This document shows positions 1-64,000 of a DNA stretch of 64,000 bases, piece after piece. The notes under the pieces are model-generated. The model saw only the letters and a list, made by a program, of their open reading frames with translations. It did no database searches and was not told the origin of the DNA. How positions within the stretch are numbered: the first letter of the stretch is position 1; each line of letters starts with the position of its first letter. This DNA is from Pelagibacterium halotolerans B2 (GTDB taxonomy: Bacteria > Pseudomonadota > Alphaproteobacteria > Rhizobiales > Devosiaceae): positions 3,371,001 through 3,435,000 of the forward strand of contig NC_016078.1 in assembly GCF_000230555.1 (NCBI RefSeq), in the 5' to 3' direction. Made by a program: the position numbers and the translations under genes.

Positions 1-483
1 GCCGAGATTATTTTCGCGGCCATCCAAACGCTGCTCGACCGCTGCGGGCTGACCTATCAATCGCTCAACCGCGTCGCCGTCACCACCGGCCCGGGCTCGT
101 TCACCGGTCTGCGCATCGGGCTTTCCACGGCCCGCGGGCTCGGTTTGGCGCTCGACATCCCGGTCATCGGCATCCCTTCGCTGCTCGCCCTTTCGCTCTC
201 GCACGAGGGGCCAAGCGAATTGATCGTCGATGCCAGGCGCGGCGAAGCCTACCGCCAGAGCTTTTCGGGGCCGGGAAAGCCGCGCGACAAGGCAGACCTC
301 GTCGATCTCAAACAGATCCTCCAGATCGCCGCCCGCACAACGCCGGACGATCCGATGATCGATATCGCCCTCATGGCGGCCTTTGCCTCAAGGGCACGCC
401 CCAAAGCGTTTCCGCCCGATCCCACCTATATCCGCGCCGCCGACGCCAAGCCCCAGCTCGGGTTCGGGGTGGCGCGAAAATGA
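1..483 (+). CDS. tsaB: TsaB, tRNA t6A37 threonylcarbamoyltransferase complex subunit (5' truncated)
   Basis: The reading frame is open from base 1, so the N-terminus lies outside the window; about 160 C-terminal residues are visible. The conserved stretch TTGPGSFTGLRIG followed by STARGL is the signature of the TsaB/YeaZ branch of the ASKHA fold. TsaB is the dimerisation partner of TsaD, which with TsaE adds threonylcarbamoyl to A37 of ANN-decoding tRNAs in the cytoplasm. The stop overlaps the rimI start (ATGA), implying translational coupling. The tsaB-rimI-fur order is usual in Hyphomicrobiales. Confidence 0.93.
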   Translation, partial: AEIIFAAIQTLLDRCGLTYQSLNRVAVTTGPGSFTGLRIGLSTARGLGLALDIPVIGIPSLLALSLSHEGPSELIVDARRGEAYRQSFSGPGKPRDKADLVDLKQILQIAARTTPDDPMIDIALMAAFASRARPKAFPPDPTYIRAADAKPQLGFGVARK

Positions 484-959
484 ATTTCTGGACGGCCCCC
501 AACGGCCTGCATATCGCGCGCGGCGAAACCCGCGATGCGTCCGCGCTCGCAAAACTGCACGCCCAGGGCTTTTATCGCGGCTGGCCCACGTCCGATTTCG
601 CAGCCTATCTCGCCGATCCCAAAACGACCCCCGCCTATGTCGCAACCGACGCCAAGCGCATAATTTCCGGTTTTGCCATGCTGCGCATTGCCGGCGATGA
701 AGCCGAATTGCTCACCATCGCGGTGGACCCCAGAAGACGCAGCCATGGGCTGGGCCGCGCGCTGCTGAACGCAGCCTTTGCCGATCTCGCCATGAGTCCG
801 GTCAGAACCCTCTTTCTCGAGGTCGATGAAACCAACGCGCCTGCCATCGCGCTTTACCGCCGCTTCGGCTTTATCGATATCGGCACACGCAAGGGCTATT
901 ACCCAAAGCCCGACGGCAGCATCGCCACCGCCCTTGTCATGGCTGCGCCGATCGGCTAA
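480..959 (+). CDS. rimI: GNAT acetyltransferase RimI-type (ribosomal protein S18 alanine N-acetyltransferase)
   Basis: This 159-residue single-domain GNAT protein carries the acetyl-CoA loop RRRSHGLGRA at about residues 85-94, and a C-terminal strand region with LEVDETNAPAIALYRRFGF, typical of RimI. RimI acetylates the N-terminal alanine of S18, and in many bacteria it is encoded beside tsaB. The start overlaps the tsaB stop by four bases. The family is certain; the substrate is inferred from neighbourhood and length. Confidence 0.88.
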   Translation: MNFWTAPNGLHIARGETRDASALAKLHAQGFYRGWPTSDFAAYLADPKTTPAYVATDAKRIISGFAMLRIAGDEAELLTIAVDPRRRSHGLGRALLNAAFADLAMSPVRTLFLEVDETNAPAIALYRRFGFIDIGTRKGYYPKPDGSIATALVMAAPIG

Positions 960-995
960 CCCGATCACCTATCGGCACAGATGCGCGAGGCGGGC

Positions 996-1433
996 ATGGG
1001 CAACGAGCCTTTCACCGAAGCAACGCTTGAAGAGCAATGCGTGACGCGCAACATGCGCATGACCGACCAGCGCCGGGTCATCGCCCGTGTCCTCGAAGCG
1101 GCCACCGATCACCCCGACGTTGAAGAGCTTTATCGCCGCGCTTCGGCCATCGATCCGCGTATTTCGCTATCCACCGTCTATCGCACGGTCAATCTGTTCG
1201 AGGAAGCCGGGCTGGTCACCAAGCACGATTTCAAGGACGGCCGCGCCCGTTTCGAGCAGATCCCCGACGAGCACCACGATCACCTTATCGATATCCGCTC
1301 GGGCAAGGTCATCGAATTCCGCAACGAGGAGATCGAGGCCATCCAGGAGGTGATCGCCAAAAAGCTCGGCTACAAGCTCGTCGATCACCGCCTCGAACTC
1401 TATGCCATCCCCTTGAAAGACAAGGACGGCTAG
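996..1433 (+). CDS. mur: Fur-family metalloregulator, Mur-like
   Basis: This 145-residue Fur-fold repressor has a winged helix with LSTVYRTVNLFEEAGL (recognition helix) and a C-terminal metal-binding dimerisation domain with DEHHDHLID and LVDHRLELY. No CxxC structural zinc pairs are present, as is common for rhizobial Fur/Mur. In Hyphomicrobiales the Fur orthologue at this locus (after rimI, before plsC-miaB) usually works as the manganese uptake regulator Mur; that role is inferred from synteny. ATG 996 is preferred because a GAGG-type site sits five to six bases upstream; an in-frame ATG at 981 is possible. Confidence 0.85.
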   Translation: MGNEPFTEATLEEQCVTRNMRMTDQRRVIARVLEAATDHPDVEELYRRASAIDPRISLSTVYRTVNLFEEAGLVTKHDFKDGRARFEQIPDEHHDHLIDIRSGKVIEFRNEEIEAIQEVIAKKLGYKLVDHRLELYAIPLKDKDG

Positions 1434-1454
1434 GCATTCTGGTGCTCCGGCCAT

Positions 1455-1559
1455 TAGAGCGCGTCCAGCAAAAGTGGAACCGGTTTTGCGGTTCGGACGC
1501 GCGACGAAACAACAACTTAGAGGATTTTCGCGACTCGAAGAAAAGCGGAAATGCTCTAG
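1455..1559 (+). repeat. Palindromic TAGAGC/GCTCTA element, copy 1
   Basis: This 105-bp element starts TAGAGC and ends GCTCTA. An inner hairpin has arms GCGTCC/GGACGC plus GCAAAA/TTTTGC. The same sequence, in two stem subclasses, recurs at about 11.9, 29.6, 30.9, 48.0, 48.1, 52.4, 56.5 and 61.8 kb. It lies 20 bp after the fur/mur stop and is flanked by TA on both sides. It has no coding capacity and resembles the small intergenic repeats (RIME/RPE-like) known from rhizobia. Confidence 0.85.
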
Positions 1560-1577
1560 CCATTGCTCCAGCCGCTT

Positions 1578-1662
1578 CCCCGGCAAAAGCCGGGGCCCAG
1601 CAGCGTCTCCCCGCATGCTGTTGTTGGTGGCAGGCGCTCATGGACCCCGGCTTTCGCCGGGG
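1578..1662. repeat. CCCCGGC..GCCGGGG paired palindromes before plsC
   Basis: Two short perfect palindromes, CCCCGGC-AAAA-GCCGGGG (1578-1595) and CCCCGGC-TTTC-GCCGGGG (1645-1662), are about 50 bp apart. Each can form a hairpin, and they can also pair with one another. Motifs of this kind are frequent multi-copy intergenic elements in proteobacteria. They sit immediately after repeat copy 1 and before plsC, so the fur-plsC gap is essentially all repeat. Confidence 0.6.
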
Positions 1663-1719
1663 CAGCGAGCTGGGTTTCTGGCGCGTTCTGTCAAAAACCC
1701 GGACGGTCCGGCCGCCAAC

Positions 1720-2502
1720 ATGACGCTGCGCATCGTGTTCCTCGCATTCATCGTCCTGCCCTTCACTCTTTTTGGCTTGCCCGTCCAGCTTTCGATCGTC
1801 GCCTTGCGTCTCCCCTTCTGGCAGGTCCTGCCCGCAATCTTTTTCAAGCTGGTTGCCTTCGGTCTCGGCCTTCGCGTGTCGCTGGCCGGCCAACCTTTGG
1901 CGAAAGGCCCCGTCCTTATTGTCGCCAACCATATCGGCTGGCTCGATATCGTTGCCGTGGCCAGCAAGCTGCCCGTAAGCTTCGTCGCCAAATCCGAAGT
2001 TGCCCGCTGGCCCGTGATCGGCACCTTCGCAAGGCTGCACAGGACCATCTTCGTTGACCGCACCCGCCGCACCGACACCCGCCGCACCGCAGCCGAAATG
2101 AGCGCCCGCATTGCCCAGGACGTTCCCGTGCTGCTCTTTGCCGAAGGCACCTCCGGCATCGGCACCCATGTCCTGCCGTTTCGTTCAGCCCTCATGGGCG
2201 CCGCCCTACAGGACGGGGCCAGGATCCAGCCTCTCGCCATCGCCTATACAAAAATCTCCGGCCTCCCCCTCTCGCGGTCCGAACGCCGTCAGATCGCCTG
2301 GATCGGCGATATGGGTATCGGCGACAATCTCGGCGCCATCCTCGGATCGGGCCCCAAGGATGTGGTTCTCGCCTTCGGCGCGCCCATACCCGCCCAGGGC
2401 GACCGCAAACGAAACGCACAACGGGCCGAAAATACCGTCCGGCGCATGCTCAACGCCCTCAATCGCTGTGACCCTTTGCCAAGAGACGGGGAAGTGGTGT
2501 AA
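1720..2502 (+). CDS. plsC: 1-acyl-sn-glycerol-3-phosphate acyltransferase
   Basis: This 260-residue inner-membrane enzyme makes phosphatidic acid from lysophosphatidic acid. An N-terminal hydrophobic segment (MTLRIVFLAFIVLPFTLFGL) is followed by the acyltransferase HX4D motif in NHIGWLD and the downstream substrate motif FAEGTSGIG. The frame stays open 246 bases upstream through the two repeat elements, giving 82 extra residues from GTG/ATG codons that look like translated repeat. ATG 1720 is therefore chosen, although its ribosome site is weak. It stops nine bases before miaB. Confidence 0.88.
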   Translation: MTLRIVFLAFIVLPFTLFGLPVQLSIVALRLPFWQVLPAIFFKLVAFGLGLRVSLAGQPLAKGPVLIVANHIGWLDIVAVASKLPVSFVAKSEVARWPVIGTFARLHRTIFVDRTRRTDTRRTAAEMSARIAQDVPVLLFAEGTSGIGTHVLPFRSALMGAALQDGARIQPLAIAYTKISGLPLSRSERRQIAWIGDMGIGDNLGAILGSGPKDVVLAFGAPIPAQGDRKRNAQRAENTVRRMLNALNRCDPLPRDGEVV

Positions 2503-2511
2503 ACCGCGCCA

Positions 2512-3897
2512 ATGAGCGACAAACAGCCAAATCTCTCCAATGCCAAGAAGGTCTTCATCAAGACCTATGGCTGCCAGATGAATGTTTATGACAGCGACCG
2601 GATGACCGACGCGCTGGCGCCGCACGGCTATACGCCGACATCGGAGATGGGCGAGGCCGATCTGGTGCTGTTGAACACTTGCCACATCCGCGAAAAGGCC
2701 GCCGAAAAGGTCTATTCCGAGCTTGGCCGCATCCGCGATTTCCGCAATGAACGCGCCCCGGGCGCCAAGAAAATGCTGATCGGGGTGGCCGGCTGTGTTG
2801 CCCAGGCCGAGGGCGAGGAGATCATGGCCCGCGCCCCGGCGGTCGATCTGGTCTTTGGCCCGCAATCCTATCACCGCCTGCCCGAACTGCTCTCGAAGGC
2901 CCAGACGGGCCGGGTGATCGATACCGATTTCCCCGAGGAAGACAAATTCGCCCATCTTCCGGCGGCAAAAAAGGAAGTCACCATTTCGCGCGGCCTGACG
3001 GCGTTCCTGACCGTGCAGGAAGGGTGCGATAAATTCTGTTCGTTCTGTGTCGTCCCCTATACGCGCGGCGCCGAAGTCTCCCGCCCCGTCGCCCAGGTGC
3101 TCGCCGAGGCGCGCGGGCTGGCCGATGCCGGGGTGCGTGAAATCACCCTTCTGGGCCAGAACGTCAACGCCTATCACGGGCTCGATGAAAATGGCCGCCC
3201 GGTCAGCCTGGGCGCGCTCTGCCATATGCTGGCCGAAATCGATGGCATCGAGCGTATCCGCTATACCACGTCCCATCCGCGCGACATGGATGACGAGTTG
3301 ATCGCCGCCCATCGCGATCTGCCTCAGCTCATGCCCTATCTGCACCTGCCCGTGCAGTCGGGTTCGGATGCGATTTTGAAGTCCATGAACCGCCGCCACA
3401 CGGCTGCCGAGTACTATGAAATCATCGACCGTATTCGGACCGCCCGTCCCGATATGGCCCTGTCGGGCGATTTCATCGTCGGCTTTCCCGGCGAGACCGA
3501 CGCCGATTTCCAGGCGACAGTCGATATGGTCGCAAAAATCGGCTACGCCTCGGCCTTTTCGTTCAAATATTCCACCCGTCCGGGCACGCCCGGCGCGCAG
3601 ATGGACGATCAGATCGAAGAACACGTCAAAGCCGAACGCCTCGAAATTCTGCAGGCCGAGATCACCCGCCAGTCGCAACAGTTCAACGCGGGCTGCGTTG
3701 GCATGACCCTTCCGGTGCTTATCGAGAAGCCCGGCCGCAATCCGGGCCAGGTGGCGGGCCGCTCGCCCTATCTGCAGGCCGTTCACATCAGCGCCGAAAA
3801 GGACCTGATCGGCCAAATCCTGCCGGTGGAAATCATCGGTCAGGCAAAAAATTCGCTCGAAGGCAGAATTGTCACAGCCGATAGAATCGCTGTCTGA
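2512..3897 (+). CDS. miaB: tRNA-2-methylthio-N6-dimethylallyladenosine synthase
   Basis: This 461-residue radical-SAM methylthiotransferase adds a methylthio group to i6A37 of tRNA. Visible parts are the N-terminal MTTase domain with TYGCQMN, NTCHIRE and GCVAQ (ligands of the second [4Fe-4S] cluster), the radical-SAM motif CDKFCSFC at residues 172-179, and a C-terminal TRAM domain ([18 protein letters not shown]). The length is normal for MiaB. It is followed after 51 bp by phoH, the standard alphaproteobacterial order. Confidence 0.97.
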
Positions 3898-3948
3898 TAT
3901 GTTTACCAACTGTTAGAGAGTCGCAACGCTGCCCCGGAGCCCTCGCGT

Positions 3949-4986
3949 TTGACACGGAATTTGCGGTCGCAACCCGACCAGTCCGCCGCCGCCCATCTCG
4001 AACTGGCGTTCGAAGACAATCGGCTCGTCTCCCAATTGTACGGCGAATTCGACCAGAACCTGGCGCTCATCGAGCAGCGCCTGGGGGTCCAGGCCAATTC
4101 GCGCGGCAATCACGTGATGCTGCGCGGTGGCGCCAATGCCGTCGATCAGGCGCGCCGCGCGCTCGAATCGCTTTACGACATGCTCGAAGAGGGCAAGGTG
4201 GTCGGCCCCGCCGATGTGGATGGCGTCATCCGCATGGTCCAGTCCGAAGATAGCCAGCTCTCGCTCCCCACGCTCGAAAAGCGCGGCAAGGTGCGCATGG
4301 CCCAGATCGCCACGCGCAAGGCCACCATCGTCGCCCGCAACCCGGCTCAGGATGGCTATATCCGCGCCATGGATCGCTTCGAAATGGTGTTCGGCGTCGG
4401 CCCCGCCGGCACCGGCAAGACCTATCTCGCCGTCGCCCATGCGGCGACCCTTCTTGAGCGCGGCGAAATCAATCGCATCATCCTCTCCCGCCCCGCCGTG
4501 GAAGCGGGCGAGCGTCTGGGCTTTCTGCCCGGCGACATGAAGGAAAAGGTCGATCCCTATCTCCGGCCCCTTTACGACGCGCTTTACGACATGATGCAGC
4601 CCGAAGTGGTCGAGCGCTGCATTGCGTCCGGCGCCATCGAAGTGGCTCCGCTCGCCTTCATGCGCGGGCGTACCCTCGCCAATTCCGCCGTCATTTTGGA
4701 CGAGGCCCAGAACACCACATCGATGCAGATGAAGATGTTTCTGACCCGGCTCGGCGAAAATTCGAAAATGATCATCACCGGCGATCCCACCCAGGTCGAT
4801 CTGCCGCGCGGGGAGAAATCCGGTCTCGTCGAAGCCCTCCACCTCCTCTCCGATGTCGAAGGCATTCACACCACCCGCTTTACGGACAAGGACGTTGTGC
4901 GCCACGCCCTCGTGGCGCGGATCGTGCGGGCCTATGAGGGCGCAACCGGCAAGAGCCCGGCCTCCGAAGGAAAGCTCGACGTTTGA
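3949..4986 (+). CDS. phoH: PhoH family ATPase (PhoH-like/YbeZ)
   Basis: This 345-residue P-loop protein has Walker A GPAGTGKT at about residues 153-160 and Walker B VILDEAQN near 246, the core of the PhoH/YbeZ family. YbeZ is a putative RNA helicase-like ATPase that partners YbeY in rRNA maturation. The start is a TTG after a GGAG-like site; no ATG fits the expected N-terminus. The stop overlaps the ybeY start, and the coupling fits a YbeZ-YbeY complex. Confidence 0.93.
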   Translation: MTRNLRSQPDQSAAAHLELAFEDNRLVSQLYGEFDQNLALIEQRLGVQANSRGNHVMLRGGANAVDQARRALESLYDMLEEGKVVGPADVDGVIRMVQSEDSQLSLPTLEKRGKVRMAQIATRKATIVARNPAQDGYIRAMDRFEMVFGVGPAGTGKTYLAVAHAATLLERGEINRIILSRPAVEAGERLGFLPGDMKEKVDPYLRPLYDALYDMMQPEVVERCIASGAIEVAPLAFMRGRTLANSAVILDEAQNTTSMQMKMFLTRLGENSKMIITGDPTQVDLPRGEKSGLVEALHLLSDVEGIHTTRFTDKDVVRHALVARIVRAYEGATGKSPASEGKLDV

Positions 4987-5465
4987 CGCTTTCCGTCGAG
5001 ATCAACATCGAAAACGGCGATTGGCCGGAAACCCTGGCGCCTCTGGCCGAGCGTGTTCTGACGGCCGCGCTGGAAAATTCCGGCTTTGCCATCGACGGCC
5101 CCTGCGAAATCTCGGTGCTTTTGACCGACGACGCTTCCCAGCAGGCGCTTAACCGCGAATGGCGCGACAAGGACAAGCCGACCAATGTGCTGTCTTTTCC
5201 AGCCCTCGACGCCGACGATGCCATAGAAGGTCTTCTGGGCGACATATCGCTGGCGTATGAGACTTTGGTGGCCGAGGCCGACGAACTCGAAAAGCCTTTC
5301 GAGCACCATTTCGCCCATCTTCTGGTGCATGGAATGCTCCATGTTTTGGGCTATGACCACGAAACTGAGAACGAAGCCCTTGCCATGGAGGCAAGAGAAA
5401 CCGATATTATGGGGCTGTTGGGGTATCCAGACCCCTATGATGGTCAGGTTCTTTTGAACGACTGA
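4983..5465 (+). CDS. ybeY: Endoribonuclease YbeY (16S rRNA maturation, zinc-dependent)
   Basis: This 160-residue UPF0054 protein has the zinc motif HGMLHVLGYDH at about residues 116-126 (three histidines bind Zn). YbeY takes part in 16S rRNA 3'-end maturation and ribosome quality control. The TTG start overlaps the phoH stop. The frame and conserved motif support this start. Confidence 0.95.
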   Translation: MTLSVEINIENGDWPETLAPLAERVLTAALENSGFAIDGPCEISVLLTDDASQQALNREWRDKDKPTNVLSFPALDADDAIEGLLGDISLAYETLVAEADELEKPFEHHFAHLLVHGMLHVLGYDHETENEALAMEARETDIMGLLGYPDPYDGQVLLND

Positions 5466-5514
5466 TCTTTGCGCAACAAGATACGGAGTGCCGACGGTCG
5501 GGCCGAAAAGACAA

Positions 5515-6615
5515 ATGCCCACCGCACCCCAAATGACCGATAGCGATCAATCTAGCGCCGCGGCGCGCCGGCCGCATCGCCCTGAGGGCGACCACACACA
5601 TTCACCTTCGAGCGACTACAAGCCATCGCTATGGGCGCGGATTCGCGCCCGTCTGCCTGGCAGGCCCGCCTCCTTGCGGACCGATCTCAAGGAAGCGCTT
5701 GAAGGCCCGTTCCTGTCCACCGACACCACCTTTTCCGCATCCGAGCGTGCCATTTTGCAAAATGTGCTCAAGCTCGGCGAATTGCGTGTCGAAGACGTTA
5801 TGGTGCCCCGCGCCGATATCGAGGCGGTCGAATCGGGCGTCAATGTCGGCTACGTCATCGATCGTTTCCGCCAGGTCGGCCATTCGCGCATGCCGGTTTA
5901 CGAGGAGAGCCTCGACAATGTCGTGGGCATGATCCACATCAAGGACGTGCTCGAAAAGGTCACCGAGCCGGCCAAATCGGCCGCCCCGACCGCCGGCAAC
6001 GGATCGAACGGCCACAACACTCAAAGCCCGGTCAAATTCGTCACCCCCGTGCTCAAGCAGCGCATCGGCAAGCTCGATCTGGTGCGCAAGGTGCTGTTCG
6101 TGCCCCCTTCCATGCCGGTCACCGACCTTCTGGCCTCCATGCAGGCCACCCGCATGCATATGGCTGTGGTGATCGATGAATATGGCGGCACCGATGGTCT
6201 TGCCACCATCGAGGACCTGCTCGAAGCGGTTGTGGGCGACATCGAGGATGAACACGACGAAAACGAAGCCTCGATGCTGCGCACCGTCGATGACGATATT
6301 TTCGTCGCCGACGCCCGTGTGGAACTGAGCGACCTGATCGAGGCCATCGGCTCCGACTTCGACCCCGGTGAATATGCCGAGGAAGTCGATACGCTGGGCG
6401 GATTGATCGTTGCCATGCTCGGCCGTGTGCCGGTGCGCGGCGAGGTCGTCTCAAAGCTCAAGGGCTTTGAATTCGAGATCACCCGCGCCGATGCCCGCCG
6501 CGTCAAGCAGGTCCGCATCACCCGCCGCCGCCGCAAGCAGCGCCTGTTGATCGCCGGCCCCAAAAGCGAAAGCCCGACCCAGCCTGAACCCGAAAATCAG
6601 CAGGCGGCGGAATAG
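5515..6615 (+). CDS. tlyC: Hemolysin-type CBS-domain protein (TlyC/CorC)
   Basis: This protein of about 366 residues has a CBS-domain pair ([15 protein letters not shown] to the [15 protein letters not shown] region) and a C-terminal transporter-associated domain ([16 protein letters not shown]). It is the soluble CorC/TlyC type without the DUF21 membrane domain, linked to Mg2+/Co2+ efflux or membrane stress. The N-terminal 60 residues are low complexity and the start is uncertain (GTG 5488, ATG 5515 or ATG 5533). In most Hyphomicrobiales lnt follows; here the next gene is on the other strand and unrelated. Confidence 0.88.
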
Positions 6616-6655
6616 GAGCGCCCCAAGGCTGCTCAGGTTTGACCGAACCGCCGCC

Positions 6656-8242
6656 CTATTCCGCCGCCAGCGCGGCCTTGAGCCTTTCGATCATCGCCTC
6701 GCGGTCCGAATCGGTTGGTGCGGCCCTCAGGGCATCGGAAAGCGCAATCATCAGCTCGGCATAACCATTGTGCCAGTCATGCCCGATCTGGCTGGTTTCG
6801 ATCCGCCCGGTGCCCGTCGCGACGATCCTGCCGGTTCCGCCCGCCTGTAGCGCCACCCGGTCGTCGAGATAGGGGGCGAGCACCTGGTCGCCGGCCAGTC
6901 CCAGGGCCATTGCCGCCTTGCGCAGCGCGGCCCGTTCCGCGTCCTCGCCATGGGTGAGAAACAGCGTTCCATGGATGGGCAACCGCGCTTTGATCCAGGC
7001 AATGAGTTCGGAATGGTCGGCATGGGCCGAGTAATTGTCGATCGAGCGGATCGTGGCCCGAACCGGAACCTGCGATCCGTGAATGGTCACTTCCCTTGCG
7101 CCCGACTGGATCACCTGCCCCAGCGTGCCGCGCGCCTGATGGCCGACAAACAGCACCGTCGCGTTGTGGCGGATCAGATTGTTGCGCAAATGGTGCTTGA
7201 TCCGCCCCGCATCGGCCATGCCAGAGGCCGAAATGATGATGGCGCCGCCGGCAATCATGTTGATCGCCTTGGATTCCTCGACACTCTCGGTGATCGAAAA
7301 ACGCGGATCGTTGAACAATTGCTCGGGCGACAGTTCGAGGTCGGCGAACTCATTGGCGTATCTGGCAAAAACCTGCGTCACCCGCCGCGCCAGGGGAGAA
7401 TCGAGAAACACGCGCTGGGGATTGATCGTACCGTCCTTGATCAGCGTCCCGATATCGTGCAGCAATTCCTGGCTGCGCTCCACGGCAAAGGCCGGAATGA
7501 CCAGATTGCCGCCTCGCGCCAGGGCCGCTTCGATTTCGGCGGCCAGCGCTGCGCGGCGCGTTTGCAGCGTGTAATCGGCCCGGTCCCGCCCGCCATAGGT
7601 CGATTCGCAGATCACATAGTCGAAACCGGCCGGAGCACCGGGCTTGAGATAAAAGACCTTCTCATCGGGCCCCAGATCGCCCGAAAACAAGAGCCGCACC
7701 GGTTTGCCGCCATCCTCGACCTCGATTTCGATGGAGGCCGAGCCCAGTATATGCCCCGCATTCCAGAACCGCGCCCGGACGCCGGGTTGGGGTTCTATCC
7801 ATTCGCCATAGGGATGATCGATCCTGTGTTTGAGCGCCTCTTCGGCGTCGGCCAGCGTGTAGAGTGGCGGCAGGGGCGCCTCGCCCCGGCGCTTGCGCTT
7901 CCTGTTTTCCCGCTCGGCTTCGCTTTCCTGAATGCTTGCCCCGTCGGCCAGAAGGTATTCGATCAGCCCGTTGGTGGCCGCGGTCGCATGCAGCGGTCCA
8001 CGATAGCCTTTTGCGTAGAGCCGGGGCACCAGTCCCACATGATCGATATGGGCATGGGTCAAAAGCACGAAATCGAGGCCGGCCGGATCGAAGGGAAACG
8101 GTTTTTCGTTAAGTTCGCGCTCGGTCTTGGTGCCCTGGAACAGCCCGCAATCGACGAGGAAACTGCCCCTGTCGTGAACGATCCGGTAGCACGACCCTGT
8201 AACCGTCCCCGCAGCACCGTTAAAGCTCAGCTCGACGGTCAT
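6656..8242 (-). CDS. MBL-fold beta-CASP RNA-type metallohydrolase
   Basis: This 528-residue protein starts with a metallo-beta-lactamase domain (GAAGTVTGSCYRI; zinc motif HAHIDH at about residues 62-67; NAGHILGSA). A beta-CASP region follows (DSPLARRVTQVF) and then the RNA-specificity segment with IDNYSAHADHSELI. This is the architecture of YSH1/CPSF73-like nucleases found in bacteria. Processing of RNA is inferred from the family; the substrate is unknown. It lies 30 bp downstream of regA on the same strand and may be cotranscribed with it. Confidence 0.85.
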   Translation of the reverse strand: MTVELSFNGAAGTVTGSCYRIVHDRGSFLVDCGLFQGTKTERELNEKPFPFDPAGLDFVLLTHAHIDHVGLVPRLYAKGYRGPLHATAATNGLIEYLLADGASIQESEAERENRKRKRRGEAPLPPLYTLADAEEALKHRIDHPYGEWIEPQPGVRARFWNAGHILGSASIEIEVEDGGKPVRLLFSGDLGPDEKVFYLKPGAPAGFDYVICESTYGGRDRADYTLQTRRAALAAEIEAALARGGNLVIPAFAVERSQELLHDIGTLIKDGTINPQRVFLDSPLARRVTQVFARYANEFADLELSPEQLFNDPRFSITESVEESKAINMIAGGAIIISASGMADAGRIKHHLRNNLIRHNATVLFVGHQARGTLGQVIQSGAREVTIHGSQVPVRATIRSIDNYSAHADHSELIAWIKARLPIHGTLFLTHGEDAERAALRKAAMALGLAGDQVLAPYLDDRVALQAGGTGRIVATGTGRIETSQIGHDWHNGYAELMIALSDALRAAPTDSDREAMIERLKAALAAE

Positions 8243-8272
8243 TGCGGTCTCCCGGGATGGTCGGTTTGCCGG

Positions 8273-8827
8273 TCAGCGCGGCGCGCGCTTGGCCAGTATC
8301 CGCTGCAGCGTGCGCCGGTGCATATTGAGCCGACGGGCGGTTTCCGAAACGTTGCGGTCGCACAATTCGTAAACCCGCTGGATATGCTCCCAGCGCACCC
8401 GGTCGGCCGACATGGGATTTTCCGGCGGCTCGGGTTTGATCTCTTCTTCCCCGGCCAGAAGCGCCTTGACGATGTCGTCGGCGTCCGCCGGTTTGGCGAG
8501 ATAATCGACAGCCCCCAGTTTGACCGCAGTGACCGCGGTCGCGATATTGCCGTACCCGGTCAGAACCACGGCCCGTGCATCGGGCCGGTGCTCGTGCAGC
8601 GCCTGGACCACGGCCAGCCCGTTGCCGTCCTCGAGCCTCAGATCGACAACCGCAAAGGCCGGGGTGTTGGATTTGACCGCAGCCAGCCCGCCGGCCACCG
8701 TATCGGCAATCGAAACGATAAAGCCCCGCTTGTCCATGGCCCTTTCGAGCCGGGTCAGGAACGGCTTGTCATCGTCGACAAGCAGCAATGTGCGCTCGCT
8801 TTCGGCAAGCTCGGAAATGTCTGTCAT
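8273..8827 (-). CDS. regA: Redox response regulator RegA/ActR/PrrA
   Basis: This 184-residue regulator has a receiver domain with the DDD acidic pocket (residues 18-20), phospho-acceptor Asp62 in VVDLRLEDG and Lys near 112 (YLAKPADA). A four-proline linker is followed by a FIS-type helix-turn-helix at the C-terminus (SETARRLNMHRRTLQRIL), as in the highly conserved RegA/PrrA/ActR family. It is phosphorylated by RegB and controls respiration, carbon fixation and nitrogen genes in alphaproteobacteria. It lies directly downstream of regB on the same strand, in place of the divergent arrangement seen in Rhodobacter. Confidence 0.95.
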   Translation of the reverse strand: MTDISELAESERTLLLVDDDKPFLTRLERAMDKRGFIVSIADTVAGGLAAVKSNTPAFAVVDLRLEDGNGLAVVQALHEHRPDARAVVLTGYGNIATAVTAVKLGAVDYLAKPADADDIVKALLAGEEEIKPEPPENPMSADRVRWEHIQRVYELCDRNVSETARRLNMHRRTLQRILAKRAPR

Positions 8828-8910
8828 CGGCCTTGATCCTCTCGCATTCCGGTTATGGCCAATTGCGGCGAAAACGTCAAAACTTTCCGGCCCTTGGCGG
8901 CCGGGGTGGG

Positions 8911-10254
8911 CTATAGGTCGCGGGCGGCGTTGCGCACCAGCGTATCGCGCGGCCAGCTGATTTCCACGCAGGCGTGTCCATTGGGGCGCGCGTTGAAGAA
9001 TTTGAGCGTGGCGCCGGTCCGCTCGAGCAGGGTCTTGGCAATGAACACGCCAAGCCCCAGCCCGCCCCCGCCATCGGGATGGCGCGGATCGAACCGGTCC
9101 TTTGTCTTGGTTGTCAGATAGGGCTCCCCGAGCCGGCTTAAAAGGTCTGGCGGAAATCCCGGCCCGTCATCCATTATGGCGATCATCACCCGCTTCCCGT
9201 CCCAGACGGCGCGGATCGTCACATTCACCTTCGCGAACTGCACCGCATTCTCGATAAGGTTGCCCAGCCCGTAGAGCAGTGCGACGTTGCGCGCGATCAC
9301 CGGTTCGTCTTGCTCGGCCCGGGTCTGGGCGAGCGAAATCGACTTGCCCTCGACCAGCGCCGGCCCTTCATGGGCCTTGGCCAGTTCGGCAACGATGTCG
9401 GAGAGCGTGGCGCTGTCGAAAAGATCCGATCCCGATGGTCTCAGGCTCCGCAATTTGCCCAGGATCGCCCGGCAGCGCGCCACCTGGTCGATGATCAGAT
9501 CGAGGTCCTCGGCCAGTTCCCCCTCGCCATGGTCACGCCGGATCTCCTTGGCGGCCAGGGCAATGGTTGCCAGCGGCGTGCCCAGCTCGTGCGCCGCCGC
9601 CGCCGCCAGCCCGTCGAGCGCGGAAAGCTGTTGCTGGCGCGACAGGGCGAGCTCGGTGATGGTCAGCGCATCGACAAGCTGGCGCGCTTCGTGGGCCACC
9701 TTGTTTGTGTATCCGGCAACGAAACCCACGGCGCACAGGATGGCGATCCACACGCCCGTGAGATAGATGCGCGGCGGCTCAAAGCTCTGCCCCTCGATCC
9801 AGGGCAGCGGCATGTGAAACAGCGACAACACGCTCGCGATCGCTATGACCAGCGTGCCCACCCAGATCGTTTCGCGCGAGGCCAGCGTCGAGGCGGAAAC
9901 CGAGACCGGCGCCAGAAGCAATATGGCAAACGGATTGCCCAGCCCTCCGGTGAGATAGAGCAGTCCGCCGAGCTGCAGACTGTCATAGGCGAGCTGCAGG
10001 AATGCCAGCCGGGTCGACGGGCGGTGTCCCGGTCCGTAGCGGATCAACAGCCCCGCATTGACCAGCACCGAAAGCCCGATCAGCAGCAGGCAGGCCCCCA
10101 GCGGAACGTCATATCCCAGCCCGTAGCGCACGAAGACGACGGTGATGAGCTGGCCCGAAATGGCCAGCCAACGCAAAAGCACAAGCGTTTCGAGCCGCAT
10201 GGGATTGGCGCTGCGCGCCGGAATCGGGGCGCCGGACTCGGTGATTTCGCTCAT
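8911..10254 (-). CDS. regB: Redox sensor histidine kinase RegB/ActS/PrrB
   Basis: This 447-residue membrane kinase has about six N-terminal transmembrane segments and the quinone-binding heptad GGLGNPF at residues 103-109. The H-box AAAAHELGTPL carries phospho-His222, and an HATPase domain follows (NLIENAVQFA, DDGPGFP, GGGGLGLGVFIAKTLL). Cys261 lies 39 residues after the phospho-His, matching the redox-active Cys of Rhodobacter RegB (Cys265 after His225). It senses quinone pool and redox state and phosphorylates RegA, encoded 83 bp downstream. Family and function are well supported. Confidence 0.95.
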   Translation of the reverse strand: MSEITESGAPIPARSANPMRLETLVLLRWLAISGQLITVVFVRYGLGYDVPLGACLLLIGLSVLVNAGLLIRYGPGHRPSTRLAFLQLAYDSLQLGGLLYLTGGLGNPFAILLLAPVSVSASTLASRETIWVGTLVIAIASVLSLFHMPLPWIEGQSFEPPRIYLTGVWIAILCAVGFVAGYTNKVAHEARQLVDALTITELALSRQQQLSALDGLAAAAAHELGTPLATIALAAKEIRRDHGEGELAEDLDLIIDQVARCRAILGKLRSLRPSGSDLFDSATLSDIVAELAKAHEGPALVEGKSISLAQTRAEQDEPVIARNVALLYGLGNLIENAVQFAKVNVTIRAVWDGKRVMIAIMDDGPGFPPDLLSRLGEPYLTTKTKDRFDPRHPDGGGGLGLGVFIAKTLLERTGATLKFFNARPNGHACVEISWPRDTLVRNAARDL

Positions 10255-10387
10255 CTTTTCTTCTCTCCGGGCGGGTCTATGGGCACTCTATAGCAGATTT
10301 CAAGACCGATAAATTTATGCGCCAACCCTTGATGCGGGCGCCAGCCACCCCAAATTCTGGAGTGTTCGAGACTGGAGAGACCGCAAC

Positions 10388-10831
10388 ATGAACAGTGCAA
10401 TTATCAAACCCGCATGGTCCCCGCTAACCATCGCTTTGATGGTTCTGGGCTTTATCATCTTCTGGCCGCTTGGCATGGCCGTCCTCGCCTACATCCTTTG
10501 GGGCGAATATATGGGCGGCAGCCGCGAAAAGGCCGACGCCTGGGTCACCCGGCAGAAGGCCCATTTCAAATCCCGCAATTGCGGCCCGCGCCATTATGGC
10601 GCCGCCTCCACGGGCAACGCCGCCTTCGACGAGTATCGCGAAGAACAGCTCAAGCGCCTCGACGAGGAACGCCGCAAGCTCGAGGAAGATCGTGCGGCCT
10701 TCGAAGAACACCTCGCCAATCTGCGCAAGGCGCGTGACCGCGAAGAGTTCGATCGCTTCATGCGGGACCGCAATGCCCCCCGCCATGACGACAACCGCAA
10801 CGACGATGGCGGCGAGCGTCAGGGGTACTGA
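10388..10831 (+). CDS. DUF2852 membrane protein
   Basis: This 147-residue protein has one transmembrane helix at about residues 14-37 (LTIALMVLGFIIFWPLGMAV), a short linker, and a charged, likely coiled-coil segment at about 80-120 rich in Glu/Arg/Leu (EEQLKRLDEERRKLEED). It matches the DUF2852 family of alphaproteobacteria, of unknown function. It is divergent from regB, with a 133-bp shared promoter region. The ribosome site GGAGAG lies eleven bases before the ATG. Confidence 0.85.
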   Translation: MNSAIIKPAWSPLTIALMVLGFIIFWPLGMAVLAYILWGEYMGGSREKADAWVTRQKAHFKSRNCGPRHYGAASTGNAAFDEYREEQLKRLDEERRKLEEDRAAFEEHLANLRKARDREEFDRFMRDRNAPRHDDNRNDDGGERQGY

Positions 10832-10842
10832 CACCAGACAGA

Positions 10843-10873
10843 TCACCGGCCCACGGGCCGGTGAAGTTTCCTT
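10843..10873 (+). terminator. Hairpin after DUF2852 gene
   Basis: There is a perfect 9-bp stem TCACCGGCC/GGCCGGTGA with a CACG loop, 12 bp after the stop, followed by AGTTTCCTT, which is a weak U-tract. It probably acts as a transcription terminator or 3'-stabilising hairpin. Confidence 0.5.
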
Positions 10874-11060
10874 GAAATGTTCCCTTCGGCCGGTGGATTG
10901 TTCCCCCTCCCTTTGGTCCCCGGCCGCGCCTTGGGTTTCCTCCGCCCAAGGCACCCTTTTGCAACGCTCCGGCGACAGGCAGCCTCCGCCCATCGCGTCT
11001 GGACGCGTAACAGGAGAAGCGGCATGCTCCTTTCCGGCGCGCCGCTTCTTTTTTGTTTTG
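10866..11060 (+). ncRNA. Candidate structured small RNA ending at a strong intrinsic terminator
   Basis: The 250-bp gap before the metallopeptidase gene holds no convincing ORF. It has a perfect 8-bp hairpin GCCTTGGG/CCCAAGGC near 10938-10962, possible closing pairs (TGTT/AACA, TTTCC/GGAGAA), and a textbook terminator at 11015-11060: 9-bp stem AGAAGCGGC/GCCGCTTCT followed by six T. A terminator on the + strand here serves nothing except a short upstream transcript. A 6S-like RNA (pyrimidine-rich 5' arm, ACAGGCAGCC 3' arm) is one possibility, but I cannot confirm it. A leader attenuator of the next gene is the alternative. Confidence 0.4.
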
Positions 11061-11122
11061 TCGGTCCGGCCAGCCTGCATAATGGGGCCAAGCGATTCCC
11101 TTCTCCTCGAACGAGATCACGC

Positions 11123-11857
11123 ATGGGGCTGTCCCGCCTTTTTGCCCGCCCGGAAATCCCCCAAACCACCGAGGTCGTGACAACCTCCGGCCCGGTCACG
11201 GTCGGCGTGCGGGTCAATGCGCGGGCCCGTTCGTATCGGTTGAGCGTTTCGGCGCGGGGCGAACCGGTATTGACAATGCCGCGCGCCGGACGCTGGCCCG
11301 AGGCGCGGGCCTTTCTCGAGCGCAACAGCGGCTGGCTGTCGGCCCGTCTCCAGCGCATCCAAACCCCCTATGCCCTGGCGCCGGGCGCCATCATTCCCCT
11401 GCGCGGCATTCCGCACCGGCTGGTCGGCCTCGATCGGGTGCGCGGCCTCGTCAGCCTTGTCGAGGGTGGCGTTGAGCCCGAACTGCATGTGCCGGGCGGC
11501 CCCGATCACATGCGCCGTCGTCTCATCGACTGGCTCAAATCCGAGGCGCGCCGCGATCTCGAGATCGCCTGCGCCCGCCACGCGCAAAATCTGGGGGTCG
11601 AAATGGCCGGTATAGTCCTGCGCGATCAGTCGACCCGCTGGGGCTCGTGCTCGTCGTCCGGCCGCCTCAATTTCAACTGGCGGCTGGTCCTTGCCCCGCC
11701 CGATGTGCTCGATTACGTCGCCGCCCATGAGGTGGCCCATATTCTCGAAATGAACCATCGGCCGGTCTTCTGGCGCACCGTCGCGCGAACGTGTCCCCAC
11801 TACGAGCGCCCCAAGGCCTGGCTCAAGGCCAATGGCGCGAGCCTGATGGCCCTCTAA
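11123..11857 (+). CDS. YgjP/SprT-like zinc metallopeptidase (M48-type, DUF45)
   Basis: This 244-residue protein belongs to the YgjP-like family. The zinc motif HEVAH is at residues 202-206, with a third ligand in MNHRPVFW, and the family signature RDQSTRWGSCSSSGRLNFNWRL lies just upstream. The physiological substrate is unknown. ATG 11123 fits the family N-terminus. The same frame is open 246 bases further upstream through the terminator region, which is unlikely to be translated. The TAA stop forms the end of repeat copy 2. Confidence 0.88.
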   Translation: MGLSRLFARPEIPQTTEVVTTSGPVTVGVRVNARARSYRLSVSARGEPVLTMPRAGRWPEARAFLERNSGWLSARLQRIQTPYALAPGAIIPLRGIPHRLVGLDRVRGLVSLVEGGVEPELHVPGGPDHMRRRLIDWLKSEARRDLEIACARHAQNLGVEMAGIVLRDQSTRWGSCSSSGRLNFNWRLVLAPPDVLDYVAAHEVAHILEMNHRPVFWRTVARTCPHYERPKAWLKANGASLMAL

Positions 11858-11960
11858 AGCCGTTCAGGATTTGATTGAATCAAATCCTTGGCTCTGAGCC
11901 TTTGTTTTATCGCGTGTCCGAACCGCAAAACCGTTTCCACTTTTGCTGGACACGCTCTAG
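11855..11960 (-). repeat. Palindromic TAGAGC/GCTCTA element, copy 2 (between two convergent stops)
   Basis: This 106-bp element is almost exactly the reverse complement of copy 3 (47976-48081). Its left end CTAAAGCC contains the TAA stop of the metallopeptidase gene. Its right end GCTCTAG contains, on the minus strand, the TAG stop of the CMD gene. The hairpin arms GTGTCC/GGACAC and AGCAAAA/TTTTGC(G) are intact, and the second half holds GGATTTGATT/AATCAAATCC, another palindrome. Confidence 0.88.
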
Positions 11961-12352
11961 GCCCGTGCATCGAACACGTCCTTTGCCGCAAACAACCCGT
12001 TGAGCGCCGCGGGAAAGCCTGCATAGACGGCCATCTGCATAATGATCTCGGTGATTTCGTCCCTGGTCAACCCGACATTGAGACCCGCCTCGATATGCAC
12101 TTTCAACTGCGGCGTTGCAGTGCCCATGGCCGTCAACGCCGCGATGGTGGCGATTTCGCGGGCCCGCAGGTCAAGGCCAGGGCGGCTATAGATGTCTCCG
12201 AACGGGAATTCGAACACATAGTTCGCAAAGTCGGGGGCGATGTCGGCCAGAGCGGCAATGACACTGTGGCCGGCTTCGCCGTCGATTTCGGCAAGCGCCC
12301 GTTTGCCGCGTTCGAGCCGGCTTTCGTCCATATCGGGGGGCTGATGCGTCAT
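11957..12352 (-). CDS. Carboxymuconolactone decarboxylase family protein (no CxxC)
   Basis: This 131-residue all-helical CMD-fold protein has the LDLRAREIATIAALTAMG and LNVGLTRDEITEIIMQMAVYAGFP segments typical of gamma-carboxymuconolactone decarboxylase relatives. It contains no cysteine, so it is not an AhpD-type peroxidase. The start overlaps the upstream merR stop by four bases, indicating one operon. A role in small aromatic or lactone turnover under MerR control is inference. Its TAG stop lies in repeat copy 2. Confidence 0.85.
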   Translation of the reverse strand: MTHQPPDMDESRLERGKRALAEIDGEAGHSVIAALADIAPDFANYVFEFPFGDIYSRPGLDLRAREIATIAALTAMGTATPQLKVHIEAGLNVGLTRDEITEIIMQMAVYAGFPAALNGLFAAKDVFDARA

Positions 12353-12717
12353 ACTTTTTCATCCTCATGATCCTTGCCGGCATATCCGGCAATCTTGGTG
12401 TCGAGGACGAGGAGAGAGGCTTCCAGTTCAGCGACATGTGCGCGGACGCGTTCGCGGTGCCGTTCGAGCAGATCGCGGCGTTGAGCTTCGGTCTCAACCC
12501 CGCCCGCCCGCAAGGCCGCGTAGCGCAGCATGTCCCGGATCGGCATTCCCGTTGTCTTGAGACGGTCGAGAAACTCTATCCAGACAAGGATCGATGCGTC
12601 GTAGTCCCGTTGGCCCGACCGGTCCCTGTCGGCATAGGGAATAAGGCCGATCCGCTCATAATAGCGGATCGTATGGGCCGTCAGTCCCGAGCGCTTTGCC
12701 AATTCGCCAATCTTCAT
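12349..12717 (-). CDS. MerR-family transcriptional regulator
   Basis: This 122-residue protein starts with the canonical MerR helix-turn-helix MKIGELAKRSGLTAHTIRYYERIGLI. A dimerisation coiled coil follows (ERVRAHVAELEASLLVLDTKI). It lacks the C-terminal cysteines of metal-sensing MerR proteins. ATG 12717 is chosen because it puts the HTH at residue 1, as in most family members; an ATG at 12744 exists. It is coupled to the CMD gene downstream and probably controls it. Confidence 0.88.
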   Translation of the reverse strand: MKIGELAKRSGLTAHTIRYYERIGLIPYADRDRSGQRDYDASILVWIEFLDRLKTTGMPIRDMLRYAALRAGGVETEAQRRDLLERHRERVRAHVAELEASLLVLDTKIAGYAGKDHEDEKV

Positions 12718-12804
12718 GAACGCCCGTCCCTCGTCACGACGCATGGGAAGCTACGGCTTAGAGTACACTCCAAGTCAACAGGCAAAATGGCGTTCGCAAT
12801 GCGC

Positions 12805-12840
12805 AAAAAAGCCCGGGTCGATTGCCCGGGCTTTTTCTTT
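12805..12840 (-). terminator. Bidirectional intrinsic terminator downstream of the PBP1A gene
   Basis: Stem AAGCCCGGG/CCCGGGCTT with a 7-nt loop is flanked by A6 and T5CT3, so it can stop transcription from either strand. It lies 25 bp after the stop of the minus-strand PBP1A gene. Confidence 0.9.
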
Positions 12841-12865
12841 TCAAGGATGGCGTGCGCCGCCGGCC

Positions 12866-15025
12866 CTATCCGCCGAACAGCCCGTTGAGCAGCCCGCCGA
12901 TCCCGTCATCGGCCGGCACCGCTACGGGTTGCTGCTGTTGCGGCTGTATCTGCTGCTGGGGCAGCGGAGTCGGCTGCTGGCCCGGCTGGCCCTGGATCTG
13001 GTCGAAGGTCACCGGCGTTCCGGTGGCCGGCATCGTGTCCTGCATCGGCACCGCCACCCGGTCCTGCAGTTTGACGTAATTGCCCGGAAGCGCCGCGGAC
13101 TGCAGGCCCTCATGGGCTTCGGTCATGATATCGCGCCAGATCTGGGCCGGGATCTGGCCGCCGAACACCCGGGTGGGCGTATCGTCGTCATTGCCCAGCC
13201 ACACCCCGCCCACAAGGCTTGCGGTATAGCCCACAAACAGCGCGTCGCGGTTGCGCTGGGTCGTACCGGTCTTGCCGGCCATCGGCCAGTTGCCCAGTTG
13301 CGCCCGCGTTCCCGTTCCGGCCTGAACGCCGGTCTGGAGCATGTCGTTCATCATGCCCACCTGCTCGTCGGTCAGGATGCGGCCCGGTCCGGCGGGCGTT
13401 TCCTCGAAAAGCACTTCGCCATCGGTTGTGGTGATCCGCGTGATCACATTGGGCACCACGCCATAACCGCCATTGGCGAACGGGGCATAGGCGCTGGTCA
13501 ACTCGAGCAGCGAGACTTCCTGCGTGCCCAGCGCGATCGAGGGCACGGGCTGGAAATTGGTGGAAAAGCCCATCCGATAGGCCGTCTCCACCACATTTTC
13601 AGGTCCGATATCGATGGCCAGGCGCGCCGATACCGTGTTGATGGAAAAGGCCAGCGCGTCGCGTAACAGCACCGGCCCGACATAGCGGCCGTTTGAGTTT
13701 TCCGGCTGCCAGCCCTCATAGTCGAGCGGCTCGTCCACCATCAGCGTGTCGGGCGTATAGCCCTGCTGCAGGGCGGCGAGATAGACAAAGGGTTTGAACG
13801 CCGAACCCGGCTGACGCCGCGAGGTCACGGCGCGGTTATAGCTCGATTGGCTGTAATCGACGCCCCCCACCAATGCACGCACCCGTCCCTCGGTGTCCAT
13901 GGCCACAAAGGCGGCCTGGGAAAAGTTCAGGTCTTCGCCCTGGGCCGCCACGGCCTCCTTGATGACGAATTCGGCCTGCTTTTGCATATCCCAGTCGAGC
14001 GTTGTCGAAACGACGACGTCCTCGTTCACCTCGCCCAGATAGTCGTTCATGAGCGTTTCCACCCAGTCGGCGACGTAATATTCGGTGCCGGCCACCCGCT
14101 GGGTGGTGATATTGGCATCCATGTTCTCGGCAGCGGCATCGGCCTCCTGCTGGGTGATGTAACCCGCGCGCACCATATTGGCGAGCGCCAGCCGCTGGCG
14201 CTCCGCGGCCCGGTCGGGATGGGTGCGCGGATTGTAATAGCTCGGCGCCGGCAGGATGCCGGCCAGCATGGCCGCCTGGCCCAGCGAAAGATTGCGCGCC
14301 GAAATGCCGAAATAGGTCTGCGCCGCCGCCTCGATGCCGGTCGAACCGGACCCGAAATGCACGCGGTTGAGATAGAGCTCCAAGATCTGGTCCTTGGAAT
14401 AGTTCTGCTCCAGCCACACCGCCAGCAGCGCTTCCTGCACCTTGCGGCCCAGGGTCTGGTCGGGGGTCAAAAACAGGTTCTTGGCGACCTGCTGGGTAAT
14501 GGTGGAGGCGCCACGGGTGATGCCGCCGGCCCGGATCATTTCCAGGGCCACCGATGTCAGGCCGATCGGATCGACCCCGAAATGGCTGTAGAAACGCCGG
14601 TCTTCGCTCGCAACGACCGCCTGGCCCACATAAGGGGGCAATTCGTGGATGCCCACCGCTTCGCCGCCAGTTTGCCCGCGATTGGTCAGAAGCTGCCCGT
14701 TTGATGCCAGAACCCGGATATTGGGCGGACGCTGGGGCACTTCCCAGGTCGAGGACGACCCCAGATCCTGCCCGTAATAGACGATGATTCCCGCCACCGC
14801 GACACCGCCCAAAAGCAGCATCGTAAAGCAGAAATAGGCAAAGCCGACGATGAACTTCATCCCGCCCGAGCGCTTTTTCTTCACCTTCTGCCCCTTTGGC
14901 CGGCGAGGCTTGCCGCCCTGCGGGCCATCGCCCGAACGGGTTGCCGATTGCCCACGCGCATTCTTGGGCTTGCGCTGCGCGCCGGCATCGACGCGATCAT
15001 CGGGAGAAAGACGAAGATCCATCAA
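12866..15025 (-). CDS. mrcA: Penicillin-binding protein 1A (bifunctional transglycosylase/transpeptidase)
   Basis: This 719-residue class A PBP has a basic cytoplasmic N-terminus (about 1-55, many Lys/Arg) and a membrane anchor at about 57-82. The GT51 glycosyltransferase has EDRRFYSHFG and TITQQVAKNLFL, and the transpeptidase has SAFK (Ser408), SIN and KTGTTQ near 583. It ends in an unusual Gln/Pro-rich tail of about 50 residues (LPQQQIQPQQQQPVAV) before GGLLNGLFGG. It polymerises and cross-links peptidoglycan at the inner membrane. An alternative start two codons in would change little. It is monocistronic, with the terminator at 12805-12840. Confidence 0.95.
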   Translation of the reverse strand: MMDLRLSPDDRVDAGAQRKPKNARGQSATRSGDGPQGGKPRRPKGQKVKKKRSGGMKFIVGFAYFCFTMLLLGGVAVAGIIVYYGQDLGSSSTWEVPQRPPNIRVLASNGQLLTNRGQTGGEAVGIHELPPYVGQAVVASEDRRFYSHFGVDPIGLTSVALEMIRAGGITRGASTITQQVAKNLFLTPDQTLGRKVQEALLAVWLEQNYSKDQILELYLNRVHFGSGSTGIEAAAQTYFGISARNLSLGQAAMLAGILPAPSYYNPRTHPDRAAERQRLALANMVRAGYITQQEADAAAENMDANITTQRVAGTEYYVADWVETLMNDYLGEVNEDVVVSTTLDWDMQKQAEFVIKEAVAAQGEDLNFSQAAFVAMDTEGRVRALVGGVDYSQSSYNRAVTSRRQPGSAFKPFVYLAALQQGYTPDTLMVDEPLDYEGWQPENSNGRYVGPVLLRDALAFSINTVSARLAIDIGPENVVETAYRMGFSTNFQPVPSIALGTQEVSLLELTSAYAPFANGGYGVVPNVITRITTTDGEVLFEETPAGPGRILTDEQVGMMNDMLQTGVQAGTGTRAQLGNWPMAGKTGTTQRNRDALFVGYTASLVGGVWLGNDDDTPTRVFGGQIPAQIWRDIMTEAHEGLQSAALPGNYVKLQDRVAVPMQDTMPATGTPVTFDQIQGQPGQQPTPLPQQQIQPQQQQPVAVPADDGIGGLLNGLFGG

Positions 15026-15269
15026 AGGTCACTTTCGGCCGTCATGAGGAGAACAAGGGTCGATATTTGGCACTCCAAGGGCACCCATCGGCACCCTCAC
15101 ACAACGCTATACCCGCGTCGGGCGTTTCTTCGACGCATAACGCTATCGGCGTCAAATGTGGCCGGTTTATGGGACATTTTCCACTCTCGCAAGCGATTGT
15201 GTCCCCCGCGCAACAGTTTAGGCGCCAACCGCCCTTCGATCCCTACCGCGTGCGGCACCCGGTTTGCGC

Positions 15270-15644
15270 TTAGCCCGGGGGTGCAGGCTGCGAATCGGCA
15301 ATGGCCGGGCCGGCCGCGCCCTCGGGTTCGGCATTGCCGTCAACTTCCTCCCACCAGTCGCCCAACGCATCTATGAGCGGCACCAGCCGGTCGCCGGCCG
15401 GTGTCAGGTCGTATTCGACCCGAAGCGGATAGCCACCGAACTCGGTCCGGCAGACGATGCCGGCGTCTTCGAGCTTGCGCAGTTCGAGCGTCAGCATCTT
15501 GTGGGAGATGGTCGGGTTGTCCCGGCGAAGGTCGCTGAAGCGCTTCGTGCCCTCTTTGAGATAATAGATCAGCAATGTTGGCCAGCGGCCGCTGAGGACC
15601 TGCATGACCTCTTCGATCGGACAGCGCGAAACAAGGTCTTTCAT
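15270..15644 (-). CDS. HxlR-family transcriptional regulator
   Basis: This 124-residue winged-helix regulator has the HxlR core: CPIEEVMQVLSGRWPTLLIYYL, then the wing/recognition segment FSDLRRDNPTISHKMLTLELRKLEDAGIV. Cys8 is at the usual redox-sensing position of HypR/QorR-type members. ATG 15644 matches the family start; the frame stays open far upstream but only as antisense of the GST gene. It is divergent from the GST gene, with a 108-bp shared promoter, so control of that gene is likely. Confidence 0.9.
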   Translation of the reverse strand: MKDLVSRCPIEEVMQVLSGRWPTLLIYYLKEGTKRFSDLRRDNPTISHKMLTLELRKLEDAGIVCRTEFGGYPLRVEYDLTPAGDRLVPLIDALGDWWEEVDGNAEPEGAAGPAIADSQPAPPG

Positions 15645-15752
15645 CTGCAACTCGTGGTAACAAAAAGGTGCGTAATTTACTTTGTTCGCCCGCCCGCTAG
15701 GGTCCGGCCTTGCTGCGCAGCGTGATCGAAAGAAATCACGGAGAACAAGAAC

Positions 15753-16460
15753 ATGGAACCCATATTGATATACGGCTTTCCTGCGGGAAGCTCCATGGGA
15801 CTCGTCGCCGCTCTCGAATGGATGGGCAGCCCATACAGGCTCTGCCGCGTCGATATGCTTGAAGAGATGCGTGACCCCTCCTACCGGCGAATAAACCCGC
15901 GCATCGAAACGCCCGCCCTGATCACCGATCAAGGCGATGTGCTTACCGAAACCATGGCAATCGCGGCATGGCTGGAGGCCCGGGACACTGGGCGTCGGAT
16001 CAGCTTTGCCCCCCTTTCGCGTGACGCCGACCGGATGCGTCAGTTCATGGCCTTCATCAACACCGGCTTCACCGGTGCGTTCGGGCCCCTCTGGGCCGCA
16101 ATGGAAATGCAGCCGCCCAACCCTGCAATGCAATCGGCCCTCAAGGTCTGGGGCGGCGATGGTGTGATTGAACGCCATGATCGGCTCGAAGAGATGATCG
16201 GAGATACGCGATTTCTGGTCGCCGAGCATCCCACGCTGGCCGATGGTATTCTCATCGGCGTTGCCCGTTGGCTCGACGTCCATCAGGTGGCCGACAAGAC
16301 CCGCTGGCCCCGCCTCGCCGCCCTCAGAGGCCGCTTGGAGGCCGATCCGGCCGTTCTCTACGCTACGGCCTTGGAGAACGGCGAAATGTCTGGGGGCAAC
16401 GGATCGTGCAGGGGGCATGTCACATTGTCCGACGCAATCGAGCGGTTTGGATCGAAGTGA
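15753..16460 (+). CDS. Glutathione S-transferase family protein
   Basis: This 235-residue protein has an N-terminal thioredoxin fold (ILIYGFPAGSSMGLVAALEWMG; cis-Pro in ETPALITDQG; ETMAIAAWLE for glutathione contacts) and an all-helical C-terminal domain with VAEHPTLADGILIGVARWLD. It is divergent from the HxlR regulator, a common pairing for electrophile-inducible enzymes. The substrate is unknown. A GGAGAA ribosome site lies 8-10 bases before the ATG. Confidence 0.88.
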   Translation: MEPILIYGFPAGSSMGLVAALEWMGSPYRLCRVDMLEEMRDPSYRRINPRIETPALITDQGDVLTETMAIAAWLEARDTGRRISFAPLSRDADRMRQFMAFINTGFTGAFGPLWAAMEMQPPNPAMQSALKVWGGDGVIERHDRLEEMIGDTRFLVAEHPTLADGILIGVARWLDVHQVADKTRWPRLAALRGRLEADPAVLYATALENGEMSGGNGSCRGHVTLSDAIERFGSK

Positions 16461-16500
16461 CGATCACGCACCGGCTTGAAATCCAGACAAGTCGTCCCAA

Positions 16501-16530
16501 CAAAAACCCCGGAGCTTGCGCTCCGGGGCC
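16501..16530 (-). terminator. Intrinsic terminator of gyrB
   Basis: Stem CCCCGGAGC/GCTCCGGGG with a 4-nt loop is followed on the minus strand by TTTTTG. It lies 32 bp past the gyrB stop. Confidence 0.9.
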
Positions 16531-16561
16531 CAATTCACAGTGCTGCCAGCCCGCCTGCCGA

Positions 16562-19129
<2,568 letters not shown>

Positions 19130-20254
19130 TCAGCCCACGGGCCGCACCACGCCCGAATGCACCGAAAATGCCTGCGCCCGATCGCCCAGAGCGGCAAACA
19201 GCACCGGGTCCGTGCCGGTCATCCAGCACTGGGTGCCCAGCTTTTCGAGCGCATCGAACAGCGCCCCGCGCCGCACCGGGTCGAGATGGGCGGCAATCTC
19301 GTCGAGCAGCAGGATCGGGGTGATCCCCGTCATTGTCGAAACCAGCCGCGCATGGATCAGCACCAGCCCGATCAGCAGCGCCTTCTGCTCGCCGGTCGAG
19401 CACAAACCCGCCGGCATGGATTTGGGCGCGTGGGTCACATCGAGATCGATCCGGTGTGGCCCTAATGTGGTGCGTCCGGCCGCCCGATCAAGCCCTCTGG
19501 CGTCTCGCCAAAGCCCGGCCAGCGCCGCTTCCAGCCCGCTCGCCGTTGCCGGGATATCGCCCTCCATCATCGGCGTAATCGCCAGCAGCGCGGCGGGAAA
19601 TCCCGTATCGGCCACCGATTTTTCCATAAGCGCCTGCAGATGGGCCAGCGAATCGGCGCGCGCGAAATAGATCGCGGTGGCCAGCTCGGCCATCTGCGCC
19701 TCGATGGCGCTCAGCCAGGCGGCGTCTCCATTGTCCTCGAGCAGCCGGTTGCGCTGGCGCATGGCCTTCTCGAAATCGGAAACGGTGCTCGAATGGCCCG
19801 GATGGAGCGCGGTGACCAGCCGGTCTAAAAACCGCCGCCGCTCGCTGGCCGGCCCGGTAAACAGCCCGTCCATCGATGGCGTGAGCCACAGGATGCGCAC
19901 ATGTTCGCTCATCTCCTCGACGGCCCGCGCATTGGCGCCGTTGATCCGCACCCGCCGTCCCGAGGCGTCGGCGCTGGCCCCCGTGCCGATATCGACCGGC
20001 CCGAATGCCGTCTCGATGCTTGCCGCCACGGCCCACAGCCCGTCCCCGCCGACCGTTCCCAGCGTGTCGAACCCGGCCCGCCGCAACCCGCGCCCCGGCG
20101 CCAGCAGCGAAATCGCTTCAATGAGGTTGGTCTTGCCCGCCCCGTTCTCCCCCGTCAGCACCACATGGCGATGATCGAGATCGAGCGCCGCGCTGGGATA
20201 ATTGCGAAACCCCGTGAGCCGCAGCCGGGAAATATAGCGCTGTGCATCGGTCAT
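19130..20254 (-). CDS. recF: DNA replication and repair protein RecF
   Basis: This 374-residue SMC-like ATPase has Walker A GENGAGKTNL near residues 31-40, signature STGEQKALLIGL, and Walker B LLLDEIAAHLD. RecF loads RecA at gaps with RecO and RecR. ATG 20254 (MTDAQRYISRLRLTGFRNY) matches the family start better than ATG 20278. It lies between dnaN and gyrB on one strand; the space to dnaN is filled by a palindromic element. Confidence 0.95.
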   Translation of the reverse strand: MTDAQRYISRLRLTGFRNYPSAALDLDHRHVVLTGENGAGKTNLIEAISLLAPGRGLRRAGFDTLGTVGGDGLWAVAASIETAFGPVDIGTGASADASGRRVRINGANARAVEEMSEHVRILWLTPSMDGLFTGPASERRRFLDRLVTALHPGHSSTVSDFEKAMRQRNRLLEDNGDAAWLSAIEAQMAELATAIYFARADSLAHLQALMEKSVADTGFPAALLAITPMMEGDIPATASGLEAALAGLWRDARGLDRAAGRTTLGPHRIDLDVTHAPKSMPAGLCSTGEQKALLIGLVLIHARLVSTMTGITPILLLDEIAAHLDPVRRGALFDALEKLGTQCWMTGTDPVLFAALGDRAQAFSVHSGVVRPVG

Positions 20255-20304
20255 GAGATCAGTCCGCACCGCCGGCATGGGATGTCCTGAACGCTCGTGG
20301 TGGC

Positions 20305-20426
20305 CGATTCAGGTCAGGCCGGAGCGAAAGCCGTGCATTTCGAGAACCGGACCGGAGCGTACGTCATGTACGCGAGCACCGGAAGCGCACACATGTGCGG
20401 CTTGCAGCCCGGCATCACCTGAATCA
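20305..20426 (-). repeat. Long imperfect palindrome whose end holds the dnaN stop codon
   Basis: Outer arms GATTCAGGT (20306-20314) and ACCTGAATC (20417-20425) are perfect 9-bp complements. Inside lie GCCGG/CCCGGC and a central hairpin GCGTAC-GTCAT-GTACGC within CCGG...CCGG. Read on the minus strand, the element begins TGATTCAGGT, and its TGA is the dnaN stop (20426-20424). It fills the dnaN-recF gap. It looks like a multi-copy rhizobial intergenic element, but only one copy is in this window. It could act as a transcript-processing or terminator structure. Confidence 0.6.
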
Positions 20427-21542
20427 TACCCGCATGGGCATGAGGACGAAGAGAGCTTTCGTCTCCCCATCCTCGCGCACCAGCGTGGGCGATCCGGCGT
20501 CGTTGAACATGAAGGTCGCGTTTTCTGTTCGGATCTGGGCGATGATTTCCAGCAGGTAGCGCGCGTTGAACCCGATCTCGAACCCTTCGAGGTCGAACTC
20601 GACAGGCAGTTCTTCGTTCGCCGTGCCGTGATCGGGATTGGTCACGCTCAATTCGAGCTGCCCCGGCGTCAGCGCCAGTTTCACCGCCTTGCCGCCGCGC
20701 TCCGAGGCAATGGTCGATACCCGGTCCACTGCCCGCGCCAGGCTGTCGCGATCGACGATCAGCGCCTTGTCGTTGTTTTTCGGCGTTACGCGCTCGTAAT
20801 CGGGAAAACTGCCTTCGATCAGCTTTGAAAGCAGGATCACTCCGCCCAGCGTAAAGCGGATCTTGGTGTCGGAAAGCTCGATTTTGACCTCGTCCTCGAC
20901 CCCGTCGAGCAACTTGAGCACCTCGGCCACCGTCTTGCGCGGAATGATAATGCCGGGCATCCCCGCCGAACCGGAAGGTGCTTCGGCTTCCACCCGCGCC
21001 AGCCGGTGCCCGTCGGTCGCCACCGCGCGCATCACCACCCCGTCCGGGCCATCCACTGTGTGAACGAAAATCCCGTTGAGATAATAGCGCGTCTCCTCGT
21101 TGGAAATCGCGAACTGGGTGCGCTCGATCAGGTCTTTGAGCATGTCGACCTTGATCGAGAATGTGTGCGTGAACGCCCCCGATTTGAGGTCGGGGAACCC
21201 GTCGGGATTGAGACACGCCAGATGAAAGCGCGACCGGCCCGAAGAGATCAGCATCTGATCGTTCCCGTCGGTTTCCAGCACCACATCGGCGCCATCGGAA
21301 AGCTTGCGCACGATTTCATAAAGCGTATGCGCGGGCACCGTCGTCGTGCCCGGCGTGCCGGTCATGGCCGGCACGGTTTCGGTCACTTCGATATCGAGGT
21401 CCGTGGCCCGCAAATCCAGCCCGTCGCCCGTGGCGCTCATCAACACGTTGGCGAGGATCGGATATGTGTTGCGCCGCTCGACGACGCGGTGCACATGCCC
21501 CAGTGACTTGAGCAGATGGTTGCGCTCGAGCGTGACCTTCAT
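20424..21542 (-). CDS. dnaN: DNA polymerase III beta subunit (sliding clamp)
   Basis: This 372-residue three-domain beta clamp is identified by the N-terminal MKVTLERNHLLKSLGHVHRVVERRNTYPIL, the middle LIERTQFAISNEETRYYLNGI, and the C-terminal hydrophobic-cleft residues ending LVLMPMRV (here LFVLMPMRV). It encircles DNA and tethers PolIII and repair polymerases. It is transcribed toward recF and gyrB. Its TGA stop is in the terminal inverted repeat of the 20305-20426 element. Confidence 0.98.
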   Translation of the reverse strand: MKVTLERNHLLKSLGHVHRVVERRNTYPILANVLMSATGDGLDLRATDLDIEVTETVPAMTGTPGTTTVPAHTLYEIVRKLSDGADVVLETDGNDQMLISSGRSRFHLACLNPDGFPDLKSGAFTHTFSIKVDMLKDLIERTQFAISNEETRYYLNGIFVHTVDGPDGVVMRAVATDGHRLARVEAEAPSGSAGMPGIIIPRKTVAEVLKLLDGVEDEVKIELSDTKIRFTLGGVILLSKLIEGSFPDYERVTPKNNDKALIVDRDSLARAVDRVSTIASERGGKAVKLALTPGQLELSVTNPDHGTANEELPVEFDLEGFEIGFNARYLLEIIAQIRTENATFMFNDAGSPTLVREDGETKALFVLMPMRV

Positions 21543-21880
21543 CGCTTATAGACCCCTGATCTTTTGCGTCTGGTTTTTCGCGGCCCGGACCGGACCTTCC
21601 CTGGCCCCAAAGCCGGGCACAGACCCTGCCCCGCCGGGCAAAAAAACGCAAGGCCCCACCCGGCCGCAGGAGGCTGGCGGGGCAATAATTTGGTGGATTG
21701 TTGGCGCGAAAAGATTCCCTTGCGTCTGCCAGGGGCTTTCTTGGCCCCAGCACCCCTCACCGGCCTGCCGGCCACCCTCTCCCCGGGGGGCGAGGGTTCA
21801 GTCTATGCCGTGCGTCGATGCCATACCCGGCCGCCGCAACCAAAAACCGTTAGACCCCAGATTGTCCCCGATCACGAGGC
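21543..21880. other. Upstream region of dnaN, no gene seen
   Basis: This GC-rich spacer between dnaN and the tandem repeat has no supported ORF, no DnaA box (TTATCCACA or close variants) and no clear promoter that I can call. It includes CACCCCTCACCGGCCTGCCG near 21750-21770, which looks like a partial third copy of the neighbouring repeat core. Confidence 0.5.
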
Positions 21881-22250
21881 GCTGCCGCCGTTCCCCACCA
21901 GCGCTCCCGCAAGACAAACCCTCGCCCCTTTGGGGAGAGGGTGGCCGGCAGGCTGGTGAGGGGTCAGCCCCAGCCAAGATCACCGATCCATCGGCCAAGC
22001 CCCGTCTCACCTCTCCCTCGGGGGGAGAGGTCGCCGCATAGCGGCGGGTGAGGGGGCCTTCTTGCATACGCGCGCTGCCGCCGTTCCCCACCAGCGTCCC
22101 CGCAAGACAAACCCTCGCCCCTTTGGAGAGAGGGTGGCAGGCAGGCCGGTGAGGGGCCAGCCCCAGCCCAGATCACCGATCCATCAGCCAAGCCCCGTCT
22201 CACCTCTCCCTCAGGGGGAGAGGTCACCACATAGCGGCGGGTGAGGGGGC
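21881..22250. repeat. Tandem 193-bp direct repeat between dnaA and dnaN
   Basis: Two near-identical units (21881-22073 and 22074-22250) share GCTGCCGCCGTTCCCCACCA, GCAAGACAAACCCTCGCCCC and CACCGATCCATC. Each contains palindromic GGAGAGGGTGG / CACCTCTCC arms that fold strongly. The core (CCTCTCC...GGAGAGG, GGCGGGTGAGGGGG) resembles common proteobacterial intergenic repeats. The duplication is recent-looking, with only scattered differences. No coding potential is credible. Confidence 0.85.
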
Positions 22251-22420
22251 CGTGCTGAAAAAGACGCGGGAGCCTTGGCGCATGGCGCCCCGGGGGCCTT
22301 GCTTGTTTGCAGCAGAGCCGCCGCAGCCCTCCGAGCATAGCTCTTCGGGCGTTCGCCCCTCAAAAAGGTGCGTCTTTTGCCGCCGGCCCTTCAGCCATAG
22401 GCTTCAGGGCGTTCGCAGCT

Positions 22421-22464
22421 AAAATCGTTCCACCGGAGCGATTTTGCGGGCCCAACGGGCCCGC
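22421..22464 (-). terminator. Probable dnaA terminator
   Basis: Two stacked hairpins lie just after the dnaA stop. One is GCGGGCCC/GGGCCCGC (22446-22464) with a 3-nt loop. The other is AAAATCG/CGATTTT (22421-22445), whose 3' arm on the minus strand gives a short U-run. Confidence 0.5.
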
Positions 22465-22470
22465 CGCTCC

Positions 22471-23904
22471 TCACTCCTCCAGCATGCGCCGGAGCAGTTC
22501 GATTTCCTGGGTCAGCTCGCCATCCTGGCTCATGAGCTGTTCCACCTTGCGCACCGAATGGAGCACGGTGGTGTGGTCGCGCCCGCCGAACCGGCGGCCG
22601 ATTTCGGGCAGGGACCGCGAGGTCAGCGACTTGGCCAGATACATCGCGATCTGGCGCGGGCGCACCACGTCGCGCGAGCGGCGCGACGATAAAAGCTCGT
22701 TGCGCGGCACCTTGTAGTGGCGGGCGACGATTTTGAGGATGTCCTCGATCCGCACCCGGGGCGTCTCGCGCGAGCGGATCAGGTCCTGCAGGGTCTTTTC
22801 GGCAAGCCCCACCGTGATCGGCTCGCCGGTCAGCTGGTTGGCGGCCACCAGCCGGTTGACGGCACCGTCGAGGTCGCGGCCGTGGCTCACGATCGAGCGC
22901 GCCACGTAATCGATGACAGGGGCGGGAAAGCTCAGTCCGGTAAACCGGCTTGCTGCCTGGTCGGCCCGTTTCTGGACGATGGCGCGGCGCAGTTCGGGAT
23001 CGAACTGGGTGATGGGGATCACAAGCCCCCCCGATAGCCGCGAGCGCACCCGGTCGTCGAGCATTTCCAGATCGCGCGGCGGCGCATCGCCGGCCACAAC
23101 GACCTGCTTGGTGCCCGAAATCAGGGTCGAGAGCGTATGGCCGAATTCGGTGGCCGATTTGCCCTGCAGGAACTGCATGTCGTCGATCAGCAAAAGATCG
23201 ATCCCACGCAGCCATTCCTTGAAGGCCAGCGCCGACTGGTGCTGCACCGCCGTGATGAAATGATACATGAAATGGTCGGCGGTCAGATAGACGATGTTGC
23301 GCGAAACGTCGGACGCCCCTGCCGCCCAGGCAATGGCATTGAGCAGATGGGTCTTGCCCAGCCCCACCGAGGAATGGATATAGACCGGGTTGAACGTCAC
23401 CACATTGTTGGCAGCGGCCGAGGCGACCTGCTTGGCGACATTGAGCGCCATTTCATTGGCGCTGCCCGAAACGAAAGTCTCGAAGGTCAGCTTGCGGTCC
23501 AGCGCCGAGCCCGAAAGCGCATTGGCCCGCGTGCCGCTGGCCGGCTGGCTGGTAACAAGCGCGGGAACGGTCCGCACCTCGGCAACGCCGGGTTGGGCCT
23601 CGGTCTCTGCCGCCGGCTCGTTGGAGGCGACAAGGCGCGGACGAGCCTGTCCATTGACGCGCACCGTCAGGTGCAGCCGGCCGATGGTCTCGTTTTCGGC
23701 GGTAAAGGCCTCGAGGATCTTTTCGACATAGTTGGACTGGATCCACGAGCACAAAAAGCGCGTGGGAACGGAAAGATGCGCGAGGTCGCCGACGACTTCT
23801 TCCAGCTCGAGCCGGGCGAACCATGACGTAAAGACGTCTTCGCCAACCGCTGCCCTCAGCCGCGCCCGCACGCGCAGCCAGACCTGATCGGCATCCATTG
23901 TCAT
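22471..23904 (-). CDS. dnaA: Chromosomal replication initiator DnaA
   Basis: The protein has 477 residues. Domain I has [25 protein letters not shown]. The AAA+ domain has Walker A GLGKTHLL, Walker [10 protein letters not shown], and sensor/arginine-finger region [23 protein letters not shown]. Domain IV has the DNA-binding signature [19 protein letters not shown] 23904 follows an AAGGGGAAG ribosome site; an upstream ATG (24009) would add 35 residues with no resemblance to DnaA. It is encoded downstream of rpsT on the same strand, and separated from dnaN by repeats, not directly followed by it. Confidence 0.97.
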
Positions 23905-24477
23905 CTTGGCTTCCCCTTCGCCCCCGATTTTCGTCCTTTGCGGAACTGTGCCCGCTTTGCCTCCAGTCGCTCCCCAGGTTCCGCGATCCGCAGCCGCGAT
24001 CGAATCCATTGCTGTTGCCTCTTAATGCTATGACGTCCCGCCCATCCCCGGCGGCAACCCCTGTTTCCCCAAATTTGTCCCGTTGCCCGAGACAATAAAT
24101 TTACGCCCCCGCGCAAGCGTTTATTGCGCAGTACCCTATTGTTACAAATTGAAATCGGCGCAACGGCGCCTGAGGAAAAGACGAAACCCGTCTTTGTCGG
24201 TCTAGAAGTGAACCAGGAACTTGGGATGCTCGGTCATCGCACCATGACGGCCCGCAAAGAGCCGTAAATGATTTAAGCCGGTCATCGCTGTCCCCTTGGT
24301 CTACCCGTATGAAGGAGGCGTTAGACTTGTCTTTCGCCGCCCCCTTTCTGATCCAACGAGGCCATTTTAGACAGTCAAATTTTTGCGCACAACCGCAGAT
24401 TTGGCCAAAAATCCGCTTGACTCGTCCCCCATGCGTACAGCCGGGACCGGGCGGTCCGGCAAGGCAAAATTAAGGGT

Positions 24478-24522
24478 ATGGGACTCCTTGCAGATTCCCG
24501 TTGGGTCCGTTTTGAGTCCCAT
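24478..24522. promoter_or_regulatory. Inverted repeat with nested GANTC sites upstream of dnaA
   Basis: ATGGGACTC (24478-24486) and GAGTCCCAT (24514-24522) are perfect 9-bp inverted arms. Each arm contains a GANTC site, and a third GANTC (GATTC, 24493-24497) is in the loop. A fourth GANTC is 60 bp to the left. It could be a methylation-sensitive cell-cycle control site for dnaA or an RNA hairpin. Confidence 0.4.
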
Positions 24523-24628
24523 CGGATTATTTTTTCCATCCCCCCTCGCCATCACCTTCACATGGCTGTTTTGTGACCTTGCGATGACGGAAATGTCACG
24601 CAAATTTGGCGCGGGTTTTGAAATGGCA

Positions 24629-24652
24629 AAGGGCCCCGTTCGGGGCCCTTGG
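24629..24652 (-). terminator. Hairpin downstream of rpsT
   Basis: A 9-bp stem AAGGGCCCC/GGGGCCCTT with a short loop lies 62 bp past the rpsT stop. The U-tract on the minus strand is weak (TTTGCCATTTC), so termination efficiency is uncertain. Confidence 0.6.
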
Positions 24653-24713
24653 AAACTTGTTCTCAAACCCGAAACACGATCGGGTCGATAGGATTGCTCA
24701 AAGCTCGCGCGCC

Positions 24714-24980
24714 TTACGCGCCCAGGGCCTTGACGCGCTTTGCCAGGCGCGAAACCTTGCGGTTGGCCATGTTCTTGTGGAACACGCCCTTGCCGGCGGC
24801 GCGCTGCAGCTCGGGTTCGGCGGCGCGCAGCGCTGCGGCGGCTGCAGCCTGGTCGCCCGAAGCGATCGCTTCTTCGACCTTGCGCAGATAGGTGCGCACG
24901 CGGGAGCGGCGTGCCGTGTTCTTGGCGGTCCGGGCTTCGATCTTGCGGGTGGCCTTCTTGGCCGAAGTGGTATTTGCCAT
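24714..24980 (-). CDS. rpsT: 30S ribosomal protein S20
   Basis: This 88-residue basic protein has the S20 N-terminus [18 protein letters not shown] and the helical body ending AKRVKALGA. It binds 16S rRNA during small-subunit assembly. ATG 24980 is the family start; the upstream in-frame codons are not S20-like. The rpsT-dnaA arrangement is common in Hyphomicrobiales. Confidence 0.97.
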
Positions 24981-25112
24981 TTTTAAGATGTCCTCGTGGC
25001 GATATGCCTTGCGTGCTTTAACCCCTGAGGCAAGCACAACCGGAACGGGCGCCCCTTGCGGCGCGCCCAGCGAAGGCTGCTCTATAGAGACGGCCCCCAT
25101 TGGAGTCAAATC

Positions 25113-25976
25113 CTAATGCTGGCAGACCGGGCAATAAAACGTCGAGCGTCCCGCCTGCACGATCCTTCCGGTCACTCCCCCGCATTCCGGACGCGGGCAG
25201 GGATCGCCCTCGTGCCCATAGACGGCAAAGGAATGCTGGAAATAGCCCGGCTGCCCGTCGGCTTGCGAAAAATCCTTGAGCGTCGACCCGCCCGCCGCGA
25301 TCGCCGCTTCCAGAACCTGCCGGATTGCTGCCACCAGCCTTTCGATTTCGCGCTCATTGAGCGCCCCGGCGGCCCGTCGCGGATCGATCCGGCTCATATG
25401 CAGGGCCTCGCACACATAGATATTGCCCAGCCCCGCGACCACCCGCTGGTCGAGCAGCACCGTCTTGATCGGCCCCTTCTTTGCTTTCAGCCGGTCCGCC
25501 AGATAGGGCGCGCTCAGATCGTTGCCCAGCGGCTCGGGGCCGAGCGGGTCGATAAAGGGATTGGCGGTGCCCGGCGCGAAAAGGTCCATGAACCCGAACC
25601 GGCGCGGATCGCTATAGGATAGAGTAACGCGCCCGCGCGAGGGATGAACCAGATCGGCCACCACATGGACGTGCTTGCCGCCGGCTTCGCCGGGCTTGAG
25701 ACGGCTCGGTTCGGCGAGCCGCTGGTCGGCCACGAAAAACGCCCCCGTCATCCCAAGATGGGAAAGCCACACCCCGCCCCCCGAAAGCGCCGCCACGAGA
25801 TATTTGGCCCGCCGTCCCAGATGGGTGATCGTCTGCCCCTCGAGCCCGTCGACGAACCCCTGGGGGAACGGAAACCGCAGGTCGGGACGGTTGAGCCTGA
25901 CGCTTTCGATCCGCGCGCCCTCGATGAATGGAGCGAGGCCCCGCCGCACGGTTTCAACTTCGGGCAATTCAGGCAT
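25113..25976 (-). CDS. mutM: Formamidopyrimidine-DNA glycosylase
   Basis: This 287-residue protein begins [14 protein letters not shown], so that after Met removal Pro1 is the catalytic nucleophile and Glu2 is in place. It ends with the zinc finger CPRPECGG...FYCPVCQ. It removes 8-oxoguanine and formamidopyrimidines from DNA and nicks the abasic site. An ATG nine bases upstream is rejected because it would bury the catalytic proline. It is divergent from ubiE. Confidence 0.97.
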
Positions 25977-26102
25977 GAATTTCACTCAAGTCCATACATT
26001 TTGCCGCCATTGTTTGCGACGATTTCGCCAGAGCTCTACACCTTGCGTTATGGCGCGGCCAAGCCCATAACCGGGCGACAGGCCAACCATGAGAGGCTCG
26101 AA

Positions 26103-26867
26103 ATGACCGAAAACGCTCAGACCACCCATTTCGGAACGCGCACCGTCCCGCTGGGCGAAAAGCAGGGCCTTGTCAACGACGTCTTCCACAAGGTCGCCTC
26201 GCGCTATGACCTGATGAACGACCTGATGAGCGGCGGAATCCATAGAGTCTGGAAGGACTTGATGGTCGCTCGCCTCGCCCCGCCCCGCTCCGGTTCGCGC
26301 GGATATTCAGTGCTCGACATGGCCGGCGGCACCGGCGATGTCGCCATGCGCATCCTCGATGCCAGCCACGGTTATGCCAGGGTCACCGTCTCCGACATCA
26401 ACACCGACATGCTCGCCGTCGGCGCCGAACGCGCCAAATCCTGGCGCTACCCGGCCAATGTCGAGTTCGTCGAGGCCAATGCCGAAGAATTGCCGTTCGA
26501 AAACAATAGCTTCGATGCCTACACCATCGCCTTCGGCATCCGCAACGTCCCCCGTATCGATAAGGCATTGAGCGAAGCGCACCGTGTCCTCAAACGCGGC
26601 GGCCGCATCCTGGTGCTCGAATTTTCAAAGGTCGATGTCCCGGTGCTCGACAAGGTCTATGACCTGTTTTCCGATCACCTTATCCCACCCATGGGCAAGA
26701 TGGTCACCGGCGATGCCCAACCCTACCAGTACCTCGTCGAATCCATTCGCAACTTCCCCGATCCGGCCACATTTTCGACAATGATCGAAACCGCCGGCTT
26801 CAAGCGTGTCACGCACACGGCATTTTCGGGCAATATCGCCGCCCTGCACGGGGGCTGGAAACTCTGA
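26103..26867 (+). CDS. ubiE: Ubiquinone/menaquinone C-methyltransferase
   Basis: This 254-residue class I SAM methyltransferase contains [19 protein letters not shown], motif [16 protein letters not shown] and the UbiE signature [25 protein letters not shown]. It methylates C2 of the demethoxyubiquinol ring. The start [11 protein letters not shown] is after a GAGAGG site; the frame is open upstream only as antisense of mutM. Two bases separate it from ubiB. Confidence 0.97.
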
Positions 26868-26869
26868 CC

Positions 26870-28417
26870 ATGGGGCTTGGGACCTATCTAAGGCTCGCAC
26901 GGGCCGGCTTCGTTCTGGCCCGCGAAGGGGCGTTCTCGCTTGCCGAGGACCAGCCCATTCCGCCCTCGGCGAGGCTTCTTGTCGGTGTTGCCCGCCTCAT
27001 CGAAAAACGCGATGTGCGCAAGACCGGTCGTGTCACACGGCTGGCCAATGCGCTCACCCGGCTCGGTCCGGTCTATGTCAAGCTCGGTCAGGTTCTCGCC
27101 ACCCGGCGTGACATCATCGGCTTTGAGATCGCCTCCGATCTCGCCGCCCTGCAGGACGCGCTGCCCCCGTTCGACGAAAAGCTTGTCCCCGGCCTTCTGG
27201 CCGAAGCGCTGGGCGACAAGGCCGCCGCGCTCAAGGAGATTTCCCCGCCTCTCGCCGCTGCCTCGATCGCCCAGGTTCATAAGGCCCGCCTGCAAACCCC
27301 GCAGGGGGAGCGAACCGTTGCCGTCAAGCTCCTGCGCCCCAAAATCCGCGAGCGCTTCGCCCGCGATCTCGAAGGGCTCTATGCTTTGGCCGGCGTGGCC
27401 GAGCGTTTCATGCCCGCCACGCGGCGCTTCAACGGCAAGAAGGTCGTCGACGCTCTCGCCCGTTCGGCCATGCTGGAAATGGATCTGCGCATGGAAGCTG
27501 CGGCCATGTCCGAGCTTGCCGATAATCTTGCCGATGACGGCGACTTCGGGGTGCCCGACGTCTTCTGGGAACAGACCGGGCGCTCGGTCCTCACCACCGG
27601 CTGGATCGACGCCATCCCCATCCGCGACGTCGAAAGGATCGATGCCGCCGGCATGGACCGCAAGAAACTCGCTGCCAGCCTCATCCAGAGCTTTCTGCGC
27701 CAGGCCATCCGCGATGGGTTCTTTCACGCCGACATGCATCCGGGCAATCTGTTCGCAGATCCCAAGACCGGCGGCATCGTTGCCGTCGATTTCGGCATCA
27801 TGGGCCGCATTGGCAAGCGCGAGCAGCGGTTCCTCGCCGAAATTCTCTATGGCTTCATCACCCGCAATTATTACCGCGTGGCCGAGTTGCACATCGATAT
27901 CGGCTATGTGCCGCAAACCCACACAATCGACGATTTCGCCCAGGCCATCCGCGCCATCGGCGAACCGCTGGTCGGGCGCGGGGCCGACGAGATTTCCATG
28001 GCGCGGGTCCTGGCCCAGCTCATCGAGGTGACCGAGCTGTTCGACATGACCGCCCGGCCCGAGCTGGTGCTCCTGCAAAAAAACATGGTTCTGGCCGAAG
28101 GCACCGCGCGCCTGCTCGATCCGCAGTTCAATATGTGGACCGCCGCCGAGCCTGTGGTTTCCGAATGGGTGCGCCGCACTGTCGGGCCGCAGGGCAGGTT
28201 CGAGATCGCCAAAGACGCAGTCGACGAGGCGCTCGACCTGGCCAGGCGCCTCCCCGATCTGGGCCGCCGCGCCGAGCGCGTCCTCACCCGGCTCGAAGCC
28301 GATCAATTGCGTCAGGACAGAAAGGACCCGTTGATCGAAACCCTCAAATGGGGGAGCCTCGCAACAATATTTCTGGCGATCATGAGCCTGATCGCCCATC
28401 TGGGAGGCGCGCTGTGA
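26870..28417 (+). CDS. ubiB: UbiB/ABC1-type atypical kinase for ubiquinone biosynthesis
   Basis: This 515-residue protein has the KxGQ motif in YVKLGQVLATR and the alanine-rich nucleotide loop AAASIAQVHKA. The kinase-like catalytic segment FFHADMHPGN and VDFGIMGRI follow. One or two C-terminal transmembrane helices (LATIFLAIMSLIAHLGG) anchor it in the membrane. It is an ATPase that supports the membrane Coq/Ubi complex. It sits between ubiE and coaBC; its stop overlaps the coaBC GTG. Confidence 0.96.
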   Translation: MGLGTYLRLARAGFVLAREGAFSLAEDQPIPPSARLLVGVARLIEKRDVRKTGRVTRLANALTRLGPVYVKLGQVLATRRDIIGFEIASDLAALQDALPPFDEKLVPGLLAEALGDKAAALKEISPPLAAASIAQVHKARLQTPQGERTVAVKLLRPKIRERFARDLEGLYALAGVAERFMPATRRFNGKKVVDALARSAMLEMDLRMEAAAMSELADNLADDGDFGVPDVFWEQTGRSVLTTGWIDAIPIRDVERIDAAGMDRKKLAASLIQSFLRQAIRDGFFHADMHPGNLFADPKTGGIVAVDFGIMGRIGKREQRFLAEILYGFITRNYYRVAELHIDIGYVPQTHTIDDFAQAIRAIGEPLVGRGADEISMARVLAQLIEVTELFDMTARPELVLLQKNMVLAEGTARLLDPQFNMWTAAEPVVSEWVRRTVGPQGRFEIAKDAVDEALDLARRLPDLGRRAERVLTRLEADQLRQDRKDPLIETLKWGSLATIFLAIMSLIAHLGGAL

Positions 28418-29637
28418 GTGTTGCCGGCAAGCATATCCTCTTGATCGTCTCGGGCGGCATTGCCGCCTACAAGGCCATTACGCTGATCCGCCTGATCCAG
28501 AAAGCGGGCGGCACCGTGCAGGTGATCCTGACCGAAGGGGCAAAGCAGTTTGTCTCCCCCCTGACCATTTCCACGCTGTGCGGCCGGCCCGCCCTGTCCG
28601 ATCTTTTCGATCTGACCCGCGAGGCTGAAATCGGCCATATCGAGCTGTCCCGCTCCGCCGATCTGGTTGTCGTCGCCCCGGCCACCGCCCACATTCTGGC
28701 GCGCATGGCCAACGGGCTGGCCGACGATCTGGCCACAACGTGCCTTCTGGCCACCATCACCCCGGTGCTCGCCGCCCCGGCCATGAATGTGCGCATGTGG
28801 GAGGCCCCGTCCACCCGCCGCAACATCGAGACCCTGCGCCGCGACGGCATAGCGCTTGTCGGCCCCGAAGATGGCGACATGGCTTGCGGCGAATTCGGTA
28901 CGGGCCGCATGGCCGAGCCCGAAGACATCCTTGCCGCCATCACAGATCACTTCGCCCATGGAAAGGGGCCGCGCCCACTGGAGGGCCGGACAATAATCGT
29001 CACCTCCGGTCCCACGCGCGAACCGATCGATCCGGTGCGCTACATCTCCAACGCCTCCTCGGGTCGTCAGGGCACCGCCATTGCCGAAGCACTCGCATCG
29101 CACGGCGCCATCGTCAAATTCGTCACCGGTCCGGCCGAATTTGCAAAGCCCAGGGGCTGCGAAATCTTCCCCGTGGAAACCGCCGTCGAAATGGAAGGGG
29201 CAGTCATCGCCGCCCTGCCCGCCGACGCCGCGATTTTTACCGCTGCCGTCGCCGACTGGCGTATCGCCGCGCCGTCGGATGCCAAGCTCAAAAAGGACGT
29301 TTCAGGCACCGCGCCCGAACTCGATTTCGTTGCCAATCCCGACATTCTGGCGACAGTTTCCCATCTTCCGGCCGGCGAGCGTCCCGCCCTTGTCATCGGC
29401 TTTGCCGCCGAAACCGGAAATCTCGAAACCCACGCCCGCAACAAGCTGGCGCGCAAGGGATGCGACTGGCTCCTGGCCAATGACGTGAGCCCGGGCAGTG
29501 GTGTTTTCGGCGGCCCCGATACCCGCATCCTGTTTCTCGATGGCACGGCCACCGACGATTGGGGTCCGCAATCGAAAACCGCGGTGGCCGAGAAACTGGC
29601 CGACCGGATCGCGAAACACTTTGCCGCTGGTTCGTGA
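28414..29637 (+). CDS. coaBC: Bifunctional phosphopantothenoylcysteine decarboxylase/phosphopantothenate-cysteine ligase
   Basis: This 407-residue protein has two domains. N-terminal CoaC is an HFCD flavoprotein (IVSGGIAAYKAI, active-site region IGHIELSRSADLVVVAPATAH, AAPAMNVRMW and the substrate-recognition clamp around ACGEFGTGRMAEPEDI). C-terminal CoaB has SGPTREPIDPVRYISNASSGRQG and KLKK. It performs two steps from 4'-phosphopantothenate to coenzyme A. The GTG start at 28414 overlaps the ubiB stop; the residues that follow match the family N-terminus. Confidence 0.97.
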   Translation: MSVAGKHILLIVSGGIAAYKAITLIRLIQKAGGTVQVILTEGAKQFVSPLTISTLCGRPALSDLFDLTREAEIGHIELSRSADLVVVAPATAHILARMANGLADDLATTCLLATITPVLAAPAMNVRMWEAPSTRRNIETLRRDGIALVGPEDGDMACGEFGTGRMAEPEDILAAITDHFAHGKGPRPLEGRTIIVTSGPTREPIDPVRYISNASSGRQGTAIAEALASHGAIVKFVTGPAEFAKPRGCEIFPVETAVEMEGAVIAALPADAAIFTAAVADWRIAAPSDAKLKKDVSGTAPELDFVANPDILATVSHLPAGERPALVIGFAAETGNLETHARNKLARKGCDWLLANDVSPGSGVFGGPDTRILFLDGTATDDWGPQSKTAVAEKLADRIAKHFAAGS

Positions 29638-29640
29638 GCC

Positions 29641-29745
29641 CGGAGTGCTTCCAGAATAAGTGGACACCACTTATTCGGTTCGGAAGCACGACAAACCAAA
29701 GAGCAGAAGAATTTTTGCGATTCGAAGAAGCGCGGAAATGCTCTG
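29641..29745 (+). repeat. Palindromic element, copy 5 (GAATAAGTG stem subclass, eroded ends)
   Basis: This copy has the second stem type: GCTTCC-A-GAATAAGTG, loop, CACTTATTC-GGTTC-GGAAGC. The tail GATTCGAAGAAGCGCGGAAATGCTCT is shared with copies 1 and 9. Both terminal TAG motifs are eroded (GGAGTGC and GCTCTGA), and neither flanking gene uses it as a stop. Confidence 0.8.
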
Positions 29746-29811
29746 ACGTCTTGCAAAAGGCCGGCGATTCCGACCACAGTGCGCCAGAGTGTTGAGGAAG
29801 GGATGCACAAG

Positions 29812-30405
29812 ATGACCATGACCACATTGACCCGTCTGGCCGGAGCCGGCGGGCTGGCCCTGCTGCTCACCGCATGTATGGATGTCTCGATGACCGTCGA
29901 CGTTCAGAGCGAGACCGAGGCCGAGGCCACAATGGTGACCTCCATGGCGGCCGACATGGTCGAATTGATGAACGCCCAGGCCGAAGGTGGCGACGAGGAA
30001 TTCTGCGCCGAGGGCGAACTGATCGAAAACGCGGACATGATCGATTGCGTCGTTGTCCAGTCAGGTCCCTTCGACGAGCTCGATTTCGAGGCCGAGGATG
30101 GTCAGGGCCCGATGATCGAGGCCATCGGCGGCGGTCAGGTGCGCGTGACCTTCCCCACCGGCGATCTCGCCGAATCGCTCGACGAGAGCATGGGCGAAGA
30201 ACAGGACCCGCAGATGCAGGCCATGATAACCTCGATGTTCGAGGGCCATGCGATCACCATAACCGTCACCGGTGGCACTGTCGTTGACACCAATATGAAC
30301 ATTTCCGCCGACGGCATGACCGCAAACTACGAAATTCCGTTCGTCGATCTGTTTGCCGCCACCCTCGATATGCCCGGTGAACTCTACGCAGTGGTCCAGA
30401 AATAG
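29812..30405 (+). CDS. Lipoprotein with LppM-like domain
   Basis: This protein has about 197 residues. A signal peptide ends in the lipobox LLLTAC, so the mature protein is lipid-anchored at Cys. The start of the mature part (MDVSMTVDVQSETEAEATM) resembles the LppM/DUF3153 type of beta-rich lipoprotein domain; this is pattern recognition, not a search. It is very acidic (many Asp/Glu, few Lys/Arg). ATG 29812 is favoured over 29803 because AGGAAGG is ten bases upstream. It is followed by dut after three bases. Confidence 0.7.
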   Translation: MTMTTLTRLAGAGGLALLLTACMDVSMTVDVQSETEAEATMVTSMAADMVELMNAQAEGGDEEFCAEGELIENADMIDCVVVQSGPFDELDFEAEDGQGPMIEAIGGGQVRVTFPTGDLAESLDESMGEEQDPQMQAMITSMFEGHAITITVTGGTVVDTNMNISADGMTANYEIPFVDLFAATLDMPGELYAVVQK

Positions 30406-30408
30406 CCC

Positions 30409-30855
30409 ATGACGGTCGGCTTTAAATGGCTCGAGCATGGGCGGGGCCTGCCCCTGCCACAGCGCCAGAGCAAGGGAGCATCGGGGTACGATCTCGCCGC
30501 GGCGCTTGCCGATGGCGAAGCCCTCGTCATCGCCCCGGGCGCCTTCGCGCTTGTTCCATGCGGTTTCGCTCTGGCGCTGCCTGTCGGCTATGAGGCGCAG
30601 GTTCGACCGCGCTCTGGCCTTGCTGCCCGGCACGGTGTTACCGTGCTCAACGCGCCCGGCACGGTCGACGCCGATTACCGCGGGGAGGTCAAGGCAATCC
30701 TCGTCAACCACGGCGCCGCGCCGTTCGAAATCCGGCGCGGCGACAGGATCGCCCAGATGGTGGTCGCCGCTGTGCCCGATATTGCGCTTGTCGAAGTGGA
30801 CGAACTCGAGGAGACCGCACGTGGCACTGGTGGATTTGGCTCGACGGGGACCTAG
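30409..30855 (+). CDS. dut: dUTP pyrophosphatase
   Basis: This 148-residue trimeric dUTPase shows motif 1 (SGYDLAAAL), motif 2 ([11 protein letters not shown]), motif 3 ([19 protein letters not shown]), motif 4 (RGDRIAQMV) and the glycine-rich C-terminal arm (GTGGFGSTG). It hydrolyses dUTP to dUMP, limiting uracil in DNA. The stop TAG is the first three bases of a repeat element. Confidence 0.97.
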
Positions 30856-30940
30856 AGCGTTTCCAGAAAAAACATGTCCTCGACCCCGATCGGGGATGCG
30901 AACCGCTTTTTCGGTTCGGAAGCGCGACCACTTAAAATGG
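30853..30940 (+). repeat. Palindromic element, copy 6 (dut stop at left end, DUF2259 start inside)
   Basis: It begins TAGAGCGTTTCCAG and carries the pairing half GCTTTTTCGGTTCGGAAGCGCGACCA. An extra palindrome (CGACCCCGATCGGGG) expands the loop. The left TAG is the dut stop codon, and the DUF2259 start codon (30896) is within the element. Confidence 0.75.
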
Positions 30941-31645
30941 CTTGGCCTTGCCCTGGTTTTCGGCGCGACGTTTCCGGCTCTGGCCGGTGACAGCGCCCAG
31001 TTCGACGCCATAGGCTATTCCCAAGACGGGCGCTATTTCGCTTTCGAGCAATTCGGCATTCAGGATGGCTCGGGCTTTGCCTATGCGGAAATCTTCCTGA
31101 TCGACCTTTCGACCGACAGTTTCGTGGGCGGTGCGCCCTTCGAGACGCGCATCGAGACCGAAATGACCCCGGTCGCCGAGGCCCGTGCCCAGGCATATGC
31201 CGAGGCTGCCGAAGCGCTGTCCGAATTTGAGATCGTCCGCCCCGCCCTTCCCATTGCCCTGCGTGGCGATGGCGAATTGGGCGATGATGGCCTGTCGATT
31301 TCCTACGGCATTCCCAGCTATGGCCTTGCCGAAATCTCGGGCGAATACGCACTCAACCTTGAGATCTTCAAGGCTCCGTCAAACCAGGATTGCGATTTCT
31401 TCGAAGGCAGCCCGATGGGCGTTGCCGTGATGCGCCAGACCGAGGGCATCACAGAGGAGATCTACCGCGACACAAGCGTCCCTGCCTCGCGCCACTGCGT
31501 CATCACCTACAAATTTTACGGGATCTTCAACCCGTTCGATGCCTGGGACAATTCATCGTCCGTCGCCGTCCTTTCGGTCTGGTCGCACGGCTTTGAAGGT
31601 CCCGACCGGCGCTTTATCGCCCTGCCGGTTGGAGATGGCGAATAG
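30896..31645 (+). CDS. DUF2259 family secreted protein
   Basis: This 249-residue protein is mostly periplasmic. The N-terminus MRTAFSVRKRDHLKWLGLALV, then FGATFPALAGD, is a good Sec signal peptide. The body (FDAIGYSQDGRYFAFEQFGIQDGSGFAYAEIFLID) is the typical opening of DUF2259 predicted secreted proteins. Two Cys (NQDCDFF and SRHCVIT) could form a disulfide. The chosen ATG and the basic n-region come from repeat copy 6. A weak GGGG lies before it. The stop abuts the next gene's GTG. Confidence 0.75.
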   Translation: MRTAFSVRKRDHLKWLGLALVFGATFPALAGDSAQFDAIGYSQDGRYFAFEQFGIQDGSGFAYAEIFLIDLSTDSFVGGAPFETRIETEMTPVAEARAQAYAEAAEALSEFEIVRPALPIALRGDGELGDDGLSISYGIPSYGLAEISGEYALNLEIFKAPSNQDCDFFEGSPMGVAVMRQTEGITEEIYRDTSVPASRHCVITYKFYGIFNPFDAWDNSSSVAVLSVWSHGFEGPDRRFIALPVGDGE

Positions 31646-32386
31646 GTGGCGCTCACCCCCGCCCAGTCGGCCCGCTACGCCCGCCATATCGTGCTCAAGG
31701 ATATGGGGGGCGCCGGCCAGCAGCGGCTCAGTGCGGCGCATGTGGCGATTGTCGGCGCCGGCGGGCTGGGCGTACCTGTGATCGCTTACCTCGCCGGAGC
31801 CGGGATCGGCAGGCTCACCATCATCGATCCCGATAGTGTGTCGCTCTCCAATCTTTCCCGGCAGGTGATCTATTCGGACGCCGATCTGGACACGCCCAAA
31901 GCCCAGGCGGCCGCCCGGTTCGCTGCACGGCTCAATCCTGAGATCGCGCCATCGGCCCGGGTTGAGAGCGTCACATCCGACAATGCGGGAACGCTGCTGG
32001 CCGGCGCCGATCTGGTTGTGGAAGGCACCGACAATTTCGCTGCCAAACGCGCGGTGGCCAAAGTCTGTGCGGACCTCGAAATCCCGCTCGTCACCGGCGC
32101 CCTTGGTCCCTTCGACGGCTCGATCACCGTCCTTGCGCCGTTCCTTAAGCGCGAAGACGGTAGCCATTGGCCCGATTTCGCTGCCCTCTATCCCGTCGAT
32201 CCAACCCCCGAGGATAGCCCGCCCTGCGAGCTTGTCGGTGTTCTCAACGTTCTCCCCGGAATCGTGGGCAGCATGATGGCCAACGAGGCCATCAAATACC
32301 TCGCCGGCTTCGGCGAACCGCTTCTGGGAAAGCTATTGATCTACTCCGCCCGCACCGGCGAGAGCCGGATCATGAGCTACAGATAG
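31646..32386 (+). CDS. moeB: MoeB/ThiF/HesA-family adenylyltransferase
   Basis: This 246-residue E1-like enzyme has ATP-binding GAGGLGVPVIAYLAGAG, the acidic/Arg segment IDPDSVSLSNLSRQ, EGTDNFAAKRAV, and the catalytic-region cysteine in PPCELVGVLNVLPG. The four zinc cysteines of E. coli MoeB (two CxxC pairs) are absent; only two cysteines exist. No rhodanese domain is present. The substrate is probably MoaD or ThiS, but the missing zinc site makes the assignment to MoeB tentative. The GTG start is immediately after the DUF2259 stop. Confidence 0.75.
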   Translation: MALTPAQSARYARHIVLKDMGGAGQQRLSAAHVAIVGAGGLGVPVIAYLAGAGIGRLTIIDPDSVSLSNLSRQVIYSDADLDTPKAQAAARFAARLNPEIAPSARVESVTSDNAGTLLAGADLVVEGTDNFAAKRAVAKVCADLEIPLVTGALGPFDGSITVLAPFLKREDGSHWPDFAALYPVDPTPEDSPPCELVGVLNVLPGIVGSMMANEAIKYLAGFGEPLLGKLLIYSARTGESRIMSYR

Positions 32387-32537
32387 CGGGCTGCCGTTTT
32401 ACCATCGCGCGATTGCCACCGCGGACGAGTGCAGCGAGGACCTCGGCGACCGTTCGCCGCCCCGCCGGAGGGCCAGCGAATGTCATAGGGCGGTTTTAGC
32501 CCGTCATGACTTTCGCGGTGCGGCCCGTGAGGCAGAA

Positions 32538-33764
32538 TCAAGCCTCAGGATGCTTGAACACCAGCGTTGCGTTGGTTCCGCCAAACCCGAAACTGTTTGA
32601 CAGCACGACGCCCAGATCCACATTGTCGCGGCGCTGGCGCAGGATCGGCATGTCGGCGAAATCGGGATCGAGGGTTTCGATATTGGCGCTCTCGCAGATA
32701 AAGCGGTTCTGCATCATGAGCAGCGAATAAATGCACTCCTGCACGCCCGTCGCACCCAGCGAATGCCCGGTCAGCGACTTGGTGGCCGACAGCGGTGGAC
32801 ACTTGTCCTCATTGCCGAAGACTTCGCGCAGCGCCTCGATTTCCTTGCGGTCACCCACGGGGGTCGAAGTGGCGTGCGGGTTGATATAGTCGATGGGCGC
32901 CTTGACCGTTTCGAGCGCCATGCGCATGCAGCGTACCGCGCCCTCGCCCGAAGGGGCCACCATGTCGTAGCCGTCCGAGGTCGCGCCATAGCCGATCAAC
33001 TCGGCAATGATATTGGCGCCGCGCGCCTTGGCGTGTTCGTATTCCTCGAGCACCAGAACCCCGGCGCCCCCTGCAATCACGAACCCGTCGCGATTGGCGT
33101 CGTAGGCGCGCGATGCCTTTTCCGGCGTGTCGTTGAAGTCCGAGCTCATGGCGCCCATGGCGTCGAACAGGTTCGACATCGACCAATCGAGATCCTCGTG
33201 GCCGCCGGCAAAAACGATATCCTGCTTGCCCAACTGGATCTGTTCATACGCATTGCCGATGCAATGCTTGGACGTCGCGCAGGCAGAAGAGATCGAATAA
33301 TTGACCCCCAGAATGCCATAGGCGGTGGCCAGCGTCGCCGAGGCGGTCGAGCTCATGGCTTTGGGCACGGCGAGCGGACCGATGCGCTTGGGGCTCTTTT
33401 TTTCCCGCGTGATGTCGGCGGCCTCGACAACGGCGCGCGTCGAAGGCCCGCCCGATCCCATCACGATACCCGTGCGCGGGTTCTTGACGTCTTTTTCCTC
33501 GAGCCCGGCCATCTCGATGGCCTGCTGCATGGCGATATAGTTCCAGGCAGCACCCTTGGCCATAAAGCGCGTGGTGCGCCGATCGAGCACTTCGAACGGA
33601 TCGAGCGTGGGTTCGCCATGCACCTGGCAGCGAAAGCCCAGATCGACATAATCCTGCGCCCGGGAAATCCCCGGGCGCGCGTTTTTAAGGCTGTCGAGCA
33701 CCTCGTCGAGAGTGTTTCCGATCGAGGAGACGATCCCCATGCCGGTGACCACAACGCGCTTCAT
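32538..33764 (-). CDS. fabB: Beta-ketoacyl-ACP synthase I
   Basis: This 408-residue condensing enzyme has catalytic Cys in [13 protein letters not shown] and His residues in [11 protein letters not shown] and [11 protein letters not shown] (Cys-His-His, FabB/F type). The N-terminus [18 protein letters not shown] is typical of FabB. With FabA it is required for unsaturated fatty acid synthesis. It lies 45 bp downstream of fabA on the same strand. Confidence 0.96.
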
Positions 33765-33809
33765 TTATGCCCCTTGGTCTTTCTTGTCAGACGGAATTCG
33801 GCCCGAAAC

Positions 33810-34325
33810 TTACAGGGCGCCCATGTCCGTAAAAAGGCCGACCCGCAGATCCTTGGCCTCATATATGGTTTTTCCGTCGGCTTTCACATAGCCGTCGGCA
33901 ATTCCGAGCGTCAGTTTCGAGCGCATCACGCGCTTGATGTCGATACCGTACTCGACCAGTTTGACATCGTTTGTAACCTGGCCGGTGAACTTGATCTCTC
34001 CCGCCAACGCGCGGCCCCGCCCGGGCGATCCGCCCCAGCCGAGAAAAAATCCGGTCATTTGCCAGAGCGCATCGAGCCCCAGACAGCCCGGCATCACCGG
34101 GTCGCCGTGGAAATGGCAGGCAAAGAACCAAAGATCGGGAGAGACATCGAGTTCGGCCCGCACCTGTCCCTTGCCATGAGGCCCGCCATCGTCGTCGATC
34201 CGCGTGATACGGTCGAACATGAGCATCGGCGGAAGCGGCAATTGCGCATTTCCCGGTCCAAAAAGCTCACCGCGCCCACAGGCCAGCAACTGGTCGTAAT
34301 CGTAAGAATGGGCGCGTTCTGCCAT
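33810..34325 (-). CDS. fabA: 3-hydroxydecanoyl-ACP dehydratase/isomerase
   Basis: This 171-residue hot-dog enzyme has catalytic His in [14 protein letters not shown] and Asp in [10 protein letters not shown]. It dehydrates 3-hydroxydecanoyl-ACP and isomerises the trans-2 product to cis-3, the branch to unsaturated fatty acids. It forms the canonical pair with fabB. Upstream it now abuts rpoN; in other Hyphomicrobiales irr is typically the neighbour. Confidence 0.97.
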
Positions 34326-34406
34326 GGACTCCCCGCAAATCTGGAAAAAACTGTGTAGAGGGCAATCGCTAGGAGGGTCAATAGACCATTTGCCCGAGGC
34401 GGGGGT

Positions 34407-35906
34407 TTACGCCATCTGCGCTTTCTTCTGCCGGCGCCGGATCACCGAGGAGGCAATGCCCATGCCCTCGCGGTATTTGGCGACCGTCCTGCGGGCCACG
34501 TCGATTCCCTGCTCACGCTTGAGCACCTCGGCAATGGTGTCGTCCGAAAGGATCGCATCGGGCTTTTCCGCCTCGATCAACTGGCGGATGCGGTGGCGCA
34601 CGGCCTCGGCCGAATGGTCGTCGCCGCCTGACGAAGAATTGAGGGCGGTGGTGAAGAAATATTTCATCTCGAACAGCCCGCGCGGCGTCGCGATATATTT
34701 GTTGGCCGTCACCCGCGACACCGTCGATTCGTGCATTTCGATCTCGGTTGCCACGGTCTTGAGCGTCATGGGCCGCAAATGGGAAATCCCGCGCCGCAGG
34801 AACCCGTCCTGCTGCTTGACGATCTCTGTTGCCACTTTCAGGATCGTCTGGGCCCGCTGGTCGAGGCTTTTGGTCAGCCAGTTGGCCGTGTTGAGACAAT
34901 CGACGAGGAAGGTCTTTTCCTCCGCGTCGCGGGTTTTCTTGGAAATCGAGGCGTAATAGACCCGGTTGACCAGAACCCGAGGCAGGACCTCGGAATTGAG
35001 CTCGACCTGCCACCCCCCGTCATTGCCGCGCTTGACGAACACATCGGGCACCACCGATTGCACCGGCGAAAAATCGAACGCTCGGCCTGGGCGCGGATCG
35101 AGCTCGCGCAACTCGGCCAGCATGTCGAGGATGTCCTCGCGATCCGCCCCGATTTTCCTGCCCAGCAGCGCCAGATCGTGGCCGGCCACCAGGTCGAGAT
35201 GGGCGAGCAGCCCGGCCATCATGGGGTCAAGCCTGTCCTTTTCGGCGAGCTGGATCGCCAGGCATTCGGCAAGCGAGCGCGCGAAAACGCCAAGGGGCTC
35301 GCAACCCTGCACCTTGCCCAGAACGGCTTCGACCGTCTCGGGGCTGGTGCCGAGCTGTTCGGCGATCTGGCCGGTCTCGGCCATCAGATAGCCGCGCTCG
35401 TCGAGATTGTCGACGAGGCTGCGCGCGATCAGCCGCTCGGCGGGATCTTTCACGATCAGATTGACCTGTTCGGCCAGATGGTCGGCCAGCGAGATCTGGG
35501 CGGAAACATACTGGTCGATATCGGGCGCTTCGCCCCCCAGCACGCCACCCTTGCCCTCGGGCCAGGAACTCGACTGGCTGAGCGAATCCTGCCCCGACTG
35601 CTCGGGGAAGACATTGGAAACGTCGGTATCGAGACTGTCCGCGATGGTCGTCGCGCTGCCTAGATGGCCGGAATGATCGACCACGTCGCGATAGGGGTCG
35701 ATTTCCTCGGCCCGCTCACGCTCCATTGGCGTATCGCCATCGGGGGCGTCGGGGCTTTCCAGAAGGGGGTTGCGCAGCAGTTCGGCGTCAACGAACGCAC
35801 TGAGTTCCATGTGGCTGAGCTGCAAAAGCCGGATCGACGCCATCAATTGCGGCGTCAACGTCAATGTCTGGGTTTGCCGGACATCCAGCCGTGGCGAAAG
35901 CGCCAT
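34407..35906 (-). CDS. rpoN: RNA polymerase sigma-54 factor
   Basis: This 499-residue protein has N-terminal region I rich in Gln/Leu (RQTQTLTLTPQLMASIRLLQL) that contacts activators, the core-binding domain, and the C-terminal RpoN box ARRTVAKYRE, which recognises the -24 element. A GGGAG ribosome site nine bases before ATG 35906 supports MALSPRLD; a TTG ten codons upstream is less likely. It is downstream of lptB as usual, but hpf and ptsN do not follow; they are at 55-56 kb. Confidence 0.96.
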   Translation of the reverse strand: MALSPRLDVRQTQTLTLTPQLMASIRLLQLSHMELSAFVDAELLRNPLLESPDAPDGDTPMERERAEEIDPYRDVVDHSGHLGSATTIADSLDTDVSNVFPEQSGQDSLSQSSSWPEGKGGVLGGEAPDIDQYVSAQISLADHLAEQVNLIVKDPAERLIARSLVDNLDERGYLMAETGQIAEQLGTSPETVEAVLGKVQGCEPLGVFARSLAECLAIQLAEKDRLDPMMAGLLAHLDLVAGHDLALLGRKIGADREDILDMLAELRELDPRPGRAFDFSPVQSVVPDVFVKRGNDGGWQVELNSEVLPRVLVNRVYYASISKKTRDAEEKTFLVDCLNTANWLTKSLDQRAQTILKVATEIVKQQDGFLRRGISHLRPMTLKTVATEIEMHESTVSRVTANKYIATPRGLFEMKYFFTTALNSSSGGDDHSAEAVRHRIRQLIEAEKPDAILSDDTIAEVLKREQGIDVARRTVAKYREGMGIASSVIRRRQKKAQMA

Positions 35907-36055
35907 GCCTAAAGAGCTCCCACTCGATTCCCCCAAGGTCGCAGCATCCCACGCGCATACGACGAGGCGAACCTAGCGTCTTTGCGATAGCCCTTCAAGG
36001 CGCGCCATACAATTTTCGTGCCAGTTGCGACCAAAGGCGCGCATCTTTGCTTTTG

Positions 36056-36796
36056 CTAGAGCTTGAAGCTTTCGCCCAGATAGACCCGCCGTGCGTCGGG
36101 ATCGGCCATTATCGTTTCGGGCCGGCCCTGGATCATCACCTTGCCCCCATGGATAAGATAGGCCCGATCCACCAGCCCGAAGGTTTCGCGCACCTGATGG
36201 TCGGTGATCAGAACCCCGATGCCGCGTTGGGTGAGTTGGCGCACCAGCCCCTGGATATCGGCCACCGCGATGGGATCGACCCCGGCAAACGGCTCGTCGA
36301 GCAGCATGAATTTGGGGTCCGCCGCCAGCGCGCGGGCGATTTCCACTCGCCGCCGCTCCCCGCCTGAAAGCGCCAGCGCATCGGCATCGCGCAGATGGGA
36401 AACCGAGAACTCGTCGAGCAATTCGTCGAGCCGTGCATAGCGTTCCTTCTTGTCCTTGATGTGCCCTTCGAGCACGGCCAGCACATTGTCCTTGACCGAG
36501 AGCCCGCGAAAGATCGAGGCTTCCTGGGGCAGATAGCCGATGCCCAGCCGCCCGCGCTGATAGAGCGGCAAATGGGTGATCGAGAGCCCGTCGAGCAGCA
36601 CCTCGCCGCCATCGGGCCGCACCAGCCCCATGATCATCGTGAAAACCGTGGTCTTGCCCGCCCCGTTGGGCCCGAGCAGGCCCACCGCCTCGCCGCGTCG
36701 CACCGCGATCGAGACGTCGCGCACCACCGCGCGCTTTTTGAAACTCTTGGCAAGACCGTGGGCGACGAGCCAGCCGGTCTGGTCGATACCGGCCAT
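36056..36796 (-). CDS. lptB: LPS export ABC transporter ATPase
   Basis: This 246-residue ABC ATPase has Walker A GPNGAGKTT, signature LSGGERRRVE, Walker B FMLLDEPFAGVDP and H-loop ITDHQVRET. It powers LPS extraction by LptFG. Its start overlaps the lptA stop (ATGA). Confidence 0.97.
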   Translation of the reverse strand: MAGIDQTGWLVAHGLAKSFKKRAVVRDVSIAVRRGEAVGLLGPNGAGKTTVFTMIMGLVRPDGGEVLLDGLSITHLPLYQRGRLGIGYLPQEASIFRGLSVKDNVLAVLEGHIKDKKERYARLDELLDEFSVSHLRDADALALSGGERRRVEIARALAADPKFMLLDEPFAGVDPIAVADIQGLVRQLTQRGIGVLITDHQVRETFGLVDRAYLIHGGKVMIQGRPETIMADPDARRVYLGESFKL

Positions 36797-37308
36797 CAGC
36801 CCCCCGGCGTAAAGGTGCTGGTGACGCGTCCGCCGCCGCCCGCAGAACTGAACGAAGATGTGCCGGCCCGTGTATCGATCACCAGCCGGTCGGCATTGAC
36901 CGTGCCGCTGGCATTGACCACCACAACCGAGCCGGTAAAAATCAGAACCCTGTCGCCGAAATCATAATCGGCGGCATCGGCCTCCACGGTCTGGTCGTCG
37001 AATGCCATATTGACCCGTCCGCCCGATGCGGAAAAGCTTTCGAGGTCCGAGGGCCCGCCCTCTCCATATCGGGTTTCCACCTCCGGCGCCTCGAGGCGCA
37101 TCGTGCCCTGGGTGATCACCACATTGCCGCTAAACAGCGCCGTGTTTTCATTTTCGAGCACTTCGAGCGAATCGGCGGTCACGTTGACCTGTTCGTCGGC
37201 CTCGGCGGCCAGTCCGCCGAACCCGGCAGGGTCGCTGGCCGTGCTCTGGCCGAAGGCCGGTCCGGCAAGAAGGGCGAAACAGGCGATCGCCAGGCTAAAG
37301 CGCGTCAT
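36796..37308 (-). CDS. lptA: LPS transport periplasmic protein LptA
   Basis: The protein has 170 residues. A signal peptide (MTRFSLAIACFALLAGPAFG) is followed by a LptA/OstA beta-jellyroll with VTADSLEVLENENTALFSGNV and FTGSVVVVNASGTVNADRLVID. It bridges the periplasm between LptC and LptD. The start overlaps the end of lptC by 14 bases. It is part of the rnd-lptC-lptA-lptB-rpoN series. Confidence 0.93.
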   Translation of the reverse strand: MTRFSLAIACFALLAGPAFGQSTASDPAGFGGLAAEADEQVNVTADSLEVLENENTALFSGNVVITQGTMRLEAPEVETRYGEGGPSDLESFSASGGRVNMAFDDQTVEADAADYDFGDRVLIFTGSVVVVNASGTVNADRLVIDTRAGTSSFSSAGGGGRVTSTFTPGG

Positions 37309-37969
37309 TGTCCGTCTCCTGGGCAAAAGGGTCCCGCGCCTCTCCCGCGTCGCGCTGGGGCACCATGTCGAGATTGACGCCGGTAAACTGCCAGCGCGCT
37401 GCGTCCAGATCATGTTCCATCGTATCGGCATAAAGTTGCGCGCCGGTGTCGAAAGCAAAGCGCACCGGGCCGTCCGAAGCCAGGACCTGGGCCGGCCAGT
37501 CCACTTCGACCCCAGCCAGAACCCCCCGAGCGCCGGTTGAATCGGAAACCGCCACGTCTTCGTTGGATACCAGATATTCGGTGCTCATTGTCCACTCGGC
37601 CGAGGCGAATTCGATATGGGCCGAATACCCCGAATCATCGGCGATATCGACGGTCAGATCGTAAAGATCGGCCGTATCGAGATTGCCCACCCGCGATTCC
37701 GCCCGCGCCGCCTCCAGCGCGTAGTTCGAGCCGGTCGCCGTGCGACCTTCAAAACGTGGCCCCTCGATAACCAGCGTATCGTTTTCCAGCCTGATGCCCT
37801 CGATCGGCACGATATCGCCCGTCATGCTGGCGGCAATCTGAAACGCCGGTACCGCAAGAATCAGCATCCCCGCGGCAGGAACCATCCAGCGCAACGCCGC
37901 GATCCGCCGGTTGTGCCGGGCAAATCGCAGATAGGTCTCGTGTCGGACGCTGGCCGAGGGCGCGATCAT
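37295..37969 (-). CDS. lptC: LPS export protein LptC
   Basis: This 224-residue bitopic protein has one membrane helix at about residues 25-48 (ALRWMVPAAGMLILAVPAF) and a periplasmic LptC jellyroll (IEGPRFEGRTATGSNYALEA). It receives LPS from LptB2FG and passes it to LptA. It is identified mainly by position and weak family resemblance, as usual for alphaproteobacterial LptC. Confidence 0.88.
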   Translation of the reverse strand: MIAPSASVRHETYLRFARHNRRIAALRWMVPAAGMLILAVPAFQIAASMTGDIVPIEGIRLENDTLVIEGPRFEGRTATGSNYALEAARAESRVGNLDTADLYDLTVDIADDSGYSAHIEFASAEWTMSTEYLVSNEDVAVSDSTGARGVLAGVEVDWPAQVLASDGPVRFAFDTGAQLYADTMEHDLDAARWQFTGVNLDMVPQRDAGEARDPFAQETDNDAL

Positions 37970-37972
37970 GGG

Positions 37973-38590
37973 CTAGCTGTGGGCGAAAATGTCGATCTCG
38001 GGCCAGCCGGCGAGATCGAGTTGGGCGCGCGTGGGCAGGAAATCAAAGCACGCCTTCGCCATTTCGGCCCGCCCTTCGCGCGCCAGCATCCGGTCCAGGT
38101 GCCGGCGCAGATCGTGCAGATAGAGCACGTCCGACGCTGCGTAATCGAGCTGGGCCTGGCTCAGCATTTCCGCCCCCCAATCGGACGATTGCTGCTGCTT
38201 GCTCATATCGACGCCCAAAAGCTCGCGCGAAAGATCTTTGAGCCCGTGCCGGTCGGTATAGGTTCGCACCAGTTTCGAGGCGATCTTGGTGCAATAGACC
38301 GGCGTGGTCATCACGCCGAACGCGGCAAAAAGCGCTGCCATGTCGAAGCGCGCGAAATGAAAGAGCTTGGTCTTGGTCGCGTCGGCCAGCAGCGCCGCAA
38401 GGTTGGGTGCTTCGGTCTGTCCCGGAAGAATCTGGACCACATCGGCCGTGCCGTCGCCTGGCGAAAGCTGCACGACGCACAACCGGTCGCGTGCCGGATT
38501 GAGGCCCATCGTCTCGGTATCGATGGCCACCTGCCGTCCGGTGTAACGGGAAAGGTCGGGCAGATCGCCCTTGTGCAGTCGAACGCTCAT
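37973..38590 (-). CDS. rnd: Short ribonuclease D (DEDD 3'-5' exonuclease)
   Basis: This 205-residue DEDDy exonuclease has ExoI AIDTETMGL, ExoII HFARFDMAAL and ExoIII YAASDVLYLHDL. It lacks HRDC domains and is much shorter than E. coli RNase D (about 375), as is common for the lptC-linked paralogue of alphaproteobacteria. It probably trims structured RNA 3' ends. It lies three bases upstream of lptC. Confidence 0.9.
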   Translation of the reverse strand: MSVRLHKGDLPDLSRYTGRQVAIDTETMGLNPARDRLCVVQLSPGDGTADVVQILPGQTEAPNLAALLADATKTKLFHFARFDMAALFAAFGVMTTPVYCTKIASKLVRTYTDRHGLKDLSRELLGVDMSKQQQSSDWGAEMLSQAQLDYAASDVLYLHDLRRHLDRMLAREGRAEMAKACFDFLPTRAQLDLAGWPEIDIFAHS

Positions 38591-38685
38591 GTCGTCTCAT
38601 AACTCCGGGGAGAGGCAAAGGTATCCCTAGATGCCACACCCCGCAGCGTTTTGACTAGACCCTGCTCTTGGGCGGGTGCGCCGGC

Positions 38686-39654
38686 CTAGCGCGCATTGGC
38701 GGCGGCGGCGGTCAGGCGCGTGGAAAATTCCGGCCAGCCCCAGCGCAGCGACAGCGGCGAAATCGCCCCGCCGACCGCCATGGTCAGCGCCTCGCTGTCG
38801 ACAACGGCCACCCGGCCTTCGGTCACATGGGGCGCGCTGGCGATGTAGGGCAGTGCGAAAAATGCCTCGGCCGCCTCGGTCGTGTTGAGAAAGGCGACCA
38901 GCACATCGGCTTCGAGCTGGGCGAAGTTCTCGTGGCTCACCGAATAGGTATAGCCGGTCGATCCCGTATCGTCCTCGGCCACCGAGACCAGCCCGGCTTC
39001 CACCAGCAAGAGCGTGCGCGGATCGGCGCTGTTGCGCACCGAGATGGTCCCGTCATTGCGATTGACGAAATTGAGGAAGCTCTTTCCGGCGATTTCGGGG
39101 TGTTCGATGGCGGTGGACGCGATCAATGCCTCGGTGTCGGCAATCAGCGTCCGCGCGCGCTCGCTAAGCCCCAGCGCCGTCCCGATTACGTCAACGCTCT
39201 CCTGCCAGTTGCCCTGCCAGGCGGCGGTTTTGAACGGAATGACGGGCGCAAACTGGCTCAACGCCGAATATTCATCCTCGGTCAGCCCCGAATAGGGGGC
39301 AAGGATGATATCGGGATCGAGCGCCAGCATCGCCTCGAGAGAAACTTCTCCACTCGCTTCGCCCAGCATGGGCGGCAATTCCGCGCCGAGTGCGTCGAGG
39401 GCCTCGCGCGTCCAGGGCGAGACCCCGTCCGCATCCCCGCCATAGCTCACCTTGGGCAACCCCACCGGCACGACGCCGAGATCGAGAACCACATCATGGG
39501 CGACCCATCCCCATGTCAGCACGCGCTGCGGCTGCGCCGCGATCGTGGTGCTGCCATAGGCATGCTCGATGGTTAAGGGAAACTCCTGGGCCAGGGCGGC
39601 AAAGCCCTGGAAAGCCAGGGGAAGGGCAAGGAGTGCGGCGCGAAAATCAAACAT
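38686..39654 (-). CDS. Iron-siderophore ABC transporter periplasmic binding protein
   Basis: This 322-residue protein has a Sec signal peptide (MFDFRAALLALPLAFQGFAALA) and a class III binding fold (FecB/FhuD type): PQRVLTWGWVAHDVVLDLGV, then MLALDPDIILAPYSGL. No permease or ATPase gene is adjacent, so it is an orphan component here. A TGA-N9-TCA operator 46 bases upstream of the start suggests iron repression by RirA. The ATG at 39654 is chosen over an upstream codon on the basis of the signal peptide. Confidence 0.85.
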   Translation of the reverse strand: MFDFRAALLALPLAFQGFAALAQEFPLTIEHAYGSTTIAAQPQRVLTWGWVAHDVVLDLGVVPVGLPKVSYGGDADGVSPWTREALDALGAELPPMLGEASGEVSLEAMLALDPDIILAPYSGLTEDEYSALSQFAPVIPFKTAAWQGNWQESVDVIGTALGLSERARTLIADTEALIASTAIEHPEIAGKSFLNFVNRNDGTISVRNSADPRTLLLVEAGLVSVAEDDTGSTGYTYSVSHENFAQLEADVLVAFLNTTEAAEAFFALPYIASAPHVTEGRVAVVDSEALTMAVGGAISPLSLRWGWPEFSTRLTAAAANAR

Positions 39655-39699
39655 GGTCAACCCGGATCGAAACAAACGATGCCGTGGACCTAAAATATT

Positions 39700-39714
39700 T
39701 GATAAAACAAGTCA
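39700..39714. promoter_or_regulatory. Iron-responsive operator (TGA-N9-TCA)
   Basis: TGATAAAACAAGTCA matches the rhizobial iron-responsive operator consensus TGA-N9-TCA bound by RirA. It is 46 bp upstream of the siderophore-binding protein start, in an AT-rich promoter region. Confidence 0.5.
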
Positions 39715-39826
39715 TCTTTAAAATTGCGCGGCACAGTGACGCTTGGCCGCTTTGTGCAGGCAGAACGTTTCCTGCCCGATTTCGCGGGAGCGAATAAGCG
39801 CAAAAACGCAAATTTTAAGTGGGAAA

Positions 39827-39913
39827 TGGTGCCCAGAAGAAGACTCGAACTTCCACTCCCTTTCGGGAACTAGCACCTGAAGCTAGCGCGTCTACCAATT
39901 CCGCCATCTGGGC
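39827..39913 (-). tRNA. tRNA-Leu (CAG anticodon)
   Basis: This 87-base sequence on the minus strand runs from GCCCAGATGGCGG to TCTGGGCACCA. Acceptor arms GCCCAGA/TCTGGGC pair, with CCA encoded. The anticodon loop TTCAGGT has anticodon CAG between CTAGC/GCTAG arms. A long type II variable arm (TTCCC/GGGAG) and the T-arm GTTCGAGTC are present. All hallmarks of leucine tRNA are present. Confidence 0.97.
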
Positions 39914-40000
39914 AACGGGGGCACGCTTTAGAGTGCCCTTCGGGCTTTGTCAATGCGGCTCGCGCTGCCCTGCCGGGAATTTATTCGGCATGATCGCCAC

Positions 40001-40369
40001 TCAGAAATCGGCTCCGTTGAAATGGCTTATGGCATTTTTGTCGTAACGCGGTTCATCCAGGCAATGAACGTTTATCACATGGACCGTGTTGCCCGCCCTG
40101 TCGCTGCCCGCCGCGAAGGGCTGGATGCCGCATTGGGTGCAGAACTGGTGCGCGATGGTGTGGGAATTGAACCTGTAGATTTTCAGCGCCTCACCGCCGC
40201 TCAAAAGCGTGAAATCATCCCCCGGCACCGAATGCATCACAGCGTTGAGCCGCCGGCACCGCGAGCAATTGCATTGAAACGGTGCCTCGAGCCGCGTACG
40301 GGCGGTAAAGCGCACGGCTCCGCATTGGCAACTGCCTTCATAGACAGGCACTTCTGCGCGTTCACTCAC
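40001..40369 (-). CDS. GFA family (CENP-V/Gfa zinc-ribbon) protein
   Basis: This 122-residue protein has the paired zinc motifs of the GFA family: CQCGAVRF, CNCSRCRRLN and CTQCGIQPF. Family members were first described as glutathione-dependent formaldehyde-activating, but most have no proven function. A second family member is at 51939-52364. Confidence 0.88.
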   Translation of the reverse strand: MSERAEVPVYEGSCQCGAVRFTARTRLEAPFQCNCSRCRRLNAVMHSVPGDDFTLLSGGEALKIYRFNSHTIAHQFCTQCGIQPFAAGSDRAGNTVHVINVHCLDEPRYDKNAISHFNGADF

Positions 40370-40538
40370 GGCATTTCTCCTCGGATTGGCAAGAACAAAT
40401 CAAGAACAAATTGATTTCCGAGTCAACCCTCTTTCCGCCTTGCCCCGTCTTGTGTCTCAAACCGATTGCAATGGGCCGGCCACCGGGGCTAGAACGGGCC
40501 ATCTTCACAGGCGTTCGTTTTGGCGGCGGGACCTTTCT

Positions 40539-41519
40539 ATGACCGAAAAGAGAAGAAAAATCGCGACGATCTTCGGCGGCTCGGGCTTTATCGGCACCCA
40601 GCTCACCCAGGATCTGGCGCGGCGCGGCTATTCTGTCCGGGTTGCTGTGCGCCGCCCCGATCTGGCCGGCCATGTGCGCATGTTTGGCTTCCCCGGCCAG
40701 ATCCAGCCGATCCAGGCCAATCTGCGCTATCCCGAATCGGTCGCGGCCGCCGTGCGCGGGTCCGATGTGGTCATCAATCTTGTCGGTATCCTGTTCGAAA
40801 AGGGCAAGCAGCGCTTTCGCGCCGTCCAGACCCAGGGGGCCAAAGCCGTCGCTGAAGCGGCCCGCAACGCCGGCGTGCCCACCCTCATCCACATGTCCGC
40901 CATTGGCGCCGATCCGCAATCGCCCTCGGCCTATCAGCGCGCCAAGGCGCTGGGCGAGGATGAAGTGTTCAAGGCGTTCCCCAAGGCGGTCGTGATCAGG
41001 CCCTCACTGGTGTTCGGGTCCGAGGACGGGTTTTTCAACCTGTTCGGGTTTGTTGCCCGCATGTCCCCGATCATGCCGCTCATCGGACGCAACACCAAAT
41101 TCCAGCCCGTCTATGTGGCCGACGTCGCCCAGGCGATCGCCCTCGCCGCCGAGGGTGCCGTCAAGACCGGCAAGGTCTATGAGCTTGGCGGCCCCGAAAT
41201 TGTCACCATGGAGCAGGTGATCGAGCGGGTGCTCGAGCAGACCCGGCGCAAGCGGCTCGTCCTGCCCCTGCCCGAATTTGTCGTAAAGCCTGTCGCCAGC
41301 GTCCTCTCGATCCTGCCCAAACCGCTTCTGACCCCCGACCAGGTCGTCCAGCTCGGCATCGACAACATCGTCTCGCCCGAAGCGATAAAGCAGAAGCGCA
41401 CCTTCGAGGCGTTCGGCATAGCGCCCACCACCATCGATGCCATCCTGCCCACCTATATGTGGCGTTTCCGCAAGCATGGCGAATTCGACCGGCATATCAA
41501 TCCGCTGGTGAATGGCTGA
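40539..41519 (+). CDS. NDUFA9-like NAD(P)-binding atypical SDR
   Basis: This 326-residue atypical short-chain dehydrogenase has N-terminal dinucleotide motif GGSGFIGTQL and HMSAIGADPQSPSAYQRAKALGE (degenerate YxxxK). It matches the 'complex I NDUFA9 subunit family' of alphaproteobacteria. A link to respiratory complex I or quinone handling is inferred from the name family only. It precedes the gst-queG-SDR series. Confidence 0.9.
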   Translation: MTEKRRKIATIFGGSGFIGTQLTQDLARRGYSVRVAVRRPDLAGHVRMFGFPGQIQPIQANLRYPESVAAAVRGSDVVINLVGILFEKGKQRFRAVQTQGAKAVAEAARNAGVPTLIHMSAIGADPQSPSAYQRAKALGEDEVFKAFPKAVVIRPSLVFGSEDGFFNLFGFVARMSPIMPLIGRNTKFQPVYVADVAQAIALAAEGAVKTGKVYELGGPEIVTMEQVIERVLEQTRRKRLVLPLPEFVVKPVASVLSILPKPLLTPDQVVQLGIDNIVSPEAIKQKRTFEAFGIAPTTIDAILPTYMWRFRKHGEFDRHINPLVNG

Positions 41520-41708
41520 TTGGCCGGCCCGTCCGGCTTGGGTTAACCGGTCGTTGACCGGTTCGTGAAAAACCCGCGCGAACTTGCCGGTTCGGGCACA
41601 AAAACACCTTGATTGGCCTTCATTTTGCGCGGCCTAATCGCGTGTTGAGGTTTGCGGCCCTCCGGCTTCCCGCCGGATCGGGTGCCGCGCTATTTTTACG
41701 ATTGGTCC

Positions 41709-42389
41709 ATGCCACAGCTTCTGCATCACAAGCTCGACCCTTCTTCCCGGCTCATCCGCCTGATGCTTGCCGAATACGGCATCGATGTCGATCTGGTGGA
41801 CGTCGCGCCCTGGCGGCGTGACCCCGATTTCCTCGAAATCAATCCCGCCGCCTCCGTCCCCGTGATGCTCGATGAGCCGTTTCCGCCCATCGTGGGCATT
41901 CTGGCCACCATTGCCCATATCGAGGACAATTTCGGCCCCGAGGGTCATATCGAGGCCCTGTTGCCCGAAAACGCCGGCGAAAAGATCGAGGTCTGGCGCC
42001 TGCTCGAATGGGTGCTGCTAAAGCTCGGCCCGGAAGTGACCGCCTATCTTCTCGAAGAAAAGCTCATCAAGCGCGATCTGCGCTCGGGCGCGCCCGAGCC
42101 TTCGGTCATCCGCATCGCCAAGGCCAATCTCACAGAGCACCTTGCCTATTTTTCCTGGGTCCTCGCCACCCGCCGCTGGCTGGCTGGCGATACGCTGACC
42201 CTGGCCGATTTCGCACTCGCCGCCCATATTTCCGTGCTCGATTATATGGGTGACATCGCCTGGGAAAAGGCCGGCGAGATCAAGGACTGGTACGCCCGCA
42301 TCAAATCGCGCCCCGCCTTCCGCCCGCTGCTGGGAGACCGGATCGTGGGCATGCCGGCCTCGACGAGCTACGCGGACCTCGATTTTTGA
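41709..42389 (+). CDS. Glutathione S-transferase family protein
   Basis: This 226-residue GST-fold protein has N-terminal LDPSSRLIRLMLAEYGIDVDLVDV, cis-Pro segment NPAASVPVMLD, and C-terminal helices WLAGDTLTLADFALAAHISVLDYMG. It belongs to the GST consistently found before queG in Hyphomicrobiales. Its substrate is unknown. Its stop overlaps the queG TTG start. Confidence 0.9.
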   Translation: MPQLLHHKLDPSSRLIRLMLAEYGIDVDLVDVAPWRRDPDFLEINPAASVPVMLDEPFPPIVGILATIAHIEDNFGPEGHIEALLPENAGEKIEVWRLLEWVLLKLGPEVTAYLLEEKLIKRDLRSGAPEPSVIRIAKANLTEHLAYFSWVLATRRWLAGDTLTLADFALAAHISVLDYMGDIAWEKAGEIKDWYARIKSRPAFRPLLGDRIVGMPASTSYADLDF

Positions 42390-43507
42390 GCGCTGGCGGC
42401 GAAACCATCGTTGCCCAACTGCGCGCCCGCGCTTCGTTTCTCGGGTTTTCCACCTTCGGCATCGCCCCTGCCGACGCCCGCCCCGACCTGCCGCAAAAAC
42501 TGCAATCGGCGCTGCAAAGCGGCTGGCATGGCGATATGGAATGGATGGAAGAGACAAGGGACCGTCGCGAATCTCCCGCGGCCCTCTGGCCGGCGGTGAA
42601 ATCGGTCGTCATGGTGGGCGCCAATTACGCACCCGATGAAAACCCGCTCAACCGCCTCACCGACAAATCCCTCGCCAATGTCTCGGTCTATGCCCAGATG
42701 CGCGATTATCACGACGTCATCAAGGGTCGGCTCAAGGATCTGGCCGGTCTTCTCGCCCGCCGCACGGGCGCGGAAGTCAAAGTGTTCGTCGATACAGCCC
42801 CTGTGATGGAAAAGCCGCTGGCCGAGGCCGCGGGCCTCGGCTGGCAGGGCAAACACACCGTCCTACTGTCCCGCGACGCGGGCTCATGGCTGTTTCTGGG
42901 GACCATTTTCACCTCGGCCGAACTGCCCGCCAGCACGCCGGAAGCGGAAAAATGCGGCACCTGCACCAAATGCCTCGACATCTGCCCCACCGACGCCTTC
43001 CCCGCCCCCTTCCGCCTCGACGCCCGCAAATGCCTTGCCTATTATTCGGTCGAGCATAAGGGCCAGATCCCGCTCCAATTCCGCAAACCCATGGGCAATC
43101 GCGTTTTTGGCTGCGACGATTGCCTTGCCGTTTGCCCCTGGAACAAATTTGCCAGCGCCACACGCGACGCCAAGCTCTCCGCCCGCGAAACGATCCGCGA
43201 TGCCGGGCTGAGCGACATGCTGGCGCTCGACGACAGGCGGTTCCGCGATTTTTTCGCCCAAACCCCTGTCAAGCGTCTCGGCTCGGCCCGGTTTTTGCGC
43301 AATTGCCTCGTCGCGGCGGGCAATTCGGGCGACCGTCATCACCTGCCCGCCATCGAGCGGCTTTTCACCCATGAAAGCCCGCTGGTGCGCGGCATGGCCA
43401 TCTGGGCTGTGCGCCAATTGGCCGATACCGCCGAGACAGAGGGCTTGCGCGCCAAAACCCTTGCAACCGAAACCGACCCGGAGGTCAGAGCCGAATGGAG
43501 CCAATGA
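42386..43507 (+). CDS. queG: Epoxyqueuosine reductase
   Basis: This 373-residue cobalamin/Fe-S enzyme performs the final step of queuosine tRNA modification. Two ferredoxin motifs are visible, CGTCTKCLDICPT and CDDCLAVCPWN, after the substrate-binding region (GWHGDMEWMEE). The C-terminal HEAT-like extension (GDRHHLPAIERLFTHESPLVRG) is present. The TTG start overlaps the GST stop. Confidence 0.96.
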   Translation: MSAGGETIVAQLRARASFLGFSTFGIAPADARPDLPQKLQSALQSGWHGDMEWMEETRDRRESPAALWPAVKSVVMVGANYAPDENPLNRLTDKSLANVSVYAQMRDYHDVIKGRLKDLAGLLARRTGAEVKVFVDTAPVMEKPLAEAAGLGWQGKHTVLLSRDAGSWLFLGTIFTSAELPASTPEAEKCGTCTKCLDICPTDAFPAPFRLDARKCLAYYSVEHKGQIPLQFRKPMGNRVFGCDDCLAVCPWNKFASATRDAKLSARETIRDAGLSDMLALDDRRFRDFFAQTPVKRLGSARFLRNCLVAAGNSGDRHHLPAIERLFTHESPLVRGMAIWAVRQLADTAETEGLRAKTLATETDPEVRAEWSQ

Positions 43508-44373
43508 ATTTCTTCGTCTTCGGCGCCGGCTATTCTTCTCGGGCCAGTATTGAGGCCCTGCGCACATTGGGAAGCGTCTCCGTCGCGGCCACGACCCGCA
43601 CCCCGGAAAAGGCGGCCGATCTGGCGGCCCTGGGCATGACGGCCCATGTGTTCGATGGCACGGCCCCGTCGTCCTCGCTGCGCCCGGCGCTGGCGGAGGC
43701 CACCCACATTCTGGTCTCCATCGCTCCCGGCGCTGATGGCGACCCGGTGCTCGCCCATCACGCGCCCGACCTTCTGGCCGCGCCGAACCTGAAATGGATC
43801 GGCTATTTTTCCACCATCGGCGTTTATGGCGATGCCGAAGGGGATTGGATCGACGAGACAGCGCCCACCGAACCGCTCTCGGCCCGCAACCGTTACCGGC
43901 TCGATGCTGAAGCGGGCTGGCAGGCGCTGGCCGAAGAAAAAGCCGTCCCGCTCGCCATTCTCCGTCTCGCCGGTATCTACGGCCCGACGCGCTCGCCATT
44001 TGAAAAGCTCAAATCGGGCACCGCCCGCCGCATCGTCAAACCCGGCCAGGTCTTCAACCGCATCCATGTCGAAGACATCGGCGCCATCACCGCCCTCGCC
44101 GCGCAAAACCGCCTGCGCGGCATCTTCAACGTCTGCGACGATGAGCCGGCCCCGCCCCAGGACGTCATCGCCCACGCCGCCGGGTTGCTCGCAATGGCGC
44201 CGCCGCCCGAGATCGCCTTTGAAGACGCCGATCTCTCCCCCATGGCCCGCACCTTTTATGCAGGAAACCGCCGTGTATCCAACGCCAGGATCAAATCCGC
44301 GCTCGGCTATGGGCTCAAATATCCCACCTATCGCGAGGGCCATGCCGCCATATTGCGCCAACGTGACGATTGA
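43504..44373 (+). CDS. SDR-family NAD-dependent epimerase
   Basis: This 289-residue protein has a Rossmann motif at the N-terminus (NFFVFGAGYSSRASIEAL), the active-site region FSTIGVYGDAEGDWIDETAP with YR near RNRYR, and IYGPTRSPFEKLKSGTARRI. It resembles the SDR downstream of queG in many rhizobia. The function is not known. ATG 43504 overlaps the queG stop (ATGA); ATG 43495 is an alternative. Confidence 0.85.
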   Translation: MNFFVFGAGYSSRASIEALRTLGSVSVAATTRTPEKAADLAALGMTAHVFDGTAPSSSLRPALAEATHILVSIAPGADGDPVLAHHAPDLLAAPNLKWIGYFSTIGVYGDAEGDWIDETAPTEPLSARNRYRLDAEAGWQALAEEKAVPLAILRLAGIYGPTRSPFEKLKSGTARRIVKPGQVFNRIHVEDIGAITALAAQNRLRGIFNVCDDEPAPPQDVIAHAAGLLAMAPPPEIAFEDADLSPMARTFYAGNRRVSNARIKSALGYGLKYPTYREGHAAILRQRDD

Positions 44374-44404
44374 CGCGCGGCCAATTGCACCCTATCTCGC
44401 GCGG

Positions 44405-44812
44405 ATGGTCAAAAAGGCATCAACTTCCGCTCCCTCTCAGCGCATGCTTCGCGTCGGCGAACGCGTGCGCCACGAGATCGCGGCCCTGCTCGCGCGCAAC
44501 GAGATCATCGATCCGCTCCTCGAAACCGTCACCGTCACGGTCCCCGAAGTGCGCATGACGCCCGATCTCAAGCTCGCCAACGTCTATGTCATGCCGCTGG
44601 GCGGGGAAAATGCCGAGGACGTGGTGTCCGCGCTCAATGCGCACGCCAAATTCATTCGCGGCCGCATCACCCCGGCGCTCGATCTCAAATATGCGCCCCA
44701 GTTCCGCTTCTTCGTCGACAAGACGTTCGACGAATATGGCCGCATCGATGCGATTTTGCGCTCGGAACGCGTGCAGCGCGATCTGGCGAGCGACGACGAC
44801 GGCGAAGACTGA
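44405..44812 (+). CDS. rbfA: 30S ribosome-binding factor A
   Basis: This 135-residue KH-like factor has SQRMLRVGERVRHEIAALLAR at the N-terminus, VRMTPDLKLANVYVMPLGG, and FFVDKTFDEYGRIDAILR at the end. It assists 16S 5'-end maturation and 30S assembly. ATG 44405 gives the family N-terminus. The usual upstream partner infB is absent; an SDR precedes it by 31 bp. truB follows at 14 bp. Confidence 0.95.
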   Translation: MVKKASTSAPSQRMLRVGERVRHEIAALLARNEIIDPLLETVTVTVPEVRMTPDLKLANVYVMPLGGENAEDVVSALNAHAKFIRGRITPALDLKYAPQFRFFVDKTFDEYGRIDAILRSERVQRDLASDDDGED

Positions 44813-44826
44813 ACAAAGGACGTGCA

Positions 44827-45738
44827 GTGAGCGAAGCTCAAAAAAAGCGCGTCAAGCGCGACCTGTCGGGCTGGCTTGTGTTCAACAAGCCCTACGACAT
44901 GAGCTCCACCGAAGCGGTGGGCAAGCTGCGCTGGCTTTATGGCGCCAAAAAAGCCGGTCATGCCGGCACCCTCGATCCGCTGGCCACCGGCATTCTGCCC
45001 ATCGCCTTCGGGGAGGCCACAAAGACCGTCCCCATCGTCCAGGACGGCACCAAGATCTATCATTTCGATATCGTCTGGGGCCAAGCCACCTCCACCGACG
45101 ATATCGAGGGCGAGGTGATCGCCACCTCCGATATCCGCCCCACCCAACAAGCGCTTGAAGCGATCCTGCCGCGCTTTACCGGGCTGGTCACCCAGGTCCC
45201 GCCTGCCTTTTCGGCCATCAGGATCGGCGGCGAGCGCGCCTATGATCTGGCCCGCGCCGGCCACAAGCTCGATATGCCGCCCCGCGAGGTCGAAATCGAC
45301 GCCCTCGAAGTGATCGCCCACACCCCCGAACGCAGCAAACTCTCGGTCACCTGTTCCAAGGGCACCTATGTCCGCGCCCTGGCCCGCGACATCGCCGAAG
45401 CGCTCGGAACGAGGGGCCATGTGGGTTCACTGCACCGCGCCCGCGTCGGACGTTTCACCGATGCGGATGCCGTCACCCTCGAGGCCATCGAAGCTGCGGA
45501 GCTTTCCAATCGCGATAGCCTGCTGTTGCCCGTTGCCGCCGGACTTGCCGATCTGCCCGAAATTAGGGTCGATGCCCGTCAGGCGGCCACCATCAGGCTG
45601 GGAAACCCCGTGCTCCTGACCGGTCGCGATGCACCGATTGCCCTTGATGAGGCATGGGCCTCGCTCAAGGGTGAGGCCGTGGCGCTCGGGTTTGTCGAGG
45701 CCGGGCAGTTCAAGCCCAGGCGTGTAATTCTGGGTTGA
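44827..45738 (+). CDS. truB: tRNA pseudouridine-55 synthase
   Basis: This 303-residue protein has catalytic Asp in AGTLDPLATGILP and Tyr in KIYHFDIVWG. The RNA-binding segment CSKGTYVRALARDIAE is conserved in the family. It makes pseudouridine 55 in the T-loop of all tRNAs. The GTG start is after AAAGGACGT. Confidence 0.97.
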   Translation: MSEAQKKRVKRDLSGWLVFNKPYDMSSTEAVGKLRWLYGAKKAGHAGTLDPLATGILPIAFGEATKTVPIVQDGTKIYHFDIVWGQATSTDDIEGEVIATSDIRPTQQALEAILPRFTGLVTQVPPAFSAIRIGGERAYDLARAGHKLDMPPREVEIDALEVIAHTPERSKLSVTCSKGTYVRALARDIAEALGTRGHVGSLHRARVGRFTDADAVTLEAIEAAELSNRDSLLLPVAAGLADLPEIRVDARQAATIRLGNPVLLTGRDAPIALDEAWASLKGEAVALGFVEAGQFKPRRVILG

Positions 45739-45823
45739 GGCGATCGGACGTCCCGCAGGCCCTTTACCCTCCCCCGATGACAGGCTAAAGGTTTGCGGGT
45801 CCATAAGGATCGGTCGTCCGACA

Positions 45824-47554
45824 ATGTCTCAATCCGCCCCGCAGAACGAGAATAATCGGGCCGAATCCGAGGAGCGGAAAACGCCGCGCGGACCGCTTTC
45901 CATTCCAATCCTTTTCTACCTCGCCTTCCTGGTCGCCGTTGTCGTCCTGCCGGCCACCGCGTTCACCGCGGTGCTTTTGGCCCGTCACAATGTCGCCCAG
46001 GAGGAAACCGTCCAGACCTTCACGGTCGCGACCGCCCGCTCGGTCCTCCAGTCGGTCGAGCGCGAGATTGCGGGCATGATCACCACCCAAAGGGTGCTCA
46101 TGAGCATCGAGGCGCTCAATAATGGAGATCTGGCGCAGTTCCACGAGCACGCCCAGACCGCGCTGGCCGGCACGGGCTCGTATTTCATCGTTGCCGACGA
46201 CCAGGCCAACCAGTTGCTCAACACCCGCGTTGCCTACGGCACGCCGCTCGGTCAGGTATCCGATCTCGAAACCGTCCGGCGGGCGCTCGAAACCCCCGAC
46301 GCTGTGGTGTCCGATGTGTTTTTCGGCCGCACGGCCCAGGAATATGTGTTCAACGTTGTGCGCCAGCGCCCCGGCATCATCCCGCCCCAGCTCGCCATTC
46401 TCACCCAGAATGCCTCATCGCTGTCCAACGCGCTCCTGACCCGCGAACTGCCGCAGGGCTGGCACGTGGCGCTCGTCGATTCCAACAACACGGTTCTTGC
46501 CGCCTCCCAGGATGCGGCACGCATCGGCGAGCCCCTGTTTATTCCGCTGCGCGAGGAATCGGGTGGGACGCGCTGGATCGATGCCAACATTTCCGGCGAG
46601 GACTACAAGACAATCACCCAGTATTCGATCCTGACCGGTTGGTATGTGGTCGCCTGGGCCCCCTCCGCGCTGGTCACCGAGCCCTTGCGCACCACGCTTT
46701 TGTGGCTGCTGGCCGGAGCGCTGGTCATTGTCGGGCTGGCCGGCTTTGCCGCCTCGCTCATCGGCAAGCAAATCGCCTCCTCGGTGCGCGGGCTCGCCCG
46801 TCAGGCCCGTGCAATGGGCGCCGGGCAGGAGATCGTCGCCATCCCCTATCCGGTGCGTGAACTCGCAGCTGTTTCCGAGGCACTGGCCAATGCCGGAGCC
46901 AAACGCCGCCAGGCCGAAACCGAGGCCCGGTTCTTGATGCGCGAGGTGGCGCATCGTTCAAAAAACCAGCTCACCGTCATCTCGGCCATGGCCAAACAGA
47001 CCGCCCGTGGTGTCGACAATGTGGAAAAATTCGTCGAGAATTTCCAGAACCGGCTCTATGGCCTTGCCCGCTCCACCGATCTGCTTCTGACCCACGGCAC
47101 CCAGGGGATAGGGCTGCGCGACCTGTTCCGCACCCAGATCGATCCGTTCCGTCCCGAGAACCCATCCCGTGTGGTCAAGACCGGCGTCAATGTCTATCTC
47201 AACGTCCAGGCCGCGCAGGTCCTGGGCATGGCCGCCCATGAACTGGCCACCAATGCCGCCAAATATGGCGCATTCTCGCGCGAGGGCGGCAAACTCACCG
47301 TCAACTGGAACCGGGCCGGCGGCGACAGGCTGCATCTGGTCTGGCGCGAAACGGTGCCCGATTTCTCCCCGCCGTCCGACCGCAAGGGTTTCGGCACGGT
47401 GGTTCTGCAAACCATGGTGGCCGGCGCGCTCAAGGCCGATGTTGAGCGTACGGTTCACGCCGATGGCATCGAATGGGTGTTTTCGATCCCCCTCGAACAG
47501 ATCGATCCCGATCGTGACAGCCCTGACGCCGAAGAGCCCGAAGCCGGGCTTTGA
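45824..47554 (+). CDS. HWE-family sensor histidine kinase
   Basis: The protein has 576 residues. A first membrane helix at about 28-50 is followed by an extracytoplasmic sensor of about 240 residues of Cache-like length, a second helix at about 288-310 ([21 protein letters not shown]) and a HAMP-like segment. The phospho-acceptor domain [22 protein letters not shown] (His of AHR) is HisKA_2/HWE type. The ATPase has [12 protein letters not shown] and the WxE motif HLVWRE. HWE kinases are frequent in Hyphomicrobiales and often signal to general-stress regulators. No response regulator is adjacent. It sits between truB and rpsO, normally contiguous. Confidence 0.9.
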
Positions 47555-47708
47555 CCGGACCGAAACGAGAAAAAACTTCTCATTTGCCCCCCGATACCCT
47601 ATATCGGCGTCAGCAAAAGGGTCTCCCTTTGCCCATTCAACGGCCATTCCTGGACGGCATCCCGGTATTGGCGTCACGCAACTCCTTGTTTTCGAAAGGG
47701 ATATTACG

Positions 47709-47978
47709 ATGTCGATTACTGCTGAGCGCAAGGCTGAGCTCATCAAGGACTATGCTACAAAGGCTGGCGATACCGGTTCTCCGGAAGTTCAGGTCGCCAT
47801 CCTCACCGAGCGCATCAACAATTTGACCGACCATTTCAAGACCCACGGCAAGGACAATCACTCCCGCCGCGGGCTGTTGAAGATGGTCGCGACGCGCCGT
47901 TCGCTTCTCGACTATGTCAAGCGCGGCGACGAAGCGCGGTATCAGAGCCTGATCGAACGGCTCGGCATCCGCCGCTAG
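47709..47978 (+). CDS. rpsO: 30S ribosomal protein S15
   Basis: This 89-residue protein has [21 protein letters not shown] at the start and [20 protein letters not shown], the S15 signature. It binds the central domain of 16S rRNA. ATG 47709 is the family start; GGGATATTACG precedes it. Its TAG stop is the first codon of repeat copy 3. Confidence 0.97.
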
Positions 47979-48081
47979 AGCGTGTCCAGCAAAAGTGGAA
48001 ACGGTTTTGCGGTTCGGACACGCGATAAAACAAAGGCTTAGAGCCAAGGATTTGATTCAATCAAATCCTGAACGGCTCTAG
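47976..48081 (+). repeat. Palindromic element, copy 3 (rpsO stop at left end)
   Basis: The element begins TAGAGCGTGTCCAGCAAAAG and ends GGCTCTAG. Hairpin arms GCGTGTCC/GGACACGC enclose GCAAAA/TTTTGC, and a second palindrome GGATTTGATT/AATCAAATCC follows. It is almost identical to copy 2 in opposite orientation. The left TAG (47976-47978) is the rpsO stop codon. Confidence 0.9.
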
Positions 48082-48109
48082 TGTTTTGAACTTCGGTGCG
48101 GGGCCGGCA

Positions 48110-48178
48110 ACCCGGAAGCGTTCTCAGAAAAAGTGGAAACCGGTTTTTCGCTTCGAGACCGCGACCAGAAAAGGGACC
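48110..48178 (+). repeat. Palindromic element, copy 4 (degenerate, truncated)
   Basis: GGAAGCGTTCTCAGAAAAAG, TGGAAACCGGTTTTTCGCTTC and GAGACCGCGACCAGA keep the family's hairpin layout with many changes. The terminal TAGAGC is lost, and the second half is missing. It is in the pnp leader, 30 bp after copy 3. Confidence 0.65.
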
Positions 48179-48266
48179 GCTGGCCCCGTATCGCATCGGC
48201 AACGGGCAATGGGGCCCGTTGTCATTCTGCCGGAAGCGCCTTCGGGGGGCATGGCAGGATCGCCGG

Positions 48267-48400
48267 AGGCTCCGGTCACTTCTGCAACAGAAGCCTGAGC
48301 CTCTCGCCATCTTGTCCATGTTCCGGAACTTGAGGGACGCCTTTGGCGCCACCGGCGACAGGCTCTTTTCCGACGCTGCTAGCCAGCGCGTCGGGAGCCT
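48267..48400 (+). promoter_or_regulatory. Two strong hairpins in the pnp leader with interchangeable arms
   Basis: Hairpin 1 (48267-48302) has outer AGGCTC/GAGCCT and inner CTTCTG/CAGAAG with a CAA loop. Hairpin 2 (48360-48400) has outer AGGCTC/GAGCCT and inner CCGACGC/GCGTCGG, ending 22 bp before the pnp ATG. PNPase of enterics autoregulates through an RNase III-cut stem-loop in its leader, so a similar role is plausible. The identical outer arms allow alternative pairings between the two hairpins. Confidence 0.55.
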
Positions 48401-48422
48401 TTCGCACAAGAAGGAATGTCTC

Positions 48423-50561
48423 ATGACAATCAATTTCGACCACCACAAAGTCGAACTCGACTGGGGCGGGCAGCCCTTAACGCTCGAAACGGGCAAGGTC
48501 GCCCGTCAGGCCGATGGCGCCGTGCTCGCCACCCTTGGCGAGACCGTGGTTCTGGCCACCGTCGTATCCGCCAAGACGCCCAAGGCTGGCATCGATTTCT
48601 TCCCGCTCACCGTCAACTACCAGGAAAAATACTTTGCCGCCGGCAAGATCCCCGGTGGTTATTTCAAGCGCGAAGGTCGCCCGACCGAAGCCGAAACCCT
48701 CACCTCGCGCCTGATCGACCGCCCGATCCGTCCCCTGTTCCCCGCCGGGTACAAGAACGAGACCCAGGTCATCATCACCGTGCTCCAGCACGATATGGAA
48801 AATGAGCCCGACGTGCTCGCCATGGTTGCCGCCTCCGCCGCGCTCACCATTTCCGGCGTGCCTTTCATGGGCCCGATCGGCGCCGCGCGCGTCGGCTATA
48901 TCGATGGCGAATACGTCCTCAACACGCCCCTGGACAAAAAGGGTGATTCCAAGCTCGACCTCGTCATGGCCGGCACCGCCGACGCCGTGCTGATGGTGGA
49001 ATCGGAAGCCAAGGAGCTTTCCGAGGACGTCATGCTCGGCGCCGTGATGTTCGGTCACAGCCAGAGCCAGAAGGTGATCGACGCGATCATCAAGCTTGCC
49101 GAACTGGCCGCCAAGGAGCCCCGCGAGTTCGAGCCCGCCGACATGAGCGCGCTCGAGGGCGAAATGCTCGCGCTGATCGAAACCGAGCTGCGCGACGCCT
49201 ACAAGAACACCGACAAGATGGCCCGCTACGACGCGGTCGATGCGGTAAAGGCCAAGGTCAAGGCGCACTTCATCCCCGAAGAGGGCGAAGCGGCCTATAC
49301 GCCTGAACAGGTCGGTGCAGTGTTCAAGTCGCTGCAGGCCAAGGTCGTGCGCTGGAACATTCTCGACACCAAGACCCGTATCGATGGCCGCGATCTCGAA
49401 ACGGTCCGCCCCATCGTGTCCGAAGTCGGCGTCCTGCCCCGCACCCACGGCTCGGCCATCTTCACCCGCGGTGAAACCCAGGCGCTGGTCGTTGCCACGC
49501 TCGGTACCGCCGATGACGAGCAGTTCATCGATTCGCTTGAAGGCACCTACAAGCAGAACTTCCTGCTCCACTACAATTTCCCGCCCTATTCGGTCGGTGA
49601 AGCCGGCCGCATGGGTTCGCCCGGACGCCGCGAAATCGGCCACGGCAAGCTCGCATGGCGCGCCATCAATCCGGTTCGCCCCACGGCGGAAGAATTCCCC
49701 TACACCCTGCGTGTGGTCTCCGAGATCACCGAATCCAACGGTTCGTCCTCGATGGCGACCGTGTGCGGCACCTCGCTGGCGCTCATGGATGCGGGCGTTC
49801 CCATGAAAAAGGCCGTCGCCGGCATCGCCATGGGCCTGATCCTCGAAGGCGAAAAATTCGCCGTGCTGTCAGACATCCTGGGTGATGAAGATCACCTCGG
49901 CGACATGGACTTTAAAGTGGCCGGCACCCATGACGGCGTGACAAGCCTGCAGATGGACATCAAGATCGCCGGCATCACCGAAGAGATCATGAAGATCGCC
50001 CTGGCCCAGGCCAAGGACGGACGCAAGCATATCCTTGGCGAAATGGCCAAGGCCATCGACACCGCGCGTTCGGAAGTGGGCGAGTTCGCCCCGCGCATCG
50101 AAACGCTCAAGATCCCGACCGACAAGATCCGTGAAGTGATCGGCACCGGCGGCAAGGTGATCCGTGAGATCGTCGAAAAGACCGGCGCCAAGATCAACAT
50201 CGAAGACGATGGCACGGTCAAGGTTTCCTCGTCCGACGGCAAGCAGATCGATGCGGCCATCAAGTGGATCAAGTCGATCACCGACGAGCCCGAAGTTGGC
50301 GAAATCTACCAGGGCACAGTGGTCAAGACCGCCGATTTCGGCGCGTTCGTGAACTTCTTCGGTGCCAAGGACGGTCTGGTGCACATCTCCCAGCTCGCCG
50401 AAGAGCGCGTGGGCAAGACCACCGACGTCGTCAAGGAAGGCGACAAGGTCTGGGTCAAGCTTTTGGGCTTTGACGAGCGCGGCAAGGTCCGCCTCTCCAT
50501 GAAGGTCGTCGACCAGGAGACCGGCAAGGAAAAGACCAGGGAAGAAGCCGACGCCGAGTAA
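48423..50561 (+). CDS. pnp: Polyribonucleotide nucleotidyltransferase
   Basis: This 712-residue exoribonuclease has two RNase PH domains ([20 protein letters not shown]; second near [13 protein letters not shown] and [10 protein letters not shown]), KH ([27 protein letters not shown]) and S1 ([20 protein letters not shown]) domains. It degrades RNA phosphorolytically and joins the degradosome. ATG 48423 follows AAGGAA; codons upstream in frame are repeat-derived. An intrinsic terminator follows 30 bp after the stop. Confidence 0.98.
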
Positions 50562-50590
50562 CCGGCCAGCTTTTTTCAAGTAATGCACAG

Positions 50591-50622
50591 CCCGGCGCCC
50601 CGAAAGGAGCGCCGGGTTTTTT
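50591..50622 (+). terminator. Intrinsic terminator of pnp
   Basis: An 8-bp stem CCCGGCGC/GCGCCGGG with a 10-nt loop is followed by six T. Confidence 0.92.
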
Positions 50623-50712
50623 CGTGTCGCGGGCAAAAAAATAGTGATGAAATGTCGGACGGACGCATCGGGAAGCGTCCTTGCGACAGACACGCATCCA
50701 AGGGAGAGAAAA

Positions 50713-51138
50713 ATGCGCTTCATGGTGATGATAAAGGCATCCGCAGACAGCGAGGCCGATATGGAGCCCCAGGAGGGCCTGCTGCTCGAAATGGGCAAAT
50801 ACAATGAGGAACTGGTCAGGGCCGGGATCATGGTCGATGGCGCGGGCCTGATGTCGACGTCGAAAGGCGCCCGCGTTCAGGTCGCCGATGGCAAGCCCAT
50901 CATAACCGATGGCCCCTTCACCGAGATCAAGGAAGTGATCGCCGGGTTCTGGATCTGGAACTGTTCTTCGCTGCAGGAAGCCATCGACTGGGTCGCCAAA
51001 TGCCCCATCGCCCACGGCCAGGACCGCTTCGAGATCCGCCAGATGCACGAACTCGAGGATTTCGCCACCGAAGGCGAAGGCTATGAGCAGCACAAGAAGG
51101 TCGAAGCCGAACTCGCCGCGCAAAAGTCGGGGGCCTGA
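50713..51138 (+). CDS. YciI-family (DGPF domain) protein
   Basis: This 141-residue ferredoxin-like protein has MRFMVMIKASADSEAD at the start and the family-naming motif TDGPFTEIKEVIAGFW, the DGPF/YCII domain. Family members are often linked to ECF sigma factors or small-molecule enzymes, but none is here. It is followed by a hydrolase gene after two bases and probably forms an operon of three with that gene and the GFA gene. Strong GGGAGAG site. Confidence 0.9.
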   Translation: MRFMVMIKASADSEADMEPQEGLLLEMGKYNEELVRAGIMVDGAGLMSTSKGARVQVADGKPIITDGPFTEIKEVIAGFWIWNCSSLQEAIDWVAKCPIAHGQDRFEIRQMHELEDFATEGEGYEQHKKVEAELAAQKSGA

Positions 51139-51140
51139 CC

Positions 51141-51929
51141 ATGCCCAAAGTCAAATCCGCCGATGGCAGCGCCATCGGCTATGAGACCCATGGCACCGGC
51201 CCGCTCGTGATCGTTGTCGCCGGCGCCACCCAGTATCGCGCCGTCGATACCGATACGCCCAAACTGGCCGACATCCTCGCCCGGCGTTTCACGGTCGTGC
51301 TTTACGACCGGCGCGGCCGTGGGGGAAGCGGCAACACCGAGCCCTACGCCGTCAACCGCGAGATCGAGGACATCGAAGCCCTGATCGATGCGCTCGGCGG
51401 GTCTGCCATGCTCTATGGCATGAGTTCGGGCGCCGTGCTGGCCTTGGAGGCCGCCGCGTCCCTTCCCCGCAAGGTTACCCGGGTCATCTGCTACGAACCG
51501 CCCATCAACACCGCCCAATCCAAGGATGACGCTTTCTCCGATCTGGCGGAGATGGAAGCTTATAAGGCTCGTGGCGACGGGGCCGGCGCCATGGAGGCCT
51601 TCATGCTCTCTGTCGGCACGCCGCCCGAGCATGTCGAAGGTTTCAAGCAGAGTCCGCAATGGGCGGCCTATGCCGCTGTCGGAACCACCATCGCCCACGA
51701 TTTCCGCATCCTGGCCGAGGCCACAAAGACCGATATGAAGGCCCGCTGGCGCGGCATCGCCCAGCCTGTCCTCGTCGTCAATGGCGATCAGAGCTTCGAT
51801 TTCATGGCCGCGGCAGCCGACACCGCCGCCGCATCGCTGCCCAGCGCGACACGGAAAACCCTGCCCGGCCAGGGACACGGTCCAGCACCCGACAGTGTCG
51901 CGCCGGTCATCATCGAATTTTTCTCCTGA
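51141..51929 (+). CDS. Alpha/beta hydrolase
   Basis: This 262-residue alpha/beta-hydrolase fold protein has oxyanion-side HGTGPLVIVVAGATQY, nucleophile elbow GMSSG (Ser, residues 93-97), and a final GQGHGPAPD with catalytic His. The acid is likely in LVVNGDQSFDF. The substrate is unknown. It is part of the YciI-hydrolase-GFA operon. Confidence 0.88.
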   Translation: MPKVKSADGSAIGYETHGTGPLVIVVAGATQYRAVDTDTPKLADILARRFTVVLYDRRGRGGSGNTEPYAVNREIEDIEALIDALGGSAMLYGMSSGAVLALEAAASLPRKVTRVICYEPPINTAQSKDDAFSDLAEMEAYKARGDGAGAMEAFMLSVGTPPEHVEGFKQSPQWAAYAAVGTTIAHDFRILAEATKTDMKARWRGIAQPVLVVNGDQSFDFMAAAADTAAASLPSATRKTLPGQGHGPAPDSVAPVIIEFFS

Positions 51930-51938
51930 GGCATCGAA

Positions 51939-52364
51939 ATGAAAAAGACCCATTCCGGCTCGTGCCATTGCGGCGCCGTCCATTTCACCGCTCCTCTCGA
52001 TCTCGATGAGGGCATCCGCAAATGCAACTGCACTTTTTGCTTCAAGACCGGTTATCGCAAGGCGTTCGTCTATGGCGATTCGGTGCGGGTGACCCGGGGT
52101 GAAGCCCATATCGGCCATTACACCGCCGATCCCTCCTCATGGCCGCAGGGCACGATCGATCACATGTTCTGCAAGACATGCGGCACGCAGGTCTTCTCGC
52201 GCGGCTATCTCGAATTCGAGCCCTTCAACGGCTGGTTCCACGCCGTCAACGTGTCCACACTGGACGATGTGACGCCTCAAGAGCTCGATGCCGCCCCCAT
52301 CGTCTACGAGGACGGCCTTCACGACCAGCAGATGCAGGCTCCGACCCTGACCGGTTATCTCTAG
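51939..52364 (+). CDS. GFA family (zinc-ribbon) protein
   Basis: This 141-residue protein has the GFA zinc ligands: CHCGAVHF, CNCTFCFKTG and CKTCGTQVF. It is a paralogue of the 40001-40369 protein, with about 30-40% apparent similarity by eye in the cysteine blocks. The function is unproven. Its stop TAG is the first three bases of repeat copy 7. Confidence 0.88.
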   Translation: MKKTHSGSCHCGAVHFTAPLDLDEGIRKCNCTFCFKTGYRKAFVYGDSVRVTRGEAHIGHYTADPSSWPQGTIDHMFCKTCGTQVFSRGYLEFEPFNGWFHAVNVSTLDDVTPQELDAAPIVYEDGLHDQQMQAPTLTGYL

Positions 52365-52428
52365 AGCGCTTCCAGGATAAATGGGCACCACTTATCCGGT
52401 TCGAAAGCGCGACAAAACAATGCTCTAG
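52362..52428 (+). repeat. Palindromic element, copy 7 (short form, GFA stop at left end)
   Basis: This 67-bp short form begins TAGAGCGCTTCCAG, has stem GGATAAATG/CACTTATCC, and ends GCTCTAG. It lacks the second half of the 105-bp form. Its left TAG is the stop of the GFA gene. Nine bases further, another CTAGAGC gives the minus-strand TAG stop of the hydroxyacid dehydrogenase. Confidence 0.85.
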
Positions 52429-52436
52429 GGTCGCAT

Positions 52437-53477
52437 CTAGAGCGGCGACCGCCCTTCGGGCAGCACGCGATGCGGTGGCGTATGGCCGTCGAGGAAGGTG
52501 CGGATATTGACGATCACCGTCTCGCCCATCTCGATCCGTGCTTCGAGCGTTGCCGAGCCCATATGCGGGGTCAGCATCACCTTGTCGGCCCGGGCCAGCT
52601 CAACCAGCTTGGGGTTCACCCCCCTCTTGTGCTCGAAAACGTCCAGCGCGGCGCCCGAAAGGTGCCCCGACGCCACGAGGTCGGCCAGCGCGTCCTCGTC
52701 CACCAGTTCCGGCCTTGAGATATTGACGACGAACGCCCCCGGCTTGAGCCGCTTCATGCAGTCCGCTGACAGGATGTTGACGGTATCGCGGGTATGGGGT
52801 GTGTGCAGCGAAACGATGTCGACATGCTCGGCCATCTCCTCGAGCGAGGCCCAATAGGTCGCGCCCAGCGCCTCCTCGATCTGCGGCGCCTTGCGCGTGC
52901 GCCCGCAATAATGGATCGAAAGCCCGAAGGCCTTTGCCCGCCGGGCCACCGCCGTGCCGATGCGCCCCAGCCCCACGATGCCCAGTGCCTTGCCCCCGAG
53001 CCGCCGCCCCAGCATCCATGTGGGCGACCAGCCCGGCCATGTGCCGTCCTTGAGCAGCACCCTGGCGCCCTCTGTCACCCGGCGCGGCACGGAAAGCATC
53101 AGCGCCATGGCCATGTCGGCTGTATCCTCGGTCAGGACCGAGGGTGTGTTGGTGACGGTGATCCCCGCTGCATGCGCCGCTTCGATGTTGATGTTGTCGA
53201 ACCCGTTGCCGAACTGGGCAATCAGTTTGACCCCGCTGGGCATCTGCGCGATGAACCCCGAATCGATGCGGTCGGTTATCGATGAAACCAGAACGTCGGC
53301 CCCGTTGAGCGCGCTCAATAGCGCCGTCGAATCGAGCGGGGCGTCGCTCTGGTTGAATGTGACCTCGAACAGCGCCGCCATGCGCGCCTCGACCGGCTCC
53401 GGCAACCGGCGGGAAACGACGATTCTGGCCCGGTCCCGGGTCACACGATCACCATTATTGCAGACTAGCTCCGACAC
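52437..53477 (-). CDS. D-2-hydroxyacid dehydrogenase (glyoxylate/hydroxypyruvate reductase type)
   Basis: This 346-residue NAD(P)-dependent dehydrogenase has Rossmann motif GIVGLGRIGTAVARRA, catalytic Arg in VNISRPELVDEDAL, and His in LTPHMGSATLEAR. It resembles D-glycerate dehydrogenases of alphaproteobacteria; the precise substrate cannot be told. The start may be a few codons downstream (ATG at 53477 is taken). Its stop lies in a CTAGAGC next to repeat copy 7. Confidence 0.88.
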   Translation of the reverse strand: MSELVCNNGDRVTRDRARIVVSRRLPEPVEARMAALFEVTFNQSDAPLDSTALLSALNGADVLVSSITDRIDSGFIAQMPSGVKLIAQFGNGFDNINIEAAHAAGITVTNTPSVLTEDTADMAMALMLSVPRRVTEGARVLLKDGTWPGWSPTWMLGRRLGGKALGIVGLGRIGTAVARRAKAFGLSIHYCGRTRKAPQIEEALGATYWASLEEMAEHVDIVSLHTPHTRDTVNILSADCMKRLKPGAFVVNISRPELVDEDALADLVASGHLSGAALDVFEHKRGVNPKLVELARADKVMLTPHMGSATLEARIEMGETVIVNIRTFLDGHTPPHRVLPEGRSPL

Positions 53478-53587
53478 CGGTTTTTATCATTTTCAGCGAC
53501 CATTAAGGTCGCGCGAGTACTGTTAGGGAAAAAGCGTCGCGCTGCAAAGTCCTGCCGCGCATGCCGGTTCCGCGTTCATCGGATTTC

Positions 53588-54163
53588 ATGAGTAAGTTCT
53601 TGCGTATTTTCCTCTCCCTTCGCCTGTTGGTGGTGCTGGCTCTGGCCCTTTGCGCGCCGGCGTTTTCGGTGGCGCCGGCCCTCGCCCAGAACGCTCAGGT
53701 CGGCACGGCGAGCGGCCTGCCCATCCCCCGGTTTGTTTCGATGCGCAACGCGCCCACCAATGTCCGCGTCGGCCCCGGCACCAATTACGATATCGCCTTT
53801 ACCTTCCTGCGCCCCGGCGTTCCCGTGGAAATCACCGCCGAATTCGATACCTGGCGCCGCATTCGCGATGTGGAAGGCGATGAGGGCTGGGTGCACCAGA
53901 ACCTCGTGGTCGGCGACAGGACAGCGCTGGTCGCTCCCTGGCAGGCCGAAGGCCCCATCGCCTTGCGCGTGGCCGCTGGCCCCGAATCGGCCGTGCGCGC
54001 CTGGCTCTCCCCAAACATGCTGGTCTCGGTGCGCACCTGCACAGGCACGGCCTGCGAAATCCGCCTCAGCCACACCGGCCCCGATGGCCACGCAACCACC
54101 TATCAGGGTTTCGTCGCCCAGGAGACGCTCTGGGGTGTCTATGAGGGTGAAGTTTTCGACTGA
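53588..54163 (+). CDS. Secreted SH3-domain protein
   Basis: The protein has 191 residues. A signal peptide (MSKFLRIFLSLRLLVVLALAL, cleavage after PALAQ) is followed by two bacterial SH3-like repeats. The first is MRNAPTNVRVGPGTNYDIAFTFLRPGVPVEI, and a second is in LRVAAGPESAVRAWLSPNMLVSVRTCTG. The two Cys (TCTGTACEI) may form a disulfide. Such proteins often bind peptidoglycan. It is convergent with a small lipoprotein gene. Confidence 0.85.
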   Translation: MSKFLRIFLSLRLLVVLALALCAPAFSVAPALAQNAQVGTASGLPIPRFVSMRNAPTNVRVGPGTNYDIAFTFLRPGVPVEITAEFDTWRRIRDVEGDEGWVHQNLVVGDRTALVAPWQAEGPIALRVAAGPESAVRAWLSPNMLVSVRTCTGTACEIRLSHTGPDGHATTYQGFVAQETLWGVYEGEVFD

Positions 54164-54172
54164 CCGGTCCCC

Positions 54173-54313
54173 TCAGTCGGCCGGGCTGCATTCCACCATG
54201 TCATAGGGTGTGACCACGCAATCATGTCCGGCCCCGGCCGGCGGTGTCGTGGTCTGGCATGCGCTTGTCAGGATCGTTGCGAAAAGCACGAGAACCGTTT
54301 GCACCAGTTTCAT
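54173..54313 (-). CDS. Small lipoprotein, 46 residues
   Basis: The reading frame from ATG 54313 to TGA 54173 encodes MKLVQTVLVLFATILTSAC, lipid-anchored at that Cys (lipobox LTSAC), then QTTTPPAGAGHDCVVTPYDM and VECSPAD. It is preceded by GGCGGAGCGATGGGACG, which offers a ribosome site. The mature part has two more Cys in a D/P/T-rich short peptide. It lies downstream of irr on the same strand, 24 bp after its stop. The function is unknown. Confidence 0.65.
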   Translation of the reverse strand: MKLVQTVLVLFATILTSACQTTTPPAGAGHDCVVTPYDMVECSPAD

Positions 54314-54336
54314 CGTCCCATCGCTCCGCCGGTGCC

Positions 54337-54777
54337 CTATTGCGTGCGCTTGACCCGCACGATGACGTCCACATGGGTCACTTTCATGCCTTCGGGCGCA
54401 TCGGGAATGCCGGCGATCTTGATCGAATCGGAGGGAATATCCTCGATCCGCTGTTCGTCCTCGATAAAGAAGTGGTGGTGGTCGGTGGTGTCGGTGTCGA
54501 AATAGGACCGTGCAGCGTCCACCGAGATTTCGCGCAACAGCCCGGCCTGCCGGAACTGGTGCAGCGAATTGTAGATGGTGGCCAGGGAAACCTGCACCCC
54601 CGCGCCCTCGGCTTCCGAATGGAGCTGTTCGGCGTTGACGTGCCGGTGCGGTCCGGAAAACAGAAGTTCGGCCAGCGCGAGCCGCTGGCGGGTGGGCCGC
54701 AGCCCGGCCATGCGCAGCACGGCCATAAGGCAGGGGCCGCGTGAGGGATGCGCCTCGGCCCTAATCGATGCAGTCAT
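54337..54777 (-). CDS. irr: Iron response regulator Irr (Fur family)
   Basis: This 146-residue Fur-like regulator has winged-helix segment LRPTRQRLALAELLF and VSLATIYNSLHQFRQAGLL. The Irr-specific histidine cluster TDHHHFF binds heme or metal. It lacks the Cys-Pro heme motif of Bradyrhizobium Irr, as do Rhizobium-type proteins. It is a haem-responsive regulator of iron genes. It is divergent from hpf; in many relatives irr neighbours fabA instead. Confidence 0.94.
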   Translation of the reverse strand: MTASIRAEAHPSRGPCLMAVLRMAGLRPTRQRLALAELLFSGPHRHVNAEQLHSEAEGAGVQVSLATIYNSLHQFRQAGLLREISVDAARSYFDTDTTDHHHFFIEDEQRIEDIPSDSIKIAGIPDAPEGMKVTHVDVIVRVKRTQ

Positions 54778-55218
54778 TGGCTCTGTTTTTTTGTTCGGAA
54801 ATTGCCATTATGTGCCGGACTATACCGGGCCGGGCACCCCGACACAAGAACTCCCCGGTTTCCCGCGCGTCATGGTCGCATCCCGCGGTTCACTGCCCCC
54901 GTTGGCCGACGTCGCCGGCCCGTGTCGGTACGCCGGGAAATCGGTCCGGCCATTGCCGTCCGTCCGGCAGCCGACGCGACCGGGCTCCCAAACTAAACCA
55001 TTGAAAAAATGACATTTATCGAAATATGCGATCGGTCGGGAACGCGCGGCCCATGCCCGATGTTATCCACCGTCACCACTTGAAAGTGATGCCGCTGTCC
55101 CGGTTCTGATTGCCAAGGGTCAGCCAAGGGGTCTAGACTCCATCCTGCCCGCCGGAATTTGGGTGCAGAAGAGTTTGGCTCCCGTGCCGGGCATCCGAAA
55201 CCAGACCAAGAGGCCATC
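54778..55218. other. irr-hpf divergent intergenic region, no gene seen
   Basis: This 440-bp gap carries promoters for irr (minus) and hpf (plus). An AT-rich stretch at 54990-55030 (ATTGAAAAAATGACATTTATC) may be the hpf promoter. One DnaA-box-like TTATCCACC occurs at 55063-55071. I see no ORF with a recognisable product. It is one proposed inversion breakpoint. Confidence 0.5.
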
Positions 55219-55794
55219 ATGAGCTTGCGTGTATCTGGCAAAAACATGGACGTCGGGGAGACCCTTCGTGGCACCGCCACCGATCGGATCGACGCTGTGG
55301 TTGGGAAATATTTCGATGGAGGATATGACGGTCATCTGACCCTCGAGCCCGAAGGCATCGGGTTCAAGGCCGATTGCATGATTCATCTCGATACCGGCGT
55401 CGTGCTGCAGGCCACCGCCTCGGCCAATGACGCGACGGCGGCCTATGAGGATATGGCCACCCACATCGAAAAGCGCCTCCGGCGCTACAAGCGCAAGCTC
55501 AAGAATCACAGACGCTCCACCAATGGAACGGGAGCGGCGGACGGCTATTCGGCCTATGTGCTCGCCGCGCCCGACGACGATATCGAACTCGACGAGGATT
55601 TTGCGCCGCCCGTCATTGCCGAGGCCACCTCCAACCTGCGCACCATGAGCGTGGGCGAGGCGGTTATGGAGCTTGATCTGTCACAGTCCGATGTAATTGT
55701 GTTCCGGCACGCTGGACACGGGGGCATGAATGTGGTTTACCGCCGGGCCGACGGGAACATCGGATGGATCGATCCGGCCCTGTCGCAAACATGA
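55219..55794 (+). CDS. hpf: Ribosome hibernation promoting factor (long form)
   Basis: This 191-residue protein has an N-terminal S30AE domain (SLRVSGKNMDVGETLRGTATDRIDAVVGKYF, with basic KRLRRYKRKLKNH), a variable linker, and a C-terminal dimerisation domain (MSVGEAVMELDLSQSDVIVFRHA). It is the long HPF type that makes 100S ribosomes without RMF. ptsN follows. In relatives hpf follows rpoN directly. Confidence 0.96.
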   Translation: MSLRVSGKNMDVGETLRGTATDRIDAVVGKYFDGGYDGHLTLEPEGIGFKADCMIHLDTGVVLQATASANDATAAYEDMATHIEKRLRRYKRKLKNHRRSTNGTGAADGYSAYVLAAPDDDIELDEDFAPPVIAEATSNLRTMSVGEAVMELDLSQSDVIVFRHAGHGGMNVVYRRADGNIGWIDPALSQT

Positions 55795-55960
55795 CGCGCA
55801 ATGGCGCGGTCCCGGGGAGGGTGGATGCCACCTTCCCGGACGGGAAACGCGCCGGACACATTGCCCCCTCACCGTTGTATAGGACAACGCAAATGGCGTG
55901 GGCTCGATATGAGATTGTCGGCGGTCATTGAAGAGAAACGTCACCCAAAAGGTTTGTTAA

Positions 55961-56428
55961 ATGGAACTTGCTGACATCCTGTCGCAGGATTCGATCATTG
56001 CCTGCGCTAAGGTCGCGAGCAAACGCCAGCTCCTTCAACTCCTGGCTGATCGTGCGTCTGAACTCGTCGGTATCGACGCGCAGGTGATCTTCGAGACACT
56101 GCAGAACCGCGAGCAGCTCGGCTCGACCGGCCTGGGCAATGGCATCGCCATCCCCCATGGCAAGATCAAGGGCCTGCCCAGCGTCACGGCGGTCTTTGCC
56201 CGCCTTGCCCAGCCCATCGATTTCGACGCCGTGGACGACCAGCCGGTCGACCTCGTCGTCATGCTCCTGGCCCCCGAAGGGTCGGGTGCCGATCATTTGA
56301 AGGCCCTCAGCCGCGTCGCGCGCCTGCTGCGGGCCGACGGCGTCGTGGATCGGCTTCGCGCCACAAAGGATGAAACCAAGCTGCGCGACATCCTCACAAC
56401 CCCGGCCGAAGCCATCAACGCGGCCTGA
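55961..56428 (+). CDS. ptsN: PTS IIA-like nitrogen regulatory protein PtsN
   Basis: This 155-residue EIIA-Ntr domain has phospho-acceptor His in GNGIAIPHGK and family residues AVFARLAQPIDFDAVDDQPVDL. It is the output of PTS-Ntr, linking nitrogen, carbon and K+ homeostasis. It is separated by 166 bp from hpf and ends at a terminator. Confidence 0.95.
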   Translation: MELADILSQDSIIACAKVASKRQLLQLLADRASELVGIDAQVIFETLQNREQLGSTGLGNGIAIPHGKIKGLPSVTAVFARLAQPIDFDAVDDQPVDLVVMLLAPEGSGADHLKALSRVARLLRADGVVDRLRATKDETKLRDILTTPAEAINAA

Positions 56429-56456
56429 TCCCTACGATTGACCGCCTGATACCAAC

Positions 56457-56488
56457 AAGGCCGCCCTTTGGGGCGGCCTTTCGATTTC
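56457..56488 (+). terminator. Intrinsic terminator of ptsN
   Basis: A 9-bp stem AAGGCCGCC/GGCGGCCTT with a 6-nt loop is followed by TCGATTT. It is 29 bp past the ptsN stop. Confidence 0.85.
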
Positions 56489-56509
56489 GGGTGGGCGTCG
56501 GCCGTCTTG

Positions 56510-56611
56510 GAGCGCGTCCAGCAAAAGTGGAAACGGTTTTGCGGTTCGGACGCGTGAAAAAACAACGACTTAGATCAAGTTAGCGATTCGACGAAAAGCG
56601 GATTTGATCTA
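56510..56611 (+). repeat. Palindromic element, copy 8 (minus-strand stop at right end)
   Basis: GGAGCGCGTCCAGCAAAAGT opens the element, and the second half GCGATTCGACGAAAAGCGGA leads to GATCTA. The left TA is lost. On the minus strand the right end TAGATC supplies the stop of the next gene (56609-57208). Confidence 0.85.
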
Positions 56612-57208
56612 ATAGCCGTAAAGCATGTATTCCGGCAGTGGCACCGTTCCCTCTTCGATCACCGGTTCGATGCTTATGCATTCGCGCTCACGCCCCAGCG
56701 TATCGGCGATCGTGCGGGCCGTCTTATTGGCATCGGGATTGCCCGTTGCCACCACATACCCCACGATGCACCCCTGCCACGCTTCGATCAGCCCCACCTT
56801 CTGGACAACCAGCACCTCGACGGGCTCGTCCCGCTCGGGCGCGGCTACGAACCAGCGCTGTATGGTGGCGAACGGGACCTGCCGGTCGCCCTCGCTCAAC
56901 ACCCGCCATTCGATCACATCGTGCGGCGCGCCCGTATCGACAAAGCTCGCCCAGCGCGAAACCAGCTCGCCCTGCGGTGGAAACCCGAAATAAAGGCTGT
57001 GATTGTCCCCGATTGTCTGGAGCAGCACTGGATAGCCGCCATAGCCGGGACAAACCGCCTGCGCCGGCATCCCGGCGTCCGCATCGCCGGGCGCAAACAT
57101 CACGCACCGGGCCGCATCGAAATCGGTATAGACGCTCTCGATCGTCTGGGCCGATGCCCCGGCCATGCCCAAAAGCATCGCCATCACCGCAAATCCAATC
57201 CGCATCAT
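56609..57208 (-). CDS. Secreted protein of unknown function
   Basis: The protein has 199 residues. A Sec signal peptide (MMRIGFAVMAMLLGMAGASA) is followed by a mature domain with CVMFAPGDADAG and CPGYGGYPVLLQTIGD. Two later Cys (QGCIVG, RECISIE) suggest disulfides. I cannot name the family. An SD of GGAGGG before the double ATG supports the start. The stop TAG is in repeat copy 8. Confidence 0.7.
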   Translation of the reverse strand: MMRIGFAVMAMLLGMAGASAQTIESVYTDFDAARCVMFAPGDADAGMPAQAVCPGYGGYPVLLQTIGDNHSLYFGFPPQGELVSRWASFVDTGAPHDVIEWRVLSEGDRQVPFATIQRWFVAAPERDEPVEVLVVQKVGLIEAWQGCIVGYVVATGNPDANKTARTIADTLGRERECISIEPVIEEGTVPLPEYMLYGY

Positions 57209-57280
57209 GGCTCCCTCCACAGCACTTCTCGAGCATCGATACCAGCTTTCAGGCACGAAAGCCCGGGCGACCTGCGTGAT

Positions 57281-57315
57281 AAAAAAGGGCCATCCCATGC
57301 GGGGCAGCCCTTTTT
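57281..57315 (-). terminator. Terminator downstream of the VOC gene
   Basis: Arms AAAAAGGGC/GCCCTTTTT around a 16-nt spacer have A and T runs on both sides, so the hairpin could be bidirectional. It follows the VOC stop by three bases on the minus strand. Confidence 0.8.
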
Positions 57316-57318
57316 GGT

Positions 57319-57726
57319 TTAGCGTTTCCAGCTATCGTTATAGAATACGACGCGGTAGCCGTCAGGATCCTCAAACGTAACGCCTTCGGCGTCCCACCAT
57401 GGATTGAAGGATTTCACCGGCGTGTAACCCACCGCTTCCATGCGGTCGCGCGCCTGCCCATAGGCGGTTTCATCTGGCAGGTAAAAGACCAGCAGATTGT
57501 CTTTTGTTGGCGCGCGTCCGGCGGTGTGGCTATGCGCGCGGGTAAATTCGAGGTGATAGGGCGCGCCGGATCCGCCCAGGATTATGCCATCGAACCCGTT
57601 ATGTGCCTCGAAGCGGGATAAAAGTTCAAACCCCATCCCGTCGCGATAGAAATGCAGGAGCGCGTCGATGTTGTCGGTGGGGCGGGCGACACGCAGCACC
57701 GGCGCACTCTTGGCAGGCTCATTCAT
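57319..57726 (-). CDS. VOC-family (glyoxalase-like) protein
   Basis: This 135-residue protein has two beta-alpha-beta-beta-beta modules: LRVARPTDNIDALLHFYRDGMGFELLSRF and a second ending VTFEDPDGYRVVFYNDSW. Metal-ligand candidates are His of YHLEF and Glu/Asp of FEDPDG. The substrate is unknown. It lies two bases downstream of the DUF1150 gene in the hsp20 operon. Confidence 0.85.
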   Translation of the reverse strand: MNEPAKSAPVLRVARPTDNIDALLHFYRDGMGFELLSRFEAHNGFDGIILGGSGAPYHLEFTRAHSHTAGRAPTKDNLLVFYLPDETAYGQARDRMEAVGYTPVKSFNPWWDAEGVTFEDPDGYRVVFYNDSWKR

Positions 57727-57728
57727 GG

Positions 57729-58031
57729 CTAATGCAACGTCGCCAGTTGCACTTCGTGGCCGTCGATCCAGTCCATGATCGCGTCTTCGGTGTCGGCGAT
57801 CAGAACGGGAGCGCCGTCGGCACTCATGAGCAGTTCCAGCCTTTGTTCGGCAGGCGCCATGGCGGCCTGGGGGATGAATTCGGCCAGTTCGCCCGCGTTC
57901 ATCTGCTTGCGGAACACGATGTCCCCGGCGCCCAGCGCGGCAAATTGCGCGGCGGTCAGCGCCTTGAGCGGTTCGGCCGAAACGCCCAGATGGGCGTCAG
58001 TGAACGCTGTCTTTTCAATGGGCTTGTTCAT
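57729..58031 (-). CDS. DUF1150 family protein
   Basis: This 100-residue protein has FAALGAGDIVFRKQMNAGEL and LELLMSADGAPVLIADTEDAIMDW, typical of the DUF1150 family. In Hyphomicrobiales it is regularly encoded after an hsp20 gene, as here (13-bp gap). The function is unknown; coexpression with the chaperone suggests a stress role. Confidence 0.88.
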   Translation of the reverse strand: MNKPIEKTAFTDAHLGVSAEPLKALTAAQFAALGAGDIVFRKQMNAGELAEFIPQAAMAPAEQRLELLMSADGAPVLIADTEDAIMDWIDGHEVQLATLH

Positions 58032-58044
58032 AACGCATACCTCT

Positions 58045-58467
58045 CTACTCGACCGAACGGATCTCGATACGGCGGGTCACGGTCTCGGTGACGGGCCGGT
58101 ATACGGTGATAACGAGGAGGCCGTCTTTCAGTTCGGCGCCCTCTATCCTCATGCCGTCGGCAAGCAGGAAAGTACGCTGGAACTGCCTTGCGGCGATGCC
58201 GCGATGCAGATACTGGCGCGCACCGTCTTCGGCCTGCCTGCCCCGCACGATGAGCTGATTATCCTCCCCAATCACTTCCAGATCGTTACGAGAAAATCCC
58301 GCGACCGCAATGGCGATCGAATAGGTCTCATCCCCACCTTGTGCGGTTACCCGCTCGATATTGTAGGGAGGATATCCCTCGGAGGCCCGTGCGAGCCGGT
58401 CGAAACGTTCTTCGAACGTGTCAAAGCCCAGAAGGAAGGGGGCGGAAAACAGCGATACCCGTGTCAT
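58045..58467 (-). CDS. Small heat-shock protein Hsp20 (IbpA type)
   Basis: This 140-residue alpha-crystallin-domain chaperone has YPPYNIERVTAQGGDETYSIAIAVAGFS and LRHRGIAARQFQRTFLLADG-like core segments (here YLHRGIAARQFQRTFLLADG). The C-terminal tail is short (RRIEIRSVE). It holds unfolding proteins during heat stress. The 5' leader is a ROSE-type RNA thermometer. ATG 58467 follows the ROSE-embedded AAGGA. Confidence 0.94.
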   Translation of the reverse strand: MTRVSLFSAPFLLGFDTFEERFDRLARASEGYPPYNIERVTAQGGDETYSIAIAVAGFSRNDLEVIGEDNQLIVRGRQAEDGARQYLHRGIAARQFQRTFLLADGMRIEGAELKDGLLVITVYRPVTETVTRRIEIRSVE

Positions 58468-58535
58468 CGGTCGTTCATGTCCTTGATACCAAGCAACATC
58501 CTGACGATGACCCTCTTTTAGGCTTCATCGTCACT
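58468..58535 (-). promoter_or_regulatory. ROSE-type RNA thermometer in the hsp20 leader
   Basis: On the minus strand the hairpin nearest the gene is TGCTTG-GTAT-CAAGGA (58480-58495), pairing the Shine-Dalgarno AAGGA with TTGCT. It has the G-G mismatch typical of ROSE elements (U-U/C-GCU opposite AGGA). Upstream is an 8-bp perfect stem GACGATGA/TCATCGTC (58503-58510, 58525-58532). ROSE elements of rhizobial hsp genes melt on heat shock and release the ribosome site. Confidence 0.75.
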
Positions 58536-58582
58536 TGGCTATGATATGGGTCGCAGCGCGCGCCGTTCAAGAGAACTTATCG

Positions 58583-59428
58583 ATGCTAAAAGAGCTTGCC
58601 GTCTCCATCGTCATGCCCGCCTACAGGGCGCAGGGCACCATCGCCCGCGCCGTCGCCTCGGCGCTGGCCCAGACCCATGTCCATTTCGAATTGATCGTGG
58701 TCGCCGATGACGAGGAGGATTACGAGGCCGTTCTGGGCCGGGCGGGCATTGTCGATCCGCGGCTGCGGTTTTTCGCGTCGGGCCTGATCGGCGCCGGCTC
58801 ATGCCCGGCCCGCAATGTGGGGCTGGACGCCGCCCGCTATGAAATCGCCGCGATTCTGGATGCCGACGACGCCTTCAAGCCCGAAAAGCTCGAGATCATG
58901 GTGCCGCTCGCCATCGAATACGGGCTGGTCTCCTGCGCGCTGGATGTCACCACGCCCGAGGGTTCCCACCTGCGCTATGTCGGCGAAGGCGAAAACCGCC
59001 TGCTTTCGCCCGGCGACTACAAATTCACCAATTTTTCCATGGATTCCATGCTGGTCCACGATCGCCGCCGCGCCGATCCGCGCTTTTCGACAACCCAGCC
59101 CTCGATGACCGATCTCGATTTCCTGCTCAAGCTCTTTGCCGGTGTGCCGGCCTGTTTCCACGTCGGGGTGCCATTGCACGATTACGTGAAGATGCCCGTT
59201 TCGCTCTCCAATGGCCCCGGTGTCACCGAGAGGATGGTCGCCTCCAAGACCATGATGCGAAAAGGCCTGGCCGAGGGGCGCTACCCCCTGGCCGACCCGA
59301 CCGGAATTGTCGGCATGGGCCGTTTTCTCGACATCTCGCTCGCCGCCGAAAAAACCTATGCCCCCCGACCCGGCGCCAGTCCGCCCGATCTCTTCGAAGA
59401 TCATCTCGAGCCGCTATTAAAGCGGTAG
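58583..59428 (+). CDS. Family 2 glycosyltransferase
   Basis: This 281-residue GT-A enzyme has N-terminal VSIVMPAYRAQGTIARAVASALAQTH, and the metal-binding DxD region ILDADDAFKPEKLE (residues 91-104). It is a single soluble domain. The acceptor is unknown, probably a surface polysaccharide. ATG 58583 is chosen; an upstream ATG (58535) lies within the hsp20 promoter. It is convergent with the next gene, overlapping by 12 bp. Confidence 0.87.
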   Translation: MLKELAVSIVMPAYRAQGTIARAVASALAQTHVHFELIVVADDEEDYEAVLGRAGIVDPRLRFFASGLIGAGSCPARNVGLDAARYEIAAILDADDAFKPEKLEIMVPLAIEYGLVSCALDVTTPEGSHLRYVGEGENRLLSPGDYKFTNFSMDSMLVHDRRRADPRFSTTQPSMTDLDFLLKLFAGVPACFHVGVPLHDYVKMPVSLSNGPGVTERMVASKTMMRKGLAEGRYPLADPTGIVGMGRFLDISLAAEKTYAPRPGASPPDLFEDHLEPLLKR

Positions 59429-60418
59429 GGTCATGGTCGGCTCGCCGATGGGAGCCGGCCCATCCTCCAGACACCCCATCGCCACAAGCGTTTGCCGCAT
59501 GGCGGTATCGAGCGGCGTGCGCGGCTCTTGGCCGAGCAGTTCGACGAGCCTTGTGTTGTCCATCCGCATCGGATGACGCCAGACCGCCGCGATATCGGCC
59601 GCCTCGCGCGCAAAACCGCCGAACGGCGCCAGAAGATGCATCGCCCACCAGGGAAAGCGCCAGACCGGCAATTTGCGACCCACCTGGCCCTCAACAGCCG
59701 CGATCATCACTTTTCCGCTCGCATCGTAAACCCCCTCGAACTGCACCCGCTCGAACGGGCGCAGATTTTCCGGACGTTCGAGCAGCAGCGCGAAGGTTTG
59801 CGCAAGATCGGGCAGATACGCCCAACTGTGCCCGCCCCCGCGCGCGACATTGACGATCCGCCGCACCGGCTTGCCCGGCGCCACCATGGCCTGCGCAAAC
59901 CAGCTCGACCGCGCGCCCGGCCCGAAAAAATCGCCGGCCCGCACGATAAGGCTTTCCCCCTCCGGCGCCGCCCGCTCGAGCCGGGCTTCGAGCTCGGCCC
60001 GAATGCGCCCCTTGACGCTTTTCGGGTTCTGCGGGCTGGCCTCACTCAATACCGGGGTTTGTGCCGGATCGAAATTATAGACGGTGCCCGGAAGCGCGAT
60101 CCGCGCGCCCACGGCCCGCGCAGCGGCAATCGTGTTGTCGATCATCGGCAGCACCAGTCTGTCCCAATCCTTGTAGCCCGGCGGATTGACCGCGTGCACG
60201 ATGACCGAAACACCTTCAGCGCCACGGCTCACATCGGCCCGGCTCATCGCGTCTCCGCCCACCCATTGGACCCCGGCCGGCCCGTTCCGGCGGGCCGCTT
60301 CGAGATCTCGCGCCAGCCCGCGCACCGCCCATCCCCTGGCCAGCAACGCCCCGGCGATGGCGCCGCCCACCCCGCCTGTGGCCCCCAGAACCAGTGCCGT
60401 CCTCTTTTCGCTATCCAT
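59417..60418 (-). CDS. NAD-dependent epimerase/dehydratase family protein
   Basis: This 333-residue atypical SDR has LVLGATGGVGGAIAGALLARGW (nucleotide loop), VIVHAVNPPGY and PGTVYNFDPAQ. Its 3' end overlaps the glycosyltransferase gene convergently. It is divergent from a LysR gene with a 99-bp shared promoter, so regulation by that LysR is expected. Confidence 0.87.
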   Translation of the reverse strand: MDSEKRTALVLGATGGVGGAIAGALLARGWAVRGLARDLEAARRNGPAGVQWVGGDAMSRADVSRGAEGVSVIVHAVNPPGYKDWDRLVLPMIDNTIAAARAVGARIALPGTVYNFDPAQTPVLSEASPQNPKSVKGRIRAELEARLERAAPEGESLIVRAGDFFGPGARSSWFAQAMVAPGKPVRRIVNVARGGGHSWAYLPDLAQTFALLLERPENLRPFERVQFEGVYDASGKVMIAAVEGQVGRKLPVWRFPWWAMHLLAPFGGFAREAADIAAVWRHPMRMDNTRLVELLGQEPRTPLDTAMRQTLVAMGCLEDGPAPIGEPTMTLPL

Positions 60419-60517
60419 GACCTAAATCCTTCATCCGCATTTCAGATGACCGAAAGATGGGCTCGCGCGCTTTGAAAATAAATTGTCAAAACTTGCAGTA
60501 TTGCCTACAAGAAATTT

Positions 60518-61414
60518 ATGAAGCGAACGATCAACTGGGACGATCAGCGTATCTTCCTCGCCGTGCTCGAAGCGGGCAGCCTTTCGGGCGCAGCGCGACG
60601 CCTTGGCCTGTCACACCCCACGGTGCGCAGCCGCATCGAGGCGCTCGAAGCCGATCTGGGCGTCGTGTTGTTCACCCGCTCGATGACCGGGCTCACCCCC
60701 ACCGAGGCGGCAGAGGCCCTGCGCGAGCCCGCTCAGGCCATGGCAACGGCATCGCAGGTGTTCATCCGCCGCGCCTCGGCGCCCGAAGCGGCTATTGCCG
60801 GGGTCGTCCGCCTGAGCGTGCCCGATTTCATGGGCATCGAAGTGGTTCCCGCAATGCTCGAACGCTTGAGGGTCGCCCATCCGGCCATCAGGATCGAGCT
60901 GTCCCTGTCAAACCTCCCCGCAGATCTCATGGCCCAGGAGGTCGATCTGGCGGTCCGCGCCATGGAGCCCAAGCAAAAAGGGCTTGTCGCCCGCAAGGTG
61001 GCCAATATCCCCTTGGGTTTTTTCGCGTCCAAAGCCTATGTCGCGCGGCGCGGGCAGCCGCTCACCACCGACCAGCTCGCCGCCCACGATATCATCGGTC
61101 CCGATCGTAACCTGTCCGACCTGGCGCTGGCCGGGCCCTTCGCCGCCGCGTTCGATCCCGCCGGTCTTGTGTTGCGCACCGACAGTCACCCTGCCCAACT
61201 GGCCGCCGCCCGGGCCGGCCTGGGCATCGCCCTGGTCCAGGTGCCTACAGGCAATGCCGATGCCGGTCTGGTCAGGATCCTGCCCGATTTTTCCCCCGCC
61301 GATATCCAGACCTGGATCGTCACCCACGAAAACCTGGCCCGCGTGCCGCGCGTCCGTGCCGTGTTCGATGCGCTCGTTGCCGGGTTCCACGCCATGATGC
61401 GTGGGGTGAAGTGA
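60518..61414 (+). CDS. LysR-family transcriptional regulator
   Basis: This 298-residue LTTR has N-terminal HTH (FLAVLEAGSLSGAARRLGLSHPTVRSRIEALE) and a periplasmic-binding-type effector domain (GVVRLSVPDFMGIEVVPAML). It probably controls the divergent epimerase gene and itself. The effector is unknown. Confidence 0.93.
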   Translation: MKRTINWDDQRIFLAVLEAGSLSGAARRLGLSHPTVRSRIEALEADLGVVLFTRSMTGLTPTEAAEALREPAQAMATASQVFIRRASAPEAAIAGVVRLSVPDFMGIEVVPAMLERLRVAHPAIRIELSLSNLPADLMAQEVDLAVRAMEPKQKGLVARKVANIPLGFFASKAYVARRGQPLTTDQLAAHDIIGPDRNLSDLALAGPFAAAFDPAGLVLRTDSHPAQLAAARAGLGIALVQVPTGNADAGLVRILPDFSPADIQTWIVTHENLARVPRVRAVFDALVAGFHAMMRGVK

Positions 61415-61500
61415 CCGCAACGCAACCAGTTCGCCCCTTTGTGCGTTATAGAACTGTCCTTTTTCGGGACGACCATTCACTTTGCTGTTGTGGGGACAAA

Positions 61501-61752
61501 ATGGAAGACGCAGGAATTGGCTGGATTGCAGCCATCATCATTGGCGGTCTGGCCGGCTGGATAGCCTCGGCCATCATGAAGACCGGCACGGGAATTTTTC
61601 TCAACATCGTTCTCGGCATCGTCGGCGCGGCGATTGCCAGTTTTCTTTTCGGCCTTGTCGGAATTTCGTTCGGCGGCTGGCTGGGTTATCTGATCGCCGG
61701 TCTGATCGGTGCGTGTATCCTCATCGCGCTTGTCAGGGCCGTTCGGCGTTAG
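61501..61752 (+). CDS. GlsB/YeaQ/YmgE-family stress membrane protein
   Basis: This 83-residue protein of three hydrophobic helices has WIAAIIIGGLAGWIASAIMK and GIFLNIVLGIVGAAIASFLF, the transglycosylase-associated (GlsB) family. It is an inner-membrane protein often induced by general stress. TAG stop 61750-61752 is the start of repeat copy 9. Confidence 0.9.
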   Translation: MEDAGIGWIAAIIIGGLAGWIASAIMKTGTGIFLNIVLGIVGAAIASFLFGLVGISFGGWLGYLIAGLIGACILIALVRAVRR

Positions 61753-61854
61753 AGCTTCCAGGATAAGTGGGTATCACTTATCCGGTTCGGAAGCGCGACA
61801 AAACAAGGACTTAGAGCAATAGAAGCGATTCGAGGAAGCGCTGAAATGCTCTAG
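61750..61854 (+). repeat. Palindromic element, copy 9 (GlsB-gene stop at left end)
   Basis: This 105-bp element runs from TAGAGCTTCCAGGATAAGTG to GAAATGCTCTAG. Stem GGATAAGTG/CACTTATCC is closed by GCTTCC/GGAAGC. The left TAG is the stop of the GlsB-type gene; the gene's terminator lies further downstream, separated from the stop by the element. Confidence 0.9.
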
Positions 61855-61880
61855 AAAGTTTTGCATAAAGCGATATTGAC

Positions 61881-61916
61881 GACCGGCGCCTTGCCCAGGG
61901 CGCCGGTCTTTTCTTG
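61881..61916 (+). terminator. Intrinsic terminator after the GlsB-type gene
   Basis: A 10-bp stem GACCGGCGCC/GGCGCCGGTC with an 8-nt loop is followed by TTTTCTT. Confidence 0.88.
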
Positions 61917-62026
61917 GGATCGCCGTATTCATACGGTCCGTCACCATCCTCATGCGCCCACAGACGTCCTGGTAGCGTTTGCGGTTTAATTTTCCCCCCG
62001 CACCATCAGCAGAGGAAGGGGGCTTT

Positions 62027-62467
62027 ATGCCCGGCGGGTCGCGTCAGCCCTTGCGGCAAAATTGGCTCAATGAGACGGGCAGCTCCGCCGTCGAATTTGC
62101 CTTGATCGCGCCCGTCTTCCTGCTGCTTGTGTTCGGTGCCATCGGTTATGGCATTTATTTCGGCGCTGCCCATTCGGTCCAGCAACTGGCCGCCGATGCG
62201 GCCCGCGCCGCGGTGGCCGGGCTCTCGGGCGCCGAGCGCACGGCCCTCGCCACCGCCTTCCTCGCCGACAATGGTGGCTCGTACGTCCTTATCGACCCCG
62301 ATCTCCTGACAATCGAGGCCGCCCCCAGCCCGTCCGATCCCGACCAGTTCCTGGTCCGTGTCAGCTATGATGCATCGGCGCTGCCCATCTGGAATCTCCA
62401 CCCCCCGCTTCCCCTGCCCGACAGGACGATAAGGTTTGCCTCAACCATTCGGAATGGCGGGGTGTGA
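62027..62467 (+). CDS. TadE-like pilus assembly protein
   Basis: This 146-residue protein has the TadE signature NETGSSAVEFALIAPVFLLLVFGAIGYGIYF, with Glu five residues after the processing-site Gly typical of pseudopilins. It is a minor pilin of the Flp/Tad system. ATG 62027 follows AGAGGAAGGG. The neighbour is a TadG-like gene; the rest of the Tad locus is not in this window. Confidence 0.88.
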   Translation: MPGGSRQPLRQNWLNETGSSAVEFALIAPVFLLLVFGAIGYGIYFGAAHSVQQLAADAARAAVAGLSGAERTALATAFLADNGGSYVLIDPDLLTIEAAPSPSDPDQFLVRVSYDASALPIWNLHPPLPLPDRTIRFASTIRNGGV

Positions 62468-62470
62468 GCC

Positions 62471-64000
62471 ATGCACCGGCTCCAGGGTTTTCTCGCCGAT
62501 GTCAGGGCCAATGTCGTAACGCTGTTTGCCGCCGGCGCGCCGGTGCTGCTCGGGCTGGCGGCCTTTGCCGTCGATGAGGCCTCCCTGCATCTTGAAAAGC
62601 GCCGTTTGCAATCGGCCGCCGATCTGGCCGCCATCCATGCCGCAGCCGACCCCGCCAACGCCGCCGACCGCGTGCGGGTGGCCCTGACGGACGCGGGTTA
62701 TGATCCCTTGCCCGAAACAATTCTCGTCCAGACCGGCCATTACGCCCCCGATCCATCGCTTGCTCCCGCGTCCCGCTTTGCCCCCGATACCGGCCCGGTC
62801 AATGCGGCCCGCGTCACCCTGCGGCGCCAGGGCACCGTCCATTTCGCTTCGATTTTCGGTTTTGCCCCGCCCCGCATCGGCGTTGTGGCCACCGCCAGCG
62901 CCACCCCCATGGCCACCTGGTCCATCGGCTCGCGCCTCGCCAGCCTCGATGGCGGCGTGCTCAACGCCGTGCTGGGCGGCCTTCTGGGCACCCAATTGTC
63001 CCTCACCCTGCTCGATTACAACGCCATTGCCGATATCGATATTGCGCTGCTCGATTTCCTCGACGCCCTGGCCGGCGAAGTCGGTCTGGAGGTCGGCACC
63101 TATTCCGAACTCCTCGATGCCGATGTTTCGCTCGGCGCCATCGCCACCGCAATCGCCTCGGCCTCGGGGGGCAATGCAGTCCTCGTGCAACTGGCCGGGC
63201 TGATCGACGAAACCATCAGTGTGGATATGGCACGCCTCATCGTCGCCGACGGGCTGGCCGGGCTGGCGCTTGGCACTTCGGCCGCCGTCGAGGCCAGCAT
63301 CGATGCGCTGGGCCTTTTGTCCGCCGCCGCATTGGTGGCCGATGGCAACCGCCATGTCAGCCTTGAGCTGGGCGCGGGCGTACCGGGCATTGTCGGCATC
63401 GACGTGGCGCTCGTCGTGGGCGAACCGCCGGTCACCGGCTGGTTTACGCTCTCGGGCGAGGGCGACTATCTGCGCACCGCCCAGACCCGGCTGCGGCTCG
63501 ATATATCCGTTCTGGGCGATGGCGGCGGCCTCGGCCTGCTCGATATCACATTGCCCGTCTATGCCGAGCTCGCCCCCGCCGAAGCCCGCATCGCGTCCCT
63601 CGCCTGCCCGCCCGGCCGCCCCGATCAGGGTACGGCCACCATCGCCGCGCGCCCCGGTGTGTTGCGGCTCGCCGTGGGCAACACCCCGCATGCGGCCTTC
63701 CTCGACACACAAAGCCCGCTGGTGGTCACCGAAACGCCCATCGTCTCGCTTCTGGGCGGTATTGCCCGGGTCAATGCCCGCGCCGATATTTCAATGAGCC
63801 AGACAAGCCCCGTCCCGCTCTATTTCACGGCGGCCGACGCCGCCAATGGCACCATCCGCACGGCAAGCACGCAAACCCCCGTGTCGAGCCTCACCAGCTC
63901 CTTGATCGGCGATCTCGACCTGGAACTGGAAATCTTGTCGATCAGCCTGCTCGGCTCGCTCCTCTCGGGCGCGCTGGGCACCGTCGAAACCCTGCTCGAT
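62471..64000 (+). CDS. TadG-like pilus assembly protein (3' truncated)
   Basis: The frame is open from ATG 62471 to the end of the window (510 codons, no stop), so the protein is cut off. The N-terminus (MHRLQGFLADVRANVVTLFA, then GAPVLLGLAAFAVD) resembles the TadG/TadE-like membrane segment (NVVTLFA resembles the RGNVAVIFAL-type start), and KRRLQSAADLAAIHAA is typical of TadG. The rest is a long Ala/Leu/Gly-rich beta-type region without a visible von Willebrand motif. It is encoded four bases after the tadE stop. Confidence 0.8.
   Translation, partial: MHRLQGFLADVRANVVTLFAAGAPVLLGLAAFAVDEASLHLEKRRLQSAADLAAIHAAADPANAADRVRVALTDAGYDPLPETILVQTGHYAPDPSLAPASRFAPDTGPVNAARVTLRRQGTVHFASIFGFAPPRIGVVATASATPMATWSIGSRLASLDGGVLNAVLGGLLGTQLSLTLLDYNAIADIDIALLDFLDALAGEVGLEVGTYSELLDADVSLGAIATAIASASGGNAVLVQLAGLIDETISVDMARLIVADGLAGLALGTSAAVEASIDALGLLSAAALVADGNRHVSLELGAGVPGIVGIDVALVVGEPPVTGWFTLSGEGDYLRTAQTRLRLDISVLGDGGGLGLLDITLPVYAELAPAEARIASLACPPGRPDQGTATIAARPGVLRLAVGNTPHAAFLDTQSPLVVTETPIVSLLGGIARVNARADISMSQTSPVPLYFTAADAANGTIRTASTQTPVSSLTSSLIGDLDLELEILSISLLGSLLSGALGTVETLLD

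Follow-up and report, generated by a model that had tools for sequence, protein, structure and literature searches.

We describe a family of short, two-hairpin repeat elements, RIME1-like and presumably of a kind already known in rhizobia, that very probably are non-autonomous, insert at YTAR, leave TA on both sides and accumulate on stop codons. In the window, that is, the whole 64,000-nucleotide stretch that was analysed, both the repeat family and its coincidence with stop codons are confirmed. There are 27 occurrences of the hexamer TAGAGC where 9.3 would be expected, and three of the paired TAGAGC/GCTCTA pattern with a gap of 30-60 bases, for which the expectation is 0.01. The elements are given below with the stop codons that they supply; we call a copy docked when a stop codon lies exactly at one of its ends.

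1455..1558, plus strand: type II element of 104 bp, bearing a TA at each end; undocked, the upstream TAG stop ending at 1433
11855..11959, minus strand: type I element, 105 bp, between convergent genes and docked at both ends
11855..11857, plus strand: TAA stop codon of the YgjP-like gene (PF01863), made by the right end of the 11855..11959 element
11957..11959, minus strand: TAG stop codon of the CMD gene (PF02627), made by the left end of the 11855..11959 element
About 29642..29745, plus strand: worn copy, ends without TA; not docked
30853..30928 (right limit approximate), plus strand: left module only, with an internal insert; bases 1-3 are the stop of the dUTPase gene (dut, PF00692), 30853-30855
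47976..48080, plus strand: type I element, 105 bp; bases 1-3 are the rpsO (PF00312) stop, 47976-47978; empty site in genome G007
48117..48172, plus strand: worn left module downstream of the rpsO copy
52362..52427, plus strand: left module ending in GCTCTA; bases 1-3 are the stop of the GFA-family gene (PF04828), 52362-52364
56508..56611, plus strand: element whose left module resembles type II; TG in place of the left TA; minus-strand stop 56609-56611 formed by the right end
61750..61853, plus strand: type III element; bases 1-3 are the stop of the transglycosylase-associated (GlsB-type, PF04226) gene, 61750-61752

An earlier sequence-only reading had counted nine copies. Elements are present where it placed them, but the better count is eight, with a worn left part besides at 48117-48172; the TAGAGC positions that it took for separate copies at 48.0 and 48.1 kb make both halves of one 105-bp element. 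The seven stop codons that it named all coincide exactly with element ends, in frame. It had also pointed to a hydroxyacid dehydrogenase stop near 52.4 kb, and this does sit in a CTAGAGC, but the GAGC lies inside that gene and by eye no element is attached. The docked proteins S15, dUTPase, Transgly_assoc and CMD seem untruncated, because their Pfam matches extend to the profile end near the last residue (88/89, 147/148, 83/83 and 125/131, respectively). The YgjP-like and GFA proteins also give Pfam matches, and the product of the 56.6-kb minus-strand gene gave none.

In a full element, a left hairpin module carrying an AAAACAA linker (about 62 nt) is followed by a right one of about 42 nt. 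Its body of about 101-103 bp starts with GAGC, ends with GCTC and is set between two TAs; most copies with both ends resolved measure 104-106 bp, or 125-128 bp when carrying inserts. Both modules fold strongly, with RNA z-scores of -7.5 for the rpsO copy and -4.5 and -3.4 for two other copies in the window, and for 10 of the 17 pairs predicted in the left module, one or more of 12 sequences have both partners changed. The terminal inverted repeats are short (GAGC...GCTC identical, the remaining bases only loosely alike by eye), which is weak for a classical MITE. Rfam covariance models run on the window gave only a tRNA at gathering score and left the elements unmatched.

Target site and empty site

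The insertion target is YTAR, mostly CTAG. The base outside the TA is C in 52, T in 24, A in one and G in one copy on the left, and G in 46 and A in 21 on the right. The sequence-only reading was thus right that insertion occurs at TA and leaves TA on both sides, but the full target is the tetramer YTAR. A target-site duplication is seen in the TA at both ends of 58 copies and the single TA at an empty orthologous site, the rpsO stop of G007, which lacks the element. There the sequence runs CGCCGC-TAG-TGTTTTGAACTTCGG, against CGCCGC-TA[element]TAG-TGTTTTGAACTTCGG in the window, and rpsO stops at the same codon in both, in agreement with the earlier claim that the stop codon is preserved on insertion. 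This was the one clean orthologous empty site among 12 places tried in G007, most of which are too diverged to read. A further insertion can be seen at 2547040, where a type I element has inserted at the TTAG inside a type III element.

These sites suggest how the elements may reach stop codons without harm. A TAA or TAG stop after a pyrimidine is itself a YTAR. Once an element has inserted there, TA and its first G give the gene a TAG, and what had been the third base of the stop (A or G) is found beyond the element's other end. The protein thus stays unchanged, and a former TAA stop becomes TAG. The outer base points to such a TAA-to-TAG change at 9 of 45 docked ends. Copies very probably accumulate at stops because YTAR is scarce in the coding sequence of this GC-rich genome, because harmful insertions, within genes or promoters, should be lost, and because stops form a large share of the remaining sites.

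Docking across the genome

The genome-wide pattern gave 121 matches, of which 100 were listed and 99 fetched with their flanks, one listed copy at a contig end being left out. Gene calls came from a home-made hexamer model, except in plasmid records, where the deposited annotation was used. Docking counts exclude ends with more than one mismatch and unresolved right ends. The docked 61.75-kb copy is absent from the left-end counts, its scripted left end being two bases off, and the 102-bp copies at 967467 and 1531539 are excluded on the right, though the stop sits at their own end, three bases inside the assumed 105-bp end.

On this basis, 92 copies had an end that could be used, and in 55 of them a stop codon lies exactly at one end; by side, this holds for 35 of the 88 left and 26 of the 76 right ends that were usable. 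Among copies with TA at both ends 39 of 58 are docked (p = 3e-8, computed for 39/58), and among those with YTAR tetramers 38 of 56, where the same tetramers in a 400 kb background would predict 17.5. The genome-wide comparison proposed in the sequence-only reading gives an excess at stop codons over simple intergenic placement.

Much of this excess can be traced to the target itself. Of the non-coding YTAR sites in the background, 24% are stop codons, a share that reaches about half between convergent genes; since stops supply that share, about 60% of the docking is expected. In convergent regions 29 of 38 copies are docked, against 17.9 expected (p = 5e-4), and in tandem regions 10 of 16, against 5.4 expected (p = 0.03); none of four is docked in divergent regions. 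The residual excess is 1.6- to 1.9-fold and is present in both intergenic classes able to hold a docked stop, the background class counts being small (40 convergent YTAR sites).

This residual excess is what might be expected if the hairpins were transcription or mRNA 3'-end signals, so that copies beside stops were kept as helpful to the gene. The strong folding of both modules and the paired changes in the left module are in keeping with such a role, as is the concentration of clean copies between convergent genes (38 of 58, against 44 of 313 background intergenic regions). However, docking is no rarer in copies with at most two differences from type I or II (26 of 40) than in the rest (29 of 52, p = 0.40), so it needs no long selection. 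Neither orientation of the element to the docked gene clearly prevails (18 left-only, 15 right-only), and a full element at the rpsO stop is present in none of 15 relatives within the stretch compared. We therefore regard selection for a 3'-end signal as an unlikely account of the docking. Random truncation of genes, with the element donating a new stop, would draw on the stop that TAGAGC holds in one frame, and one gene does read 63 bases into an element. Yet the other two frames should then give stops inside elements, and that gene (at 1229465, offset 63) is the one clear case in 88 resolved left ends. In addition, one weak gene call spans an element (3254913), and six genes read in from the right side, all at unresolved right ends taken as 105 bp. 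The right outer base is never Y (67 ends), which excludes truncation at Tyr codons, and both the complete Pfam domains in four docked proteins and the unchanged end of rpsO in G007 speak against it. Truncation is rejected on frames and outer bases; it is largely refuted and scarcely credible.

The YTAR target, the TA on both sides and the initial G of the element would together turn TAA and TAG stops into self-healing insertion sites, a simple reason why bacterial repeats of this class can reach more than 100 copies and leave genes intact. Stop codons may therefore also be worth searching for other elements that target YTAR.

Relatives and plasmids

In relatives, where only copies with a recognised TA-bearing left end were counted, 22 of 33 are docked. 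The target appears looser there, with 28 of 33 left ends following Y and 15 of 16 right ends preceding R. With E values of up to 10 allowed, the rpsO copy in the window, which has seven other identical copies in the genome, matched 275 plasmid records; 175 of these are from Rhizobium, and a few of the matches are full length, at 71-75%. Twelve plasmid regions were chosen from 30 listed matches with gene names visible. By eye, most of 11 share the element layout, and in five of the 11 annotated regions viewed, which is not a rate, the element is docked, at the left end in L293, L294, L297 and L300 and at the right end in L299.

What moves the elements

The elements are presumably moved in trans by a DDE transposase; IS5-type chemistry would suit the target best, though without matching ends. 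The sequence-only reading had favoured an IS630/Tc1-mariner-type mobiliser. The TA on both sides and the precedent of RUP and IS630-Spn1, as given in PMC2229807, agree with it, but DDE_3, the one IS630 domain searched, has no match in this genome, and the target is YTAR, which PMC5493358 gives for IS5. On present evidence IS630 is rejected, the absence of DDE_3 from this genome making it improbable. The genome's own IS5-type elements (DUF4096, eight matches) are a possible but doubtful mobiliser. Five related ISs, one at 76% identity, bear TA at both ends, six of the eight adjoin an element end with the TA common to both, and the target is that published for IS5 (PMC5493358). Their ends, of the GGGTCAATCGACATTCA and GGCTGTRGTGACRATTTA types, are nevertheless unlike GAGC...GCTC, and the adjacency is also explained if element ends supply YTAR landing sites. 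Three rve-type ISs, whose ends differ from those of the elements, likewise sit at CTAG element ends, and G011, an 84%-complete genome, has 93 element copies and no DUF4096 match. At 8 of 13 IS5-type places a search able to find only TA-bounded ends gave no terminal repeats. Element ends seem in turn to serve larger ISs as landing sites.

A HUH/RAYT (REP-type) transposase would fit the hairpin structure and the strand-biased orientation described below. Enzymes of this class would not be expected to leave a TA on either side, and none of six genomes of the genus has a match to PF01797 (Y1 transposase); with this, RAYT mobilisation is rejected as highly improbable.

Orientation around the chromosome

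Across four genomes of the genus, 244 of 302 element copies are oriented in the direction opposite to dnaA. The sampled GC skew mostly keeps one sign, the dnaA strand being mostly G-rich all round, while the KOPS motif switches strand at a point opposite dnaA. We reject an earlier inversion of a single replichore as the only explanation of this bias, since copies with at most two differences from type I or II show it in both chromosome halves (14:2 and 19:5). A 16S rRNA search for operon strands, with 22 of the 63-90 candidates scored, gave a result in none of the four genomes. We very tentatively suggest, while thinking it rather doubtful, that the main chromosome may be copied mostly by one whole-circle fork, or have some other whole-circle strand asymmetry, with fork-oriented insertion of elements; even so, KOPS does converge at a point opposite dnaA. 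The bias is a testable lead on replication in Pelagibacterium, and if this reading were true the elements would report a chromosome-wide polarity that is not reset at the terminus in the genus.

Comparison with known systems

RIME1, the Rhizobium-specific intergenic mosaic element, was reportedly described by Osteras, Stanley and Finan in 1995. It is defined as an intergenic element of about 100 bp with two large palindromes. The elements described here resemble it in their length of about 105 bp, two palindromes, intergenic position, occurrence in Hyphomicrobiales and the similarity found to rhizobial plasmids. What is documented here beyond this is the YTAR target, the TA on both sides and the docking on stop codons; the subfamilies differ. 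In Brucella, the Bru-RS are short palindromic repeats with IS711 at their ends and are landing sites for IS5-type elements.

The IS5 family, according to PMC5493358, targets YTAR with a preference for CTAG and duplicates four bases. The elements have the same target and CTAG preference, but duplicate TA rather than four bases, and their ends do not match. They are also like RUP of the pneumococcus and RU of enterobacteria, which the available portions of PMC2229807 and PMC2759123 describe as non-autonomous hairpin elements of about 100-170 bp inserted at TA. Those portions mention stop codons inside elements and gene fusions, but not docking on stops. A further parallel is MITEPsy1, which has 100 nt and inserts at CTAG or YTAA, but differs in its 18-nt terminal repeats, which a known IS shares, and in its four-base duplication (PMC3189936).

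Structure and spread of the element

The element is a repeat of about 105 bp that resembles RIME1, with two hairpins and GAGC...GCTC held between two TAs. A pattern search for its core gave 121 matches in the P. halotolerans B2 genome (99 forward and 22 reverse; none for the reversed control), the main contig of which (3,944,837 bp, with the window) is accompanied by another of about 4 kb. The main contig is apparently circular and apparently cut within an element, one half of which lies at each end.

By eye, the printed copies clearly form two large subfamilies and a third (types I, II and III); in each of them a left hairpin module, which has an AAAACAA linker, precedes a right hairpin module. 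Eight type I copies are 100% identical across 105 bases, which points to recent movement. When 12 left modules, taken from the window and from rhizobial plasmids, are aligned, 10 of the 17 predicted pairs have both partners changed in one sequence or more. In the genome collection, one form of the core is matched exactly in 36 stretches, which belong to Pelagibacterium, Devosia, one Mesorhizobium and unclassified assemblies. An insert of about 24 bases (CATGTCCTCGACGCGATCGGGGATG type) sits inside the left hairpin loop of several elements, some of which carry a further insert in the right loop.

Examples of the left-loop insert
Main contig, 735395
Main contig, 1471435
Main contig, 1541195
Main contig, 3119152
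Window, 30853

The two 180-bp tandem copies adjoining dnaA at window 21752-22251 (94%, with inverted pieces CCCCTCACC...CTCTCCCC) are a repeat family distinct from the element.

Stop codons and the insertion target

With genes called by a hexamer-based caller trained on 184 long ORFs, a stop codon coincides exactly with 35 of the 88 left ends that were usable and with 26 of the 76 on the right. The sequence-only reading, that element ends form stop codons, holds genome-wide: docking at one or both ends is seen in 55 of 92 copies. Docking does not increase with age (26/40 vs 29/52 copies). Judged by the outer base, the docked ends were TAG in 36 cases and TAA in nine before insertion. Relatives, Devosia among them, contributed 33 copies; 22 of these are docked, and none has a flanking gene that ends 1-70 bases inside the element.

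The ends also define a target, YTAR. Next to an intact TA, a pyrimidine (C or T) stands outside at 76 of the 78 left ends and a purine (G or A) at all 67 right ends. The 58 copies flanked by TA left and right give the tetramers CTAG (25), TTAG (14), CTAA (13), TTAA (4) and others (2). One copy, at 2547040, is nested in the internal TTAG of another element. The proposal that insertion occurs at TA and duplicates it is borne out at rpsO, whose stop codon is the first three bases of a type I element at window 47976-48080. The related genome G007 has the empty site, CGCCGC TAG TGTTTTGAACTTCGGTGCGGGGCCGGC, with one TAG; the window has the same sequence with the element inserted, TA before it and TAG after it. 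Within the stretch printed, a full element at the rpsO stop is absent from all 15 relatives; the stop is TAG or TAA in 14 and TGA in one. In G008 (L170) and G011 (L169) the sequence at the stop starts TAGAGCAATTGA; by eye this is how a type III right module begins, and it could be an element remnant. In G013 (L180), from another genus, a sequence that by eye resembles the left module lies about eight bases past the stop.

How much of the docking follows from the target? A background of 400 kb with 396 called genes holds 212 coding and 226 intergenic YTAR sites, and stop codons supply a further 72 (the CTAG counts are 39, 35 and 28), so that a YTAR element avoiding genes should strike stops in 24% of cases. 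An excess at stops is seen, with 38 of the 56 clean YTAR copies docked vs 17.5 expected for their tetramers (39 of all 58 copies that have both TAs). Comparison inside each intergenic class (convergent, 29 of 38 docked vs 17.9 expected; tandem, 10 of 16 vs 5.4; divergent, 0 of 4) indicates that target choice and location yield about 60% of docking. The remainder is modest and could come from local structure, selection or small background counts.

Candidate mobilisers

An IS630-type mobiliser had been suggested from the sequence, and this idea found no candidate: a search of the B2 genome for DDE_3 gave no match. The Y1 transposase (RAYT/REP-type) gave none in six genus genomes. DUF4096 (IS5-type) has eight matches in B2, six of which adjoin an element end with TA common to both, and one rve-type IS has three copies, each at CTAG and flanked on one side by an element; two further rve matches in B2 are outside this count.

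IS copies at element ends (main contig; L-numbers are loci, with L216 for the IS5-type set)
274413, IS5-type
2737864, IS5-type
2950291, IS5-type
3035263, IS5-type
3202978, IS5-type
3268782, IS5-type
1907731, rve-type, at CTAG (L082)
3282259, rve-type, at CTAG (L109)
3662087, rve-type, at CTAG (L119)

One of the three rve-type copies directly follows the stop of a gene judged MarR-like by eye. PMC5493358 gives IS5 targets as Py-T-A-Pu, with CTAG the commonest. Our reading of the adjacency is that the element supplies YTAR sites and the ISs land on them. Mobilisation of the element in trans by an IS5-type enzyme is possible, but the ends of IS and element differ.

Chromosome polarity

As a side result, the repeats are oriented with respect to dnaA.

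Window 22471-24009, minus strand, dnaA ORF

Across four genomes of the genus 81% of repeats run opposite to dnaA: 99/121 in B2, 27/35 in G001, 76/96 in G008 (a count that takes in its second contig) and 42/50 in G009. Eight other genus genomes, with copies fragmented or few, gave no usable bias. The bias is alike in both halves of B2 (51:12 and 30:7) and of G009 (13:3 and 8:2, for 26 listed of 50 copies). The dnaA strand is G-rich in 17/20 sampled stretches of B2, 18/20 of G009, 9/10 of G001 and 7/10 of G008. Despite this mostly one-signed GC skew, the KOPS motif GGGNAGGG flips at a point opposite dnaA in all four; close to dnaA its orientation is mixed, and at 3.86 Mb in B2 it is still minus (0:4). 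Several observations run counter to a simple polarity reading: the G009 rve-type matches are mixed (12:8), DUF4096 orientation is 14:7, and the coding strand shows no consistent bias (58% on the dnaA strand in B2, 47% as a sum in G009). Also counter to that reading, published unidirectional chromids have dif near ori, according to PMC7858055, whose survey predicts 77 large replicons to be unidirectional, some of them alphaproteobacterial. On G009:C1, the dnaA strand carries 10 of 11 DnaA-like ATPase matches at profile 138-239, probably IstB from an IS21-type element; another set, at profile 143-237, is 5:2.

Comparison with known elements

The accessible text of the literature covered, including PMC2229807, PMC2759123, PMC3189936 and PMC5493358, holds no description of such elements docking on stop codons; most subscription papers, that on RIME1 too, lie outside this coverage, and the silence is weak evidence of novelty. 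Rhizobial plasmids offer a direct comparison. From 30 listed matches 12 regions were picked while the names of the genes beneath each match were visible, and 11 of the 12 are annotated. In five of these 11 a gene of the deposited annotation stops exactly at an element end; the sample was not blind, and the fraction is not a rate.

Docked plasmid copies (deposited annotation)
Shinella HZN7, left end
Ochrobactrum MT180101, left end
Rhizobium K102, left end
R. beringeri, left end
R. ruizarguesonis, right end

These copies show that stop-codon docking exists among rhizobial RIME1-like elements.
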